Positions 1 to 64,000 of a DNA stretch of 64,000 nucleotides are shown here, piece after piece. Positions within the stretch are counted from its first letter, which is position 1. The number at the start of each line of letters is the position of its first letter. The notes under the pieces are model-generated. The model saw only the letters and a program-made list of their open reading frames with translations. It searched no databases and was not told the origin of the DNA. The translations under genes were made by a program, and so were the position numbers. Origin of the DNA: Symbiodinium natans (taxonomy: Eukaryota; Sar; Dinophyceae; Suessiales; Symbiodiniaceae); the NCBI GenBank assembly GCA_905221605.1, contig CAJNDS010002080.1, positions 60,001-124,000 of the forward strand. The letters run 5' to 3'.

Positions 1-64
1 TTAACCCCAAACATCCCTAAACCCCAAAACCTAAACCCCAAACCCTAAACCCTAAACCCCTCAC

Positions 65-147
65 TAGAAAGAAATCTGCGGGGCCGTGCGGCAATCGCCC
101 CCGCAGTCGCCGCAGGAGCAGTTGCAGTCTCCGCCACCACCGCCGCC
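65..147 (-). CDS. Exon candidate, Gly/Cys-rich
   Basis: GC-rich island on the minus strand with a pyrimidine-rich acceptor ending CCCCCAG at 148 and a GTGAGG donor at 64. In the phase continuing from the 506-573 exon it reads a Gly run followed by a Cys-rich stretch (GDCNCSCGDCGG). A second frame is Ala-rich and also open, so the frame is not settled. A CCCTAAA-type tract lies on its left and a TTTAGGG array on its right. No function recognised. Confidence 0.38.
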
Positions 148-180
148 CTGGGGGAATGGGTGTCGGGACTGGAGCTTGAT

Positions 181-265
181 TTTAGGGTTTAGGGTTAAGT
201 AGGGTTTAGGGTTTAGGGTTTAGGGTTTAGGGTTTAGGGTTTAGGGTTTAGGGTTTAGGGTTTAG
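181..265. repeat. Interstitial TTTAGGG array
   Basis: About ten near-perfect TTTAGGG units directly right of the first exon island. In gene sense this is a CCCTAAA tract upstream of the acceptor at 148. Confidence 0.9.
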
Positions 266-505
266 ATTTTCGGGTTTAGGTGCACCTGCTAGAACCCTTA
301 CCCTGAGAATCTCTCCGGCCCCATGATTCTTCCTCCCCCGCCCAAACAAAATGCCTGAACCCCAAGAAGCCGCATTCAAATACACACCACCGCCGAGCCC
401 CATTCTCACCCCCTATTGGAATTTAGGGTTTATAGGGTTTAGGGTTATAGGGTTACAGGGTTTAGGGTTATAGGGTTTAGGGTTTAGGGTTTAGGGCTTA
501 GGTGC

Positions 506-573
506 CTCGCAGCAGGCCGCGAAAACGCCAGCGACGGCGATGCCCACCAGGGCCAAGATCACCTTCAAGTCTT
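506..573 (-). CDS. Exon candidate, hydrophobic segment
   Basis: Minus-strand island that translates as a hydrophobic stretch (LKVILALVGIAVAGVFAACC) after Asp, with mostly G/C third positions. It has the look of a signal peptide or membrane helix. The acceptor reads ttgag and the donor is GC (GAG|GCACCT). It ends in phase 0, matching one frame of the 65-147 exon. Unlike most islands it has TTTAGGG-type repeats on its left. Confidence 0.42.
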
Positions 574-845
574 CTCAAATGTACACAGATCTTCCAAAAA
601 AGCCATAGTTGATTAAGGGGAAAAACCTAATTTATACTAAGGATCCTTACTGTGAAATTAGGGTAGATTCCGTAATTAAGGGTGTTTTTTGGAAGATCTG
701 GGTACCTGGAGATTCACGGGTACTTGCAAGTATAGGGTTTTTACAACGTAGGGCAACTGCTCTTATCACCCAAGCTAGGGTACCTGCAACCCTTCTTAAA
801 AGAATCCAGGAACCTCCGAGTAGGCGAACCTCATTCTCTCATTTG

Positions 846-940
846 CTGAGTTCATAAGCCCCAAAAAAGTGTATACTTTCAGTTCTATAGGGGATTCTGG
901 TATCCCAAAAAGTGTCAAGTGTACTCATTCAGCTACTAAG
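846..940. mobile_element. Small inverted-repeat element, family D
   Basis: About 95 bp starting at a gagttcataag motif, with aagtgtatacttt and a near-inverse agtgtcaagtgtac. A second copy with the same layout lies at 46491-46584. No ORF inside; MITE-like. Confidence 0.6.
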
Positions 941-1042
941 TTCTCCATTTTCCACCCAAAACGCCCCTAAACCCTAAACCCTAAACCCCTAAGGGGGAAC
1001 ATCCCAAGAGACAAGGCCTGACACCCTTCAGACAAAAAGTTC

Positions 1043-2341
1043 TCAGCTCGGTGCCATGGCCCAGAGCAAGATGGACCAAACAAAGAGCGTGACCACCTCA
1101 GCGGAAGACTTCGGGTGAAGGGCTATGGACTAGTGACTTGCCCAACCCTTTGAACCCTCGAACTTCAGGGTTTAGGGCTTAGGGCTTAGGGCTGAGGGTT
1201 GATGGCTTAGGGTTCATAGGGTTTAGGGCTTGAGGTTTAGGGTATAAGCAGACAACAACAACCAACTCGGAGATTTATGTGTGGCTTTGTGGTCCTTAGC
1301 CGAACTTCCTTCGAGATGTTGGCAAACGATTTGTGATTTGGTGGGTTGACGGCGTTGACAGCAATTTCGTCTTCGTCAAGCATGGCAGACCCCCTGTAAC
1401 TTCGCTTCGAGGAGTGTAGTAAGGTTTAGGATGCAGAGGCTGCCGCTTGCCATTTGTGAGCTCACAAACCACAGGTAAACTAGCTTCGCCAACTTTTTTG
1501 GGAACAGACGGCTATAGCAACTACGAACTCAAGGATCTAGTGCTTTCGGCTTGAGAGATCGGAGGGTTCAAAAAGCACTGCAAGATTCTGCAAAATATAG
1601 TACTGTACAAAATGAGGATGCGAAAATGTATACTAAACATGTACTTTATTCTACGACACCCAAACAAAATGTACGAAATAAGAAAACGACCACACCATAA
1701 ATATATGCATGTCTAAAATCTACTAGGACTATGATACACTTCATTACAATATACTGAAGAATACTGGGGCCCCCCGACCCAAGTACAGACCAAGAAGATG
1801 TAGAACCAGAGTCCAAGGTCCAGCACGTAGAACGTCCAGGCCAGGTCGTCCTGGTCTAGACCCAAACGACCCTAAACACTAAGCCCTAAACCGCAAATAG
1901 GATGCTTATAGCGGGGTTTGTAAGGGTGATTTGGGCGACGTGTCTAGGGTTGTTTGGGGTCGTGGTGCTCTTTAATGGGGCTTATATGGCATTTAGGGGG
2001 GTTTTAGAGGGTTGAGGGTGGTTTAGTATGGTAGGGTTGAGGGCTGAAGTGTCTGAGTATCTCTCACGCAGGGCATCGCAACGGGAAGAAGCTCTAAACC
2101 TGAAGGGGTTAGGATTCAGGGCTTTTCGTTTAGTACGTAGGGTTTAGAACCTTGGAACCTTAGAACCTTGGAACCCTAGAACCTTGGAACCCTTAGAAAC
2201 TCAGAACCTTCGAAGCCTCCGAGTGGTTCAGGGTTTAGGGCGTAGCGTTTGGGGCTTGGGGTTTAGGGTTCAGGGTTCAGGGTAAGGGCGCCTGGAAGAC
2301 CATGGCGCTGTAGTTCTCGACCACCTCGGGCCATGTGGCTG
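1043..2341 (-). CDS. Two-exon gene end, hydrophobic C-terminus
   Basis: Minus-strand chain of two exons. Exon 2292-2341 follows a strong acceptor (ctcctcaccag) and reads ATWPEVVENYSAMVFQ, ending in phase 0 before a GC donor (CAG|GCGCCC). Exon 1043-1096 also begins in phase 0 after ccgctgag and reads a membrane-like VVTLFVWSILLWAMAPS, then TGA. The 1195-nt intron contains TTTAGGG-like tracts. The plus strand of 1027-1108 is also open, so strand rests on splice signals and on the minus direction of neighbours. Product unknown. Confidence 0.42.
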
Positions 2342-2858
2342 CTGGTGAGGAGAAAAACGTTTCGGGGTTTAAAAGCACCAACCAGCCCGCAACTGGAAAC
2401 CCTGGGATTTGGGTGTTTAGCCCTTAGGGTGCTCGGGTTTAGGGTTTGAGGCTTTTGAGTTCAGGTTCAGGGATTAAAGCCCTACTTGGACTCCCCAAGC
2501 AACACATCATAACTAGCCAGAGGGTACTTGGGGGATCTAGGTACACCCTCGCTAGGCGTCAGTGACCAGTGAAGGCTTGGGATGTGTGGAAAGCAGGAGA
2601 AAAGCCGAAGCCGTGTCATATCCCTAAACCCCGAAGCCCTTGGAAAATTACGGAGGGTGCGTCCCTCTTCTTGGGTTCAGTCCCCCCTTCATGCCTGACC
2701 CCTGAAGCCCAGCGTACCACACAAGTTCGGATGAACCCTGAGACCCGACGTTCCCCCCACCCTGAACCCTATAAGCCCTAAACCCCCTAAACCCTATGAG
2801 CGGGTTCAACCCTAAACCCTAAACCTTAAACCCTAAACCCTAAACCCTAAACCCAAAC

Positions 2859-2915
2859 ATCAGGGCCAAGAAGCTGGGCATCGACCGTCGCAGGTCGACG
2901 CCATGCCAAGGCTGC
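2859..2915 (-). CDS. Exon candidate
   Basis: Minus-strand island reading QPWHGVDLRRSMPSFLAL with 13 of 18 third positions G or C. Acceptor ttgaaag, donor GTTTGGGTTTAGGG, so the intron starts in telomere-like repeat. Flanked by CCCTAAA units on the left (2796-2858) and TTTAGGG units on the right (from 2936). No family recognised. Confidence 0.4.
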
Positions 2916-2935
2916 CTTTCAAGCCTAGGCTTGGG

Positions 2936-3355
2936 GTTTAGGGTTTAGGGTTTAGGGCTACTCTTTAGGGTTTAGGGCTTGGGGTATAGGGTTTAGGGCT
3001 ACTGTTTAGGGTTTGGGGTTTCGGGTTTGGGGTTTAGGATTTAGGGCTACAATTTAGGGTTTCGGGTTTAGGGTTTGGGGTTTCGGGTTTATAGGGCTAA
3101 AGGCTTCAGGCTTCTTCAAGTTGAGGGTTCAAGGTTTCGGGTTATTCTAGGGTTTAGAGCTTGAAGACTAGGGTTTGTTAAGGTCTTTAGGGTTTTTGGT
3201 GTACAGGGCTTAGGGAAAGTTTCAGGTTCCAGCTTAGGCTAAAGGGCTTGTAGGTTCTAGAGAATAGGGCAATTACAAGGTTTGGGCTGCTTCGTAGGGT
3301 TTAGGGTTTAGGGTTTAGGGTTCAGGGTTTAGGGTTTAGGGTTTAGGGTTCAGGG
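2936..3355. repeat. Degenerate TTTAGGG tract
   Basis: Mixed TTTAGGG, TTTGGGG, TTCGGG and GCTACTG variants, ending in a cleaner block at 3297-3355. No exon candidate seen inside. Confidence 0.75.
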
Positions 3356-3955
3356 GTTTGGGGGGTGGGGGTTATGGAGTTTTTGGGTCTCAAGATTCAA
3401 ACTTGGGGTGCAGGGCTACGGAGCTACAGGGCACTGAGTTTGTACCTTGGCTCCGACACCAAACGTCCAAGCCCCAGACCAGACCTGAGCCCGAATCCGG
3501 GCCTCCGGCTTCTGGACTCTTGCGAGGACAACTACTGCTACCCTACGCCCTAAAAACCCCAAACCTGAGTCCTAAACCCTTCACCTGACAGCCTAAACCC
3601 TAAATCCTACACCCGAAACACCCTAACCCTAAGACCCCAAGCGCTAAACACCCCTGCGGAGCCACGGACCAAGGCCTCCTTCCCCACATCCCACGGAGAC
3701 CCCCCACAAAATTCTGGTTGCTTCTATTGTGGGACCTGTGTCTGCGGCTACAGCAATAAGAGAACGAGGGGGTGGAAAGGTAGTGGACCCTTGACTTTTG
3801 AACTGGTTTGAGGTGTTAAAGGTAGTGGATGTTGGGAGAACTGCGTCGTAACAGAATATGGCAGTCAATGGCGGGTTGAACCACAGAGATCTCATGTGAA
3901 ACAGCGGCAGAGGGTGAAACGCACAGCCATAGAGGGGGAGCAGACGCGTTAGGAC

Positions 3956-5436
3956 TCACTCACTGTCCATCGCTCGGCCCAGGATGCGTCTGGGACTATA
4001 AGCGGATGCCCGGGGCGTGCTGAGCGTGCCATCCTCAGCTACGCAGCAGTTGAATGCGATCAAAGCCACGGCGTTGGCCACCAGAACGCTGTAGTACACC
4101 GCGAGCTCGCGGGCAAGGCCGCTTCCGCAAGCCGTCTCACCAAAGATGCCTGCCAGGATGCCGAAGGTGACGGTCTCCAGGAAGCGCAGTGCTAGCAACA
4201 CCTCCAGACCAGTTTTTCGGTATTGTTCCTTCTTCAGCACCAGCGGCACAACTGGGATCACGTATGGTAGAGTGACGACGGCAAATGCAGAGTCACTAGA
4301 GCAGCGCTGTCTGCGACAGATGCACACTTGGTAGATGGTGCAGAGGAGGAAGAAGGTGCCAGCCGTGGGCGCTCCGTAGGGCCTTACAGGCTCCGAGAGG
4401 GCCATGGCGTAGCCCAAGCTGCGGACCGCCGCGTCGGTGGCGATAAAACACATGCCAATGGCCTTGCCCTTCCAGGATCTCAGGCGGGGGTTCCGTACAC
4501 CGTCAGTCGTATCAGAACTAGCACTCATCACCGTAGAGGCGGAGAGGGAAGCGATGGAAATACAGATGGATGCTATCTTGAAGCCTTGGCCATACGCACC
4601 TAACTGAAAGATGACGTAAGCCTGAAAGTAGAGCTGGGGTGCCGACTCGGTTATGGAGGTGAAGATGTTTCTGAAAACACTGCCGTTCTCATCATCTTCA
4701 GTTCGCTCATGACCCAGGCAGAGTGCGATGAGCTCCCACGCGTGGCTGAGCTGAGCCACGCCGAGGCAGCAAAAGTGTGGGCACCCACCACAACAGAGGT
4801 TGTCATTTTCATGTCGCTGCATCTGCCCCAGAGTCCACCACATTGCAGGCACCAGCGTGGAGATAACGAGCAGCGTGCATGAGATTCCGAACCAGGCCCA
4901 GTGCGGGCTGCACTCGGAAATCTGGCCTTGGGCGTCCAGAGCCGCGATGGTCTCGTTGGTCTGATTGGTTCCCGGTATGGTCGGACAGTCGGGGGTGAGC
5001 TTGTTGTCGATCACGCATGCCTGAGGTGCCAGAGCTACCTAGGAATAGCCTTGAGTAAACAACGGGTTACCTGTTTGGTTGTAAGGCTTTATTTCAAGAA
5101 ATGGATACACAAGGAAGCTGGGAGGTCTCAAGAAACATACTGTAGCATCACGACGACGTCCGAGACATAGTCCGCCATGGCCAGGGCACCGAACAAGGCG
5201 ATGGAGGCCGCCTTCCACCAGTCCATGGCTCCCCAAAACTCAGCCCGAAACCCTGGGCCCTATAGCCCTAAACCCTAAACGGTTTCGCTTCGAGCCTGAC
5301 TGTTGCCTCGCAGGTCCCACATGATGTTCAGAGATGCATGTGCTGGGCAGGGCAGATGCAGAAGGCAGAAGGGTATTTCCCAAATAGGGGTACCTCGGAA
5401 ACCCATGACAGATGCTTCCGAGCAGCTGCTCCACAT
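3956..5436 (-). CDS. XK-related (XKR) family membrane protein, complete four-exon gene
   Basis: Join 5394-5436, 5307-5342, 5137-5252 and 3956-5020 on the minus strand. This gives 1260 nt, 420 codons with stop, fully in frame. Introns are 51 nt (GT-AG), 54 nt (GC-AG) and 116 nt (GT-AG). The 54-nt intron contains two TTTAGGG units. Residues 41-65 form the first membrane helix with the motif ADYVSDVVVMLQY, like the DxxxD-containing first helix of XKR proteins. Two N-glycosylation sequons (NQT, NET) lie near residues 84-87. A second helix lies near 106-128. The hallmark E-x-x-PQL-x-x-QAY occurs as ESAPQLYFQAY near 190-200, followed by several more hydrophobic segments. Length matches the family (about 400 residues). 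XKR proteins include lipid scramblases and the XK blood-group protein; activity here is not shown. The ATG at 5436 was chosen because phases match through all four exons; a ccag lies about 25 nt upstream and could accept a spliced leader. Confidence 0.78.
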
Positions 5437-5460
5437 GGAGGGGGCGTGATGATCACAGTT

Positions 5461-5520
5461 CCTGGTTTAAGGTTTAGGGTTTAGGGTTTAGGGTCTCGGG
5501 TTTAGGGTTTAGAGTTAGGT
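5461..5520. repeat. TTTAGGG tract upstream of XKR
   Basis: Short block of TTTAGGG and TTTCGGG units just upstream (in gene sense) of the XKR start. 5521-5740 otherwise holds a poly-G run at about 5690-5706 and no clear exon. Confidence 0.7.
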
Positions 5521-5742
5521 TAATTTTCACAGTTCGTGGTGCTTTTGGGCTTTGAATTGACTGGGGCTGGGGGATGGGGGTTCAGACTCATCCCAGAATC
5601 GAAAGCTCTACATGCCAAACCCCTGACGCCCTCAGTTTGTGGCAGTATTCTCCGTTCCCTCTATTGAGAAATGCTTGCTATCAGGGGGCGCGGGGGGGGG
5701 GGGGGGAATAGGGTATGGACTGTGATTGAGGGCTGTGACATG

Positions 5743-6020
5743 TTACAAACCAACAGCAAGCTCAGGAGCCCCAATACCCCCAAGCCTTCCCGAATCTGAC
5801 CTGGCCTTCTGGACCCTCTCCCTGAATCTCCTAGAGTTGGCTCTGTATGTGCACCCTCTCCCTGAATCACCTTTGTAGTACATGAGCTGTATGTGCAAAT
5901 AGGTGCCTCTCTTTGAGTGCTTGTGGCCACTTTCAATGTGGGTCTGGTGAAGTTGGGTGTTCGTCGTGGCCGTAGCAGAACACGCCTCACCAAAAGAACG
6001 GGCCACCCGTTCCGAACCAA
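5743..6020 (-). CDS. Probable coding exon with stop, unidentified
   Basis: Open minus-strand frame of about 90 codons including SERVARSFGEACSATATT and SKRGTYLHIQLMYYK, ending in a stop at 5743. A GTGATT donor after MYYK is an alternative exon end. The segment after it contains two copies of gattcagggagagggt, so the C-terminal part may be repeat-derived. No family recognised. Confidence 0.4.
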
Positions 6021-6261
6021 CCCAAACCCTAAAGCCTAAACCCTCAAGGCCCCTAAACCCCGAAAACTCTTCACCTCCGACCTCTCTGGTCTTTTCGGGG
6101 ATCGTGTTTGGCTCTTGGCCCAAACTTCAGCATGTGACCACTTATGTCTTCCAGAATCCGAATCTTCAGGGACAGAATTAACTCTAAACCTATCGCCGCC
6201 GCAACCCCAAGACGTAAGCCCCACACTATAGAGAATCCAAACCCCCCAAACCTGAGCTTAC

Positions 6262-6389
6262 AAGCCCTATAGAAGCCTTCCAGGGCCTGGGAAAGGGGGT
6301 GCTTTTGTTGGTTGCCGAGCAGCACCCTCTTCCGGCCGAAAGGGAGGCAAAAAGCCGCCAGAGCCAAGATTACCTGCACTTTTTCAGGG
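6262..6389 (-). CDS. Exon candidate, hydrophobic then basic
   Basis: Reads 42 codons with VILALAAFCLPFGRKRVLLG near the start, high third-position G/C, an acceptor ataagttcag and a good donor GTAAGCTC. The hydrophobic run followed by RKR looks like a membrane helix or signal anchor. It may join the 5743-6020 exon. No product named. Confidence 0.5.
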
Positions 6390-6399
6390 CTGAACTTAT

Positions 6400-7744
6400 G
6401 GTAGGAGCAGGGCTAAGAGCTTTGGGGTTAGGGGCGCTTTAAAGTGGGGTTCACACTTTAAAGGCCCCAAGGGTCTGAGATCTGAAGGTTTAGGGTTTGG
6501 GGTGCCGGGTGAAGGGTTTAGGGTTTGCGGCTCCTGCTGCAAACAGTCGCTTGACCTCACTTACAAGTCCCCAAAAATATGGAGCAACGGTGGGCTCTTA
6601 TGTTGGACTCGGCTTGATCTGAGCCCCCTCTAGTAAGTTTTGCTCACCTCCCTCTATACAGCAAGTTTCCAGATTGGTATTTTTTTTGAACGGGCTGTCG
6701 GTTTGCTGTTTTAAACTAAGCTTTAGCCACGAAAACCGTCAACGGCCTCACCCTCAACCCTCCGGCCGTTCTTCTCAACTATTCCGAAAATTATTCCTTT
6801 CTTCACTTAATCCGCTGGGAAAACATAAAGGCCGAAGGTCGGTTTACAGAGGGTCAGGTCGCAAGCACAGTACGTACGTGGCAGATTGCAAAAACCCCCT
6901 TGACTCCAAGTAAGCTAGGCTTCATTTCCTAAACAACCACATGAAACCCCCCCCCCCCAGAGCCGCAAATTAAACAACCCTAAACCCTAAACCCAAAACC
7001 CAAAACCCTAAACCGGAAACCTGAACCCTGAAGCCCCTGGTTCAGGTCCAAAAGTGCCTAAACGGTTTCGTTTGGGGTGCTTAGCCGGAATGTGGGGCTG
7101 ACCTGTGGCCCTACACCAAGACTAATACACCCCAAGCCCAAAAACTCCAAACCTTAGACCCCTAAAACCCAAACCCCCTAAAGCCCCATAAGCATATCAG
7201 CCCCAAACCCCCAGCCCTGAACCATAAAACCGATAAGCCCGAAAGTCTGAACCCCGAACCCCAAACCAGCCATCATGCCCGAACGGTAGCTTGACCCAAA
7301 ACCCTGAAGGCCAAACTCTACTCGTACCAAATCCTAAGCGCGCTACGAACCCTATAAGCCCTGTAAACTCTATATACTATAAACTCTATAAACCCTATAC
7401 ACCCTTTAAGCCCTATAAGCCTTAAGCCCTCCTTCAACCCCACCAACATCCTTTGCGCTCCCCTGCCTTCCAGCTGTGTGCGATGATCATCTCCACCCCT
7501 TGCGTCGCCTTGGGAGGGTTGGGTTGAGGCCTTAAATTTGGGGCTTGCAGGGTTTGAAAAGTAGATTTAGGCTTGGGGCCCTTAGGGCCCCTAAACCCGA
7601 AACCCAAAACCCTAAAACCCTAAAACCTAAACCGCTGCAGGCTGTCAAGGACTGCATACATCCCTACTGCGAAGCAATAAGTGAGGGGCCTCCGACAACA
7701 GTGTGTACCCTTTTTCGGGGGGTCCCTTGAAGGGGAATTCGTTC
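6400..7744. other. Stretch without a supported gene
   Basis: Contains scattered single telomere-like units (for example 6980-7030 and 7560-7640), a CCCTATAAA-type run near 7340-7430 and a C10 run near 6948. Short ORFs are present, but none has convincing splice sites or codon bias. Confidence 0.6.
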
Positions 7745-7753
7745 TGTTTGGGG

Positions 7754-7830
7754 TAAAACCTAAACCCTAAACCCTAACCCCTAAACCCCAACCCCTAAAC
7801 CCTAAACCCTAAACCCTAAACCCTAAACCC
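7754..7830. repeat. Interstitial CCCTAAA array
   Basis: About ten CCCTAAA/CCCCTAAA units immediately left of the exon candidate at 7878-7921. Confidence 0.85.
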
Positions 7831-7877
7831 CCCCCCATTTTTGGAAGTACCCATGTAAGCTCTCTAGGCCGGCGCAC

Positions 7878-7921
7878 CCAGATCGAGAACGTGAACATGA
7901 TGCCCATGCAGGCGCCGCCGC
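7878..7921 (-). CDS. Exon candidate, hydrophobic
   Basis: Reads GGACMGIMFTFSIW with almost all third positions G or C. The acceptor follows a (CCT)n pyrimidine tract; the donor is GTGCGCC. The plus strand is equally open (ending MQAPPPGA then TAG), so strand is uncertain. Telomeric arrays flank it in the usual orientation. Confidence 0.35.
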
Positions 7922-7938
7922 CTGGCGCGTAGTAAGAC

Positions 7939-7986
7939 CGCAGGAGGAGGAGGAGGAGGAGGAGGAGGAGGAGGAGGAGGAGGAGG
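7939..7986. repeat. (AGG)n microsatellite
   Basis: Perfect AGG repeat. In minus sense it is (CCT)n and would serve as the pyrimidine tract for the 7921 acceptor. Confidence 0.9.
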
Positions 7987-8163
7987 GGTTTAGGGTTTAG
8001 GGTTTAGGGTTTAGGGCTAGGGTTTAAGGTTCAGGGTTTAACGTGAAGGGTTTTGGGTGGCTTCCAGGCCCGCCCCAAGCATTGAACCCGAAGAACTGTG
8101 AACTCAGCGACGGAGCAGCTTGGGGCTTCAGGTGCCATGTGTCGACTTTGTCGAGTTTTTATT

Positions 8164-8194
8164 TCGGGGGGGGGGGGGGGGGGGGGGGGGGGGG
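8164..8194. repeat. Poly-G run, about 30 nt
   Basis: Uninterrupted G tract; a second run lies at about 8259-8269. Similar runs occur near 20441, 22938 and 57818. Confidence 0.9.
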
Positions 8195-8289
8195 AATTGT
8201 GAGCCATACCTTCCACTTTCTTCACCTACACTGTTATGGGTTATACCGACTAAATAGGGGGGGGGGGGTAGTTGCTACTAAACGGTAGG

Positions 8290-8455
8290 CTAAAAGAGTC
8301 GCAGGTATGATCTGCGTCCGATTTCGGTCCCGGAACTCTTCAGGCCATTTTTTTTGTTGGCCTTGCCCACGGCAAACTATAGGGTTCTGGGAACGTATGT
8401 ACAGCAGTTCACCTCTAGTCTTCGCATTCCTGCCTAAGATGCTTTTCTTCTTTTG
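8290..8455 (-). CDS. Coding-like segment, basic
   Basis: Open frame containing TRGELLYIRSQNPIVCRG and WPEEFRDRNRTQIIPA. Acceptor candidates are aaaag and cttag near 8435-8450. The composition is protein-like but codon bias is modest and no donor is clear. Confidence 0.3.
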
Positions 8456-8497
8456 CAATATCCCTAAACCCTAAACCCTAAACCCTAAACCCTAAAC

Positions 8498-8553
8498 TTC
8501 GCTATCTGTCTTCTGCTACTTGTGTAGAGGAAGCCCCCTATGACTCGAGGTCG
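8498..8553 (-). CDS. Exon candidate
   Basis: Reads RPRVIGGFLYTSSRRQIA with acceptor gcctcccacag and donor GCGAA|GTTTAGGG, so the intron begins with the telomere unit itself. CCCTAAA array on the left (8461-8497), TTTAGGG array on the right (8582-8641). No family recognised. Confidence 0.5.
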
Positions 8554-8581
8554 CTGTGGGAGGCTCAGGCTTTAGGGAAAA

Positions 8582-8641
8582 GGGTTTGGGGTTTAGGGTT
8601 TAGGGTTTAGGGTTTAGGGTTTAGGGTTTAGGGTTTAGGGT
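8582..8641. repeat. Interstitial TTTAGGG array
   Basis: Eight near-perfect TTTAGGG units to the right of the exon candidate at 8498-8553. Confidence 0.9.
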
Positions 8642-9233
8642 CCCCAGCAACCTCATAATCCAAAGGGCGCCCCTTTTTGTTAGTTCATGGGGGTGGGAAC
8701 CATGGGCAGCATCCTAGGCTTCGGGTTATTGGGGCTTAGGGGTTTGGGGGGTTGTTTGGGGTTTGGGGGCACCCTAAGCCCAAAAGCCCGCAAAGTGTGG
8801 CAATGCAATGTATACCTATAGGGCTTCGGGCTTAGGGTGTAGTTGGGGCTTACAGCTTGTACGGTTCGTGGTGTAATAGAGGGGCCTACTTAAATTAGCA
8901 CGGTCGTATGATGAGAATAAGGGGATGATAAGGTGACCATGTTGGGAAATCTTGAAGCTCCTGTAAGACCCGCAACGATGGACAATCCCACCCACAGCTC
9001 CCATTCAAACGACCCAGTCCAAACACTTCACGGAACACATGTCGTTCTTGTAAGCCCGCACCCGAAACACTAGAACCACAAATCCTAAAATGCTTAAAGC
9101 GCCCTGATACCGTGAAACCCGTGAACTCTTAAACTATAGAATCCCAAAACCCTCAAACCACAAACCCGTAAACCCTAAAGCCCAAAAACACCTAGACCCC
9201 AAACCCTCAACCACTAGTAAATGGCGCGCAGAC

Positions 9234-9263
9234 CTGCTCCTTTTTTCGTCTCATAGCCATGGC
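9234..9263 (-). CDS. Micro-exon candidate, 30 nt
   Basis: Acceptor gtttgatgcag, donor CAG|GTCTGC, reading AMAMRRKKEQ in phase 0. Short, but both sites are good. Confidence 0.35.
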
Positions 9264-9520
9264 CTGCATCAAACTATAAGGTTCTTAAAGGAAGGCTTAG
9301 GGTTTAGGGTTTAGGGCTTAGGGTTTAAGGTTTATAGGGTTCATAGGGTTTAGGGTTCAAGAGGGGGCATGCTTCCCTAAGGTTTCCTAGGTACCGACCC
9401 CCCCTCCCCCCCCCCCGCCCCCCCCATGACAGGCCCCTTACGGGCTGAGGGCTTTGAGGTTTTAGGGTTTAGGATGCACGGTGCAGGGGTTGGGGTTTGG
9501 GGTTTAGGGAGCTCCCCTAC

Positions 9521-9577
9521 AGTTCTGCAAAAGTCTCCGAAAAGTTCTTGGGCAGAAGGCTCTCGATCAAAGAGCCC
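9521..9577 (-). CDS. Exon candidate, acidic/aromatic
   Basis: Reads GLFDREPSAQELFGDFCRT with a GTAGGG donor. The acceptor (ggggag) is weak. The composition is clearly protein-like. No family recognised. Confidence 0.43.
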
Positions 9578-9644
9578 CTCCCCAAAACCCGAAACCCTGT
9601 AGTCTCTCAACCCCTAAAGCCCTGAACCCTTAAATGAAAGCCGC

Positions 9645-9690
9645 CGTTTAGGGTTTAGGGTTTAGGGTTTAGGGTTTAGGGTTTAGGGTT
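9645..9690. repeat. TTTAGGG array
   Basis: Six units; 9700-10140 otherwise contains mixed telomere-like variants and no exon candidate. Confidence 0.85.
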
Positions 9691-10141
9691 CAGGGTTCCT
9701 GAAACCCCCTAAAGTGCCTAGGCCCCCTCGACTTTCTCCCTAGACGAATCCCTAAACCCCCTGAACGCCCCAACTCCCCTGAACTCCCTCAACTTCCCTG
9801 GACTGTCAAAAAACCCTAAGCCCTAAACCCTAAAGCCCAAGAGTCTCAGAACAGGGGTTTATAGGGCTTCTCGTTTAGGGTTTAAGGTTTGGGGTTGTAG
9901 GGTTCAGGGTTTAGGGTATAGGGTTAGGGTTTCAGGTTGGAGTTGTAGGGTTTTGGGGTTTAAGGGCTACGTTGTTGCTTGATGTAGGATTGTTTGTTAA
10001 TAGGGTTTTATAGGGTTTAGGGTTATCACACAAGGCCCCCGAGCCTAGACTTTTGATCGCATAGTCCCAGCCGCAGTAACCTTGGCGCGCCAATGCCTAC
10101 CGTAGGGTTTACAGTTTATATAGGGTTCAGGGTTAAGGGGT

Positions 10142-10486
10142 TTAGGGTTTAGGGCTGCGAAGCAAGAATGGCCCATGGTGCCTTTTGTCGATGCTTCTTT
10201 GGTAAAAATCGTCAGGCAAATCGTTGTGATACCATAGCCTGAGGGTTCCAGGCAACTCGCCAGTCTTCATGGGGCGCTTGACCTTATGAAGCACCCAAGG
10301 ACGAGAAGATCGGTACAAGCCTTCACGCAGCAAGAAGCCACAAATCCAAAATCCAGATTTGCGCTTGGGGGAGCCAACCGTGCAGCATCCACCAGCGAGA
10401 AACTGAAAGTGTTCAGGGTTCTCTCGGTTGCTCCATTTCTCGACATGCACTGACCTGCGCAGGTTCGATGTTTGTTGGGACAACAC
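10142..10486 (-). CDS. Unidentified 114-codon open frame
   Basis: Longest clean ORF in 6-13 kb. It is rich in aromatic and basic residues (for example EHFQFLAGGCC, KSGFWICGFLLREGLYRSSR, LRLWYHNDLPDDFYQRS) and ends next to a telomere-like block. It begins with an alternative start, so it is probably a terminal exon. No domain recognised. Confidence 0.45.
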   Translation of the reverse strand: MLSQQTSNLRRSVHVEKWSNRENPEHFQFLAGGCCTVGSPKRKSGFWICGFLLREGLYRSSRPWVLHKVKRPMKTGELPGTLRLWYHNDLPDDFYQRSIDKRHHGPFLLRSPKP

Positions 10487-10779
10487 TTGAGATTTGCGCT
10501 ATCACATAACCTCTACAAACCCCTTCATACGACTCAAGACTTCGTAACCGCCAAAACAACTCAACCCCGACAACCCGAAACCTGAAGCCCCAAAGCCAGA
10601 CCTAAACAGCCCAAATTCAGCATAAGCCCTAGAGCTCCAAAACCCTGAACAGCCTAAATTCAACACAATCCAAAGCCCGAAGCCCCTAACAACCGCAAAA
10701 GCCCTCAACAACCCTTTAAACATTCGAAGAAACAAGCCTCCATAAACTGAAATAACACCCTTCCTGCTACGCGGTGGTC

Positions 10780-11090
10780 GCAATCCCTAAACCCTAGAAC
10801 CCTGAAAACCCGACAAACCTAGAGCCCTAACACCCTAAAGCCCTAAACCTAAATCCCTAAAACCCGAAAACACTAAAAGCCCCAAAACCCTACACTTAAA
10901 ACCCTAAACCCTAAACCCAAAAAAAACAAATTCACCCTAAAACCCATAAACAGCCTAAACGCCTAAAGCCCTCAAACACTAAAGCCCTATACACCCTAAC
11001 CCCAAAACCCCACAACCCTGAAACCCTACAAACCTAAATACCCTAAAACCCTAAACCCTGAACCCAAAATAAAGCCTAAAACCTTAAAAC
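10780..11090. repeat. Degenerate CCCTAAA tract
   Basis: About 300 bp of CCCTAAA, CCCTAAAA and CCTGAAA variants, left of the exon candidate at 11091. Confidence 0.75.
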
Positions 11091-11162
11091 GGCCCCCTGC
11101 CCCGCCCCCCCATAAAGTGCCGAGGAAGTGGCAGTCCCATCCCTTCACGGGGCATGTGGCGC
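11091..11162 (-). CDS. Exon candidate, Cys/Trp-rich
   Basis: Reads ATCPVKGWDCHFLGTLWGGG, with an acceptor aacctcggctccag and donor GTTTTAAGG. Third positions favour this strand over the open plus frame. Possibly part of the same Cys-rich protein as 12004-12090, 13227-13291 and 15555-15624. Confidence 0.43.
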
Positions 11163-12003
11163 CTGGAGCCGAGGTTTAGGGTTAGAGTTTGGGGTTTCTA
11201 GGTGCTTCAGGGTGTTGGGATCTTGCGAGGTAGGTTGCCGATCAGTCTAGGAGTTTAGGATTTAGGGTTGAGGGTTTGAGAGACTTCGGGTTTGGGGGGG
11301 TTAGGGTTCAAAGGGTCGGATCTTGAGAGGTCTAATTCAGTACATTGATAGTACTAGTATGGAAACAGACACCAACGACCCCTGTGCAGTATGGCTTTTC
11401 GGTACTAAGCCCAGAATGGTACTGTATTGTCATGCTCAATCTCGTCATCATGGTATGTAGGAAATCTCAATGTCATTACGGTCCGCCGTCTATCCATATT
11501 GCGAATGTTAATTGTTGTGCCGTCATCATCACCATCCTCATTCTCATCGCCATCATCACCGCCCTAAACCCCAAACCCCAAACCCTAAACCCTGAACCCT
11601 CAACCATCATCATCATCATCATCATCATCGTTGCGGTTCTGGGCGTCAGGAGAAATATATAGTCATGGGCCCTAAGATGGCTGGGTCAGGGTTCATGGCT
11701 GAGCCAAGGAGGAGGAGGGGCCTCTTACTAGGGTGTAGGGCTTTGGGGTACGACCCTCGTCCCTAAACCCCAGGGATCACCAGGGCTGATGAGGGGTCAG
11801 GGTTTGGGGGCCTTGGGCTTATAAGCAAGGTTCGGTAGGGTCGTGGGGCCCCACGCCCGGGTCTAGGGTTGTAGTGCTTGGGAATCCAAGACCAAAGGCT
11901 CATAGCCCCTAAACACCTAACCCTGACAAGAACATCCTTGAACTCTACGTAAGACCTGGAAATCCCTTTACCCTAAACTACATACACCCGGAAATTCCTC
12001 AAC

Positions 12004-12090
12004 CCGAAACTCTGGATGAGGCAGGCCTTTGATGCCGAGGTGACGCTCGCACATCTCGTCGCTCTCACAGACAAACTGGCTGCAGACTCC
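12004..12090 (-). CDS. Exon candidate, Cys-rich
   Basis: Reads GVCSQFVCESDEMCERHLGI and onward to PHPEFR, with a GTTGAGG donor. Three spaced Cys with acidic residues suggest an extracellular disulfide-bonded module. The acceptor is not certain. Confidence 0.4.
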
Positions 12091-12396
12091 TCTCTTCTCT
12101 TTGTTGTGGGATTCTCGTGCCGAACGAGACCCCCTTGGTTGTAGTTCTTTCCTATGCGCTCTCACACTTTGAATGGAACAAAAGCAGGAAACGAACAGTT
12201 GGCGCATGCACAAAAACTACAATTCCGGGTCCAAGCTTGGAGTTTTGCGAGAAACGACGGATCGGGCTCCTGACACCCCGACAAGGTCCACGCCATCTAG
12301 CCGAATCTAGCCACGATTGTGTTGATGGGGCTTATTCAGGGTTGTTCTCAGGGCGAGGCGAACCAAAACCTGCAATACCTTTGCTTGACCTGAAGC

Positions 12397-12487
12397 CCTA
12401 AACCCTAAACCCTAAACCCTAAACCCTAAACCCTAAACCCTAAACCCTAAACCCTAAACCCTAAACCCTAAACCCTAAAACCTAAAC
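12397..12487. repeat. Interstitial CCCTAAA array
   Basis: Twelve near-perfect units ending exactly at the exon candidate 12488-12524. Confidence 0.92.
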
Positions 12488-12524
12488 CTGCCCCAGCGGC
12501 TCCTGCAGCAAAGTTGATGGTATC
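12488..12524 (-). CDS. Exon candidate, 37 nt
   Basis: Excellent acceptor (a long pyrimidine tract then gccatctag), reading DTINFAAGAAGA, and donor GCAG|GTTTAGG provided by the telomere array. Short, but every element fits. Confidence 0.5.
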
Positions 12525-13226
12525 CTAGATGGCCAGAGGGGAGAGAGGAGTCAAGAAACCCTAGCAGCAGATCCTTAAAAAGACAGATCGCACCAAATCC
12601 AGGCCCTAAGCCCTAAGCCCTAAACCCTAAAATCCCTAAAATCCCTAAAGCCCGGAAATCCCTGAACCCTAAACCCTTGCATCCTAAGCCCCTAAACCGG
12701 AAAACCCACAATCCCTAAACCCAAAAAACCCTAGAACCCCTAAACTCGTCGAGATTCCTTTCAAGCCACATCTTCTGTACCAGGTCTATGCAGCAAGTCA
12801 AAGGCTGAAGAAAAACTCGAGTGCTAAACCCAAGAGTAACTTATACGAAGGGTTTAGGTTCAGGGTGTAGGGTTGAGGGTGACCCAAGAGTCGCCAAGGA
12901 ATGAAACAGGTATTCTTGTTGGTTAAAAGGGGTATAGAAGTGAACCTAAACCCGAAAAAAAGGAACAAGGGCCTACTCTCGGTCTCAGAGTTCTTGCAAG
13001 GTGCAAGAGCGACTTGGGGGAGGAGTCTAGTGCTACTGGGATTAGTACGCTTGACAGTGGTAATACCTGGTAGGGTTTGTAAGGTTTGGGGCCAAACGAT
13101 TTCGGGAGAGGTTGGTCTGAAACAAGACACAGGGTTGAGGGCTCGGCACTGGTTTGGAAAGCCTGACAAGACTTGTCCCAGAAAACCCTCAACCCTAAAC
13201 CCTGAAGCCTAAACCGCAACTCTTAC

Positions 13227-13291
13227 TGCACGCCGAGCTGCAGTGATGCCAGCCTTGGACCAGCCTCCCCGCATTGGCAGTACTTGGAGCC
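13227..13291 (-). CDS. Exon candidate, Cys-containing
   Basis: Reads KYCQCGEAGPRLASLQLGV after a GS. Donor CA|GTAAGAG is canonical. A second frame (LQVLPMRGGWSKAG...) is also open. CCCTAAAC lies directly left and TTTAGGG units at 13315-13360 on the right. Confidence 0.5.
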
Positions 13292-13431
13292 CTTTTGACT
13301 GAGTAAGGCGGGCTTAGGGTTTAAGGTTTAGGGTTTAGGGTTTAGGGCTTAGGGTTCAGGGTTTAAGGCTTCGGGTATCGGTCGTACGGGGAATGTCCAT
13401 TTAGTTTTTCGGGGATACTACATCGACTTAC

Positions 13432-13538
13432 AAAGCCAAAAAGACTTCCAAGCAGAATAAGCTTGTTGCGACTCTGTTGACTCGAGCTTTGCCTTGGACC
13501 AGTCTTTGTTCCCTAGAAGCAACGCAACCTCATCCTGT
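13432..13538 (-). CDS. Exon, 107 nt, unidentified
   Basis: Very good acceptor (ccctgttgttccag) and canonical donor (CTTT|GTAAGTC). The open frame includes QDEVALLLGNKDWSKAKLES and AYSAWKSFWL. This is one of the most credible single exons. It lies with 13665-13929 in a repeat-poor stretch that is probably one gene. Confidence 0.55.
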
Positions 13539-13664
13539 CTGGAACAACAGGGAATGGTCCAAGAAGGAAGAATTGCCTGAAAGGAACAATGTGGGGAGAA
13601 AAGACCTCGAGCCTGAATAGTGACAATGCAAATCGATGAGGCTCGGAGGCTGTGAATGCCACAT

Positions 13665-13929
13665 CTAGAAGTCGCATTCCCAAAACTTGGCCATGCGCTC
13701 TGGTCTTGCAGGGCTTGGTTTCGCAACAGAGGGAAAAGGATGAGTAATGACTTGCCAGTCTGCAACCCACATGGCAGGCAAGTCCGTCAAGGGCGCGGCC
13801 CGAAAGCCCTGTGCTGCAGCTGCCACACGCAAGGCTTCGGAGATCACACTCAATAAAGCAACGGCATGCCCGAAACAGAAACCACACACGCCGCAACGGC
13901 TTGCAACTGACACATGTCTGCTGAGGGCC
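13665..13929 (-). CDS. Exon or terminal exon, 87 codons
   Basis: Open frame from an acceptor gtatctatag, including CGVCGFCFGHAVALLSVISE and PAMWVADWQVITHPFPS, ending in TAG. Just upstream, 13930-14070 holds another coding-like frame (FSLQVRQIDAPATSFRNLDS) that could precede it by an 84-nt GTACGA-AG intron in matching phase. An acceptor at the stop (gacttctag) leads into another open frame towards 13538, so the stop may be intronic. Function unknown. Confidence 0.48.
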
Positions 13930-14169
13930 CTATAGATACGAGGTCGCAACCATGACAATTGTAGACGAATCAAGGTTTCGGAAGGACGTGGCAGGTGCAT
14001 CGATCTGTCGTACTTGAAGGGAAAAGGGCGGCTTGGATTCAAGGGTCGGGCACCCTAAGGCCCTTGCGCTCAATTGACAACTCCTGTAAGGGCCTATGAA
14101 CATAAACGAAACATCTGTGCTCGTGCGCTTGATGTCAGTAAGTGTGACCGCTGTTGAGTGCATGTGCTT

Positions 14170-15000
14170 CTTGCTTCACTACCACGATCACTACAATTAC
14201 TACCACCACCACTACCACTACCCGGCACTCTACCACGCCACCACCCTACTACTCTGCCGTTCTACCACCCTACACTTGACGACGAAGCCGACATTACAGG
14301 AGACACCCAAAACCCCTAAGCCCACGGTCTGGGCGAAATCGCGGTGTACCAATAAGGCCCCCCTGCTGTACAACCACCCACCCCAACCCTACCACGAACA
14401 CCTTCTGCAATAATCCCGTAAACCCTAAACCCAAAAACACTTTACATTGCAGTCTAACAGTTGGCATCTGTAGAAACACGTTGGAATGGGTCAACATGGG
14501 GGAGGGGGAGGGGTCATCGACCCAACACTCAAAACCCCAAACCCAGAGGGCTACGGCATCTACATAACAAGAAGGCTTCCTGCTTCAGGTCTGCACGAGT
14601 CTGCACCTTAGGGTTTGCGATCTGCAGGTTTGGGGTTTCGCCTGAGGCTCAAAATTGCTCGAACAAAAAGCCTCTTTCAGTGTGGTCTGTTGGGCCGCAA
14701 ACCCAAAACCCCAATGAAGGCCTTAAATCCTCAAACCCTCAAACCATCTCAACCTGGAACCAAGTGACTAAAGGAGGGACCCTTATAAGGGACCTTGGAG
14801 GTTCTTTAGGGGTTTGTTTAGGGGCTACTTAGATATATAGTCCCCTTAATAGACATCCTGAAGAGATCCTTAGATCCTAGTGGGCTCTGGGTTTAGGAGT
14901 AGACACTGAAGATCCTTAGTAGGGCCCAAAGACGATATCCCACACAAGGGACGTAAACCCTGAACCCCCCATTTTCAAGCCCAAGGGTTTAGGGTTTAGA
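14170..15000. other. Stretch without a supported gene
   Basis: Contains an imperfect (CAC/TAC) triplet-rich block (14176-14260), scattered telomere-like units and short ORFs on both strands. I see no exon with convincing sites. Confidence 0.55.
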
Positions 15001-15074
15001 GCTTAGGGTTTAGGGTTTAGGGTTTAGGGTTGCCTCACCCCACCACCCACTGTCAATTCTCCCATTCTGGAGCT

Positions 15075-15206
15075 CTAGAGCATTGTGGGCCTTTCTGGGA
15101 GGGCCCCGAAGGGATCAAGTATTTCAGCACGTGGAACGGGTTCCGTGTCTATGTCTTGAGGGGCTTGCCGCAAAGGGAGTACAGATCAGCAGAATCAGCA
15201 GGTCGT
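15075..15206. CDS. Exon candidate, strand unresolved
   Basis: Plus strand reads KYFSTWNGFRVYVLRGLPQR after an acceptor ggagctctag with a GTGAGT-like donor. Minus strand reads DIDTEPVPRAEILDPFGALP and then a stop after a pyrimidine-rich acceptor. Both are plausible; neighbouring genes favour minus. Confidence 0.35.
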
Positions 15207-15554
15207 GAGTAACGGTCCCAAATCTAGGATGTCCTACCACCACAACAATGTTTGCACTGGAATGCTAACAATATTCATGTTTCTGAGAGCCTAAGCCCTA
15301 AACCCTAGACCCAAAACCTGGATAAGAAGCAATAACGTTGTTTACAAAAGCGCTCCGAACACCCTATACCCTGAACCCTAAGCCATATACCCAAATTATC
15401 CATGTACCGTCATCATGCACCTCCCTAAAGCTACGATATAGAAACCCCCTTTAAGGAACAAGCATATACTATACAGGTACATGGATCCAACCCTAAACCC
15501 TAAACCCGAAAGCCTAACCCCATTGAACCCTAAACCCTAAGCAAGCAGGCACAC

Positions 15555-15624
15555 CTTCGTTGCAAACGCAGCTCTGCGCCGTCGCGTTGTAGGCACCTGC
15601 GAAGGTTCCCCAGCAGGCGAACTT
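15555..15624 (-). CDS. Exon candidate, Cys-rich secreted-type
   Basis: Reads KFACWGTFAGAYNATAQSCV then CNE, with donor GAAG|GTGTGC and an acceptor gatag. Contains an N-glycosylation sequon (NAT) and paired Cys, which suggests an extracellular protein. CCCTAAA units lie on its left. Confidence 0.55.
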
Positions 15625-16024
15625 CTATCAAACCCGAAGTGCTTTAAAATTTACCCTTCTGGGTCTTCAGGACCAGGGTGTGTTGGGGGTGTCGGGTGTT
15701 GGCGGTTTAGGGTCTTAGGGCTTGGGGTGCTCGGATTGTAGGGTCTAGGGTATTCGGGTTTTAGGGCGGGTTTAGGGGCTCTTGCTATCAGCTCCAAGGA
15801 TTGTTGAGGGTCTAAGGTTTCCAGGGTTCAGGACTCAGAGTTTCAAGGTTTGGGGGCTCCCCTGTCTGGCAGTCTTCACTCGGATCTTCAATCAGTTGGC
15901 ACTAGCATACCTATTGTGGTATAGCTGTTGCTGCAGGGGAACGGCCTATTGCACTGCAAGGCAAGACTATGGCCCTGTGTCCTTGCTAATTATGCCTCAT
16001 CATCTCTTGAAAACGCAAGCAAGC

Positions 16025-16090
16025 AAGCAAGCAGGTAACACACACACACACACACAAACTCACGCTCGCACACATGCACGTACGCACGCA
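16025..16090. repeat. (CA)n / (ACGC) microsatellite
   Basis: Simple repeat of cacaca, then cacgctcg-like units. Confidence 0.85.
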
Positions 16091-16965
16091 TGGAACGAAA
16101 GAGCTGCTCGAGATACCCTAAAACCTGTGAGCCCCCATTCACTCTGCAAACCCCCCTCCTATTCTCGACCCACTACGTTTCCATTACGCTCTCTGTTTTG
16201 GGGCATCTGAGCTTGTCCGCAAAGATACCAGAAGTAGCCTTCAACGCAATTTAAGTTCCAAACAGCACCCTACACCCCTAGACCATATAAACCCTTGGCC
16301 ACCCGCACCCGTCCCTCCCCCTTCCCCGGCGCCATGGTCGCAGTAGTGTTCTTTGGCAGCCACGCAGACAAGCAGACCTGGGCTGCGGACTATTGCTGAG
16401 CATGAAGTCCTAAGCCCTAGAATACCCTGCACCAGAACCCCTGAACCTCAAGCCCTGAACACACAGAATCTCCTAGAGATACTGCGATCTTTTCAAGTCT
16501 GAAGCTGGGACCCTAAACCCTCAGATTTTTTTCAGAACCCGCTACCTTCTCAAGCAGCTTCCCATGTCAGAAGCATCTTGGATCCCCCCATGAACATTTT
16601 GTGTAGAAGCCAAGATCAGGACTCCCCATCAGAGGGGTCCTCTCAAAAGGAAAACCTCTTGAGTTCAGGGCTTCTGGGGCTCTGGTGGGGAACCTTAGCT
16701 ATAGACCCTAAACCCTTTAGATTCTAAACTCCGTTCAGGGGCCTTGAAGGAGGGATTCCACAGGGCTCAGGGGCTGTTTGGGAAGGTTTGGGGCTTGAAG
16801 CGCTCTTGGGCTTAGGGGTTTCACGGCTCAAGGTTTAGGTACGGTCTAGGGTTTAGGGGTTAGGGGTTTAGGGCTTAGGTGTTAGGGGTTCAGGGGTCTG
16901 CGGCTTGGGTTTAGGGGTTTAGGCGGCTTCGGGGTTCAACGTGATAAAGCAAACCCTAATGCCCT

Positions 16966-17045
16966 TCAGGAGTTTATGGCGTCGGGTAGAGACTTCAGCG
17001 GGTCAAGGGCGCAGGCGCGTGCCGAAGGTGGCCGCTGGGCTTTCG
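16966..17045 (-). CDS. Terminal exon candidate
   Basis: Acceptor gctttatctcccag; reads KAQRPPSARACALDPLKSLP, then DAINS and TGA. Marks a gene 3' end. No domain recognised. Confidence 0.5.
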
Positions 17046-17436
17046 CTGGGAGATAAAGCGGAAAGGTTTAGGGTTTACGGTTTATACTTGCAAGCATATA
17101 GGGTTTAGGGTTCAGGGTTTGGGGCTGGGGGGTTTGAGAGCTTAAGTTCATTCTCGTTGGGTGTACAAGGTACTTGGGGGTAGCTCATGTTGCTGATGGC
17201 TTCTGAGGTGCACAGGACCCTCCCCCAGTTTGGGTTTGTAAGCCCTGGAGCCTAAAAGCCTAAAGCCTCAAAGCCCAGAGAGTCTAAACTCTACACACCG
17301 GGCGGTTGGCCCCTGGAGCCCTTTACCACACTAAGGAAGCCCAAACCCTATAAACTAAAAACCCTGGACCGTAAACCGAAACCATAAAACCTCCAAACCC
17401 CCAAAAAGACTCGAGCTCCGAGACCCCTGCCCGGCA

Positions 17437-17520
17437 ACTCTAATGTAGTTCCTTTTTGAGGCTAGGTATAGGGGACTCTAGTATACTACCCCAAAAAGGT
17501 ACTACATGGGAGCCTTTAGG
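17437..17520. mobile_element. MITE family C copy 1
   Basis: Inverted ends ctaatgtagttcctttttg and accccaaaaaggtactacat around a short centre. Other copies at 17825-17910 and 40891-40980. Confidence 0.7.
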
Positions 17521-17824
17521 TAGCCTTCTAGGAGAGACCTGTCTACAGGAGCCCCGAAGGGGTTAGGAGTCCCACACTCAGAGCTCTCAGCGGAATATCG
17601 CGCCCTAAACTCCACAGCTGAGGGAAGGCAACCGTTGCCCGTTTGATGCTCCTTCTGGGTTTAGGGTGTTATAGGATTTATGGGGCTTATGGAGTTTTTT
17701 CGGGTCTATATATAGGGTCTTATAGGGTTTTTTCTAGGCCTTACAGGGTTTATAGGCTTTACAGGGGTTGTAGGCGTTTTAGGGTTGTATACAGCAGGGC
17801 TTACAGGGTTTACAGGGTTTACCA

Positions 17825-17910
17825 CAGGCTCCGATGTAGTACCTTTTTGGGGTAGTATACTGGAATCCCCTAAACTAACCCAAAAATGAACTACTTTGGA
17901 GCCTTTGGGT
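17825..17910. mobile_element. MITE family C copy 2
   Basis: 86 bp with terminal inverted repeats (aggctccgatgtagtacct and its near-complement aactactttggagccttt). Lies 6 bp from the terminal exon at 17916. Confidence 0.7.
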
Positions 17911-17915
17911 AGGCT

Positions 17916-18043
17916 TCAGGCGAGAAGCCCAAGGCTGCGAGGCGAGCCATGGGTCCTTTTGCCGGCAGAATTTGGGACCCGTGGCGGCACGACGATCTCG
18001 GAGAAGGAGAGCCGAAAAAGCAACGCACCGGTGCCGGCGGACG
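17916..18043 (-). CDS. Terminal exon candidate, 41 residues
   Basis: Pyrimidine-rich acceptor (ctcccagtcctcaag). Reads GALLFRLSFSEIVVPPRVPN and then a basic/Ser-rich tail ending LGLLA and TGA; 29 of 43 third positions are G or C. The plus strand has two open frames here; the minus frame is the most protein-like and agrees with local gene direction. Confidence 0.48.
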
Positions 18044-18705
18044 CTTGAGGACTGGGAGGGGTGTAGGGGTTTGGGGTTCACTTGGCTTTAGGGTTCAAGA
18101 AGTTCAAGAGTTCTGAGTTGTAGAGATGATGAGAGTGCTGACGCCGGTGTGTGTCTATGGAGGATGTACATTTCAGAGAGCACTTGCAAATCCAGAACCC
18201 TGGGGCGTGAGAATCCGAAAACAACCCAAACCACTAAGCCTTGAACTTTGTAGGTCTTTCCTTTATGGGCTGAGCACGTAGGCCTCATCTCGCAACTATA
18301 CATATATACATGTACATGTGCGTAGGGAATAACATATGTGTATATATATATATACACATTCTACACAAAGCCACTTGTAAGTGGTAAGGTATGGATGGGC
18401 AACAAACCACATACATTTGGCCCCTGGAACGATCTCGGATTGATTCTGCGCTTCAGGGTTGAGGGTCGAAGCGTGGGTTGCCTGCGACTGTGTTCTCGGG
18501 TGTATGGTACCCAAGGTTTAAGGTTTAGATGGGAGATGGGTTTAGGGTTTAGGGTTTAGGGTTTAGGGTTTAGGGTTTAGGGTTTAGGGTGCCCTAGGAT
18601 GGAGAAGGAAACGCGCTCTTGGTATAAAGTGGTTGCTAGCCGAGAGCCCGACCCTTACCAAGGACGAAGTGGGCGTCCTAGCAGCCCTAACATCAACCAC
18701 CTCAG

Positions 18706-18791
18706 TTGGGATGTGCCCCCAATGGAGATTGTAATAAGGGGTACTATAATCCCTATTTCGGACTGTTCGTATAGGGGGGGGAGCATCCCAA
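18706..18791. mobile_element. MITE family A copy 1
   Basis: Inverted ends ttgggatgtgccccc and ggggggagcatcccaa, 86 bp. Other copies at 20396-20514, 26721-26830 and 28341-28440; an end fragment at 991-1007. Confidence 0.75.
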
Positions 18792-19127
18792 CACCTAAGT
18801 GCCATCCCAAACCAGACAGCTCTTTGGACTTGGACGTCCTACAGCCCGAAAGACGAAACACTCCCTAAACCCTAAACCCTAAACCCTAAACCCTAAACCC
18901 TAAACCCTGGACCCTAGACCCTAAACCCAACAAACCCCAAAGAGCCGATAAGCCCGATAAACCCTATAAACCCTATACACAACCCGCATAAACCCTATAT
19001 ACCCAAGAGACCTCAATGACCCCAACAAACCCTAAGCCCCACAAATCCTATGATGCCTACAAAGCCTAGAAACCCTGAATAAACCCTCTAAATCCTACAA
19101 AGCCCTCCAAACCCTATGAACCCTGAC

Positions 19128-19245
19128 AAAACCCTCTAAACCCTCTAAACCCTCTAAACCCTCTAAACCCTCTAAACCCTTCTAAACCCTCTAAACCCTC
19201 TAAACCCTCTAAGCCCTCTAAGCCCTCTAAACCCTCTAAACCCTG
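19128..19245. repeat. 9-bp variant array (CCCTCTAAA)n
   Basis: About thirteen tandem CCCTCTAAA units, a 9-mer version of the telomere repeat. The same 9-mer appears in reverse at 53276-53348. Confidence 0.88.
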
Positions 19246-19255
19246 AATCCCAGGC

Positions 19256-19376
19256 CCAAACCCTAAACCCTAAACCCTAAACCCTAAACCCTAAACCCTA
19301 AACCCTAAACCCTAAACCCTAAACCCTAAACCCTAAACCCTAAACCCTAAACCCTAAACCCTAAACCCTAAACCCT
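19256..19376. repeat. Interstitial CCCTAAA array, 120 bp
   Basis: Seventeen near-perfect CCCTAAA units. Confidence 0.95.
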
Positions 19377-20127
19377 CCTCACCCCCGAGCCGCCCCAACC
19401 AGGCCCCCCAACCAAGAACGATCCCAGGCTGACAAGACCAGTCCTGCAACCAAAGCATGGGCGCAAGATTGCTTTTTTTTGGGGGGGGGGGGGGGGGTTT
19501 AGGGTTTAGGGTTTTGTAGGGTTTTAAAGGGTTTGTGGGCTTTTGTGGGTTTGTTGTAGGGTTTTGAAGGAGTTGGGGCTTTTGTAGTGTTTTGAAGGAT
19601 TTGTAGGGTTTTGTGGGGTTTTGTTGGGGTGTAGGGTTGGTAAGGTTGTGTAGGGTTTGTAGGTTTTGCGGGGTCTTGTAGGTTTTGTGTGGTTTGTAGG
19701 ATTTGTAGGGTTGGTAGGGTTTTGGAACGTTTTGTAGCGGAGGGTTGTTCAACGGTTTGTGAAGGGTTTAGAGGGATTTTAATTCGGAATTTTAGTGTTT
19801 ATGGGGGTTCAGAAAACTGGTACTTCCCCCTGTCTGACAACACTTAACACCAGACAACTCTCCCCAAACTGAGGACCCGCAGAAGGCACTAACAAGACTG
19901 CAACCAGGCATGAAACCCAAACCCATAAACCCTAAAGGGTTTAGGGTTTAGGGTTTAGGGTTTAGGGTTTAGGGTTTAGGGTTTAGGGCTAAACACTATA
20001 AACCCTCGACCCTAAACCCCAAACCCCAAAACCAACGCGAGGCCCGCAGAAGGCAGGCTGTGGGTGGCACAAGGCGTCAACCCTAAACCCCAAAATCCTA
20101 AACCCTTACCTAGGGTTCAGGGTGTAG

Positions 20128-20206
20128 GGTGTAGGGTGTAGGGTTTAGGGTTTAGGGTTTAGGGTTTAGGGTTTAGGGTTTAGGGTTTAGGGTTTAGGGT
20201 TTAGGG
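20128..20206. repeat. TTTAGGG/TGTAGGG array
   Basis: Three GTGTAGGG units grading into about eight TTTAGGG units; overlaps the possible stop of the 20201-20254 exon. Confidence 0.88.
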
Positions 20207-20254
20207 GTGGTCTGGGATCTCATGAGAAGTGGCCCCAAGGAGTTGGACCACAGG
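20201..20254 (-). CDS. Terminal exon candidate ending in telomere repeat
   Basis: Strong acceptor (cttgagctcttcctcgcag); reads PVVQLLGATSHEIPDHP and stops at a TAA lying inside the CCCTAAA array. The plus frame SGPKELDHRLRGRAQ is also open. Confidence 0.35.
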   Translation of the reverse strand, partial: PVVQLLGATSHEIPDHP

Positions 20255-20395
20255 CTGCGAGGAAGAGCTCAAGGGTTGCGGGGTTTTAGAGGGTTTAGGG
20301 TTTTGGGGTTTCAGGGTTTCTTGGTTTTAGGGTTTCAGGGTGTTAGGATTCTTGGGTTTAGGGTTTTTGGGATTTGGGGGTTTAGGGGTTTTAGG

Positions 20396-20514
20396 TTGGG
20401 ATGTTCCCCCTATACTAACAGTCCTACATGGGGATTGTAAGTGGGGAGGGGGGGGGGGGGGGGGGGGGGGCGGTACTATATTCCCCATAAGTTAGTGAAG
20501 GGGGAACATCCCAA
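20396..20514. mobile_element. MITE family A copy 2
   Basis: Ends ttgggatgttccccctatac and gggggaacatcccaa. The centre contains an expanded G run of about 28 nt. Confidence 0.75.
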
Positions 20515-21206
20515 GTTTTAGGGCTTCAGGGCTTTTGGGAGTTGGGTTCAGGGGCTTGTTGGTTTTAGGGATTTGAGGTCTCGGGTGTTCGGATTTTAGA
20601 GGTCTAAGGTCTCAGGGTTCTAGAGGATTAGGGTTTAGGAAGGATACCAATTATGGGTTTCAGTGTTTAGGATTTCAAGGTTTAAGGGTTGCGGGGCTTT
20701 AGGGCTCTAAGGTGTGTAGGGTTAAAGGGGGGCTTGCATTTGGCATGGGGCAGGAGGTCAGCCGCCCAGCCGCTCGATCTAACCTCCGAACACCCAAAAC
20801 TCCGAATGCCCCCACAACATGTAAGCTGGTCCTAAACCCGCCTAGACCCCAAACCCTAAACCCTACCCTGAGCAGCTGATGCCTAGGGTGTGGAGCCTAC
20901 CCGGTGGTTGAGGGGAGGGCTTAGGGCCCCAAACCTCAAACTCTAAACGGACGTGTAAGGGTTCAAGGATTCAAGGGTGTAAGGGCTTGAGGGCTGCAGG
21001 GTCCTGCAGGGTCTGAGCGTTAAAGTCTTCAAGGCTTCAAGGGTTCAAGGGTGCAAGGGCTTAAGGGTTTAAAGGCTTTAGGGTCTAAGGGCTTAGGGCT
21101 CTCAGGGCTTTAAGGGCTTAGGGTTTAGGGTAACCCTAAACCCTAAACCCTCAACCCCTACACCCTAAACCCTAAACCCTAAACCCTAAACCCTAAACCC
21201 TAAAAC

Positions 21207-21257
21207 CGCTCCACCCAGCGCCTTGCAGCGTCCATGGCCTTCCAAAGCATGCGCAGC
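21207..21257 (-). CDS. Exon candidate, helical
   Basis: Reads LRMLWKAMDAARRWVE, with 13 of 16 third positions G or C, and donor GAGCG|GTTTTAGGG made by the flanking array. Amphipathic-helix pattern. CCCTAAA array at 21138-21206 on its left. Confidence 0.5.
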
Positions 21258-21680
21258 CTCGACGGTCGCAGGGGTTTCAGGGCTTTAAGGTCTTCAGGGT
21301 CCTGTTTAGGTCAGGGCTTAAGCTTTAGGGTATGGGGCTAGGGTTTAGGGGTTAGGGTTTCAGGTTTAGGGTTCTTAGGGTTCTTGAGCTGTGAGGGTCA
21401 GGGCTTCGGCTTTAGGGTACGGGGTCTATGGTGTTTAGGGTTGTGGGCTCGGGCTTGATACTTTAGGCTTGAGAGCTTTCAGGATTTTGGGGTGGGGGGT
21501 TTAGGGTTTTGCTTTTTCTGGTTTAGGGTTTTGGCTTTGGGCTTCAGGGCTTAGGGGTCAGACCTTGCGCTTTGGGGGTAAGGGGTTTAGGGTTTTTCAT
21601 GGGTTTTTTTGGGGCTTAGGGCAAACCCTAAACCCTAAACCCTAGTTTCTGCTTAAGGCGCTAGGGCTTCGAGGCGTTTC

Positions 21681-21720
21681 CTACATCTGGCTCTGTGGGC
21701 CTTCCGACTGGACGATAAGG
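21681..21720 (-). CDS. Exon candidate with stop
   Basis: Excellent acceptor (actctttgctttccag). Reads LIVQSEGPQSQM then TAG; a GTAGGA donor overlaps the stop, so it may be internal. Confidence 0.4.
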
Positions 21721-21779
21721 CTGGAAAGCAAAGAGTCCCAGATTGTAGACTAAACGCCTAGACCCTAAACCCTAAACCC

Positions 21780-21865
21780 TGGTATCAAACCATACTATAA
21801 TATAAGATAATATAATATACTATGAAAAACATATAATATACTATAATCAAATACAATAGCAAAGG
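21780..21865. other. AT-rich low-complexity block
   Basis: (ATAATAT)-type sequence between two exon islands. No feature assigned. Confidence 0.7.
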
Positions 21866-21940
21866 AGCAAGTTCATCCCAAGGAAGATGCCTGCGATGGC
21901 ATCTGCTTGGGCAGCATTTTTCTGCATTGAACGCATTCTG

Positions 21941-22180
21941 CTAGCCTCTCAAGATCGCCGCCAAGCTCGGGCCCTCCGCTCCGTAGGTAAGTCCAAGCGT
22001 AAAGGTCAACGCTTCATCCCAAGCGGTCTCGGAAGAAGGGTTTAGGGTTTAGGGTTTAGGGTTTAGGGTTTAGGGTTTAAGTCATGAGTCATGAGTTGGG
22101 GTTTCGTGGCATCAGGGGTTTTCAGGCTTGTGCCTCGGCGTTCGATGCAAGCAAGCGCCGCAATGCATGCAACTCTCCTC
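21941..22180 (-). CDS. Two-exon gene 3' end with telomere array in its intron
   Basis: Exon 22134-22180 (acceptor cagtctacag) reads GELHALRRLLASNAE and ends in phase 0. Exon 21941-22027 begins in phase 0 and reads TAWDEALTFTLGLTYGAEGP, then SLAAILRG and TAG. The 106-nt intron is GC-AG and contains six CCCTAAA units (sense) just before the acceptor. A plus-strand two-exon reading also keeps frame but has poorer composition. Protein family unknown. Confidence 0.55.
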
Positions 22181-22198
22181 CTGTAGACTGAGGGCGCT

Positions 22199-22293
22199 CT
22201 AAACCCTAAACCCTAAACCCTAAACCCTAAACCCTAAACCCTAAACCCTAAACCCTAAACCCTAAACCCTAAACCCTAAACCCTAAAATCAAC
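22199..22293. repeat. Interstitial CCCTAAA array
   Basis: Twelve near-perfect units between two exon candidates. Confidence 0.93.
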
Positions 22294-22333
22294 ATCTGGC
22301 TCAAGCTCTGTGTCGATGTGGCCACTTTCTGGG
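22294..22333 (-). CDS. Exon candidate
   Basis: Long pyrimidine-rich acceptor region ending gcgcccag; reads PESGHIDTELEPD, donor GTTGATTTTAGGG. The plus frame (LCVDVATFWAGRMQ) is also open. Confidence 0.38.
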
Positions 22334-22649
22334 CTGGGCGCATGCAGGTCCGGGAAAGGGCCAGAGAGAGGCTCCCAGCCTATAGACCCTAGACCCTAAA
22401 CCCTAAACCCTAAGCCCTATACACCCGAAACCTGAGCCCCAAGCCCTGTACACCCTAAACCCTATACTCCCTAAATCCTGAACCTAAGCCCTATGCACCC
22501 TAAACCCTGAACCTAAACCCTATCGGACCCTAAACCCTAAAGACCCTGATCCGAAAACCCTAAACCCCAGCCCTAAACCCGAGCCCTAAACCCCAAACTC
22601 TAAACCCCCAAGCCGCTACACACTTAACCCTGGGAAAGTGCTTAGAGCC

Positions 22650-22758
22650 ATACTTGGAGGGTCCGCTTATAAGCCCTTTGTGTGCCCTCATATGGTTCTA
22701 AATGGGTTCTAAGTGCACTTACTATTTGTTTAGTAAGTACCATGAGCCTCCAAGTATA
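22650..22758. mobile_element. MITE family B copy 1
   Basis: Ends atacttggagg and gcctccaagtat with an internal cttataagccc motif shared by copies at 39106, 40094 and 51371. Confidence 0.7.
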
Positions 22759-22768
22759 CACCCTACAC

Positions 22769-22837
22769 ACTAAACCCTAAACCCTAAACCCTAAACCCTA
22801 AACCCTAAACCCTAAACCCTAAACCCTAAACCCTACA
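22769..22837. repeat. Interstitial CCCTAAA array
   Basis: Nine units left of the exon candidate at 22869. Confidence 0.92.
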
Positions 22838-22868
22838 GACTTAACCCTGGAAGAGCCCTTAGAGCCAC

Positions 22869-22910
22869 AAGCTTGCCACCACTGAGGCCGCGTCTCTTGC
22901 ATGGAAATCT
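22869..22910 (-). CDS. Exon candidate, weak
   Basis: Reads ISMQETRPQWWQA with GTGGCT donor. The plus strand reads LATTEAASLAWKSLSP. Strand unresolved. Confidence 0.28.
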
Positions 22911-23219
22911 CTTTCCCCGAGATGCCCAAAGCCGGCCTTGGGGGGGGGGGGGGGGGGGGGGAGGGGGGGAGGGGAGTCCGGAGGTTTAGGGTTTAGGGTT
23001 TAGGGGTTTAGGGATTAGGGTTTAGGGTTTAGGGGTTAGGGGTTTAGGGTTTTGGAGCTTGGGGTTTGGGGTTTGGGATTCAAGGTTTGGGGTCTGGGTT
23101 TTTCGGATGCAAGGTTTAGGGTTTAGAGTTTGGGGATTAGGGTTAGGGACTTTCGGGTTAAGAATAAAGGAAGTTGTTGGCATACTCAGTACAATTATGG
23201 AGACTACTACCATGACCTC

Positions 23220-23640
23220 TCACAGCGCATTACGGACTATCTTTGTCGTGGGAGGGGTGAAGGGGGGGGGACGTGGGGTATTTCCAGAGGCGAGATTCAC
23301 TACTAGAACGCAACCATGGGAATATTTTGCAAATGTGGTTGTACTGCAGCAGAACATGCGATCCCTGGCGCTTCGCCAGTCGTGTTTTCGCATGGTGAAA
23401 TGAATTGTACTTGTCGTGGGCCAGCAAGAAACCAAGCGCGCATTTCTGTGTTGAGGGTTCAGCGCGCCAGGTCACGCTCCCCATCTTGCCCCAGATCCGT
23501 CTGGTTGGGGCACCGAATACGAGAGGTGTGTCTGCCGGCGAAGCGGCGGGAAGGGTGGTGGTACCCTGTTTGAATAGGGTTTTGGCGTGGTGATACGAGT
23601 CATTTCGAACGGGCGCAGCCACCTCGTCTTACAAATACGA
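23220..23640. other. Repeat-poor stretch, no gene assigned
   Basis: Overlapping ORFs on both strands. The minus strand encodes two related segments (YHHAKTLFKQ and FHHAKTRLAKRQ), which points to an internal duplication rather than a clear exon. Confidence 0.45.
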
Positions 23641-23714
23641 GGTACCGCGTAGCTAAACCTCAGATCCCCTCTAACCCCTAAGCCCCCAAAACCCCCTACA
23701 CCCCTGTATACACC

Positions 23715-24240
23715 CAAACCCCTAAACCCCTAAACCCCAAACACCTAAACCCCTAAACCCCTAAACCCCTAAACCCTAAACCCCTAAACCCCTAAACCCC
23801 TAACCCCTAAACCCCTAAACCCCCTAAACCCCTAAACCCCTAAACCCCTAAACCCCTAAACCCCCCCTACAAACCCCTAACCCCTAAACCCCTAAACCCC
23901 CTAAAACCCCTAACCCCTTCCCCCCCTAAACCCCCTAAACCCCTAAACCCCTAAACCCCTAAACCCCTAAACCCCTAAACCCCTAAACCCCTAAACCCCT
24001 AAACCCCCCTAAACCCCTAAACCCCTAAACCCCTAAACCCCTAAACCCCTAAACCCCTAAACCCCTAAACCCCTACTCCCCTTACCCCTAACCCCTAAAC
24101 TCCTAAACTCCTAAACCGCTAAACCCCTAAGTCCTAAACTCCTAAACTCCTAAACCCCTAAACCCCTAAACCCCTACTCCCCTAAACCCCTAACCCCTAA
24201 ACTCCTAAACTCCTAAACCCCCAAACCCTAAACCCTAAAG
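23715..24240. repeat. 8-bp variant array (CCCCTAAA)n
   Basis: About 500 bp of CCCCTAAA with point variants (CCCCCTAAA, CTCCTAAA, CCCCTAC). This is the longest 8-mer block in the window. Confidence 0.92.
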
Positions 24241-24419
24241 CCTACACCCTACACCCTCAACCCTCAACCCTCAACCCTCAACCCTAAACCCGAAATCCTA
24301 AACCCCCAACAGCCCAACAAAGGGGTCCCGAAAGGCTCTTGGCGTCTGAGGGTGCGTGGCTCTTAGGGCACCGGGCTCTTAGGGCAGCCCAGGTTGGGTG
24401 CTTAGGGGGGTTTTGGTGG

Positions 24420-24500
24420 TTTAGGGTTTAGGGTTTAGGGTTTAGGGTTTAGGGTTTAGGGTGTAGGGTTTAGGGTTCAGGGTGTAGGGTTTAGGGTTGC
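24420..24500. repeat. TTTAGGG/TGTAGGG array
   Basis: Ten units left of the terminal exon at 24550. Confidence 0.9.
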
Positions 24501-24549
24501 TCAGGGGCTCAGTAGGGGCTCAGGGGCTCAGCAGCTTAGGGTTAGGCCT

Positions 24550-24612
24550 TCAATCTTCAGGCTTGGGCAAGCTCAGGGTTTTCGTGGGTCCTTCGAAGCT
24601 CGGTGGGATCGT
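24550..24612 (-). CDS. Terminal exon candidate
   Basis: Acceptor gatgcctcgaag; reads TIPPSFEGPTKTLSLPKPED then TGA. Clear protein-like composition. No family recognised. Confidence 0.5.
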   Translation of the reverse strand, partial: TIPPSFEGPTKTLSLPKPED

Positions 24613-24954
24613 CTTCGAGGCATCATGAGCGCCAAGATTTCAGGGTATTGCACAGTCGTGCAGACGCATATGGGGTTTCCCAAAATAAGGGTACCCTAAA
24701 CCCCCTGCAAAAAAACCAAATCCCCAGACCCTAAACCCCAAAACCCTGACCCCCATATCCTAAGCTTATTTTGCGTTTGTTTGGGCCCAAAGGCCTTCCT
24801 ATATAAGGTTTTTGGGGCTATCTTGAGCCGAAGGGTAACACGTGGTAAACCCCAAACCCTAAACCCTAAACCCTAAACTTCCTAAACCCTAAACTTCCTA
24901 AACCCTAAACCCTAAACTTCCTAAACCCTAAACCCTAAACCCCAAACCCTAAAC

Positions 24955-25038
24955 AGCCAAGGGCTTGTTTCCCCGAGTGCTGCGGCGCGCGTCCGCGGAT
25001 GGCGCTTCGCAGCTCGGTAAAGCTGACCTCAGCGGCTG
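24955..25038 (-). CDS. Exon candidate, 27 codons
   Basis: Acceptor ttaagctgcag; reads AAEVSFTELRSAIRGRAPQH then SGKQALG; donor GGCT|GTTTAGGG from the telomere array at 24842-24954. Confidence 0.5.
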
Positions 25039-25057
25039 CTGCAGCTTAAAAGCCCAA

Positions 25058-25262
25058 AAAAACTACCCTTTTTTGTGGGTTACCTAAAGAATCCTACAAG
25101 GGTCTTTTCTACTGAGAACCCCAAAAGCTACCTTTTTTGTAGGTTACCAAAAGAATCCTACAAGGGTCTTTTTGATAAGAACCCGAAACCTACGTTTTGT
25201 AGGTTAACTAAAGAATCCGTGACAAGGGTCTTTTCTACTGAGAACCCCAAAAAAATGTAGGT
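25058..25262. repeat. Three tandem copies of a 62-bp unit
   Basis: Units share a ttgtaggtta core, then agaatcctacaagggtc and tgagaaccc. A related, more diverged block lies at 50200-50300. Confidence 0.8.
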
Positions 25263-26072
25263 TTGAGTTTTTCTTTAGAGGTAGGGTTTTAAGGCTTCAG
25301 GTTTGGCACGAAACTCTTAATAGCCATAAACCCTGAACCTCAAGAAATGTTGGGTGGGAAGCTCGCTGTGCTCTTCTAGGGTTCTTAAGGGGTTTAGGGT
25401 TTAGGGTTTAGGGTTTAGGGTTTAGGGTTTAGGGTTTAGGGTTTAGGAGTTCAAGGGGGGTATGCAACCCAAGGTTCCCTAATGCTCCCCGCACTTTTTC
25501 AAAGGCTCCCTAAGCTTCCATGAACCCCCCTCACCCCAAACCCTACACCCTACCCCCTACCCCGTACACCCTAAACCCTACACCCTAAACCCTACACCCT
25601 AAAATGTTCTTCCGGCCCGGTGGCATGTCTGAATTAGACTTTCTGTGTGTCAGCTGCATCGTTGGGGGCGAAAAGATTTGACTTAAGGACTCAGGGCTTC
25701 ATAAGGCTTAGGGTTTCGGGTGACACCCTGAAACCTCCGAAGCTCTCACGCTTCAGGACGCCTGCCTGCCTAGTGCTTCCTCGGAAGCGCTCAGGAACCG
25801 TCTACCCGGCCCCCTCTACCCTAAACACAACAGGTGTTAGGATGGATTTGGCCCTACACCCGAAACCCTTTTAAGCCCTAAACCCTAAACTTATGACGCA
25901 TATGGCCCTGAACCCTAAACCCTGAAGACCCAGCCCTAAAGGTCTTCGCGAGTTTACTAGGATGCTGCCAAGACACTAGGCCTGTCTGCCCTGTGTCGGC
26001 TAGGCAGAAGACCTTGCATTTCCAGGCTGGGTAGGTTTAGGGATAAAGGCTCTCCACGTGACATCAATGCTA

Positions 26073-26216
26073 GGGTAGTTACGCATGGTCCCTTCATATA
26101 GGCCCTGAAAAAGGGGACCCCTTATATGCCCCTCATTTACCCTAAACAAATCCAGGGCCCAAACGTCAAAACCCTTTGAAGGAGGTAAGGGACCATGTCA
26201 AACCTTAGAAGTAACC
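26073..26216. mobile_element. MITE family J copy 1
   Basis: Ends gggtagttacgcatggtccc and gggaccatgtcaaacc / agtaacc. A shorter relative lies at 34857-34934. A C20 run follows at 26218-26238. Confidence 0.5.
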
Positions 26217-26434
26217 GCCCCCCCCCCCCCCCCCCCCCTACCCCCTAATACAAACCCCCTAACCCCTATTACAAATACTCCCCTTTTGAGGGATCTGCAC
26301 GCCCTAAACCCTAAACCCTAAACCCTAAACCCTAAACCCTAAACCCTGAAGTCCTAAAGCCGACACCCCAAACTTAAGAGAAGTAAGGGTTTGGTAGCCG
26401 GGTCCTGTCCGGAGCCGAGAAGCCGAGAATTCCG

Positions 26435-26636
26435 AAGCCCCTAAACCCTAAACCCTAAACCCTAAACCCTAAACCCTAAACCCTAAACCCTAAACCCTAA
26501 ACCCTAAACCCTAAACCCTAAACCCTAAACCCTAAACCCTAAACCCATAAACCCTAAACCCTAAACCCTAAACCCTAAACCCTAAACCCTAAACCCTAAA
26601 CCCTAAACCCTAAACCCTAAACCCTAAACCCTAAAC
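26435..26636. repeat. Interstitial CCCTAAA array, 200 bp
   Basis: Twenty-eight near-perfect units ending at the donor of exon 26637-26677; a smaller block lies at 26299-26347. Confidence 0.95.
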
Positions 26637-26677
26637 CCTATCCTGCCTTGTACCAGTTGTTCGGCATGTTGCTGCCC
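26637..26677 (-). CDS. Exon candidate
   Basis: Good acceptor (cctacgtttcatgcag); reads GQQHAEQLVQGRI; donor ATAGG|GTTTAGGG is the first unit of the 200-bp array. Confidence 0.5.
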
Positions 26678-26720
26678 CTGCATGAAACGTAGGCAAGCTG
26701 TGGGCTTCAGTAGGCTGAGG

Positions 26721-26830
26721 TTGGGATGTCCCCCCCCCCTTATACTAACAGCCCTAAAATCGGGATTAGAACTGGGATTCTAGTCGGGGGCACGAGAATC
26801 CCTATTAAGGACTGTTAGTACAAGAATAAA
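26721..26830. mobile_element. MITE family A copy 3
   Basis: Left end ttgggatgtccccccc and inner ttatactaacag are intact; the right end is degenerate (aggactgttagtacaag). Confidence 0.65.
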
Positions 26831-26952
26831 CAAGGAGATCTCATGGCTACCCTAAACCCTAAACCCTAAACCCTAAACCCTACTTCTGAGGTCCGGCACC
26901 GAAAACATCCCCCCAAAGAAACAATCTCCCTCCATGGCCTGTCGACTCTCAC

Positions 26953-26984
26953 CTTGAGGGTCTTCACCACATGGCGCCTCAGAA
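26953..26984 (-). CDS. Exon candidate, 32 nt
   Basis: Reads LRRHVVKTLK with perfect donor CAAG|GTGAGAG. The frame stays open upstream (CIERAV...), so the true acceptor may lie further up. Confidence 0.45.
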
Positions 26985-27396
26985 CTGCTCGTTCAATGCA
27001 GCGCGTTTAGGGGGGTTTAGGGGTTTAGGGTTTAGGGTTTAGGGTTTAGGGTTTAGGGTGTCAAGTTTAGGGTTCCTGAAAGCCTAGATCTACCGAATGC
27101 AGGTGGGAAGTCTCGCAGTTTAGGGTTTAGGGATGTTGGGGCTTAGGGTTGCTTTTCTTACTTCTCCAATAACCAAGGGGAAGAAAGGTTAAACTTTAAC
27201 ATTCCTACAAAATAAGGAAACCCACAAAGTTTAAAGTTCAACTAAAGGCGAAGTAAGTTTTAGGGTTATTTGGGTTTAGGGTTCTTGGGGGTATGGAGCT
27301 TGGGTGTTCGCTTTTTTCCCCGCTGGGCACCCTGTAGGATGCCTATAGAGACGTCTTTAAGCTGCTGGGCGACTTGGGGCCTCTTCGGCTTTGCAT

Positions 27397-27545
27397 CCCT
27401 AAACCCTAAACCCTAAACCCTAAACCCTAAACCCTAAACCCTGAACCCTGAACCCTGAACCCTGAACCCTGAACCCTAAACCCTAAACCCTAAACCCTAA
27501 ACACTAAACCCTAAACCCTAAACCCTAAACCCTAAACCCAAACCC
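27397..27545. repeat. CCCTAAA/CCCTGAA array
   Basis: Nineteen units with a central run of CCCTGAA variants, showing local amplification of a mutated unit. Confidence 0.92.
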
Positions 27546-27938
27546 TAAACCCAATGTTAAGAAAGATGATTCTTAACAGTCCACCAGCTATTGGTGGTCG
27601 AATGCGACATCATCGTACCCCTAAACCCTCATAAGCTCTCAATATTCACGCGGAAGCCCTCAACACTACATCGCTTAGACCCTCAACAGCCTTGTCATGG
27701 CTCAACCCTTATAAGCCCTAGACCCTAAACTACCCTCAGCCTTCGTACGCGAAACTTTAAGCCTTCTCAAGACAACCCTGAAACACAAAACCAAAACCCT
27801 CAAACCCTAAACCCTAAACCCCTAACCCTAAACCCGAAACCCTAAACCCTAGAAACTTCAAACCCTAAACCCTAAACCTAAACTCTAAACCCTAAATAAA
27901 CCCCGAACCCTAGACCCTAAACCCCTTAACCCTCAAAC

Positions 27939-27989
27939 CGCTGTTCTTCGAGCTCCTGGCATAATCTCGTCGTCGGGATCTGGCCACGA
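27939..27989 (-). CDS. Exon candidate, acidic/basic
   Basis: Acceptor cgtctcgagctccag; reads SWPDPDDEIMPGARRTA in phase 0; donor GCG|GTTTGAGG. CCCTAAA units on the left, TTTAGGG units on the right. Confidence 0.5.
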
Positions 27990-28340
27990 CTGGAGCTCGA
28001 GACGGTACCTTGGGCTTTAAAGTTTAGGGTTTAGGGCTTAGGGCTTAGGGTTTAGGGTTTGGGCTGAGGCTTTAGGGGTTTAGGGTTCAGGGTTGCAGTA
28101 AGGTTCAGGGTTTCGGGTTGAACTAGGGTTCTGGGTTTAGGGCTTAGAGAGTCATCAGGTTCAGGGTTTAGGGTTGAACTCGGGTTTAGGTTCTAGGGAT
28201 TAAGGCTTAACTTGGGCGTGAATTAATGGTATAGGGTAAACCTCAGCGCCAAAACCTGACACCCCAAAACGGTACACTCCAGACAGTCCCCATGACATCG
28301 TAAGATGCAATCCGAAAAAAAACACGTGAAACCCAAAAAC

Positions 28341-28440
28341 TTGGGATGCTCCCCCTTATACTAACAGTCCTTAAAAGGGACTATACTAGAGGGTACTACA
28401 GTCTCTATTAAGGACTGTTAGCACAAGGGGAACATCCCAA
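28341..28440. mobile_element. MITE family A copy 4, intact
   Basis: 100 bp with long inverted ends (ttgggatgctcccccttata...gggaacatcccaa) and matching inner aacagtcctt / aaggactgtt. Best-preserved copy. Confidence 0.8.
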
Positions 28441-28899
28441 CCCAAAACTCCTAAAACCTTCACCTGTGAAATCTGTCATACTGTTAGGCCCTGACACCCG
28501 TAACACCCCTGAACGAATCACAAACTTCTTAAAAGGCAGCTTATAAGAAATAAGGGTTCCTGATGGCCGGCTTAGGGTTCCTAAACCCTAAACCCTAGAC
28601 CCTAAACCCTAAACCCTAAACCTAAACCCTAAACCCTAAACCCTAAACCCTAAACCCTCAGGTTCACAATGTCAGTTTTTTGGAGTAACCCTGAACTAAG
28701 AACCTGAACTGTAGCTTCAGCCCTAACATGAGGCCTAACTTAAGTCCCCAGACACAGCAAAAAGACCCTGCTTTTTGGGGGGTCTTCAGTGAAATTAAGC
28801 TGAAGGTTTAGGGGTGAACCCTAAACCCCAAACCCCAAACCTAAACCCCTAAACCCCTAAACCCCTAAACCCTAAACCCCTAAACCCTAAACCCTAAAC

Positions 28900-28928
28900 C
28901 CAAGGGTTGGCTTCTAGCAGGTCCGATG
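28900..28928 (-). CDS. Exon candidate, 29 nt
   Basis: Acceptor cccctatgcctcag; reads SDLLEANPW in phase 0; donor GTTTAGGG from the adjacent array. Confidence 0.37.
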
Positions 28929-29119
28929 CTGAGGCATAGGGGGTTGCTTGGGGAGGTACGTATCGGGTTGCTGGGGGGGGAGAGCGGCTTGGGATTGGAT
29001 TCAGGAAACTTGGGGGGTTCGGGGTTGGGGCGTTTGGGCTGGTGTGGTTTGGGGGCTTCGGGAGCTTGAGGCTTACTAGGGCAACAAAGCAGCATGAGCC
29101 AAACCCCCAGACCCAAAAC

Positions 29120-29209
29120 CCTCATACAGGGCAGCACATCAAGCGGGGCCCGCACGAGCCGAGCGCCCAATCCTCCCAGCTGACTCAACTCTCTTAGGGG
29201 TAGTTTCAT
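29120..29209 (-). CDS. First-exon candidate
   Basis: Begins ATG and reads MKLPLRELSQLGGLGARLVR then APLDVLPCMR, followed by GTTTTGGG. Amphipathic and basic, like a targeting or helical N-terminus. Downstream in-frame sequence is Pro-rich repeat, so the exon most likely ends at 29120. Confidence 0.45.
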
Positions 29210-29671
29210 GGTCCCTTAAATGAGGGCCCTTGGGTTTAGGGTTTGCCCGAAAATCACAAAGGGCCCATACTTAAGAGACTACAGGACGAACCCTCGCAAG
29301 GGTTTCTTACTCTGTAATGGACCCCAAAAGGACCCCAATTTAGAAAACTGCCCTCCTGTCAGGACTCCACAATCTGATGCTGACGTGCTGATCCAGCGCG
29401 TCAGTATTGATCCCACAGAGGGTCCGCAAAATGCGCCGACGACCATCAAGCTCGTGAGAGCCCCAAGCAACCTCACAAGTAACCTATGCCAGTTCCGCCA
29501 ACTACCTAAACCCTTCTACTATACAGGGGCCTTGATAATTCGAACAGGGCTTTGGGGGTTAGTATAGTATATTCATATAGGGACCATAAGGGAATACTCT
29601 GTGCAATTATTCGACCCCTAAACCCTAAACCCTAAACCCTAAACCCTAAACCCTAAACCCTAACTCTAAGC

Positions 29672-29739
29672 CTGAGCCCCGCCTTTGCAGCCATCATGGA
29701 GGCGGAGCCGGCAACGTGCCTCCAAAGGGCTTCCAGCTC
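29672..29739 (-). CDS. Exon candidate, helical
   Basis: Reads ELEALWRHVAGSASMMAAKA then GL; GC donor CTCAG|GCTTAG. The acceptor (ccggcgag) is weak. Bracketed by a CCCTAAA array (29605-29660) and a TTTAGGG array (29761-29831). Confidence 0.48.
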
Positions 29740-30422
29740 CTCGCCGGTGTTTGCATTGGTTTAGGGTTTCGGGATCGGTTTAGGGTTTAGGGTTTAGAGT
29801 TTAGGGTTTAGGGTTTAGGGTTTAGGGTTTAGTTGAGTGTTTCGGGTTCAGGATTCTAGGGTTTTTAGGGTAAGATTTCGGGCCGAGCCACTTGGGATGC
29901 GATTAGTCTTAGGTGCCAAGACACAGCTCAAACAAAAAGGGAACCCCAGAAAAGACCCGAGCTTCCGAACCCTAAAAAACGTAAACGGGCTGAAAGACGG
30001 AGGCAAGAAGAAAACTTCCGTGATGTTTCGGCATTTTCGCAGATGAAAGTTTGGATCTAAAATGCCTTCCAGGGTACGAAACCGCGGCCGGGGGTGGGGG
30101 GGGTGGGGGGGGGTACTGCTTTCTAGTCTCGATCCTTCCGAGGGGCTGGCTGCCCATGACTACCTTGTGACTATGAAACTTATCTTTTGGCCTGAGATCA
30201 TCCCGAAAAACAGAGACCCCAAGGATGGTCCTTAAAACCCTCAGAAGCCCTAAGCCCTAAACCCTAAGCCCTAAACCCTACACCGTAAATCCTACACCCT
30301 GAGCCCTAAAGCCTAAACCCTGAACCCAAAACCCTATACTCTGAACCCTAAACCCTAAACCCTAAACCCTAAGCCCTAAACCCTACACATGGTCCTTCAA
30401 AAAGCAATAAAGGGCAACTGAA

Positions 30423-30533
30423 TCATTTCCCCAGGGCCCCGCCCGTCAAGCAGAAGTCCTCCAAGGAAACGCCCATCACCACCGCAGCTTCTCCCGCTTC
30501 CTTCATGGAAACCCTTACGGGGCTCGCCGACCC
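30423..30533 (-). CDS. Terminal exon candidate, 36 residues
   Basis: Acceptor ggatcctcccag is the terminal inverted repeat of a MITE (30533-30657). Reads SMKEAGEAAVVMGVSLEDFC, then LTGGALGK and TGA; 27 of 36 third positions are G or C. The plus strand is also open in three frames, but this reading has the best acceptor. Confidence 0.52.
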   Translation of the reverse strand, partial: GSASPVRVSMKEAGEAAVVMGVSLEDFCLTGGALGK

Positions 30534-30657
30534 CTGGGAGGATCCAAAAAGTAGAGCCCCCAAATAGTACCCTAAGGTTTAGGGTTTAGGGTCACTACTT
30601 TTGGGTCATTCTTAGGAACCCTTAAGGGGGGTCTACTCCTTGGATCCTCCCAGACAT
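30533..30657. mobile_element. MITE family H
   Basis: Inverted ends ctgggaggatccaaaaagta and tctactccttggatcctccc. Carries two TTTAGGG units in its centre. Its left end forms the acceptor of the exon above. Confidence 0.7.
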
Positions 30658-30740
30658 CTGGGCTTTTGGCGGAGTGCAAGGCTCGACGGCTTGAAGGAGT
30701 GCAGGCTCAGTGCTTAGCAGTTACTCGCAGGGCACAAGTC

Positions 30741-30847
30741 CCTAAGGGTCCATGTACCTTATTAATATACTTGGGCCCCAAAGGCCTTATATAGGAGGTA
30801 CTTGAAGGCCCTAGTATACACTAATTAGGAACATGGACCCTCAGGGA
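30741..30847. mobile_element. MITE family E copy 1
   Basis: Inverted ends agggtccatgtacctt and aggaacatggaccctcag. Second copy at 55721-55801. Confidence 0.7.
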
Positions 30848-30967
30848 GTTTAGCTGAGGATCCCAAGGAGAGAATGTTGCAAAGAGAGAGGCGACGTGGG
30901 GAGGGGCAGGGGGCCCAATCGTTTCGACGTCACAAGCACCTTTGAGCAACACCCTGGCTTTTTCTGG

Positions 30968-31061
30968 CTGGTTCTCAGCATATAGGGAATGAGGGAATGA
31001 GGGCCCTATATATACCCTTTAAGGGGCTATATAGGGCCCTCAATTCCCTCTTCCCGACCAG
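30968..31061. mobile_element. MITE family F copy 1
   Basis: Ends gctggttctcagcatatagg and tcccgaccagg, with inverted gggccctatata / tatatagggccc inside. Second copy at 46163-46318. Confidence 0.65.
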
Positions 31062-31116
31062 GGGCTTCTTTGGGTGGCGCTTCAGGGTGAAGTTGCCTTA
31101 CCGTTTCGGGGCTTAC

Positions 31117-31151
31117 CGGAAGGGTCATGCTGCTGCGGGCGGCACGTGCGC
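31117..31151 (-). CDS. Exon candidate, 35 nt
   Basis: Reads ARAARSSMTLP with donor CCG|GTAAGCC. The plus strand has a longer open frame (KLPYRFGAYRKGHAAAGG), so strand is uncertain. Confidence 0.33.
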
Positions 31152-31273
31152 CTTGGCTATTTTGGGGCAAGGCTTAGGGTTAGGGTTTAGGGTTTAGGGT
31201 TTAGGGTTTGGGGCAGGGGGGTTGACAGGCCTTCGGGTTCAGTGTATTGGCTTGGGGCTTCCAGTCTCAGAAT

Positions 31274-31391
31274 CTGGTAGCCCAGTAACTATATTGGGTA
31301 CCCTTTTTCTGGGTTCGTTGCTTGAGAAGGGAACCTTGAAATCCCCCCCCCCCCAAAAAAAAATAAAAAAAAGTACCACTGGGCTACCAAG
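31274..31391. mobile_element. MITE family G copy 1
   Basis: Ends ggtagcccagtaact and gtaccactgggctaccaa. Copies at 43262-43373 and 46989-47107. Confidence 0.75.
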
Positions 31392-31577
31392 CAAAGGAAC
31401 CCAAGGCGTCCCTGCTCAGTTTGGTAGACTAAAGCGGCGGCAGCAATGCAAGTAACGTTGGCTTGTAGTCCTGCCACTCGGGGTTTCGTAGTATGGGAGA
31501 GGGCTTGCAGGTCGTCTTTCATGGAAGTTTAACTGGCACTCCCATCCCTAAATACTAAACACCCTCACAACAAAAAA

Positions 31578-31578
<1 letters not shown>

Positions 31579-31644
<66 letters not shown>

Positions 31645-32351
31645 ACCCACCCACCCACCCACCCACCCACCCACCCACCCCCACCCGCACCCCCACCCGC
31701 ACCCCCACCCGCACCCGCACACACACGCACACAACAAACACGCACACAAACACGCACACAAACACGCACACAAACACACAAACACACAAACAAACACACA
31801 AACACACAAACACACAAACACACAAACACACAAACACACAAACACACAAACACACAAACACACAAACACACAAACACACAAACACACAAACACACAACAC
31901 ACACAAACACACAACACACACAAACACACAAACACACAAACACACAAACACACACAACACACAAACACACAAACACACAAACACACAAACACACAAACAC
32001 ACAAACACACAAACACACAAACACACAAACACACAAACACACAAACACACAACACACACAAACACACAAACACACAAACACACAAACACACAAACACACA
32101 AACACACAAACACACAAACACACAACACAAACACGCAAACACGCAAACACGCAAACACGCAAACACGCAAACACGCAAACACGCAAACACACAAACACAC
32201 AAACACACAAACACACAAACACACAAACACACAAACACACAAACACACAAACACAAAAACACACAAACACACAAACACACAAACACACAAACACACAAAC
32301 ACACAAACACACAAACACACAAACACACAAACACACAAACACACAAACACA

Positions 32352-32386
<35 letters not shown>
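31579..32386. repeat. CA-rich micro/minisatellite, 800 bp
   Basis: (CA)n, (CACC)n, CACCCGCACC variants, then more than sixty 8-bp CACACAAA units with CACGCAAA variants, then (CA)n. Open in all three minus frames as a Cys/Val/Leu/Phe repeat; not a gene. Confidence 0.97.
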
Positions 32387-32389
<3 letters not shown>

Positions 32390-32488
32390 AACCCCAAAAA
32401 ACCCTAAACAAAGGGGGCCAAAGGAGGTATCCCTGGCCTACCAAAGAAAGACTTCACCTTTAAGGCTCCCGGGTCACTCTTCCTTCAC

Positions 32489-32517
32489 AGTTCGGGAGGT
32501 TCCGCCCATCTTGGTGC
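32489..32517 (-). CDS. Exon candidate, 29 nt
   Basis: Reads TKMGGTSRT between gccaagtctag and GTGAAGG. Other frames are open; weak. Confidence 0.28.
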
Positions 32518-32589
32518 CTAGACTTGGCTTGGCCCAAACCCAAAAAGACCGTGAAAACCCCAAAGCCCTAAAAAGCCCCTAAGCCCTAC

Positions 32590-32800
32590 AACCGCTATGA
32601 ACCCTGTAAACCCTATGAACCCTGTGAACCCTATGAACCCTATGAACCCTATGAACCCTTGTAAACCCTATCAACCATATGAACCTTATGAACTATGAAA
32701 CCTATGAACCCTATGAACCCTATGAACCTTTGTAAACCCTATGAGCCCTATGAACCCTATAAACCCTATGAACCCTATGAACCCTATAAGCCTCATGAAC
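32590..32800. repeat. 9-bp variant array (CCCTATGAA)n
   Basis: About twenty imperfect CCCTATGAA / CCCTGTAAA units. Reads as a Met-Asn-Pro / Tyr-Glu-Pro repeat; not coding. Confidence 0.85.
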
Positions 32801-33251
32801 CCCAAAAAAAACTCTCAAGCCCCAAAAGTCAGCGAACACCAAGCCCACAGGTCTTCAGGGCTTCAAGAGGCGTAGCTTCGGGTGGGGAAGGCCCCTCAGA
32901 CGTACTAAACCCTGAACCCTAAACCCTGAACCCTAAACCCTGAACCCTGAACCCTTCACCTGAGGGATTGCGGGGCTTTCGGGTTTTGGGTCTAGGGCTT
33001 AAGGTTTTTTAGGGGTTAAGGGTTTAGCGTGTTCAGGTTTAGACGTTTCGGGTTTAGGACAACTTCTCTCCACATGCTGGAAGAGGGGGAACCTGATCAG
33101 GAAGGAAGTAGGCTACAGTATATAAGGCGTATTTACCAGCGGCATTAGGGCCTGAAAGGGGTGTAGACTGCCCACTTAAAAGCCTAAACCCTAAACCCTA
33201 AACCCTAAGCCCTAAGCCCTAAGCCCTAAACCCTAAACCCTAAACCCTAAC

Positions 33252-33287
33252 TGTAATAGCCCATGGCCCCGCGAGTCCAGAGAACTT
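33252..33287 (-). CDS. Exon candidate, 36 nt
   Basis: Reads KFSGLAGPWAIT in phase 0, acceptor ggtggctcag, donor ACA|GTTAGGG. CCCTAAA on the left and TTTAGGG on the right. Confidence 0.42.
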
Positions 33288-33299
33288 CTGAGCCACCCC

Positions 33300-34500
33300 C
33301 GAAAATTCCCAAACCCTCAATGGTTTAGGGTTTAGGGTTTGGGGGTTTAGGGGTTTAGGGTTTGGGGTTTAGGGTTTCGGGTTTAGGGCTCTCAAACCCA
33401 AACTCCTGAAGCAATGGGCTACCCTAAACCAAAAACTCTAAGCCCGCTAAACCCTTAAGCCCCGAAGCCCCAAACCCCAAACTCTAGGTTCGCACCATCC
33501 AACAAAAAAACCTCCACTGCCCCTCCAGTGCGCACAGACATGATACCCCCCCGCCCCCAAAAGACCCTAAACCCTAAACCCTAAACCCTAAACCCTACAC
33601 CCAAGAAAACCCAGATCTAAAGTTGCAGAGGAAAACCCTGAACCCTAAACCCTAAACCCTAAAACCTAAACCCTAAACCCTAAACCGTAAACCCTAAACC
33701 CTCAACACAATACTTGGGGAGAAGCATTGCAAACCCCTGGGCCCTAAATCCTTGAAGTCCTAAACCTCTGAGACCCCAAACCCTTGCACCCCTAATCCTG
33801 AAACTTAAACCTAAACCCTAAACCCTAAACCGCCAAACCCTCCACCTTAAACCCCTAAACCTAAACTGCTCCCAGACAGCTAAGCCACCCAGAAAGCCCC
33901 AAGAATCCAACACGCAGCTAACCCCAAGAAGCCCGCAACCCCCAAAAACCCACAAACCCTGAACCCCCAAACCACCCAAAAAACACTAAACCCCCTAAGG
34001 CAACTACACCCCCAAACCCTCAAGACAAATCAGCCCCCAACCCCCTGAACTTAAGTTCATAAAGCGTCGCAGAGCACCCATTGGGTTTAGGGATTAGGGT
34101 TTATAGGTTTTAGGGTTTAGGTTTCAGGGCTTCAGGGCTTCAGGGCTTCAGGGGTTGCGCTTGAAGCGAGGTGAGCTATGACCGTTTTTGACGGGGGGTT
34201 TGAGGTTCAGGATTTTTGGCGTTGTGTGGTTCAGGGTTTGGGGGTTGAATGCTGCAGGTCCTTCGGTTTAGGGGGGTTTGAGCTTGGGGAACCCTTGCGC
34301 CAAGGACCTCCCCCCCCCCCCCCCCCCGGCCCCCCAGTCACAAAGAGCACCCGACACCCTAAACCCGACCGCCACTGCATGAACTGAATGCGGCACTCAA
34401 CCCTATAAACCCGAAACCCTAAACCCTCAACATATGATTTGAAACCCTGAGCCACATTCAATACCTCCGCCCAGTTGAGGGGGCTCATGGTTTTGGGGCT
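33300..34500. other. Degenerate telomere-like stretch, no gene supported
   Basis: CCCTAAA and CCCCAAA variants with short unique pieces and a C16 run near 34311. No exon candidate stands out. Confidence 0.6.
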
Positions 34501-34574
34501 TGGGGGTGCTTTAGGGTTTAGGGTTTAGGGTTTAGGGTTTAGGGTTTAGGGTTTAGGGTTTAGGGCTACCATAC

Positions 34575-34663
34575 CTGAAGCACCGAAGCTCTGCATGTGA
34601 CCCTGGGGCGCCTCGGAAGTCTCAATGCCCGGAAGTGACAGCAGCCGCTCCCTGAATTGGGCG
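34575..34663 (-). CDS. Exon candidate, 29 codons
   Basis: Reads AQFRERLLSLPGIETSEAPQ then GHMQSFGAS, donor TTCAG|GTATGG. The frame is open further upstream (GHSGDGDTRS), so the acceptor (acacgcag) is one of several options. TTTAGGG arrays lie on both sides, an exception to the usual orientation. Confidence 0.5.
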
Positions 34664-34699
34664 CTGCGTGTATCTCCATCCCCGGAGTGGCCGTTCGTA

Positions 34700-34850
34700 G
34701 GGTTTAGGGTTTAGGGTTTAGGGTTTGGGGTTTAGGGTTTAGGGTTTAGGGTTTAGGGTTTAGGGTTTAGGGTTTGGGGTTTAGGGTTTAGGGTTTGGGG
34801 TTTAGGGTTTAGGGTTCAGGGTTTGGGGTTTGGGGTTTAGGGTTTAGAAT
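34700..34850. repeat. TTTAGGG/TTTGGGG array
   Basis: About twenty units mixing TTTAGGG with TTTGGGG. Confidence 0.92.
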
Positions 34851-34856
34851 CTGCAC

Positions 34857-34934
34857 ACCTGGGTAGTTGCAGGGGCCCTTACAACCCGTACATACCCCAA
34901 GAAGCCCAAGGGACCGACCATGTAACTACCCTAA
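34857..34934. mobile_element. MITE family J copy 2
   Basis: Ends gggtagttgcaggggccctt and gaccatgtaactaccc. Placed between two TTTAGGG arrays. Confidence 0.5.
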
Positions 34935-35486
34935 GGGTTTAGGGTTTAGGGTTTAGGGTTTAGGGTTTGCCACACAACAAAGAGAGCAAGAAATCCTGGT
35001 GGGAGATCCAGTCTGCAAACCTTGGCGGGTCCAGTCACCTCAAACCCTAAACCCTAAGCATCCCTAAGCCATAAACCCTCGGACTCAAGCAGTTGAGCCG
35101 CAAGCCATAACCCTAAACCCACAAACCTTGGCACGGTCCCCCTAAAAGCCTAAACCCTCAGGAGCTTTCTTGCAAATCCCCTTACTTTAATGCACGAGCC
35201 ACTTCAACCACCCCCCCCCCCTCCAAAAAAACCCACCCCCAACTTGCTAAGCAAATTGTAACAGGGGTACCCTTTTGCGGCTTGGCTACTTCAATAACAA
35301 CCTAGAACCCCCAAAATGGGCAAACGGGTACCCCACACCAAGACTACCAAGAAAAAAACCCTCGAATCCGAACCCAATTCCCTAAACCCTAAACCCTCAA
35401 CCCACTGCTTTACTAAACCCTCAACCCTCAACCCTCAACCCTAAACCCTATACCCTAAACCCTACCTAGAAACCCCAAGAACCAAC

Positions 35487-35555
35487 TGAGGTCCACGCCG
35501 AAGTCCCTTTGTAAAGGCGTCCAGCGGCAAACGTCCGAGCCTGTCGTTGCCGAAG
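35487..35555 (-). CDS. Exon candidate
   Basis: Very good acceptor (gaagcttcatttgcccag). Preferred frame reads FGNDRLGRLPLDAFTKGLRR then GP; donor CA|GTTGGTT. All three frames are open, so only the exon, not the frame, is reasonably supported. Confidence 0.43.
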
Positions 35556-35959
35556 CTGGGCAAATGAAGCTTCGGGGTTTAGGGTTTAGGGTTTAGGGTT
35601 TAGGGTTTGGGTTTTAGGGTTTGGGGTTTAGGGTTTGGTGTTGGGGTTGGAGGCTTTAGGGCTTAAAGGGTTGCTATCAAGGGCTGGCGGAAGAAGCCAT
35701 TGTGAGAAACCCTTATTTGTGAAAGCTTTTATATGCATTATATATGCATTATATATGCATTATATGTTGTGTATCTATAACACGAGTCTGCAGCTCCAAC
35801 TTATGTATATATTTGTTAATTTATTTGTATATTTATTTATTTTCTATTTGCATATATATATATATATATGGTACCCCCCCCCAAGTACCTAGGTCTCATT
35901 TTCTTCCCTGTCTCAGGTACCGGCCTCAGATGACTTGCCTCTTGTAGGGTTTAGGGTTT

Positions 35960-37190
35960 AGGAGTGAAAGTGCTGTACTGTCCCTAAAAAACCAATCCCA
36001 GAAGCTGAAAGTGCTGTACTGTCCCTAAAAAACCTAAAAAACCAATTCTGGAGGCCTATCAAGACAGGCCCTCCTCGAAAGATTGGTTTTTTAGGGACAG
36101 TACGGCACTTCGAAGGCCTGAGGTGCTGAAAGTGCTGTACTGTCCCTAAAAAACCAATCCCAGAAGCAGAAAGTGCTGTACTGTCCCTAAAAAACCTAAA
36201 AAACCAATTCTGGTGGCCTATACAGACAGGCCCTCTTCCAAAGATTGGTTTTTTAGGGACAGTACGGCACTTTGAAGGCCTGAGGTGCTGAAAGTGCTGT
36301 ACTGTCCCTAAACAACCAATCCCAGAAGCAGAAAGTGCCGTACTGTCCCTAAAAACCTAAAAAACCAATTCTGGTGGCCTATACAGACAGGCCCTCTTCC
36401 AAAAATTGGTTTTTTAGGGACAGTACGGCACTTTGAAGGCCTGAGGTGCTGAAAGTGCTGTACTGTCCCTAAAAAACCAATCTTTTCGTGAGGGTCTACC
36501 TGTATAGGCCTCCAGAATTGGTTTTTTAGGTTTTTTAGGGACAGTACGGCACTTTCTGCTTCTGGGATTGGTTTTTTTGGGACAGTGCGGCACTTTGAAG
36601 GCCTGAGGTGCTGAAAGTGCTGTACTGTCCCTAAAAAACCAATCTTTTCGTGAGGGTCTACCTGTATAGGCCTCCAGAATTGGTTTTTTAGGTTTTTTAG
36701 GGACAGTACGGCACTTTCTGCTTCTGGGATTGGTTTTTTAGGGACAGTGCGGCACTTTGAAGGCCTGAGGTGCTGAAAGTGCTGTACTGTCCCTAAAAAA
36801 CCAATCTTTTCGTGAGGGTCTACCTGTACAGGCCTCCAGAATTGGTTTTTTAGGTTTTTTAGGGGCAGTACGGCACTTTATGTTTATGGGATTGGTTTTT
36901 TAGGGACAGTACAGCACTTTGAGGGTCTGAGGTGCTGAAAGTGCTGTGCTGTCCCTACAAAACCAATCTTTTGAAGAGGGGCTGCCTGTACAGGTCCCCA
37001 GAATTGGTTTTTTTAGGTTTTTTAGGGACTGTACAGCGTTTTCCGCTTCTGGGATTGCTTTGTTAGGGACAGTACCGCACTTTCAGCCCTTCAGATCCCC
37101 AAAGTGCTGTACTGTCCCTAAAAAACCAATCTTTTCGTGACGGCCTGCCTTGTAATTATAGGCCTCCAGAATTGGTTTTTGTTTGTTCAG
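35960..37190. repeat. Palindromic repeat array, 1.2 kb
   Basis: About ten copies of gaaagtgctgtactgtccct followed by aaaaaaccaat, alternating with the inverse attggttttttagggacag. Spacers (ggcctgaggtgctg, ggcctatacagacaggccct) also form inverted pairs. Looks like nested or tandem copies of a hairpin-forming element. Confidence 0.9.
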
Positions 37191-38390
37191 AGAGCACAGT
37201 TCAGCAGCAATAAAGCTAATTCAACTATTTGTTAAAAACTGTGATGTAAGTAACATTTTATCTAATCGATGTAATGCCTAAATGACGCGACGAGGTCAAG
37301 CTTCCTGATAAGTAGGCTTTAATTAATCTAATTTGCTTTACAACTGTCATTCATTTAGTCTGGTTGAGGTTAAAGTAAAAAAAGGATAGACATTTAGTTA
37401 GTTGAATGCTATCTACCTCTTAGAATAAGAAACTAAATGTAGTTTTTTCTTGGGAAGGCCTATTAAAGTATTCGTTTAAAGTAATTAATCTAGTCAGGCT
37501 GAACCAATTGAATTGTTGTTAAGGATCGTGGCTTGTTTAATTTAAATTATCGAATTCGTTTAGTTAAGGGTATACTAATTAGTTTCATTCATTTGCTTCA
37601 CCTTTAAGTAAACTAAATCCACAATTGAAATGATTTTGACTAGGGTAATATCAGCAAACAAAAGGCCGTAGTTACTGTTCTTAGTAAGTTTAGTTCATTG
37701 AATTCCTTTAGTTAATTATTGGTCTACGAACTCAATTTATTTACTTAACCCTTCAGAAGACTAATCAAATTGTTGGAAAGACTTTACGTATGTTATTTTC
37801 CAGAAACGAAAAACTTTAGTTAAATTAAGTACTGTGCTTGTTCACGAAAAGAAGAAGGAACATGTTTTAGCTCATTCAATGAATGCTTAAGTGAAGCCAT
37901 TAGGTCAGGTTCCCTATTACGCATTATGTTTTAATTAATGTAGTGTATGAACAAGTTTAATTACAGGCCTGTCTTTTCTAGCACAGAAGCAAAAACACCT
38001 TCAGAAGACTAATCAAACTGTTGGAAAGACTGTACGTATGTTATTTTCCAGAAACGAAAAACTTGAGTTAAATTAAGTACTGTGCTTGTTCACGAAAAGA
38101 AGAAGGAACATGTTTTAGCTCATTCAATGAATGCTTAAGTGAAGCCACTAGGTCAGGTTCCCTATTACACATTATGTTTTAATTAATGTAGTGTATGAAC
38201 AAGTTTAATTACAGGCCTGTCTTTTCTAGCACAGAAGCAAAAACACGTGTAACATGATTCCGTCGCACGCTGTGTTGCACTGCTTGCTACGTCTGTCGCC
38301 TATGTGTTGGGCAGTATCCTCCATTCCGTTCATGCGATTCAAAAAACACGTTTTTTAGTAAATCCTACGAAAAACACACTCTTTTTTAAG
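37191..38390. other. AT-rich block of different composition
   Basis: About 1.2 kb rich in tttagtt, attaatt and taaatta words, nearly free of telomere units. No long ORF. It starts where the palindromic array ends and includes the tandem duplication at 37751-38246. Origin unknown; possibly a non-autonomous element. Confidence 0.75.
37751..38246. repeat. Tandem duplication, 2 x 248 bp
   Basis: Copies 37751-37998 and 37999-38246, adjacent and differing at only a few positions (for example acgcatt / acacatt). Recent duplication. Confidence 0.93.
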
Positions 38391-38559
38391 TAAAACCTAG
38401 GCGCTTCGGGGGGGGGGGTAGCATATATATATATATGTATTTATATTTATATTTATATATGGACGTTTTAATGGTATATGGTATAACTGTAATTTTAAAT
38501 GTTATAATTATTTTGCTCTGCGTCCATTTATACGCAATTCTTATTGAAGGCTTGGGAGC

Positions 38560-38760
38560 TCTGATTCGCGGCGCTGGCGGGGCCGGGGGGGAGGTTGGAA
38601 ATAACGCATTCTCCTCTGCCGGAAGGGTGGTTGGAAATAAGGGTTTCTGCTCCCGACGGTGGGTTGGAAATAAGGGTTTCTGCTCCCGCTCGAGGGGGGT
38701 AGGGCGTCTGGAGTAGAAACCCCTAATTTCACATAGGGCATCTGGAGTAGAAACGCAGGG
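38560..38760. repeat. Short degenerate repeats (ggaaataagggtttctgctc)
   Basis: Three to four related units; the minus strand reads as a REQKPLFPT repeat. Probably non-coding. Confidence 0.55.
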
Positions 38761-38883
38761 GTCCGGAAACAAGGGTTCCTGGGTCTGAGGGCTGCTGCGT
38801 TTCCGGAACGCAAGGAGTTTTGTGGCTCCGTGTCTTGTGGGGCTTCGGGCTTGCATTTCACGAACAGACTCCTTGCTGCAGTC

Positions 38884-38937
38884 CTAAAGCTCTCCGGCGC
38901 TGGCGAACTCTGCGATATACATCACAAGACTTTGGGA
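38884..38937 (-). CDS. Terminal exon candidate
   Basis: Acceptor cagtctcgtctag; reads SQSLVMYIAEFASAGEL then TAG. A plus-strand frame (LKLSGAGELCDIHHKTLGLD) with a good acceptor (ctccttgctgcag) competes. Confidence 0.4.
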   Translation of the reverse strand, partial: SQSLVMYIAEFASAGEL

Positions 38938-39105
38938 CTAGACGAGACTGCTGCGCCCGTCCTACCGGGAACAAGTAGAAATCCTTAATCCCCAGACAAT
39001 ACATAATGCCCTCTATGTTCGGTTAGGATTAGGGGTTCCTGATAGGGGTTCCTCCCATTTTCTCTTGATGCTAGCGTTATACACCCTGTCAAACCTATAA
39101 ACCCT

Positions 39106-39244
39106 ATACTTGGAGGTTCAGCAGACTTATAGCCACTTATAAGCCCGTGAAGTTCCCTACGATGGCTAGAATTATCAAGGACAGTTTAGGGTTTAGGGTT
39201 TAGGGTTTAGGGTGATTTTTTAATGAGTGCCATGAACCTCAAAG
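39106..39244. mobile_element. MITE family B copy 2 with TTTAGGG insert
   Basis: Ends atacttggaggttca and catgaacctcaaag. Four TTTAGGG units interrupt the right half (39184-39212). Confidence 0.7.
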
Positions 39245-39648
39245 AATTGACCACAGGAGACCCCGAGTCCCCCGAACCCTGAATCCGAACAAGGGTTTAG
39301 GGTTTAGGGTTTAGGGTTTAGGGTGTAGGGTTTAGGGTTCAGGGCTTTGTGGCGGGGGGTCTGGAGTTTAGGCGAGGGGGCGAGGGGTAGCCGAAATGTA
39401 AGGGCCCTGTTTTTGGTAACGCCTACACTATGATTAAATGAGACATGCTCAGGGCCGCAAGAAGGGCAACAGTAGGATCACCCCACACCCCCCCCAAAAA
39501 AAAAAAAAAAAAAAACTTCGATCCGACTTTGGTTTATGGCTCCACACCCTGTACGGGTTAGGATTTAGGTCGCTAAACCCTAAACCCTAAACCCTAAACC
39601 CTAAACCCTAAACCCAAAACCCTAAACCCTAAACCCTAAACCCTAAAC

Positions 39649-39719
39649 CACAGGCTTGAGGGCCAAAATCTTGGGGAAGCGCCGGTCAGCTCCACACTCG
39701 CTGAAGAAGAGTTTCCAAC
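39649..39719 (-). CDS. Exon, 71 nt, unidentified
   Basis: Excellent acceptor (gacttctccgtcttgcctcactcag). Reads WKLFFSECGADRRFPKILAL then KPV. Donor GTG|GTTTAGGG is the telomere repeat. CCCTAAA array on the left (39572-39648) and TTTAGGG on the right (39750-39788). One of the clearest examples of the array-exon-array layout. Confidence 0.6.
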
Positions 39720-40093
39720 CTGAGTGAGGCAAGACGGAGAAGTCAGGGCTTTAGGGTTTAGGGTTTAGGGTTTAGGGTTTAGGGTTTATGTAGGGTTTCG
39801 GCGAGTTGTCTTTACTTGGGGTACAAAGAGGAAGCGATTTTTTTGAAAGCTACCCACCGAGGACTCAAAGAAATTCAGGTTGAGGGATTGGGGCTCTTGC
39901 TGTTGAGAGTTTAGGCTAGCCTCTGCAGATTGGAGAGGGGCGAGAGTTCAGGGGCTGTGGCGATCATGCTAGCCCGAAACCCGAAACTCTGAACCTTGAA
40001 CCCGGCCTAAGCCTAAAGCTGCACCCCATGCCCCAAAATCTGGGGCACTTCGCGCTTCATGTGGGTTTTTGTGAGGTCCCTAGGGAAGGGGAA

Positions 40094-40332
40094 CTGGGAG
40101 GTTCATGGTACTTGCGAACCAACTATAGCTGTCCATATAACCCACCTATCAGCCCCTTATAAGTGCCCTAATGTGGCTATAAGCACAGTGGTGAGTACAG
40201 TTCTCTAAATGGTTAATAAGTACCGCAACCCCTAAACCCTAAACCCTAAACCCTAAACCCTAAACCCTAAACCCTAAACCCTAAACCCTAAAGTACAGTT
40301 ATCATTGGCGAATAGGTACCGTGAACCTCCTA
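40094..40332. mobile_element. MITE family B copy 3 with CCCTAAA insert
   Basis: Ends gggaggttcatggtact and ggtaccgtgaacctcc. A CCCTAAA array (40226-40292) lies between two diverged copies of a 30-bp segment (40195-40225 and 40293-40321). Confidence 0.72.
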
Positions 40333-40569
40333 GAAGGGGGGGCTGCCCCAAGGAAGGCAACCCAAACTTTTCCCAAATGTTCCCCCAAGAGGTACCTGGA
40401 CCTTTCGGTCCTGTAGTGCCAACATGCCTTGTCCATAGGGGTTAGGGTTTAGGGTTTAGGGTTTAGGGTTTAGGGTTTAGGGTCTGGAGAGATCTTGTGA
40501 CAACTCAGTGTTGATGCTTGGTGTTGTGACAAAGCAACCCCCGGCTTTTTGACTTTCTGGAACTCTTAC

Positions 40570-40627
40570 TCTGAGCGTTCGTGGCACGCTGTGTGCACCT
40601 GTGGGTAAGCGGTGGCGCTTTCCAACT
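40570..40627 (-). CDS. Exon candidate
   Basis: Reads LESATAYPQVHTACHERS with canonical donor GA|GTAAGAG and acceptor cttggcacag. The plus strand also has a good small exon (FVARCVHLW|GTAAGC). Confidence 0.4.
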
Positions 40628-40890
40628 CTGTGCCAAGCCCTAAACCCCATACCCTGATCCCCAAACCACTGATTTCCAAACCCATACCGCGAACTACATT
40701 TAAAGCGGACCTTTTCCCTAAACCCGAAACCCGAAACCCTAAACCCTAAACCCTAAACCCTAAACCCTAAACCTGAAGCCAGACTGCCAAGCCATAAGCT
40801 GCACTTCAGGGTTCGGGGCTTAGGTGTTGGAGGGTTAGGAGTCTACCCTGACCCCGAAGACCCTACACCCCTAAGGTGCTTCTAGCCCTA

Positions 40891-40980
40891 CCCAAAGGCT
40901 CCAATGTAGTTCCTTTTTGGGTTTGTTATAGGGGAGTTTAGTATGCTACCCCAAAAAGGTACTACATAGGAGCCTTTGGG
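40891..40980. mobile_element. MITE family C copy 3, intact
   Basis: 90 bp, ends cccaaaggctccaatgtagt and actacataggagcctttggg. Best-preserved copy. Confidence 0.8.
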
Positions 40981-41149
40981 TCAACCCTGACTAGACCCGA
41001 TTGTCTGGGGGTTTCGGGCTTTCAAAAACATGGGATCACGGAGCTAAAGCCCAGGGGCCTTCCATAGATCGTAGGCACATGCCGCGCCTTGGCTGGGGTT
41101 TGTGTTTTTTCTGTTGAGAGTTTAAGGGGTTCCAAGGGTTTACAGGGTT

Positions 41150-42480
41150 TAGACTGTCGCGCAAACCCTGAACCCCTTGTCCCAAGCCCGAAACCCTAAG
41201 CCCTAAGCCCTAAGCCCTAAGCCCTAAGCCCTAAACCCATCACGATTTGGCTTAGGGCTTTTGGGTTTAGGGCACAGGGTTCAGGGCCGATCGCGCTAGT
41301 TGTTTCGCAATGACCCTAAACCCTAAACCCTAAACCCTAAACCCTGAACCCTGAACCCTAAACCCTAAACCCTAAACCCTAAACCCTAAACCCTAAACTC
41401 AAAGCCTAAATACCCCAAGACTTGGACCTGAGCATTCCCACGCCTCAAGCCGCCTAATAAGCCTACGTAGGCGATCCTACTTTTCCGACAGCCGCGCAGA
41501 CGAAACCCTAAACCAGAAAAAACCAACAATCCCATGAGCCAAGCTACGCTCGCTAAAAATCCTATACTTCCTGAAACAACCGCAAACCCCAAAAAATAGG
41601 CTGGGATTCGGGCATGGGAAGTTGTCTATAGGCTATGGTCCTGCATCGAGTGCCCTGTATCATGTTAACCTCAGATTTATAAACCCCCCCGTAATTAAAG
41701 AATTCGGATCCCGGAACTCAGTTATAATCCCCCTCCCCCAAGAATAAGAAATCCCGGCCCGGGCTCCGATTTTTTTTTCTGCTCGCCCTTTTGGGTAGGT
41801 CAGGGCTTGGGGGCGGCTCGGGACAGCCCGACCCCCCCGCCCCCAATAGGGGGCGTGGGCGGAAACAAAAATCAATTGAGACGGGGGGGGGGGTTTATTA
41901 ATTCGAGGTCAACATTACTAGGCTTGGCGGTTCGTAACGTTTCGGGTTTAGGGTTTGGGGATTAGAGTTTAGGCTTTTCGGTTGCAGCTCTGGGGCTTAA
42001 CGTTTTTTCATAGTCCAAAAAAAACTACAAATAACCCGATAAGTAGATCAGGGGACTTCAGGAGCTTGTACATGGGTCTTAGCTACGGATATGGCTGAGT
42101 TGCTTCGTACCCAAAGATCTGAAACCCAAAGCCACAAATTGGCCTACAAGTACCCCGCATCTCCAAGCAAACGTTCGGGAACGCCCCCTGACCCCCCCCA
42201 AAAAAAAAAAAAATAAAAATAAAAAATGAATAAACTCCAAAACCCTGAACCAGCTCAGAGTGGGCGTTTTGTGACTATGAAGTGGTTTTGTGTAGGGGAC
42301 GGGGTGCGCGAATGATGCTCAAGCTTACAGCCAAAGCTTGGGTGTGTGTATGTCTGTGTGTGTGAGAGAATATGTGTATATATATACACACCTAATTTGT
42401 TCAGTATATTAACTTAATATACATATTCGTCGAATGAGAGGTTAGGTTCTGGGTACCTTTCACGAGCAAGCACTCCAACC
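41150..42480. other. Stretch without a supported gene
   Basis: CCCTAAA block at 41310-41398, A-rich runs near 42202, poly-G near 41884 and a (TA)n/(GT)n patch near 42345-42420. No credible exon seen. Confidence 0.55.
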
Positions 42481-42586
42481 GGAGAAAGCATTGCCTAGGC
42501 CCTAAACCGTAAACCCTAAACCCCTAAACCCCAAACCCTAAACCCTAAACCCTAAACCCCTAAACCCCAAACCCTAAACCCTAAAC

Positions 42587-42667
42587 CGGTAGATGGTCTA
42601 GGCCACCCGGCCGGTCGAAGTAGGACAGCATCGCCCGCTCCAGCGTCTGCGCGGCGAAGGTGAGGTC
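42587..42667 (-). CDS. Exon, 27 codons, unidentified
   Basis: Reads DLTFAAQTLERAMLSYFDRP then GGLDHLP, almost all third positions G or C. Acceptor cttgctcaag, donor CCG|GTTTAGGG. The plus strand is much poorer. Helical N-terminal half; no family recognised. Confidence 0.6.
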
Positions 42668-42913
42668 CTTGAGCAAGATGTTTTGGGGGAGAGGTCTACA
42701 AGCCCCTAAACCCTAAACCCTAAACCCCAAACCCTAAACCCTAAACCCTAAACCCTATAGAAGGCTTGGGGGAGGGTTCCTAGACCCAACCAACCCCAAC
42801 TAACCCCCCGTCCCAGCAGCTCTTGATAGGGGTACTTCGCACATACCACCCTCGAGCCCCTTTAAATCCCCCATGAACCCCTTCAACCCCAAACTTCACC
42901 TCAAACTCAACTT

Positions 42914-43024
42914 TGTCTTCCCCTAAACCCTAAACCCTATTATAAACCCTAAACCCTAAACCCTAAACCCTAAACCCTAAACCCTAAACCCCAAACCCTA
43001 AACCCTAAACCCTAAACCCCAAAC
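42914..43024. repeat. CCCTAAA/CCCCAAA array
   Basis: About fifteen units ending at the donor of the next exon. Confidence 0.9.
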
Positions 43025-43097
43025 CCAATCTTCTGCTTGGGGGTGGGGGGGGCGGGGGGGGGTCCTCCTCTCGGATCTCGGAGGAGGCCTCCTTGAC
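43025..43097 (-). CDS. Exon candidate with Pro run
   Basis: Acceptor cgtaaaccgggtccag; reads VKEASSEIREED, then a Pro run made by C homopolymers, and SRRL; donor GTTTGGGG. Homopolymer length sets the downstream frame. Confidence 0.43.
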
Positions 43098-43261
43098 CTG
43101 GACCCGGTTTACGAGACGTTGACAGGTAGGGTTTTATGTTAGTTTGGAGGGTTTAGGCTTAGGGTTTAGGGTTTAGGGTTTGGGGTTTATGGTTTAGGGC
43201 TTAGGGGATCTTAGGATTTCGTGGGTTTTCGCCTTAGTGGGGTTTAGGGGTGTGGGGTTGG

Positions 43262-43373
43262 CATCTTGCTTGCCCAGTAACATGCTACAATACAGGTAAA
43301 CTTCTTGTGTTGGTTACTTGTATATAGAAACCCCAAGCCCATACACGACAAAAGGCTACCACTGGGCTGCCAA
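43262..43373. mobile_element. MITE family G copy 2
   Basis: Ends cttgcttgcccagtaaca and ctaccactgggctgccaag. Confidence 0.65.
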
Positions 43374-43427
43374 GACCATGAACCGGAACACCCCAAACCC
43401 TAAACCCCAAAGCCCAAACCCTAAACC

Positions 43428-43980
43428 CTAAACCCTAGCCCCCAATGAGCTTTGGGTCTGGTTCTTCCTGGGTATAGTCAGTCGGGTCTTGCGGTTGATG
43501 GGATTTTCCAGGCTACCTGTGGCTGACTGCAGCGGATACAGTCCCTCCGTCGCCATCTTAGACTGCACATAGATTTCAACCGACATGGTGGTTTCCGAAA
43601 ATAAGGGGTATAAAAAGGGAGTCCTGAGTCCTACTATTTGGGGTCTATATAAGGGGTCCCGTATTTTCGCAAACCCCCACATGCCCTTGCCTACTCCCAT
43701 GCGCTCCAAGGCCGTTTCAAACTGGGCCATTGCTGATTCGAGTGGGGAGCATCAGACGGTAGCTGCTTTCCAGCTTGTGCCACCGACACCAAGGTCGGCC
43801 TCTCGGAAAACACGGTTTTGAAGTCCGGGTCGCATCTTTGATGACATCCTCGAACTTCTACGTTGCAATCTTGAAAGGCTCACGCTTTGCCAGTTCTTGG
43901 GGCTGTGGTGCTGAAGGCTGTTCAGTTGGGGCGGCTTGCCGGAACTCCTGTGCGAGTTGTGCCCTGAACCACAAACCCCC
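43428..43980 (-). pseudogene. Disrupted coding block with an in-frame MITE
   Basis: Minus-strand coding signal passes through three frames. It runs AQLAQEFRQAAPTEQPSAPQ, then an in-frame TAG near 43855, FEDVIKDATR, a frame change, DFKTVFSERPTLVSVAQAGK, another change, and MAQFETALERMGVGKGMWGF. A 70-90-bp inverted-repeat element (about 43587-43672) then lies in frame before MSVEIYVQSKMATEGLYPLQ. The pieces read like one continuous Gln/Pro-rich then helical protein that has decayed, but a 26-nt GTGAGC-AG gap at the TAG also restores frame, so tiny introns cannot be excluded. Family unknown. Confidence 0.45.
43587..43672. mobile_element. MITE family I inside an ORF
   Basis: Inverted ends ccgaaaataaggggtat and ggggtcccgtattttcgc. 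Read through in frame by the 43428-43730 ORF. Confidence 0.6.
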
Positions 43981-44029
43981 AAACCCCGACACCCTAACTC
44001 CTCCTTGCTTCATCCACGGTAGTAGGCAG

Positions 44030-45300
44030 GGTGTGGAGTTTGGGGTTTGGGGTGTGGGGTTTGGGGTTTTAGTTTTGGGTTTTGGGTTCAGGCTCATGGG
44101 GATCCTGAAGCCCGAAACTAAAAGCCCTGAAGCTCTAAACTCTAAAAACATGGTAGAATCCCACCTCAAAACGCCCGATCCCCAAACCCTAAACCCCTCA
44201 ACTAAACTCTGCACCCGAAACCCCAGAAGCCCCAAACATTATTCGCCCACACACCCGAAAACTCCCAAACATCAAAATCGCCAAATCAAAACCCCAAAAC
44301 ACGCTGAAACTCTAAAGCCCCCCTTAACCTTAACAAGAGCGGAAACTCTGAACCCTAAACCCCAAAAACCGTAAACCCTCTAAACCCTAAAACTTAGCAA
44401 ACCCCTCAGAACCCTGTAAAGCCCCATAAACCCTAAAATAACCTCAAAGCCTATAAGCCCCAAACCCTAAACCTACTAAGCCCCAAACCCAAAAAACCTA
44501 TCAAGGCCCCCCAGAAACCCTACACCTACCAAGCCCCAAACCCTAAATCAACCCGAGAAGGCCCAACACCCTAAAGCCCATAACCCATAAACCCCGCCAA
44601 ACAACAAAACCAACAGAAAAGGAAACACCCTGAACCCTGCACTCAAACCCGATAAACCCCAAACCCGCTAAAGCCCCAAACACCCTAGATAAGCCAGCCC
44701 GAAACCCCTCAGAAGCCCTCCAAATCGCGTGAGGCCGCCTGAGGCGGCGCTCGGGGGCTCCCAGCGCGCCTCGCTTTAAAGGGTTGCTTATGGATGTTTA
44801 ATGGCTTTATGTGTCGTTGAGGGTGTATTGTTGTGGTCTTTGTATGGGTTTTGAACGGTTTTATGGGTTTGTAAGGGTTCATTTTTAGTTTTTTCTTTTT
44901 TGTTTCAGGCTTTGCTTAGGGTTGTTTAGGAACTTTGTTTAGGGTTTTGATATAATTGTTTGGGGCTTTAGGGTGTTGAGTTTTGTGTGGGTTGTAGAGT
45001 TGCCAGTTGTCGGGTCAGAAATACTTTTTAGGATGAAGCCTAAACCCTAAACCCTACAGGCTTTATCGGGATTTGGGGTGCTGCTGGCTCTATCGAGCCC
45101 TCGTTGAGCACCCTGAAGCCGTGAAGACCTGACACCGTGACAGCCCCAACCCTGAAACCCTAAAACCCTGAAAGCCTAAACCCTAAACCCTAAACCCTCA
45201 ACCCTGAAAGCCTAAACCCGAAAACCCTAAACCCTGAAGCCTAAACCCTAACCCCTAACCCCTACACCCTAAACCCTAAACCCCCGAATTTCTACACCAT
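44030..45300. other. Degenerate telomere-like stretch
   Basis: Long runs of CCCCAAAC, CCCTAAA and TTTGGGGT variants with little unique sequence; no exon supported. Confidence 0.6.
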
Positions 45301-45320
45301 GTGAGCCCTGGAACCCTGAA

Positions 45321-45357
45321 CCCCCCAACTTCGATGCAGTTGCCTTTGGACTTCCCC
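45321..45357 (-). pseudogene. Duplicated end of the 45433 exon
   Basis: About 35 bp matching 45429-45465 with four to five differences; reads GEVQRQLHRSWG and a GTTCAGGG junction. Separated from the original by a CCCCAAA/CCCTAAA array (45358-45430). Confidence 0.6.
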
Positions 45358-45432
45358 CAAACCCCAAACCCCAAACCCCAAACCCCAAACCCCAAACCCC
45401 AAACCCCAAACCCTAAACCCTAAACCCTAAAC

Positions 45433-45511
45433 CCCCAGCTTCGCAGCAGCTGCCTTTGGACTTCCCCGTGGCGCTTTGCAAAGATCATGAACTCCTGGAT
45501 GGAAACATCTC
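45433..45511 (-). CDS. EF-hand-type exon
   Basis: Acceptor ggagcag; reads DVSIQEFMIFAKRHGEVQRQ then LLRSW. G-D-V-S-I-Q-E-F matches positions 6-13 of an EF-hand loop (Gly6, hydrophobic 8, Glu12, Phe13) followed by the exiting helix. The first half of the loop would come from the preceding exon. Likely part of a Ca2+-binding protein. Donor GG|GTTTAGGG. Confidence 0.58.
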
Positions 45512-46062
45512 CTGCTCCCAAGGTCTTCAAGGATTTAGGGGGGTTTAGGGTTTAGGGCTAGGGTTTAGGGTTTAGGGTTCAGGGTTCAGGGTTTTGGGTT
45601 TAGGGTTAGGGGAGTCAGTAAGGAATGTTCCCAAACTTTTTGTAAAGGCATATCTCCTGTGACAACGGAGCCTTCAAGGATTTAGGCTTCAGGGTTTAGG
45701 GGATTCAGGTTAAGGGTTAGGGTATCTCCTGTTCCCAGCCTTCCGGCTCCCCTACGGATGTAAGAGTTTAGGCGGTTTAGGGTTTAGGGTTTAGGGGGTA
45801 TAGGGACGCTAAATCCTAATGGCGCCCGAATCCCTTAACACTCGTGTGAAGCTCTAGAGCCACATCTGATTTTCAGTGTTGGTTAGGCCCTGAACCCCTG
45901 AAGGGCCTAATATAGGGCCGGCCTTAATAGTTTATCCCTCCCCCCCCAAAAAAAAACCTATTCTTATCAGTATTGATAGTAAGAATAGGCTTTCGGGGGG
46001 GGTATGCTAGTACAACTATAAAGGGACCAGAGCCCTTTTTTGAAACCGCCCCTAAGGTGCGC

Positions 46063-46098
46063 CTGAGCAGTCTGCATCCATGGCTCGCCACAGTCCAC
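46063..46098 (-). CDS. Exon candidate, 36 nt
   Basis: Acceptor gcggcttccttgcctaag; reads VDCGEPWMQTAQ; GC donor CAG|GCGCAC. The plus frame LHPWLATVHLRQGS is also open. Confidence 0.35.
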
Positions 46099-46162
46099 CT
46101 TAGGCAAGGAAGCCGCGGTGTTCGGGGGTTTAGGGTTTAGGGTTTAGGGCTTTGGGGTTGAG

Positions 46163-46318
46163 GAGTAGGGGAACGAGGGAGTTAGGGCCCTATATATATA
46201 TATGTATACATATATATATATATATATATATATGAATGTATGTATATATATATACACATACCCTTTAAGGGGGTAGGGGGTACCTCATTCCCTCATTCCC
46301 TACTAAGAACCAGCCAGT
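46163..46318. mobile_element. MITE family F copy 2 with (TA)n centre
   Basis: Right end attccctactaagaaccagc and left gagtaggggaacgagggag; the centre is an expanded TA microsatellite (46190-46256). Confidence 0.6.
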
Positions 46319-46490
46319 TTGGGGGTCAGGATGCAGGGGTTTTGGGTTTAGATTCAGGGTCTTAGGGTATTAGGGCATTACAAGGCTTCCAGCTCAAGGA
46401 ACTCTTAAAGGGCTGCAGGACCCTGATCTCAACCCAACTCCTCCTCTGCTCTTTTTCGGCTTGAGGGCTTGGTTGTACTACTTAGTTGCA

Positions 46491-46584
46491 GAGTTCATAA
46501 GACGCCCAAAAGTGTACACTTTCAGTTCTGTAGGGGATTATAGTATCCCAAAATAGTGTAAAGTGTACTCACTCAGCTACGAAG
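46491..46584. mobile_element. Small inverted-repeat element, family D copy 2
   Basis: Same layout as 846-940 (gagttcataag, gtgtacactttcag, tgtaaagtgtactcactcag). Confidence 0.6.
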
Positions 46585-46630
46585 ACTACATCAGAGGTTT
46601 AGGGCTATCGGTGTACGAGTTCGGGGCTAC

Positions 46631-46805
46631 TGGGGGAGGTGGGAAGGCGAAAGAGAAAAATTCTAAACGCTGCCCCCATCGAAGAGTTGTGAGGGGAAAT
46701 GCCAATGTATCGTCAGTTCTCCACGCAATCATATGGTCCCCTTTTAAAATTGACCGTCTAGCCTCTACAATATGATTCGGGCTGCCTTGTATCGCACACT
46801 CCACC
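46631..46805 (-). CDS. Exon candidate, 58 codons
   Basis: Reads VECAIQGSPNHIVEARRSIL, then KGDHMIAWRTDDTLAFPLTT and RWGQRLEFFSFAFP; donor CCA|GTAGCC. Protein-like throughout, but third-position bias is low, so it may be older or decayed. Confidence 0.43.
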
Positions 46806-46914
46806 CTCACACCTAGACCCCTTAACCCAAAACCCTGAACCCGAAACCCCAAACCCAAACCCAACACAAAGCCAATGTCTTGCTGGGCCCTGGGCGCAAG
46901 TCCTCATTGCTCAC

Positions 46915-46944
46915 CTCGGCTCCTGATTGGCAGGACACGGGAGG
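46915..46944 (-). CDS. Exon candidate, 30 nt
   Basis: Acceptor gcacttcgtccgag; reads PPVSCQSGAE; perfect donor GAG|GTGAGC. Confidence 0.42.
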
Positions 46945-46988
46945 CTCGGACGAAGTGCAAGAAGTATCTTAGGGCGTTGGGTTTTGAA

Positions 46989-47107
46989 GCTTGGTGGCCC
47001 AGTAACCATATTGCTTATAAGGGTGCCCCTGTTTGGGGGGTTGGTTACTTTACGAAGGAACCTTGAACAAGCAGAAAAGGGTACAGGGTACCACTGGGCG
47101 ACAAAGG
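46989..47107. mobile_element. MITE family G copy 3
   Basis: Ends ttggtggcccagtaacca and ggtaccactgggcgacaaag. Confidence 0.7.
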
Positions 47108-47563
47108 AAGCTAAACCTTTTCAACCCGAAACAAAGCTTTAAGGAACTTGGGGAAAGCTTGTGGTTTAGGGCCTCGGGCAGTTGCTTGCCTACTTGCTTG
47201 CGTGTCTTGCTAAGTCCACCGACCACATCCTGAGCACCAGAATGCATGAGGAAGAATATTTATTGGGGGGGGGGGTTCTTAAGCAACTAGTAGCAAATCC
47301 TAAGCCACAACAAGTTGACAGGTTGGCCCACAATCCTTCTGAAAGCCCTAAACCAGAATCTCGAAAAAAAAAAGTAAGGGCAAGTATGAACACTCTCAAG
47401 GCCAAGTTTGGTCCCCAAGACCTGAATCCTAAACCTTGTATAGCCCAAAGCTCTAAAGCCTGAACCCTCAGCTTAACCCTCAACGCTCTGAACCCTGAAG
47501 CCTAAAGCCAAAAATCTGAACCCCAAACCCCAAACCCTAAACCCTAAACCCTCAGCAGCTCAC

Positions 47564-47618
47564 CATGCATGCTTGGGCTGCGGCCCACCGACAGGCCAGG
47601 GAATCCCTTCCTCACCAC
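47564..47618 (-). CDS. Exon candidate
   Basis: Acceptor ggcgtccctgcag; reads VVRKGFPGLSVGRSPSMH; donor ATG|GTGAGC. The plus frame is also open, but the splice sites here are better. Confidence 0.48.
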
Positions 47619-48141
47619 CTGCAGGGACGCCCACCGCAAATCCCTACCCAAGAAGGATTAGGGTAGGGTTTAGTTCAGCGTGTAGGGTTTAGGGTTTGGG
47701 GTGTATGTCTGTTATGCGACTTTGCAATGGCTGCTCGGACAAGTTCTGAAAGAAAGGGCACGATCGTGGATCGAATCCACCTTAAGTCGCCCCTAGCCCA
47801 CCTTAAGTCGCCCCTAGCCCGAAACCCATGAATCGAGTTCCCCTAAACCCTAAACCCTAAACCCTGAGCCCTACACCCTAAAGCGAGGGTTCAAGCTTCT
47901 GCCTCTACACTCTACCCTACACCCATGGAACTCGGCGCCTAGAAGCCCCACTTGAGCCGAAGCCTGGCACCAAAAAACGTATCAGCCCTAAACCCAAAAC
48001 AGCAGGGCGCGCTTTTTGGGCTCGTACTTGCCCACCCCCCTCCCTCGGACAAGGGCAACGCGCCCGTTTTCCTCCCACCTCGGGGACATCGTAACACTGC
48101 GCGGGCTTCTACCAGAACATGAGGCCTGCAATTCGCAACTC

Positions 48142-49043
48142 TCAACATTGCAGAATCAGCTGCTCACGCCGGCATCCAAGCACCGCTGCAGCGTGCTCCC
48201 AGAGGGCAACCTGGTCTCGAACAGCGCCTGATTCCCGAACAGCAAAGGGTGTAAGATTCACGTTATCGTGCTTGGGACAATCGTACTGCTCGTTCATGCA
48301 GAGGGCCGGGATGATTGCACTTGCCGTGCTCCTTGCCGGTATGTGTAGGACCTCAGCATGCTGCGTGGCCACGTTCTGGATCTTGTTCCAGCTCGGCTGC
48401 TCGAAAACGGTTCCAGCAGGGATCATGCAACTAATGGCGCTGGATAAGTTATTTCGGATTTGAAGACGAACCGCATGCGGAGCTTGTGGTATGTCTGCAT
48501 CGTTTGTAGTGGCAACGGCTGTTTCCACAGTAACATCTCCATCTTCCAGGGAATAATAAAGCTTGCGCTGCTCGTCGGCCGGATTGTCGGTGACCACTTC
48601 GGGTGCCAGCTGTGCCCTCTGCAAGAAGCCACTATGCGCTGCGCCCTGGCAAAGCGGACTCACCTCCATCGGGCTAACCCTGACATCTGCGATGATGTCT
48701 CCAAGGTCAGCCGTACCTCGGAAGACCAACCATCTAAGTCTTGAACTCATCGCAACGAAAATCTTGTCATTCATTGTGTGCACGACCTCGTAGTCTGGTT
48801 GTAAGGCAGCAAGCTGCTGAGCACGATCTTCGTACGACAAGTTGCAAAGGCGGTGGGCCTCCTCCATCAGAGCTGTGTTAAACCAAGCAGGAGGCGCCAT
48901 TGCAGAGTTTGCCAAGTGCCTGGAAAGGGTGTAGGATTGTGTGAATCACACCTGTCCAGAAAGCAGTCTCACTGTGGCTGATGTAAGCTGCCTTGAAGCT
49001 GCCCTTGTGCCTTCAGATTTGCCGCAGTTTCAGAAGCAAAAAT
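48142..49043 (-). CDS. Lipase class-3-like protein with truncated fold and second domain
   Basis: Exon 48973-49043 (acceptor cttacatttcatag) reads IFASETAANLKAQGQLQGSL and ends in phase 2 at GTGAGA. A 53-nt intron ending cctttccag leads to exon 48142-48919, which starts with the missing base and runs 257 codons to TGA. Counting from ATG 48900: residues 58-63 LVFRGT and DIIADV match the start of lipase class-3 domains, and HSGF at 89-92 matches the conserved segment before the nucleophile elbow, but no GxSxG follows. From about 144 a second domain (LQIRNN, IPAGTVFEQPS, IPALCMNEQ) resembles a beta-rich module I cannot name. A GTGAGC donor at 48167 and acceptor ctggtag at 48109 give an in-frame alternative end at 47939. 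A further exon 49110-49146 (AVRGWFTDEDL) probably belongs upstream. Hydrolase activity is doubtful without the nucleophile. Confidence 0.66.
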
Positions 49044-49525
49044 CTATGAAATGTAAGCACTTTGAAGGGGATGCAGCGCCCAACCCTGAACCCGAGGCTT
49101 TAACTCAACCTAAGTCCTCGTCCGTGAACCAGCCTCTCACTGCAATCTGAGCTCTAAACCCCAAGCCCGAGACAAAATCAGAAGATGATATACCAGAACC
49201 TCAAAAATCCGCGATGCCGTCTGTATACACTCCTAGGTGCCTACAACCCCTATCCGGGGTAGTTGGAGGTTTTGGGGTCTAGTCGTCGGGGTTCTTAGTC
49301 GTCTCAACACACTCAACAAAGCCCAAAGGACCCGTTCTTCGTCCCCCAGTGTTATAGGTGCGTGTCGGGAGGGCTATTTTGTCCTGCGTGGAACCCTAAA
49401 AACCGAAACCCTACAACCTAAACCCTGCTTGACCCGAGAACCCTAAACCCTGAGCCCTAAATCCAAACTGTAATATACACCCCAAGGCCCATAATACCTA
49501 GAATGCCTGGACCTGCTGAGATCCG

Positions 49526-51367
49526 TCAGGACGCGGCCTTCGCAAACTCATCGAAATCTAAACGTCCCGACCCGTCCTGGCGCGAGGCCGGCGCGACTTC
49601 GCTTCGGGGGAGGTCAGGGTTAGGTGTTCGAGGGTTTTGGGTTTGGGGCTTACATGTAGGGTTCAGGGTGTTACAGCTTAAAGCTCATGCTTGTCGGTTC
49701 GTCAGCCCTCAAAGCTTGGCGAGGCGTTGGGGAGGACCCCTTACCCGGCATGAGTCGCACCGAGCAGCGGCAGGCCTCTGATCAAAACTTTCCACGCCCA
49801 CTTCAGCAAGGTCTCCTTGTCAGGAGCCTACGAGGTTCCTCCGCTGAGTCCGTAGCTAATAAATGAATGCGGGCGACAGGTCGTTGCGTGGGCCCTGTTG
49901 AGGAGCAGTTAAATGCCGAAACAGGTTGATCCCCCCAGTAGGGCTCAGAAAAACATGACCCTACAACATCACAAAACCCTAAAACATTTCCATAATCCCA
50001 AGTCAAAGAGGATCCCCCCCTAATAAGGGCATCTAATGTTCCTATCGTGTACCCTCCACCGCTCCCTCCGCAACAAAAGGAAAAGCACGGACGGCTCACC
50101 TCGTCGCACACGGAGAGAACCTGCGCTGGGGCCAGTGGGGTGCTTGAGGGCTCGGGGTTCGGGTTGAGGCTTCAGGGGTTTTGGGCTTCCTTGGAGGAAC
50201 TAACCGAAAGCCTACCCTTTTTGTAGGTTAAGCCTATCACATGGGTTATAGTAAGAACCTACACATTTTGCAGGTTACCGAACGAGTCCTATAAGGGCTT
50301 CAAAAGAACATGGAAGAACACACAAGAGAAAGGCTCGTTTTCGGTTCTTGAGATCGGGTTTAGAATAGGTTTGGGGTCGTGGATGTTGCACATACCAACA
50401 CTCGAGCATGAAAGAAAGTAGGTCCTGGAAGGAATAAGGAAAGGCTGAACCAACGGCATGGTTTGAGGCAATGTTGGGCTAAGGTGCAAGGGTTTGGGGT
50501 TCAGGGCACCCCTGAACACTCAAAACGAAACCCAAGCCCTCAACCTTAGGGTCATGGTTTAGGGTTTAGGGTTTAGGGTTTAGGGTTTAGGGTTTAGGGT
50601 TTAGGGTTTAGGGTTTAGGGTTTCGGCCTTTTGAAAGCAGAAACTGCCAGGCCTTGAACCAATTCCCTCCTGCTCGGTGCCACTTGTCCGCCGCCGCCTC
50701 AGCTCCACCGCTACAGAAAAATCTAACTTATGGGTTTAGGGTTTAGGGTTGAGGGTTTAGGGCTAGATTATACTACCCCAAAAAGGTTAAAGGTTACCTA
50801 CTCTACTACTAGGACCGCAGAGAAGGGCATAGGGTTTCCCAGAGGATCTCGTGCTGTTATGTACCAAGGTCTTTGGGCATCCGCCTTGCAACGGTGTTGG
50901 TCACCACGATGTTCTGGTCTGAAGCGTCAGGATCTTTTCAAACCTTTTACTAAACCCAAATTACCCACATCTTCCCGCAGCCATTCAATTTCTTCTTGAA
51001 AGGTCCGAGATGTGTTAACGAATGTTGCTCTTGTAAGGGGCATGATCATTACAGTTTAGGACGATGTACGCCTCCTCAGCACCTCATCTAGAATCTGCCG
51101 TCGTTGACTGAGATTTGCCTACATAGCTACATGTAGTAGAAGCTCGCACAAGTACGATTCTGCGTAAACGCAAATCTTTTTGTGGGTGTATATATGTACG
51201 TATACGCTAAACCGTAAACCCTAATCAACACTAACCCTAAACCCTAAACCCTAAACTCTAAACCCTAAACCCTGCAGCCTAAACTCTACGTCAAGCCTCT
51301 TAACCCTGCATCGGGGCCCAAGGCATTCAGCGCGGCCATGATCCTCTTCAACTCCTGGGGTGTCCGC
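49526..51367 (-). CDS. Five-exon gene part ending in an EF-hand-type exon
   Basis: Phases match through 51305-51367, 50645-50710, 50100-50125, 49745-49815 and 49526-49576 (277 nt; 92 codons with stop after one leading base). Exon 1 reads TPQELKRIMAALNALGPDA; exon 2 after a strong acceptor (gatttttctgtag) reads AEAAADKWHRAGGNWFKAW; the last reads DGSGRLDFDEFAKAAS then TGA. DGSGRLDFDEF fits EF-hand loop positions 3-13, which points to Ca2+ binding. In the joined model position 1 is Cys rather than Asp, so either the motif is degenerate or one exon is misplaced. Exons 3-4 have a second matching frame (QVLSVCDE, ETLLKWAWKVLIRGLP) that would break the last junction. A TTTAGGG array (50557-50622) lies in intron 2; the first acceptor abuts a family B MITE. 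Confidence 0.52.
50557..50622. repeat. Interstitial TTTAGGG array
   Basis: Nine near-perfect units inside an intron of the EF-hand-type gene. Confidence 0.93.
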
Positions 51368-51370
51368 CTG

Positions 51371-51525
51371 CACTTGGAGGTTCATTGGGTTTAGGGTTTG
51401 GGGTTCGGGGTTTAGTAACCAATTTTAACTGTACTTATAACCGGCTTATAACCCCCATAATTGCCATAATATGGATATAAGGTACCGTGAGAATTGGTTA
51501 GCAAGAACCATGAAATTTCAGGTGG
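51371..51525. mobile_element. MITE family B copy 4
   Basis: Left end acttggaggttcattggg, internal cttataaccggcttataacc, right end aaccatgaaatttcagg. Carries telomere-like units near its left end, which abuts the acceptor of the 51305-51367 exon. Confidence 0.65.
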
Positions 51526-51703
51526 TGGCCAGTGGTCAACGCCACCCCCAAAGCCCTGACTCCTGAAGCCCTTACAACCGAAGGCTTTATGGCCTATAGG
51601 CCTTAGGGTTTATAGGGTTTAGGGTTTAGGGGGTAGGGTGCGGGGCTTGTAGGGCCTAAATCCAAACCTACCACCAAACCGCCCAACCCCTATAATCCCC
51701 TAC

Positions 51704-51748
51704 TCGGCAGTGATCTGCAACCTCTTTGAGGCGACACTCAGTCGTCCA
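51704..51748 (-). CDS. Exon candidate, 45 nt
   Basis: Acceptor aaccctaactttctgcag; reads WTTECRLKEVADHCR; donor CGA|GTAGGG. The plus frame (VICNLFEATLSRPLQK) is also open. Confidence 0.42.
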
Positions 51749-51849
51749 CTGCAGAAAGTTAGGGTTTAGGGTTTAGGGTTTGGGGTTTAGGGTTTAGGGT
51801 GCAGGGTTTAGGGTTTAGGGTTGCACCGCGAGGGCGCAGTCATTGGGGT

Positions 51850-52060
51850 GGGGTGCTCGCCGAGGTGACCCTCATCCGTTCTCTCTCTCGCCTGACCTCG
51901 GCCAGCGCTTGCGCGAGGTGCCGGCAGTCGTTGCCGAATCATTTCCTTGCCTCCGCCTCCGCAGCCCTCTCCCGACTGGACTGCTCCGTTTTGCGGCACT
52001 CTGGCCAACACATTGGCGGCTGTGTGCTGTTTCCCTTTTCTTGGCGCTTTTGAGGTTTCT
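51850..52060 (-). pseudogene. Coiled-coil-like frame with an internal TGA
   Basis: One minus frame reads QKRQEKGNSTQPPMCWPECR, TEQSSRERAAEAEARK, an in-frame TGA, then NDCRHLAQALAEVRRERERM. Heptad-like charge pattern on both sides of the stop suggests one helix broken by a point change, or an unseen splice. Other frames are open too. Confidence 0.35.
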
Positions 52061-52799
52061 TGAAGGGTGTGTAGAGACTTGGGAAGGTTCGTCATTGGGC
52101 TTGTAGTGTTCCGAAGAGGAAGGCTTTGCGTTTTCATAACACTCTGAAAGGGCTGTATGAGGTTCAAGCAAGGATTGCAGGTCCATTTGAACAAGCGGGC
52201 TCGTAGGTCACTAGTGTTCTTAAAAGGGCGTATAGGGTTGAGGGTGTACATTCTGATACCTCGGCGTTAAACGACCTGATTCTAGGGTTCTTCTCGGGCT
52301 TCGAGGGCTAGGGGTCCAGACATACTTTCTGAAGCAAAAGTTCTGAAGGCTTCCGAAAAAATCTTCGTAAACCAGCGATGCACGCCCTAAGCCCTGAGCC
52401 CTAAACCTGCAGCCCTAAACCCTAAAACCCCTAAACCATAAGCCTTTAGCCCTAAAACGCAATACGGCCTTGTAAGATCTCTGAAGCCCTAGAACCCCCA
52501 AACCCTGAAACCCAAACACCAAAGAAGTCGAGCTGGGGGCAGCGGCAACATGCCCAGAGGTCCGAGCCAGGGGCTTCATCATATGGTTCAGGGAGTCATA
52601 CTCGGACCCAGCGGACCCAACTCGGACCCCCTAATATGGCCCTCATACTTCCTTAGAGGATCTTTAGAAAGTGGTCCCACACCCAAGGTGCGCGGTAGAG
52701 CGCCAGGAGCTCACCCCAAAACTCCCAAAACGTCCCTGTAGGTTCCCTAGAGAACCTAGACCCTAAACTGGGTGTTTGCTAGACCCAAAAACTCAACAA

Positions 52800-52912
52800 C
52801 AAAACCCTTCACCCCAAACCCTAAACCCTAAACCCCAAACCCCAAACCCCAAACCCCAAATCCCAAATCCCAAACCCTAAACCCTAAACCCCTAAACCCC
52901 AAAACCCTAAAC
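52800..52912. repeat. CCCCAAA/CCCTAAA array
   Basis: About fifteen units ending at exon 52913-52956. Confidence 0.88.
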
Positions 52913-52956
52913 CCCAAGCAGGCCCCCAAGACGACGCGGCCTGGGCCAGCTGTCCA
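52913..52956 (-). CDS. Exon candidate, 44 nt
   Basis: Pyrimidine-rich acceptor (ccttgtaccgcctgcaag); reads WTAGPGRVVLGACL; donor GG|GTTTAGGG. Confidence 0.5.
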
Positions 52957-53275
52957 CTTGCAGGCGGTACAAGGCAAGGCAAAACCTGGGCTTTCGAGGC
53001 TTCAGGGAACCCTAAACCTAAACCGTAAACCCTAAACCCTGAACCCTGAACCCTAAACCCTAAACCCTAAACCCTAAACCCTAAACCCTAAACCCTAAAC
53101 CCTAAACCTCAAGGCGACTTCGTGAAGCCATAATCTTGGCGGACTTCTGAACCCCTCACAACAGTTTAACTTTTAGGCTCCTCATCGTAGTCTCCACCGG
53201 GAACCAAAACCAAAAGGCTAAAGTCCTAAGGGCCAGCCAGAAGAAAGCCAAGTTAGGGGCTTCAGGGACCGGGGT

Positions 53276-53348
53276 TTAGAGGGTTTAGAGGGTTTAGAGG
53301 GTTTAGAGGGTTTAGAGGGTTTAGAGGGTTTAGAGGGTTTAGAGAGTT
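53276..53348. repeat. 9-bp variant array (TTTAGAGGG)n
   Basis: Eight tandem TTTAGAGGG units, reverse of the 19128-19245 array. Confidence 0.9.
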
Positions 53349-53528
53349 TATAGAGGTTGGGGTTTGCAGGGCTTCGGGCTTACAGGGTTATAGGGTTTAG
53401 GGTTTGTAGGGTTTTTTTAGGCTTTAGGGTTTAGGGTGAACACGATTATGAAGTGAGGGCTCATGCTACATGGTGTCTTGGGCATCGAATACTCGATCCT
53501 GGAGCTAGGCACCCAGAAAGAGCCCACA

Positions 53529-53590
53529 CTACATGGTGCTTTCGGCATCGATTTCCATAAGCCGTACCTTCTGAATGGACTGGATCTGGG
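53529..53590 (-). CDS. Terminal exon candidate
   Basis: Acceptor gatgcatttag; reads QIQSIQKVRLMEIDAESTM then TAG. A second, diverged copy of its end lies 65 bp downstream (DRVFDAQDTM then TAG, about 53468-53502). Confidence 0.45.
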
Positions 53591-53984
53591 CTAAATGCAT
53601 CTGGCTTCTTAGGGCCCCTAAACCCCAAACCCCGAACCTGTAAACCCAAAAGTGCAAGGCTCTGGGGCTATCGCGGCTTCGGATTTAGGACCTAGAGTTC
53701 AGGGTCTTGTCTGCCAGGTGTTCTGTCCCCAAGCACCAAACCCCAAGCCCTAAACCCCAAACCCCAGGCCCACACCCTAAACCCTAAATGTCCCCAAACA
53801 AACCCCACGCCCTAAACCCCAAACCCCACACCCTAAAACCTAAACTCTAAACCCTAAACCCTACGGCGATGAAAGGCTTGAAAGGCCCCAGGGATTGGAA
53901 TCGGAAACATGAAAATTCAAAAGACCAACAAATCCCGAGGGAGGGCTTCGGGCTAAAGCACTGTAGTGCGATTTTGAGAAGTTG

Positions 53985-54416
53985 CTATTGAAGCATACCA
54001 AAAACCATGCACAGCCAGCCATACGGTACTAAGCTTTGGTCTCTGATTCTGTAGTAGTTTTGTACTAAACCCACCCTAAAACATGGGTCGTCAACTCCGT
54101 CAACTCCTAGAGAGTCACTTCGCCGCGCTCCCGCCAGGTTGTTTCGGGCTGCCAGGCCACAAAGAACACAGGGCCAAAGCTGGACTTTTTCAAAAGAAGG
54201 CTGTGAGGAGACACTGCCACTGCCCTCCATGCAGCGATGATCGTCCCTACCCAACTGCGCCGAACACTGTGGCAATCTACCAAGCGCTTGCCAACTGACC
54301 CCAGTGCTTTCGACACCATGTATCGTACGTAGGCCTAGCATGCAGCCGACATCCTGAAATTCGAGCGACAACAAACAGCTGCGTGAGAGCAACTGCGTTC
54401 CTTGAATGGTAGACAT
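53985..54416 (-). CDS. Unidentified overlapping ORFs
   Basis: A 143-codon frame ends with NYYRIRDQSLVPYGWLCMVF. A second frame (54107-54319) reads TIIAAWRAVAVSPHSLLLKK and VAWQPETTWRERGEV with better third-position bias. Repeat-poor, so some of it is probably coding; frame not resolved. Confidence 0.32.
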   Translation of the reverse strand: MSTIQGTQLLSRSCLLSLEFQDVGCMLGLRTIHGVESTGVSWQALGRLPQCSAQLGRDDHRCMEGSGSVSSQPSFEKVQLWPCVLCGLAARNNLAGARRSDSLGVDGVDDPCFRVGLVQNYYRIRDQSLVPYGWLCMVFGMLQ

Positions 54417-54666
54417 GGCTGCTACTGCGAGCTACGTGGCCCTAAAGTGTATCCACCACAACACTCACCACAAAACCACCACTGACTTTGAATAAGGTGC
54501 CAAAGTCGTGATTCTATAACAGGCCGAGCCCCGCTCCTTTGTTAAGGGGGCCTTATGATCCGGAACAACACCTCTGAATAGCCAGCCAAGGCTTCGGAGG
54601 GTTTGCTGCGCAAGGTGGCCAGCTACTTTGCTCTACGACTATGTGGTCATTATATGTTTTTTTCTG

Positions 54667-54996
54667 CTATATTGGTGCTCTTTTCTTATGTTGCGCCAAT
54701 GCAGGTGCTGGAATGCTGCAGAAATGCTCCGAGATGTTGGATTTCATTGCTGGTGCAAGTCTTTTAAGAACGTCTACTGGAGCAGAAGTACGACAACGCC
54801 GCCGGTGCGTGGGTTTTCGTCGATTACAAATACCACTGCACTTGCAACTGCACGTGTCTTTTGGTGTCAGCAAAACTGGCAACGACTTCCCCAACTGCCA
54901 CAACAAAAAGTTGCAACGTACGACTTCTCTCAGCACCAAGCGTCCCAACATACGACCGAGATTGTAATCCCTGAGCCATAAACCCTCACACCCCAA
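54667..54996 (-). CDS. Unidentified ORF, 109 codons
   Basis: Includes RLVLREVVRCNFLLWQLGKS and APVDVLKRLAPAMKSNISEH; Cys- and Arg-rich centre. A plus frame of similar length is also open. No domain recognised. Confidence 0.3.
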   Translation of the reverse strand: MGCEGLWLRDYNLGRMLGRLVLREVVRCNFLLWQLGKSLPVLLTPKDTCSCKCSGICNRRKPTHRRRCRTSAPVDVLKRLAPAMKSNISEHFCSIPAPALAQHKKRAPI

Positions 54997-55356
54997 ACCC
55001 TGGACACTAAATCCCAGACCCTAAACCGTAACAACAAATTGCCGGAGAGCCTAAGCCCTGAACCATAAACCCTAAAACCCAAACCCTAGACCCAAACCCC
55101 AGACGCTAAACCCTAGCCCAGCCTTCACCTCTCACCGTACTCAACCCTAAACCCTAAACCCCTAAACCCTAAACCCTAAACCTTATACCCGAAACGCTAA
55201 ACCCTAAACCCTAAACCCTAAACCCTAAACCCTAAGACCCCACCGAGCTAAGAGAAGACAAGGGGCTCCTTCATCGTAGCTTCGCCGCTGCAGTCTGCCT
55301 TCTTAGTAGAAGGATTATGATGGGAACCCCCTAGACACGGAACCCAAGAACACACA

Positions 55357-55400
55357 CACACACATATATACATATATCTATATATATATATATATAGATA
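55357..55400. repeat. (TA)n microsatellite
   Basis: TA-rich run following a short (CA)n. Confidence 0.85.
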
Positions 55401-55545
55401 GATACTACGGCTGAGGGTTTAGGGTGTAGGAATATGAAGGGAGTTTTTTTGGGGTGCTTCGGAGATTATGTGGAATGGCCACTGATTGCAAAATCTTAAA
55501 GCCATGAGGTCGGCGGACACCCGGCCCTAAACCCCAAATCATTAG

Positions 55546-55640
55546 GGTTTAGGGTTTAGGGTTTAGGGTTTAGGGTTTAGGGTTTAGGGTTTAGGGTTTA
55601 GGGTTTAGGGTTTAGGGTTTAGGGTTTAGGGTTTAGGGTT
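55546..55640. repeat. Interstitial TTTAGGG array
   Basis: Thirteen near-perfect units. Confidence 0.95.
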
Positions 55641-55720
55641 GCCTGGAAAGGCCAGGACCCAAGAAAAAGGCTCCCCTTGGGCGATGCTGAAAATTTGAAG
55701 CTACTTTAACCTACCGGTCC

Positions 55721-55801
55721 AGGGTCCACGTACCTAAATAGGTTCTGATACAGGGACTTTGGGGCCCGAGTATGGAATAAGAAGGTACCTGGACCCTTAA
55801 A
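55721..55801. mobile_element. MITE family E copy 2
   Basis: Ends agggtccacgtacct and aaggtacctggaccctt. Confidence 0.7.
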
Positions 55802-55820
55802 GTTAGCACACGCGCAGCAA

Positions 55821-56183
55821 ATGCAACTGCTGGGGAACACACAAAGACTCCACGTTATTCAGCCAATTTGGCATGCTCATGAGCAATGCCATTGTTGCTG
55901 CAGGCTCTTGCAGTTCTCCGTTGAGCCACGAACTCTTATGAGACATTTAGAACTTTGTCATACGGCATACCATGAATGGCACGAACCTTTCGTTGCCGTT
56001 GAATCCTCTTTGCAACGCATTTCGAACATGCTCAAACGTATGATTCTTGAATGGTATTCTTGTGTGTGTACAAAACACTTTGTGTCACCTTCATCTCACA
56101 AACTTTGCTCCGCTTACCCCAAGTCTTCATTCACCTCAAAGTGGGAGGGGAGGGTGCTTGACGCGATCTTTTCTTTGATATAA
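55821..56183 (+). CDS. ORF with possible zinc-finger, maybe retroelement-derived
   Basis: 120 codons on the plus strand, against local direction. Residues 23-46 (CHCCCRLLQF then LMRHLELCH) resemble a C2H2-type finger, followed by a helical stretch (SLQRISNMLKRMILEW). Zinc fingers of this kind occur in non-LTR retrotransposon proteins, but no reverse transcriptase is present nearby, so it would be a fragment. Confidence 0.3.
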   Translation: MQLLGNTQRLHVIQPIWHAHEQCHCCCRLLQFSVEPRTLMRHLELCHTAYHEWHEPFVAVESSLQRISNMLKRMILEWYSCVCTKHFVSPSSHKLCSAYPKSSFTSKWEGRVLDAIFSLI

Positions 56184-56518
56184 GTGATGGTGGGCATATC
56201 GCTATGTAGAGCGTGATGTGTTGTTAGTGGATGATTATGCTTCAGAGAAGGTTCGACGTCCAACTACACCCTCATGAAGCCCCCAAACCCAAAACCCTAG
56301 ACACAAAAAGCCGTAGACCCTCCAAACCATAAAGTCTCTATCCAAACCCTGCTTGCATGTATACCCCAAACCCCAAACCCCAAACCAACCCTAAACAAAC
56401 CCCAAAGCCCCAAGCCCTAAACCCTAAACCCTTGCCCTAAACCCTAAACACCAAACCCTTGCCCTAAACCCTAAACCCTAAACCCTAAACCCTAAACCCT
56501 AAACCCTAAACCCTAGAC

Positions 56519-56592
56519 CCATTCTGTCTGGGCTTTCCGGCATCAACCAGGCGCCACAGAGACTTGAGGCCAACCTTGCGCCTTGCGTAAGG
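56519..56592 (-). CDS. Exon, 74 nt, unidentified
   Basis: Acceptor gtccttgaaaccccag; reads YARRKVGLKSLWRLVDAGKP then RQN; donor GG|GTCTAGGG. CCCTAAA array on the left (56470-56517) and TTTAGGG array on the right (56627-56706), a textbook case of the array-exon-array layout. Confidence 0.6.
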
Positions 56593-56626
56593 CTGGGGTT
56601 TCAAGGACTTGGCGTGCGGCAAGGGG

Positions 56627-56706
56627 GGGTTTAGGGTTTAGGGTTTAGGGTTTAGGGTTTAGGGTTTAGGGTTTAGGGTTTAGGGTTTAGGGTTTAGGGT
56701 TTAGGG
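56627..56706. repeat. Interstitial TTTAGGG array
   Basis: Eleven near-perfect units. Confidence 0.95.
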
Positions 56707-56967
56707 GGGTTTGGGGGGTGGGGTTTGGGGTTTAGGGTTTAGAGCGTAAGGTTTAAGAGGTCAAAGGCTCCGGGGGCTTTTGGCTTAAACCCTAAACCCT
56801 AAACCAAGCCCCTGTCCCCCCCGCCCCCCCCGAAGCCTACTCCTAAACCTCCTAAACCCTAAAACCCTAAACCCCAACTAAACTCCCAACCCCAAACCCT
56901 GAATCCTTGAATTTTGGGGTTCAGGTTCAAGGCCCTAACCCATCTCTCTGTACGTAACCCTAAACCC

Positions 56968-57055
56968 TAAACTCTAAACCCTAACCCTAAACCCTAAACC
57001 CTAAACCCTAAACCCTAAACCCTAAACCCTAAACCCTAAACCCTAAACCCTAAAC
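56968..57055. repeat. Interstitial CCCTAAA array
   Basis: Twelve near-perfect units. Confidence 0.95.
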
Positions 57056-57149
57056 CAGTCGAGCAGCCGAAAGAGAGATGGTAAGGGTTTAGGGTTGCGG
57101 GCTTAGGGTTTGGGGTTCGAGGTTAAGGGTTTAGGGTTTAGGGCTGCGG

Positions 57150-57330
57150 AAAAGCGAAGTAATCCTCTCCCCTTGAAATGGAATCTTTGAGGTGTTAGCT
57201 TCGGTTTCCCTAGACCAGAAATCCTAAATCCTGATACAACTGACCTAAATCAAATGGTTTCTGACGGTCCCCCTGAAATTGAAGCTTTGGGGGGGTTAGC
57301 TTTGGTTCCCTAAACCCTGAAAATAAATCC
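57150..57330. repeat. Two diverged copies of an 80-100-bp unit
   Basis: ccccttgaaatggaatcttt...gttagcttcggtttccct and ccccctgaaattgaagcttt...gttagctttggttccct. Confidence 0.7.
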
Positions 57331-57357
57331 TGAAGCTAAACAACCCTAAACCCTAAA

Positions 57358-57430
57358 CCCTACACCCCTACACCCCTACACCCCTACACCCCTACACCCC
57401 TACACCCCTACACCCCTACACCCCTACCCC
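57358..57430. repeat. 9-bp array (CCCCTACAC)n
   Basis: Eight CCCCTACA(C) units, probably derived from the telomere-like array just before it. Confidence 0.88.
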
Positions 57431-57459
57431 TCCCCCCCCTACCCGCCCGTTTATCGAAC

Positions 57460-57525
57460 CCTGCTTGGCGGCGCACGTTTCAGCGCTGACTCCCATCTTC
57501 CGAGCGCAAGCCTGGCCCCGGATCC
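57460..57525 (-). CDS. Exon candidate
   Basis: Acceptor agcccttaattcag; reads GSGARLALGRWESALKRAPP then SR; donor AGG|GTTCGA. A second frame (IRGQACARKMGVSAETCAAK) is also good. Confidence 0.43.
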
Positions 57526-58157
57526 CTGAATTAAGGGCTTAAGGGCTTTGGGGGGTTTTAGAGGGTTTTAGGTGGGTGGTTTAGGGTTTAGGATTTAGGG
57601 TTAGGGTTTAGGGTTTAGGGTTTAGGGCTTAGGGTTTAAGGTTTAGGGTTTAGGGGCTTAAGGTTTCAGGGTTTAGACCTACGTGTGAGCTTTGTAGGGT
57701 TTAGGGTTCAGGGTTAGGGTTGAAGAGTCTTAGGGGGTTTGGGGCTTTAGGATACAGGGTTCAGGGGCTAGGGTTTAGGGTTCAGGGTTAAGGGTTTTTC
57801 GGGACTTGTTTTTTGTTGGGGGGGGGGGGGGGGGGGGGGGGGGGCTTTAGGGTTCAGGGCCAGGGTTTACGGTTTAGTTTAGGGAGGCTTAGTTTATGGA
57901 GGCTTCAGGGGGCTTTTATGGGGGTTCTTATAGGGTGTCTTGCAAAGCACTGGGCTTTTCGAGCTTCGCGGGGTGTTGGAGACGTGAACTCTTTTGAAGC
58001 CTTAAACACACGATAGACTCCACCTGAAGAATCCCTGCCAAAAGAAGAGACTTGCCATCCTAAACCCTAAACCCTAAACCCTAAACCCTAAATCCAAAAC
58101 CGGCTTTTAGGATTCAGGGTTGAGCCTCAATTAAGGGTTTAGGTTGGGCCATTCGGG

Positions 58158-58827
58158 TTAGGATTGCAATTTATGGACAGGCGCAATGATGTGCGGACCC
58201 GCTGGGATCTTATGCACCTGAGTCCTGGTTTAGGGTGTTGGGGAAAGTTGTTTTGCGCTGCAGTACTAAACCCTGAGCCCCATGGGGTGTAGGTTCCGGG
58301 TTCAGGGTTTATATAGGGCTTAGGGTTTAGGGTGTAGGGTTTAGGGTTTAGGGCTTAGGGTTTAGGGTGTAGGGTTTAAGGTTCAGCACTCCAGGCCGAG
58401 CAGTTTCAAGGTAAAGCTTTATGTACGGCTCAGATATAACACCCACCCACCCAGAGAACCCCATAACATTGAGAAAGCAACAAACGGCCAGATTCTGAAA
58501 ATGGAGCGGCCTTAATTCTGAAAATTCAATGCCTTTAGCCTGATTTCGGCCTTAATTTTTCCGAAAATAAAGCGGCCTTATTCTGAAATTCAATTTGCCT
58601 TTAGCCTGGTTTTGGCCTTATTCTGAAAATGAAGCGGCCTTATGCTGAAAATGCAGCGGCTTTACTCTGAAAATACAACTGCCTCATTCTGAAATTCAAT
58701 TAAGGTCTTCAAAAATGAATAAATTCATATATATATATATATATGGTAGAGCGGGTTCAGGCTTTAAGGTCTCGCATGCGGACATCCTAGCCTCGAACTC
58801 AAGGAAGCTGATGCGGCCACTGTCATC
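58158..58827 (-). CDS. EF-hand-type exon plus terminal exon
   Basis: Exon 58780-58827 (acceptor aatgcctgcgag) reads DDSGRISFLEFEARMS. DDSGRISFLEF fits EF-hand loop positions 3-13 (Asp3, Ser5, Gly6, Ile8, Glu12, Phe13). With the GC donor TCC|GCATGC it ends in phase 0 and joins exon 58158-58217, which reads VHKIPAGPHIIAPVHKLQS then TAA. A GTCCGC donor at 58783 is an alternative that would not keep this junction. Suggests a Ca2+-binding protein; the plus strand of the terminal exon is also open. Confidence 0.45.
58490..58725. repeat. Degenerate tandem repeat (gcggccttattctgaaaatg)
   Basis: About eight 20-35-bp units of gcggccttattctgaaaat and gcctttagcctg. No ORF. Confidence 0.8.
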
Positions 58828-59286
58828 CTCGCAGGCATTGCTTGCGCACAGCTGGGCCCTCAACCCTGAACCCTGAACCCTAAACCCTGACCCCTAAACC
58901 CTAAGCCCTAAGCCCTAAACCCTAAATCCTAAACCCTAACCCCTCTGTGTGGTGAAGCCTAAGGCTTCAGTTCCACAACCCCATGCTCCAACCTCCAGAC
59001 CCCTACTAAAGCCCTAAATCCTTGAAAAGACGAAAAAACATCCAATAATCCTGTAGCTGGGTTTAAACCTAAACCCTGAACCCTGAACCCTACACCCTAA
59101 ACCCGAAACCGAAACCCCGGGGTGAAGGCTAGGACAAGTAAACCTCCCTGGACTCCCAGAAGTACCGAGTGAGTGACCCAACACGTCCCTCTTGTATTCT
59201 TTCATTGTTCAGGGTTTAGTGTTTAGGGTTGAGGGGGTTGGTTGAGGGGGTTTTTAGGGTTTAGGGCATGTCTTCTGGGTTTGGGT

Positions 59287-59350
59287 TTAGGGCTTAGGGC
59301 TTAGGGCTTAGGGCTTAGGGCTTAGGGCTTAGGGCTTAGGGCTTAGGGCT
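59287..59350. repeat. Variant array (CTTAGGG)n
   Basis: Ten consecutive GGGCTTA units, a homogenised point variant of the telomere repeat. Confidence 0.93.
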
Positions 59351-59443
59351 TAGGGCTTAAGGCTTTGAGTTTCGAATTCTTGGGTATAGAGGGCTTCAGT
59401 GGAAGGGTTTCACTTCAGGGCTTGTAGGTTTTAGGGAAAGTCG

Positions 59444-59649
59444 TCACCGGTTAGCTGGACGGACTTCACTGGCTATGAAAATCTCCTGCAGGCACCAGCC
59501 GTTCTCCTTCTAGCATGTGATAACCAAAACCCCTCAACCCTGAACCCTGAACAGGCTTTAGGGCTTCGAGGCTGAAGCATGACTTCTGGAATTGAATGTG
59601 TCTGACTACTGGGACAAAGATCACGTTCACGGTCTAGGCAAACATGGGC
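59444..59649 (-). CDS. Two-exon gene 3' end
   Basis: Exon 59584-59649 (acceptor gtttgggtgatctgcag) reads HVCLDRERDLCPSSQTHSIP ending Glu in phase 0. A 74-nt GTCATG-AG intron holding GGTTCAGGG units leads to exon 59444-59509, which starts in phase 0 and reads KENGWCLQEIFIASEVRPAN, Arg, TGA. Splice sites, phase and stop all agree. Product unknown. Confidence 0.6.
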
Positions 59650-60294
59650 CTGCAGATCACCCAAACGTGACCTAAACCCGAAACCCCAAATCAAACCCCA
59701 GCTTGACACCCAACCGACAAATTGATTTGACGACCCGAGCGGGGTATCCTAAACCCTAAACCCTGAACCCTAAACCCTAAACCCTAAACCCCCAACCCCA
59801 AATCCTTAGCTTCGTATGGGCCCTTAATTGGGGAACCCTGAATACCACTTTGATTCCCAAGAGAACCCATGGGCTGGCAAAGCCTGCGAGGCTTTGAAGT
59901 ATCAAGGTTTAGGGTTTAGGGCTTAGGGTTTAGGGTTAGGGCTTTAGGGCTTCAACGTGCTAGGCTTCGGGTTTAGGACTCAGGGTTAAACCCTAGGGCT
60001 TTCAGGGCGTTAGAATTTAGGACTTAGGGTCTTAGGGCTATAGTGCTTTGACGTTTGGGGCTTTGAACTCAGGCTTTTAGGCTGTAGTGCTCTACAGGGT
60101 CTTAGGGACTTTGGAACAGGGTGCCCAAGAGAATCTAAACAACCTGACTAACCCCTAAACTTCTTGGCGGGTATGCCTTGGGAGTCTTAATATTATTGTG
60201 AACCTTGTAAAAGCTATGGAGAGCTTGGGACGTAGATTCTTTTTGGGTGTTCTATAGCAGGCTTTAGGGTGCCTAAACCCTAAACCCTAAACCC

Positions 60295-60609
60295 TCAACC
60301 AACGACAACGGCCCACTGCAAGCCATCGCTAGAGGTCTGCTCGTAAACACAGTCAGCTGCAATATGGGTAACGTCTGAGCTGTGGGGAACTTGAAAGTGA
60401 CAGTCCTGACACCAGTACTGCCCATCGCCATTGTAATCTATCCTTGCCCCTTGATCGCCGCTGCATAACGTGCATGGCAGAACCAGTCTGTGATGGGTCT
60501 CGAAAACCTGACGACAACGACGATTGGTGTACTTCTTCGCGGCGTTGTCCATGCGTTGCTTTTCCCTTCTTGCGAACAGGTCCCCGATAGCCAAACTTAT
60601 TGTGAGCAA
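60295..60609 (-). CDS. Zinc-ribbon-like protein exon
   Basis: 104-codon frame; the first ATG is residue 20. Basic helix DNAAKKYTNRRCRQVFETH, then CTLC-(17)-CQDC, the spacing of a zinc-ribbon or treble-clef knuckle pair (LPCTLCSGD and QYWCQDCHF). Ends VVVG then TGA next to a telomere repeat; GTTGAGG at the end is an alternative donor. Possibly nucleic-acid or protein binding; family not identified. Confidence 0.52.
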   Translation of the reverse strand: MLTISLAIGDLFARREKQRMDNAAKKYTNRRCRQVFETHHRLVLPCTLCSGDQGARIDYNGDGQYWCQDCHFQVPHSSDVTHIAADCVYEQTSSDGLQWAVVVG

Positions 60610-60672
60610 CCCTTAACCCTAAACCCTAAACCCTAAACCTTAAAGGGTCTTACTTAAGCTTCTAAACTTGAG

Positions 60673-60714
60673 TCAGGAGGCGGTGTCGAGCAGGTTGAAG
60701 AGGTGGGTCCAGAC
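60673..60714 (-). CDS. Terminal exon candidate
   Basis: Reads VWTHLFNLLDTAS then TGA with every third position of the sense codons G or C. Acceptor gaagatctgag. Confidence 0.48.
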   Translation of the reverse strand, partial: VWTHLFNLLDTAS

Positions 60715-60802
60715 CTCAGATCTTCATAGGGACCCTGCGCTCACTTTATATAAGTGCCTTAGCTTATACGTTTAAATTAGGTCCCCTTTTGGCTCACCTT
60801 TC

Positions 60803-60885
60803 TAACCCTAAACCCTGAACCCTGAACCCTGAACCCTGAACCCTGAACCCTAAACCCTAAACCCTAAACCCTAAACCCTAAAGAA
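60803..60885. repeat. CCCTGAA/CCCTAAA array
   Basis: Five CCCTGAA units followed by six CCCTAAA units. Confidence 0.9.
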
Positions 60886-61049
60886 GGACTTAGGGTTGTA
60901 GGGGTTGCTTAGTTGCTTAGGGACTTCGGGGTGTGTGGGGGCTTGTAGGGCTTAGGGCCTTCGGAGGGTGGGGGATCGGAGTTTCGCTCTGCGGAATGGT
61001 TGAGGGTTCACAGGCTGTAGGGTTCACATGGTGTCGGGTTTAGGGTTTG

Positions 61050-61135
61050 GGGCCTTCTAAACCCCAAACCCCAAACCCCAAACCCATAACCCCAAACCCC
61101 AAACCCCAAACCCTAAACCCTAAAACCTAAACCCT
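61050..61135. repeat. CCCCAAA array
   Basis: About ten CCCCAAA units grading into CCCTAAA. Confidence 0.88.
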
Positions 61136-61509
61136 ACAGCTTGGGGCTGGGATGGCTCAAGGGTCGTGGAGTTCTGACGACGTTGAGTCTGCGTGTGGAA
61201 GGGTGCAGACGCCTAAACTGACGCCTACTCAAGCCCCAAGCCCCTTGAAACCTCAAACCCTGAATCCGAACTCGCAGTATGCCTAGAAACCTCAAGCCCT
61301 GACGACCCAAAACATCTTAATACAGTTAATAACCCTATATTAGACCCTAAACCCTAAACTCGAAAAAAAAAAAAAGCCCCAAAGACATGAACAAAACCTT
61401 AAAGCCCCAAAGCCCTAAAACCTAAACCCTTCTAAACCCCCCCTAAACCCTAAACCCTAAACCCTAAACCCCTAAACCCCTAAACCCCTAAACCCTAAAC
61501 CCCTAAACC

Positions 61510-62319
61510 CTAAACGCCTACAACCCTAAAGGCCCTTCGAGCTTCTTGAAAGGCTGAGCCGGGCTGCTGCTGGAGTTGCCAGACTCCTCGGCGTGTGCAG
61601 CGTGCGGCGGTCCCTGCAAGGAATGAAGGCCTTCAAAACCCTTTGTTGTAGGGTTTACGGCTTAGGTTTTAGGGTTTTAGGGTTTAGGGGGTTTCGGGTT
61701 CAGGGTTTAGGGTTTCGGGTTTAGGGTTTTCGGGTTCTCGGGTTTTTGGGTTTTACGGTTTAGGGGGCCTTTAAGGTGCTTTGCAGGGTTTTATAGGGCC
61801 TCTCAGGGCTCGTCCGGCGTAGTCAAGATTGAGAGGACAACAAAGGCTCGTTGAACACTATTTACAAGGGCAAGTAAACAGCTATTCCTTTGGACCTAAT
61901 GACTATACTATACTCCCCTTAAAAAACCTCAGTAAGAATACTATTTTGATGTTCCCTTCGAATTTATATGAATAGAAACAAAAAATCATTCCTAAGGCCT
62001 GAGTGGGGAGGCCTATAAATGAAGCTCTTGCGTGGGTTCTGGGACAGGCTCTCTAAGCCGTGAAAATCCAACAAAATCAAAAACACCCAGGCCCCAAAAC
62101 CTGACTCTCAACATCCCCTCCTCGATCTTGAGCCAAAACCCGAAGCAAAAAGTCAAATACCACAAACCCCACCCTAAACCCTAAAACCTAAACCTTGACT
62201 CTCCCCCCAACACCCCTGGCGCACTTCACCAACTGCGCGGCCAACTCCTTGGGAGGCGGCGGCTGGTTGCCCCAAAGCTTGTGGCAAGCAACTTCATGCA
62301 TAGCGGCAGAAGGCGACAT
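61510..62319 (-). CDS. Two-exon small gene with ATG start
   Basis: First exon 62214-62319 starts ATG and reads MSPSAAMHEVACHKLWGNQP, then PPPKELAAQLVKCAR, before GTGTTGG. Last exon 61510-61613 follows a strong acceptor (ggccttcattccttgcag). In matching phase it reads GTAARCTRRGVWQLQQQPGS and ends at a TAG inside telomere repeat, for 69 residues in all. A different frame of the last exon (HAAHAEESGNSSSSPAQPFK, stop 61518) looks more natural and would need another exon in the 600-nt intron. Confidence 0.48.
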
Positions 62320-62724
62320 GACCACGAAGTAAAGCGTACAAGTATTTGAGGTAGCAAGAAAAGCCACTATAAATACATGGATAATTACGTACTTATTCCA
62401 TATGTATATATGTATATATATATATGTTCAAAAAGCGTACCTTGAGTACAGGTGTATTTGCTTGAGGGTGCATCGATTCCAATTGGGAAAACAAAAGCAA
62501 AAGAAATGCACTACTCATAAAAGTACAATATGGAAAGTTGGTGGACGACTCCACATATGCATATATATATACACACACACACGCGCACTTTATGAAACAT
62601 GGCCTTCTCAAGGCCGAGGGCTAGGGTTTCGGGCTTAGGGCTTAGGGTTTAAGATCTCGTGTTTCATGAGTTTATGAGCATGCGCTCTGTTTAAGCGTTG
62701 TTTGGGTCGAGGCTTGAAGAGCAC

Positions 62725-62758
62725 TTGGAGGATACCTCGCCCCTTCATGATCAGGCGC
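62725..62758 (-). CDS. Exon candidate, weak
   Basis: Reads RLIMKGRGILQ before GTGCTC; the frame stays open beyond (VLFKPRPKQRLNRA). Confidence 0.3.
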
Positions 62759-63000
62759 CTAAGCGCTAGACCCCCAACCCTAAGCAAGCCTTGTACCCTC
62801 CTTTCCTCAACCTCAAACCCAAAACCCTAAACCCCTCAACATCTGAATCCCCTCCCAGATTCCGGATCTCGGATTTAAGGTCGAGGGTCTGGCGTGAGCT
62901 CACAGGCCTTCTAGCGCTTCTACGGCTTAGAGGGGTTGTAGAGCTTATAGCCACTGTAGCCTAGAAGCCTATCATCCTCAAACCTCGTAGCTCTAAACCC

Positions 63001-63060
63001 TAAACCCTAAACCCTAAACCCTAAACCCTAAACCCTACACCCTAAACCCTAAACCCTAAA
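63001..63060. repeat. Interstitial CCCTAAA array
   Basis: Eight units left of exon 63070-63167. Confidence 0.92.
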
Positions 63061-63069
63061 CTCCCACAC

Positions 63070-63167
63070 AGCGGGCCCGCGGGGATCCTTGGCGACCTTG
63101 AGGAGCTCCTCCGACGAAAACTCTTGGGCGTCCCTGAGCTCCTTTTCGGTGGCAAGCGCGTACCCTT
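63070..63167 (-). CDS. Exon, 98 nt, helical
   Basis: Acceptor ccaactctacgcccag; reads YALATEKELRDAQEFSSEEL then LKVAKDPRGPA with strong G/C third-position bias; donor GCT|GTGTGGG. CCCTAAA array on the left, the 210-bp TTTAGGG array on the right. Charged helix; no family recognised. Confidence 0.6.
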
Positions 63168-63181
63168 CTGGGCGTAGAGTT

Positions 63182-63392
63182 GGGGTTTAGGGTTTAGGGT
63201 TTAGGGTTTAGGGTTTAGGGTTTAGGGTTTAGGGTTTAGGGTTTAGGGTTTAGGGTTTAGGGTTTAGGGTTTAGGGTTTAGGGTTTAGGGTTTAGGGTTT
63301 AGGGTTTAGGGTTTAGGGTTTAGGGTTTAGGGTTTAGGGTTCTAGGGTTTAGGGTTTAGGGTTTAGGGTTTAGGGTTTAGGGTTTAGTGTCT
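63182..63392. repeat. Longest TTTAGGG array, about 30 units
   Basis: 210 bp of nearly perfect TTTAGGG with one TCTAGGG interruption. Confidence 0.97.
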
Positions 63393-63561
63393 GGGGTTTA
63401 GGGTTAAAGGGTTTAGAGTTTGTAGGGCTTGTGAGCATTTCTGTGGCTTTTAAGGTTTGTAGGGCTCTTAGGGGTTCACGGTTTTCAGGGCTTGTAGGGT
63501 TTATAGGGTTTGTAGAGCTTCGGGCTTGTGCAAAGGTTAGGGTTTCAGTTGTTTAGGGAAC

Positions 63562-63627
63562 GACGGCATTCTTCAAGCAACAAGCTGCTTCAATCATCAC
63601 ATATTGTGGAGTCGAGAGCTTGGACAG
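63562..63627 (-). CDS. Exon candidate
   Basis: Reads LSKLSTPQYVMIEAACCLKN then AV in phase 0; acceptor cttctaataag, donor GTC|GTTCCC. Confidence 0.48.
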
Positions 63628-64000
63628 CTTATTAGAAGCCTTTTCTGACGTAGTCAGAAGGTTAGTAAGTCGGGGACTACAAGCAAGCCCTAAGCCGTAA
63701 GCCCTCTTCCCTAAACCCTAAACCGCAGCAAGTTAACACCTTTATGCCCTACACCCTGCCCTTGAGATACTACGATAAAGTCGACTCACTACCTCAACAG
63801 GGCTTCCCAGAAGGGGCTGAAGGAGCAGCCCTTTAAGTGCTAAGGCTTTGTGGATACGCTGTCAAGTGCTACTGCGTGCCTCAGCCCTTAGCCCCCCAAA
63901 GAAACCCTTCAGGGCCTTTTCTGCCAGTGCTTAGGGTTTAGGGCTTAGGGCATTAGGGTTTAGGGAGTCGAGGATCATGCCAACAGTCCTGGGCCAAGAT

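Follow-up and report, generated by a model that had tools for sequence, protein, structure and literature searches.

Strand-sorted telomeric arrays around exons in a Symbiodinium natans genome: orientation, intron age and a possible role at exon boundaries

Introduction

The window, i.e., the whole analysed stretch of 64,000 nt, is dense in telomeric arrays of both senses, with short islands of other sequence lying between them, and this raises the question of whether the sense of an array follows the edges of exons, and by what process it could do so. In the following, R denotes a CCCTAAA-sense array and F a TTTAGGG-sense array; for the window, the sense is that of the plus strand.

The host is a dinoflagellate with a 759 Mb genome containing 205 exact copies of the spliced leader. 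The telomeric 14-mer TTTAGGGTTTAGGG occurs in this genome 1,788,098 times in forward and 1,787,600 times in reverse sense (control 257 and 280), and telomeric repeats make up 27–47% of four segmented regions; the arrays are interstitial telomeric sequences, as they are tandem telomeric repeats at internal sites. The pattern R-N{85,115}-F gives 107,320 genome matches, a figure that may count several per place and by itself says nothing about orientation. In viral_contigs, telomeric R/F pairs with the N{85,115} spacer are absent in either order.

Arrays and islands in the window

On the plus strand the window carries 114 F and 139 R arrays, with 415 exact TTTAGGG-sense and 592 exact CCCTAAA-sense units. 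The first-pass annotation had listed 18 islands with CCCTAAA on the left and TTTAGGG on the right, and all 18 are indeed R-island-F intervals, the starts given as 39649, 45433 and 61518 falling 1–13 nt within the left array. The five exceptions that it named are real as well. All are given below, with a strand where one was assigned.

60..180, island 1, R 15-59, F 181-280; coding score 12.2 minus, 12.9 plus
2855..2933, island 2, R 2765-2854, F 2934-3014
7831..7985, island 3, R 7759-7830, F 7986-8053; CTC repeat adjoining open frame
8498..8570, island 4, R 8462-8497, F 8571-8641
11060..11252, island 5, R 11021-11059, F 11253-11277
13216..13313, island 6, R 13183-13215, F 13314-13365
22836..22982, island 7, R 22770-22835, F 22983-23052
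26883..27004, island 8, R 26849-26882, F 27005-27074
27925..28021, minus, island 9, R 27794-27924, F 28022-28087; coding score 11.5 minus, 8.3 plus
29664..29757, island 10, R 29616-29663, F 29758-29832
33251..33321, island 11, R 33224-33250, F 33322-33388
35465..35574, island 12, R 35437-35464, F 35575-35636
39650..39749, minus, island 13, R 39573-39649, F 39750-39798; score 8.3 minus, 5.8 plus
43020..43147, minus, island 14, R 42921-43019, F 43148-43199; coding score 15.7 minus, 12.9 plus
45435..45533, minus, island 15, R 45408-45434, F 45534-45607; coding score 12.1 minus, 9.2 plus
56516..56626, island 16, R 56415-56515, F 56627-56706
61531..61648, island 17, R 61413-61530, F 61649-61729
63062..63182, minus, island 18, R 62993-63061, F 63183-63416; score 14.8 minus, 11.8 plus
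497..964, exception at 506, F 422-496 left, R from 965 right
24499..24727, exception at 24550, F left, R right
34566..34697, exception at 34575, F both sides
40484..40715, exception at 40570, F left, R right
50624..50731, exception at 50645, F both sides

The coding scores of island 3 (24.9 minus, 25.9 plus) are raised by its CTC repeat. By eye, the minus frame of island 13 is coding-like, the open frame of island 18 is clear on minus, and the peptide of island 15 resembles what we take to be an EF-hand loop, for which no Pfam match was obtained.

The list of 18 islands is selective, given all interval types in the window (57 R-to-F, 56 F-to-R, 57 F-to-F and 82 R-to-R). The median gap is 127 nt for R-to-F and 274.5 nt for F-to-R intervals. 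R-to-F gaps of 60–200 nt number 38, compared with 26.7 ± 3.9 when labels are shuffled, and since 21 of 5000 shuffles reach 38, the window by itself shows a genuine, though modest, excess. Among intervals of 50–260 nt, a minus-strand coding score of at least 12 is found in 7/44 R-F, 0/22 F-R, 1/29 F-F and 1/39 R-R intervals, and the same plus-strand score in 4, 0, 0 and 1, respectively; because so few intervals reach it, most of the window islands are candidate exons only.

Only one gene within the window is firmly identified, and it counts against the rule:

3968..5020, minus, large 3' exon of an XK-related (PF09815) gene, which sets the local gene direction as minus
5137..5211, minus, preceding exon of the same gene, from spliced alignment to P0004; P0003 puts the exon differently

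The 116-nt intron between these two exons is array-free, and the nearest array upstream of exon 5137..5211 (5248-5280) is CCCTAAA on the plus strand, i.e., TTTAGGG in sense, the wrong sense for that position.

Orientation around homology-defined exons

What decisively confirms the orientation is not the window but a set of homology-defined exons from other parts of this genome. The exons belong to three array-rich dynein heavy-chain genes outside the window (one family), with splice sites placed by protein homology; 46 of them are confident (score of at least 40), and flanks were labelled over 150 nt. Upstream, 35 are CCCTAAA-dominated and 8 TTTAGGG-dominated, and downstream, 34 are TTTAGGG-dominated and 11 CCCTAAA-dominated. 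Both sides follow the rule at 28 of the 46 exons, against 6.8 ± 2.4 under random placement. The proposal that introns carry TTTAGGG sense near their 5' end and CCCTAAA near their 3' end, followed by AG, is therefore upheld far beyond random placement. As between a fifth and a quarter of the labelled sides are wrong-sense at this cut-off (8/43 upstream, 11/45 downstream), no array is essential.

An earlier set of 49 exons gave 36 R and 13 F upstream, and 32 F and 16 R downstream, with both sides fitting at 27/48 exons (13.8 ± 3.1 expected, maximum 24 in 2000) and the reversed arrangement at 7. Six of the 49 were dropped by hand as doubtful (one in C96, four in C1812, one in C1971) before the count of 43 donors given below; the extended sets rest on score cut-offs alone, with no hand removal. 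With the main query these hold 79 (score ≥18), 56 (≥30) and 46 (≥40) exons, compared with 39, 3 and 0 in the antisense control and 32, 6 and 1 in the reversed-protein control. Because control alignments yield many exons at a score of at least 18, headline counts are given at 30 or 40.

For the 56 exons with a score of at least 30, R occupies 54–55% and F 12–13% of the sequence 30–100 nt upstream, and F occupies 44–52% and R 20–21% of that 30–100 nt downstream. The arrays are concentrated 15–200 nt from exons, and the bias is mirror-symmetric about them and has faded by about 300 nt, beyond which each sense takes 15–27% with no consistent direction. It could be argued that telomeric repeats grow neutrally everywhere and that selection just removes wrong-sense arrays near splice sites, with no positive role; in line with this, both senses jointly form 35–42% of the sequence more than 300 nt from exons, and upstream there is slightly less of the wrong sense. 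However, the right sense rises upstream far over its background of about 16–20%, for which removal alone is insufficient, and downstream the wrong sense is not lower at all, so that enrichment contributes more than removal. We consider neutral growth with such removal alone quite unlikely.

A mutational origin deserves somewhat more credit, although we still regard it as unlikely. Here, telomerase would heal intronic breaks, adding TTTAGGG to the left end and CCCTAAA to the right, and the ends would then be rejoined, with the orientation unselected. This forecasts F at the left end and R at the right, each end independent of the other, as observed; telomeric repeats at double-strand breaks, introns included, are documented in mammals according to PMC7215372, and insertions in exons would presumably bring stop codons and be lost. 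It also forecasts compact F-R composites in plain DNA, but among 45 isolated clusters (at least two arrays, at least 400 nt from others) only 6 are F-first and R-last, against 20 R-first and F-last, 13 R/R and 6 F/F, although many of these clusters are probably centred on exons. Direct joints show no clear excess of F-R over R-F (32 vs 19), and the decay of the bias with distance from exons also speaks against this origin. R-F and F-R islands inside introns have similar lengths (p 0.47, zero gaps excluded), which counts against the marking of exon edges proposed below.

Splice sites and the age of the introns

The 43 introns have the traits of dinoflagellate spliceosomal introns: donors are GC (22), GA (11) and GT (10), the aligner having permitted only GT, GC or GA with AG, and the first exon base after the acceptor AG is G in 40/43 (62/79 in the extended set, 38/46 at a score of at least 40), a base that the aligner, which imposed AG, did not impose. 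The donor context is AG|G in 21/43. The first-pass annotation had introns begin with (GTTTAGGG)n, which does not hold, since the GC, GA or GT donor is followed by array-free sequence (median 32 nt). A donor GT inside the array, considered for the exon at 63070, likewise finds no support in the homology-defined introns.

Array-free stretches at the two intron ends measure about 32 and 28 nt, and their sum has a median of 67 nt, compared with 78 nt for whole array-poor introns. Moreover, for 13 of 33 introns in array-rich genes an array-poor paralog has a short intron at exactly the same position and in the same phase (null 1.6), as is the case for 7/13 at a stricter cut-off (null 0.2), so the array-less counterparts of the insertion sites are short introns at the same positions in paralogs, not orthologs. 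Judging from these positions, the arrays appear to lie in older introns, many of which would predate them.

This bears on the suggestion of a transposable element of the introner kind, with terminal inverted repeats of telomeric sequence, that makes introns on insertion. Inverted telomeric ends occur in 18/33 introns, the AG|G donors and the G after the acceptor look like short direct repeats, and introners are reported as active in dinoflagellates (PMC11453091, PMC9860276). Insertion did not create the intron, however, at the 13 of 33 ordinary short-intron positions, the array-free remnants at both ends match an old intron of 70 nt, and the two ends show no detectable coupling (see below). 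The introner-like origin thus fares poorly, and we hold it to be very improbable.

AG-free tracts before the acceptor have medians of 11 nt in R-type, 18 nt in F-type and 13 nt in array-poor introns; AG exclusion was rejected as a cause of the acceptor-side bias, the tracts being no longer in R-type than in array-poor introns. Array-poor introns of this genome show hardly any code of G-rich donors and C-rich acceptors (G/C skew −0.07 to +0.05), so the orientation does not simply extend a compositional code that was already there. The final R arrays lie nearer to acceptors than final F arrays (p 0.006), the donor-side counterpart not being significant (p 0.08).

Coupling of intron ends and of exon sides

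It had been proposed that the complementary arrays at the two ends of an intron pair and loop it out. Both ends are labelled in 33 introns, of which 18 are F/R and so have complementary ends, and in zebrafish, introns bearing dinucleotide repeats at their opposite boundaries reportedly fold into a hairpin and are spliced without U2AF2 (Lin et al. 2016, as cited in PMC9198270). The other introns comprise 6 F/F, 6 R/R and 3 R/F, no fewer than independent ends would give: the 18 are no excess, and neither an association between the two ends of one intron nor the zebrafish-type co-occurrence of opposite-sense repeats was detected in this small sample (Fisher p 0.68, n 33). Lengths and purities of the two arrays in one intron are not correlated (n 28). 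An array has its nearest complementary partner on the far side of the exon (median 104 nt, n 41), not of the intron (580 nt, n 28), and in competition folds of 19 triplets, 761 bp bridge exons against 114 between the ends of one intron, although by triplet the count is 9 vs 7. In other systems, according to PMC9198270, an exon is skipped more readily when sequences pair across it. Pairing of intron ends therefore finds little footing here, and we rate it as highly improbable.

The two sides of an exon are coupled in the 79-exon set (odds ratio 5.3, p 0.004) and at a score of at least 30 (5.6, p 0.025), and at scores of 40, 50 and 60 the odds ratios are 2.4, 1.4 and 2.3, none significant. We read this loss as a sign of false exons in the loose sets; a weak real coupling may exist, and would fit exon definition.

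Proposed mechanism

The reading that we prefer, to which we give about an even chance on present sequence evidence, is that telomeric arrays colonised old short introns and mark exon edges strand-specifically, each splice site being read separately. Interstitial arrays would have invaded spliceosomal introns that were already present and short, making them about ten times longer and leaving some 30 nt beside each splice site array-free. The C-rich strand could supply a CTAAAC branch-point-like motif and pyrimidine-rich sequence, aiding acceptor choice, and the G-rich strand could aid donor choice, where the consensus is nearly nil (G followed by C, A or T), through RNA G-quadruplexes or proteins binding G-runs; G-quadruplex-forming sequences are described as common near mammalian donors (PMC5778605). 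Arrays of the helpful sense would persist and lengthen until they bracket exons of about 50 nt, as in exon definition.

The wider claim is more tentative, and we would sooner doubt than assert it: that, throughout the genome, telomeric arrays were recruited to signal exon boundaries by their strand, CCCTAAA before and TTTAGGG after, acting separately at each splice site, offsetting near-consensus-free donors and letting exons of about 50 nt be spliced from largely telomeric introns.

Telomeric repeats are usually viewed as chromosome caps or internal scars, and here they are strand-sorted around exons. Should splicing lie behind the bias, the genome offers a natural experiment on the way consensus-free donors are found and on how a simple repeat can turn into a splicing signal; if it is mutational instead, it points to unusual telomerase-linked repair across a genome. 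Comparing mapped introns with array sense would be a cheap and direct test of intron definition versus exon definition in dinoflagellates.

Comparison with known systems

In the titles and abstract openings searched, a range that leaves out most subscription journals, we found no description of strand-sorted telomeric arrays around exons. To say that introns with complementary ends have never been described as a class was nevertheless too strong, since the zebrafish introns (Lin et al. 2016, via PMC9198270) also have simple repeats capable of pairing at both ends; in contrast to them, the arrays here have a telomeric unit and a bias centred on exons, with no coupling detected between the two ends. 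Amoebophrya introner elements, as outlined in PMC7789003, are likewise dinoflagellate introns with inverted repeats near their ends and direct repeats at the boundaries, but those inverted repeats are of 8–20 nt, in non-canonical introns with a seemingly transposable-element-like spread, whereas here long telomeric arrays lie in apparently older introns with G[C/A/T]..AG boundaries. The introners of Symbiodinium with TIR and TSD (PMC9860276) share a dinoflagellate host and inverted ends, which 18/33 introns have here; they create introns, whereas here many introns probably predate the arrays.

Short interstitial telomeric sequences at double-strand breaks (PMC7215372) are similar in placing telomeric repeats inside chromosomes and introns, and that source poses the question of whether they affect splicing. 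Their intronic share fits random insertion, unlike the approximately 3.6 million 14-mer matches and the sense bias at exons found here. Finally, the mammalian G-quadruplex-forming sequences near donors (PMC5778605) resemble our introns in being G-rich just inside the donor, whereas here the sequences are telomeric tandem arrays, with a matching C-strand bias before acceptors.

Results and Discussion

Array Orientation around Dynein Exons

The searched genome (759.4 Mb, 2543 contigs, with the window at C1768:60001-124000) contains the telomeric pattern TTTAGGGTTTAGGG about 3.58 million times, compared with 537 for the reversed control. The order CCCTAAACCCTAAA-N{85,115}-TTTAGGGTTTAGGG has 107,320 matches, a number that by itself says nothing on orientation and in which a single place matches repeatedly. 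Below, F denotes TTTAGGG-sense and R CCCTAAA-sense arrays.

Dynein heavy-chain genes were located exon by exon with the Pfam profile PF12774 (dynein AAA_6). They vary, some having long open frames that reach 3242 codons and some short array-poor introns, while three, on contigs C96, C1812 and C1971, have long array-rich introns. Between G000:C2492, C158 and C1790 and these three, the structure of the paralogs varies from open frames 1517-3242 codons long to exons of about 50 nt.

Exons were defined with a purpose-written spliced protein-to-DNA aligner, which permits only GT, GC and GA donors and the AG acceptor, with the long-open-frame paralogs as queries. The first set held 43 exons of 22-90 nt, after 6 of 49 were taken out by hand; its donors were GC (22), GA (11) and GT (10) within the aligner's restriction to these three, while G, which the aligner does not impose, was the first exon base in 40 of 43. 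The extended set, for which the first 9.9 kb of C96 were aligned to the paralog C158 and the remainder to the main query, comprised 79, 56 and 46 exons at scores of at least 18, 30 and 40, and G came first in 62/79 at the lowest cut-off and 38/46 at the highest. Antisense and reversed-protein controls, run with the main query alone, gave 39 and 32 exons at 18, 3 and 6 at 30, and 0 and 1 at 40; we therefore relied on the two upper cut-offs. AGG is frequent at both boundaries, so exact splice positions are certain only to within a few bases.

The first-pass annotation had described exons bracketed by opposed arrays, and this was borne out on the homology-defined exons. Among the 46 exons with scores of at least 40, R arrays dominated the upstream 150 nt in 35 and F arrays in 8, and on the downstream side F prevailed in 34 and R in 11. 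Considering both sides, 28 exons were R-exon-F, 7 R/R, 5 F/F and 3 F/R, with an array missing on at least one side in 3. Random placement in the same genes gave 6.8 ± 2.4 R-exon-F cases (maximum 18 in 5000), a comparison carried by three genes of one family, whose exons are not independent within a gene and whose splice sites rest on protein homology; for the 56-exon set the values were 32 and 8.3 ± 2.7. The array profile is mirror-symmetric and local: coverage is 13% within the first 15 nt from the exon, 64-72% at 30-100 nt, where the right sense makes up 69-81% of it, and 35-42% beyond 300 nt, where F/R coverage is 22/16 and 18/17% upstream and 21/20 and 27/15% downstream.

The phenomenon is patchy, since a segment of roughly 7 kb on C1812 (kilobases 26-33 of the region analysed; G000:C1812:1186001-1193000) is nearly array-free inside one dynein gene alignment, with weak exon matches there. 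Arrays then resume, so array-rich and array-poor stretches alternate at kilobase scale.

What the Arrays May Do

It had also been proposed that the two ends of an intron could pair and loop it out, which would predict coupled ends. Where flanking exons scored at least 30, however, intron ends were F/R in 18, F/F in 6, R/R in 6 and R/F in 3 (p 0.68), and two further introns were labelled on one side only; in a looser set, 69 introns in all, the counts in that order were 29, 16, 15 and 3, with 6 incomplete (p 0.22). Lengths and purity of an intron's two arrays were uncorrelated (rho 0.18 and 0.21, n = 28), and the complementary partner of an array lies 104 nt away if reached across the exon, compared with 580 nt across the intron. 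With 200-nt flanks alone, at least 12 base pairs bridge the exon in 40 of 46 folds, and folding 19 exon-intron-exon-intron-exon segments put 761 base pairs across an exon vs 114 between one intron's ends, although counted per triplet the same folds stand at 9 exon-bridging vs 7 within-intron. These results argue against looping as a general function, while single introns may pair in this way.

Breakage healed by telomerase would explain the orientation without selection, but it predicts F-R composites, and among 45 isolated clusters 20 were R-first and F-last vs 6 F-first and R-last. Selection that merely removes harmful arrays does not explain the pattern alone, as the right sense climbs above background near exons, a rise for which removal is insufficient. 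Since these three explanations are each disfavoured, what remains, and is our best reading of the sequence, is that arrays may give strand-specific help at each splice site. On the acceptor side they would supply branch-point-like CTAAAC and pyrimidines ahead of the acceptor, and past the donor they could form G-quadruplexes or offer G-runs for binding. An AG-exclusion version of acceptor help was tested and failed, and introns of this genome that are poor in arrays show hardly any such base-composition skew.

Age of the Arrays Relative to the Introns

Intron positions were compared in common query coordinates between the array-rich genes and seven array-poor paralogs, with C1899, whose arrays are sparse, excluded. 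Exact position and phase were shared by 13/33 introns of the array-rich genes at scores of at least 18 and 7/13 at 30; shifting positions by 2-8 codons gave 1.6 ± 1.2 and 0.2 ± 0.4. Independent gain at an identical AG/G site (AG, then G) in two paralogs may account for single cases. Shared-position introns have median lengths of 68 nt in the array-poor partners vs 724 nt in the array-rich genes. The array-free ends of array-bearing introns are 32 and 28 nt, and their median sum of 67 nt (35 introns) comes close to the length of a short intron, the array-poor ones having a median of 78 nt (n = 41). The simplest history would be that old short introns took up arrays and other DNA in their middle and retained the sequence next to the splice sites.

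Islands and Other Repeats

Array calling in the window by exact unit rotations returned all 18 islands of the first-pass annotation as R-island-F, and its five exceptions as described. Its view of islands as exons held in part: of the four kinds of interval, R-F ones had the highest coding potential, but few pass the coding-score cut-off (7 of 44 on the minus strand, 4 on the plus), and not all of them are demonstrated exons. When the window is pooled with 46 kb of dynein loci, R-F gap lengths peak at 100-125 nt (36/117), a range that holds 14/116 F-R gaps. The sole firmly identified gene of the window is XK-related; its protein search gave 8 proteins including itself, the two named ones being from Symbiodinium (48-49% identity). 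Its homology-defined intron (5021-5136) is without an array, and the array nearest upstream of the preceding exon has the wrong sense.

The dinoflagellate spliced leader has 205 exact copies in the genome (control matches 0); these copies and the Symbiodinium proteins found with the XK-related one identify the genome as that of a dinoflagellate. Among the 100 of 205 places listed, six copies at G000:C479:102078-129887, on a single strand and mostly 3.8 kb apart, form a tandem array.

Other repeats of the window are as follows.

31580-32385, CA-type microsatellite of about 800 bp, several frames open on both strands
35950-37130, tandem repeats with a unit length of about 162 bp, whose CTGTCCCTAAAAAACC-like segments number 11 per strand (at most 2 mismatches), the repeat therefore being internally inverted
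37758-38250, tandem pair of about 220 bp, near-identical copies, in an AT-rich stretch without arrays (by eye)
18708-18790, 20398-20513 and 28343-28439, hairpins whose GGGATGTTCCCCCT-like ends are inverted and stand 68-101 nt apart
992 and 26723, lone GGGATGTTCCCCCT-like ends
17446-17505, 17837-17894 and 40907-40965, short hairpin elements whose TAGTACCTTTTTGG-like ends are inverted and separated by about 44 nt

The GGGATGTTCCCCCT-like hairpins are a second small inverted-repeat family beside the TAGTACCTTTTTGG-like elements, which resemble small MITEs or introner-type elements.
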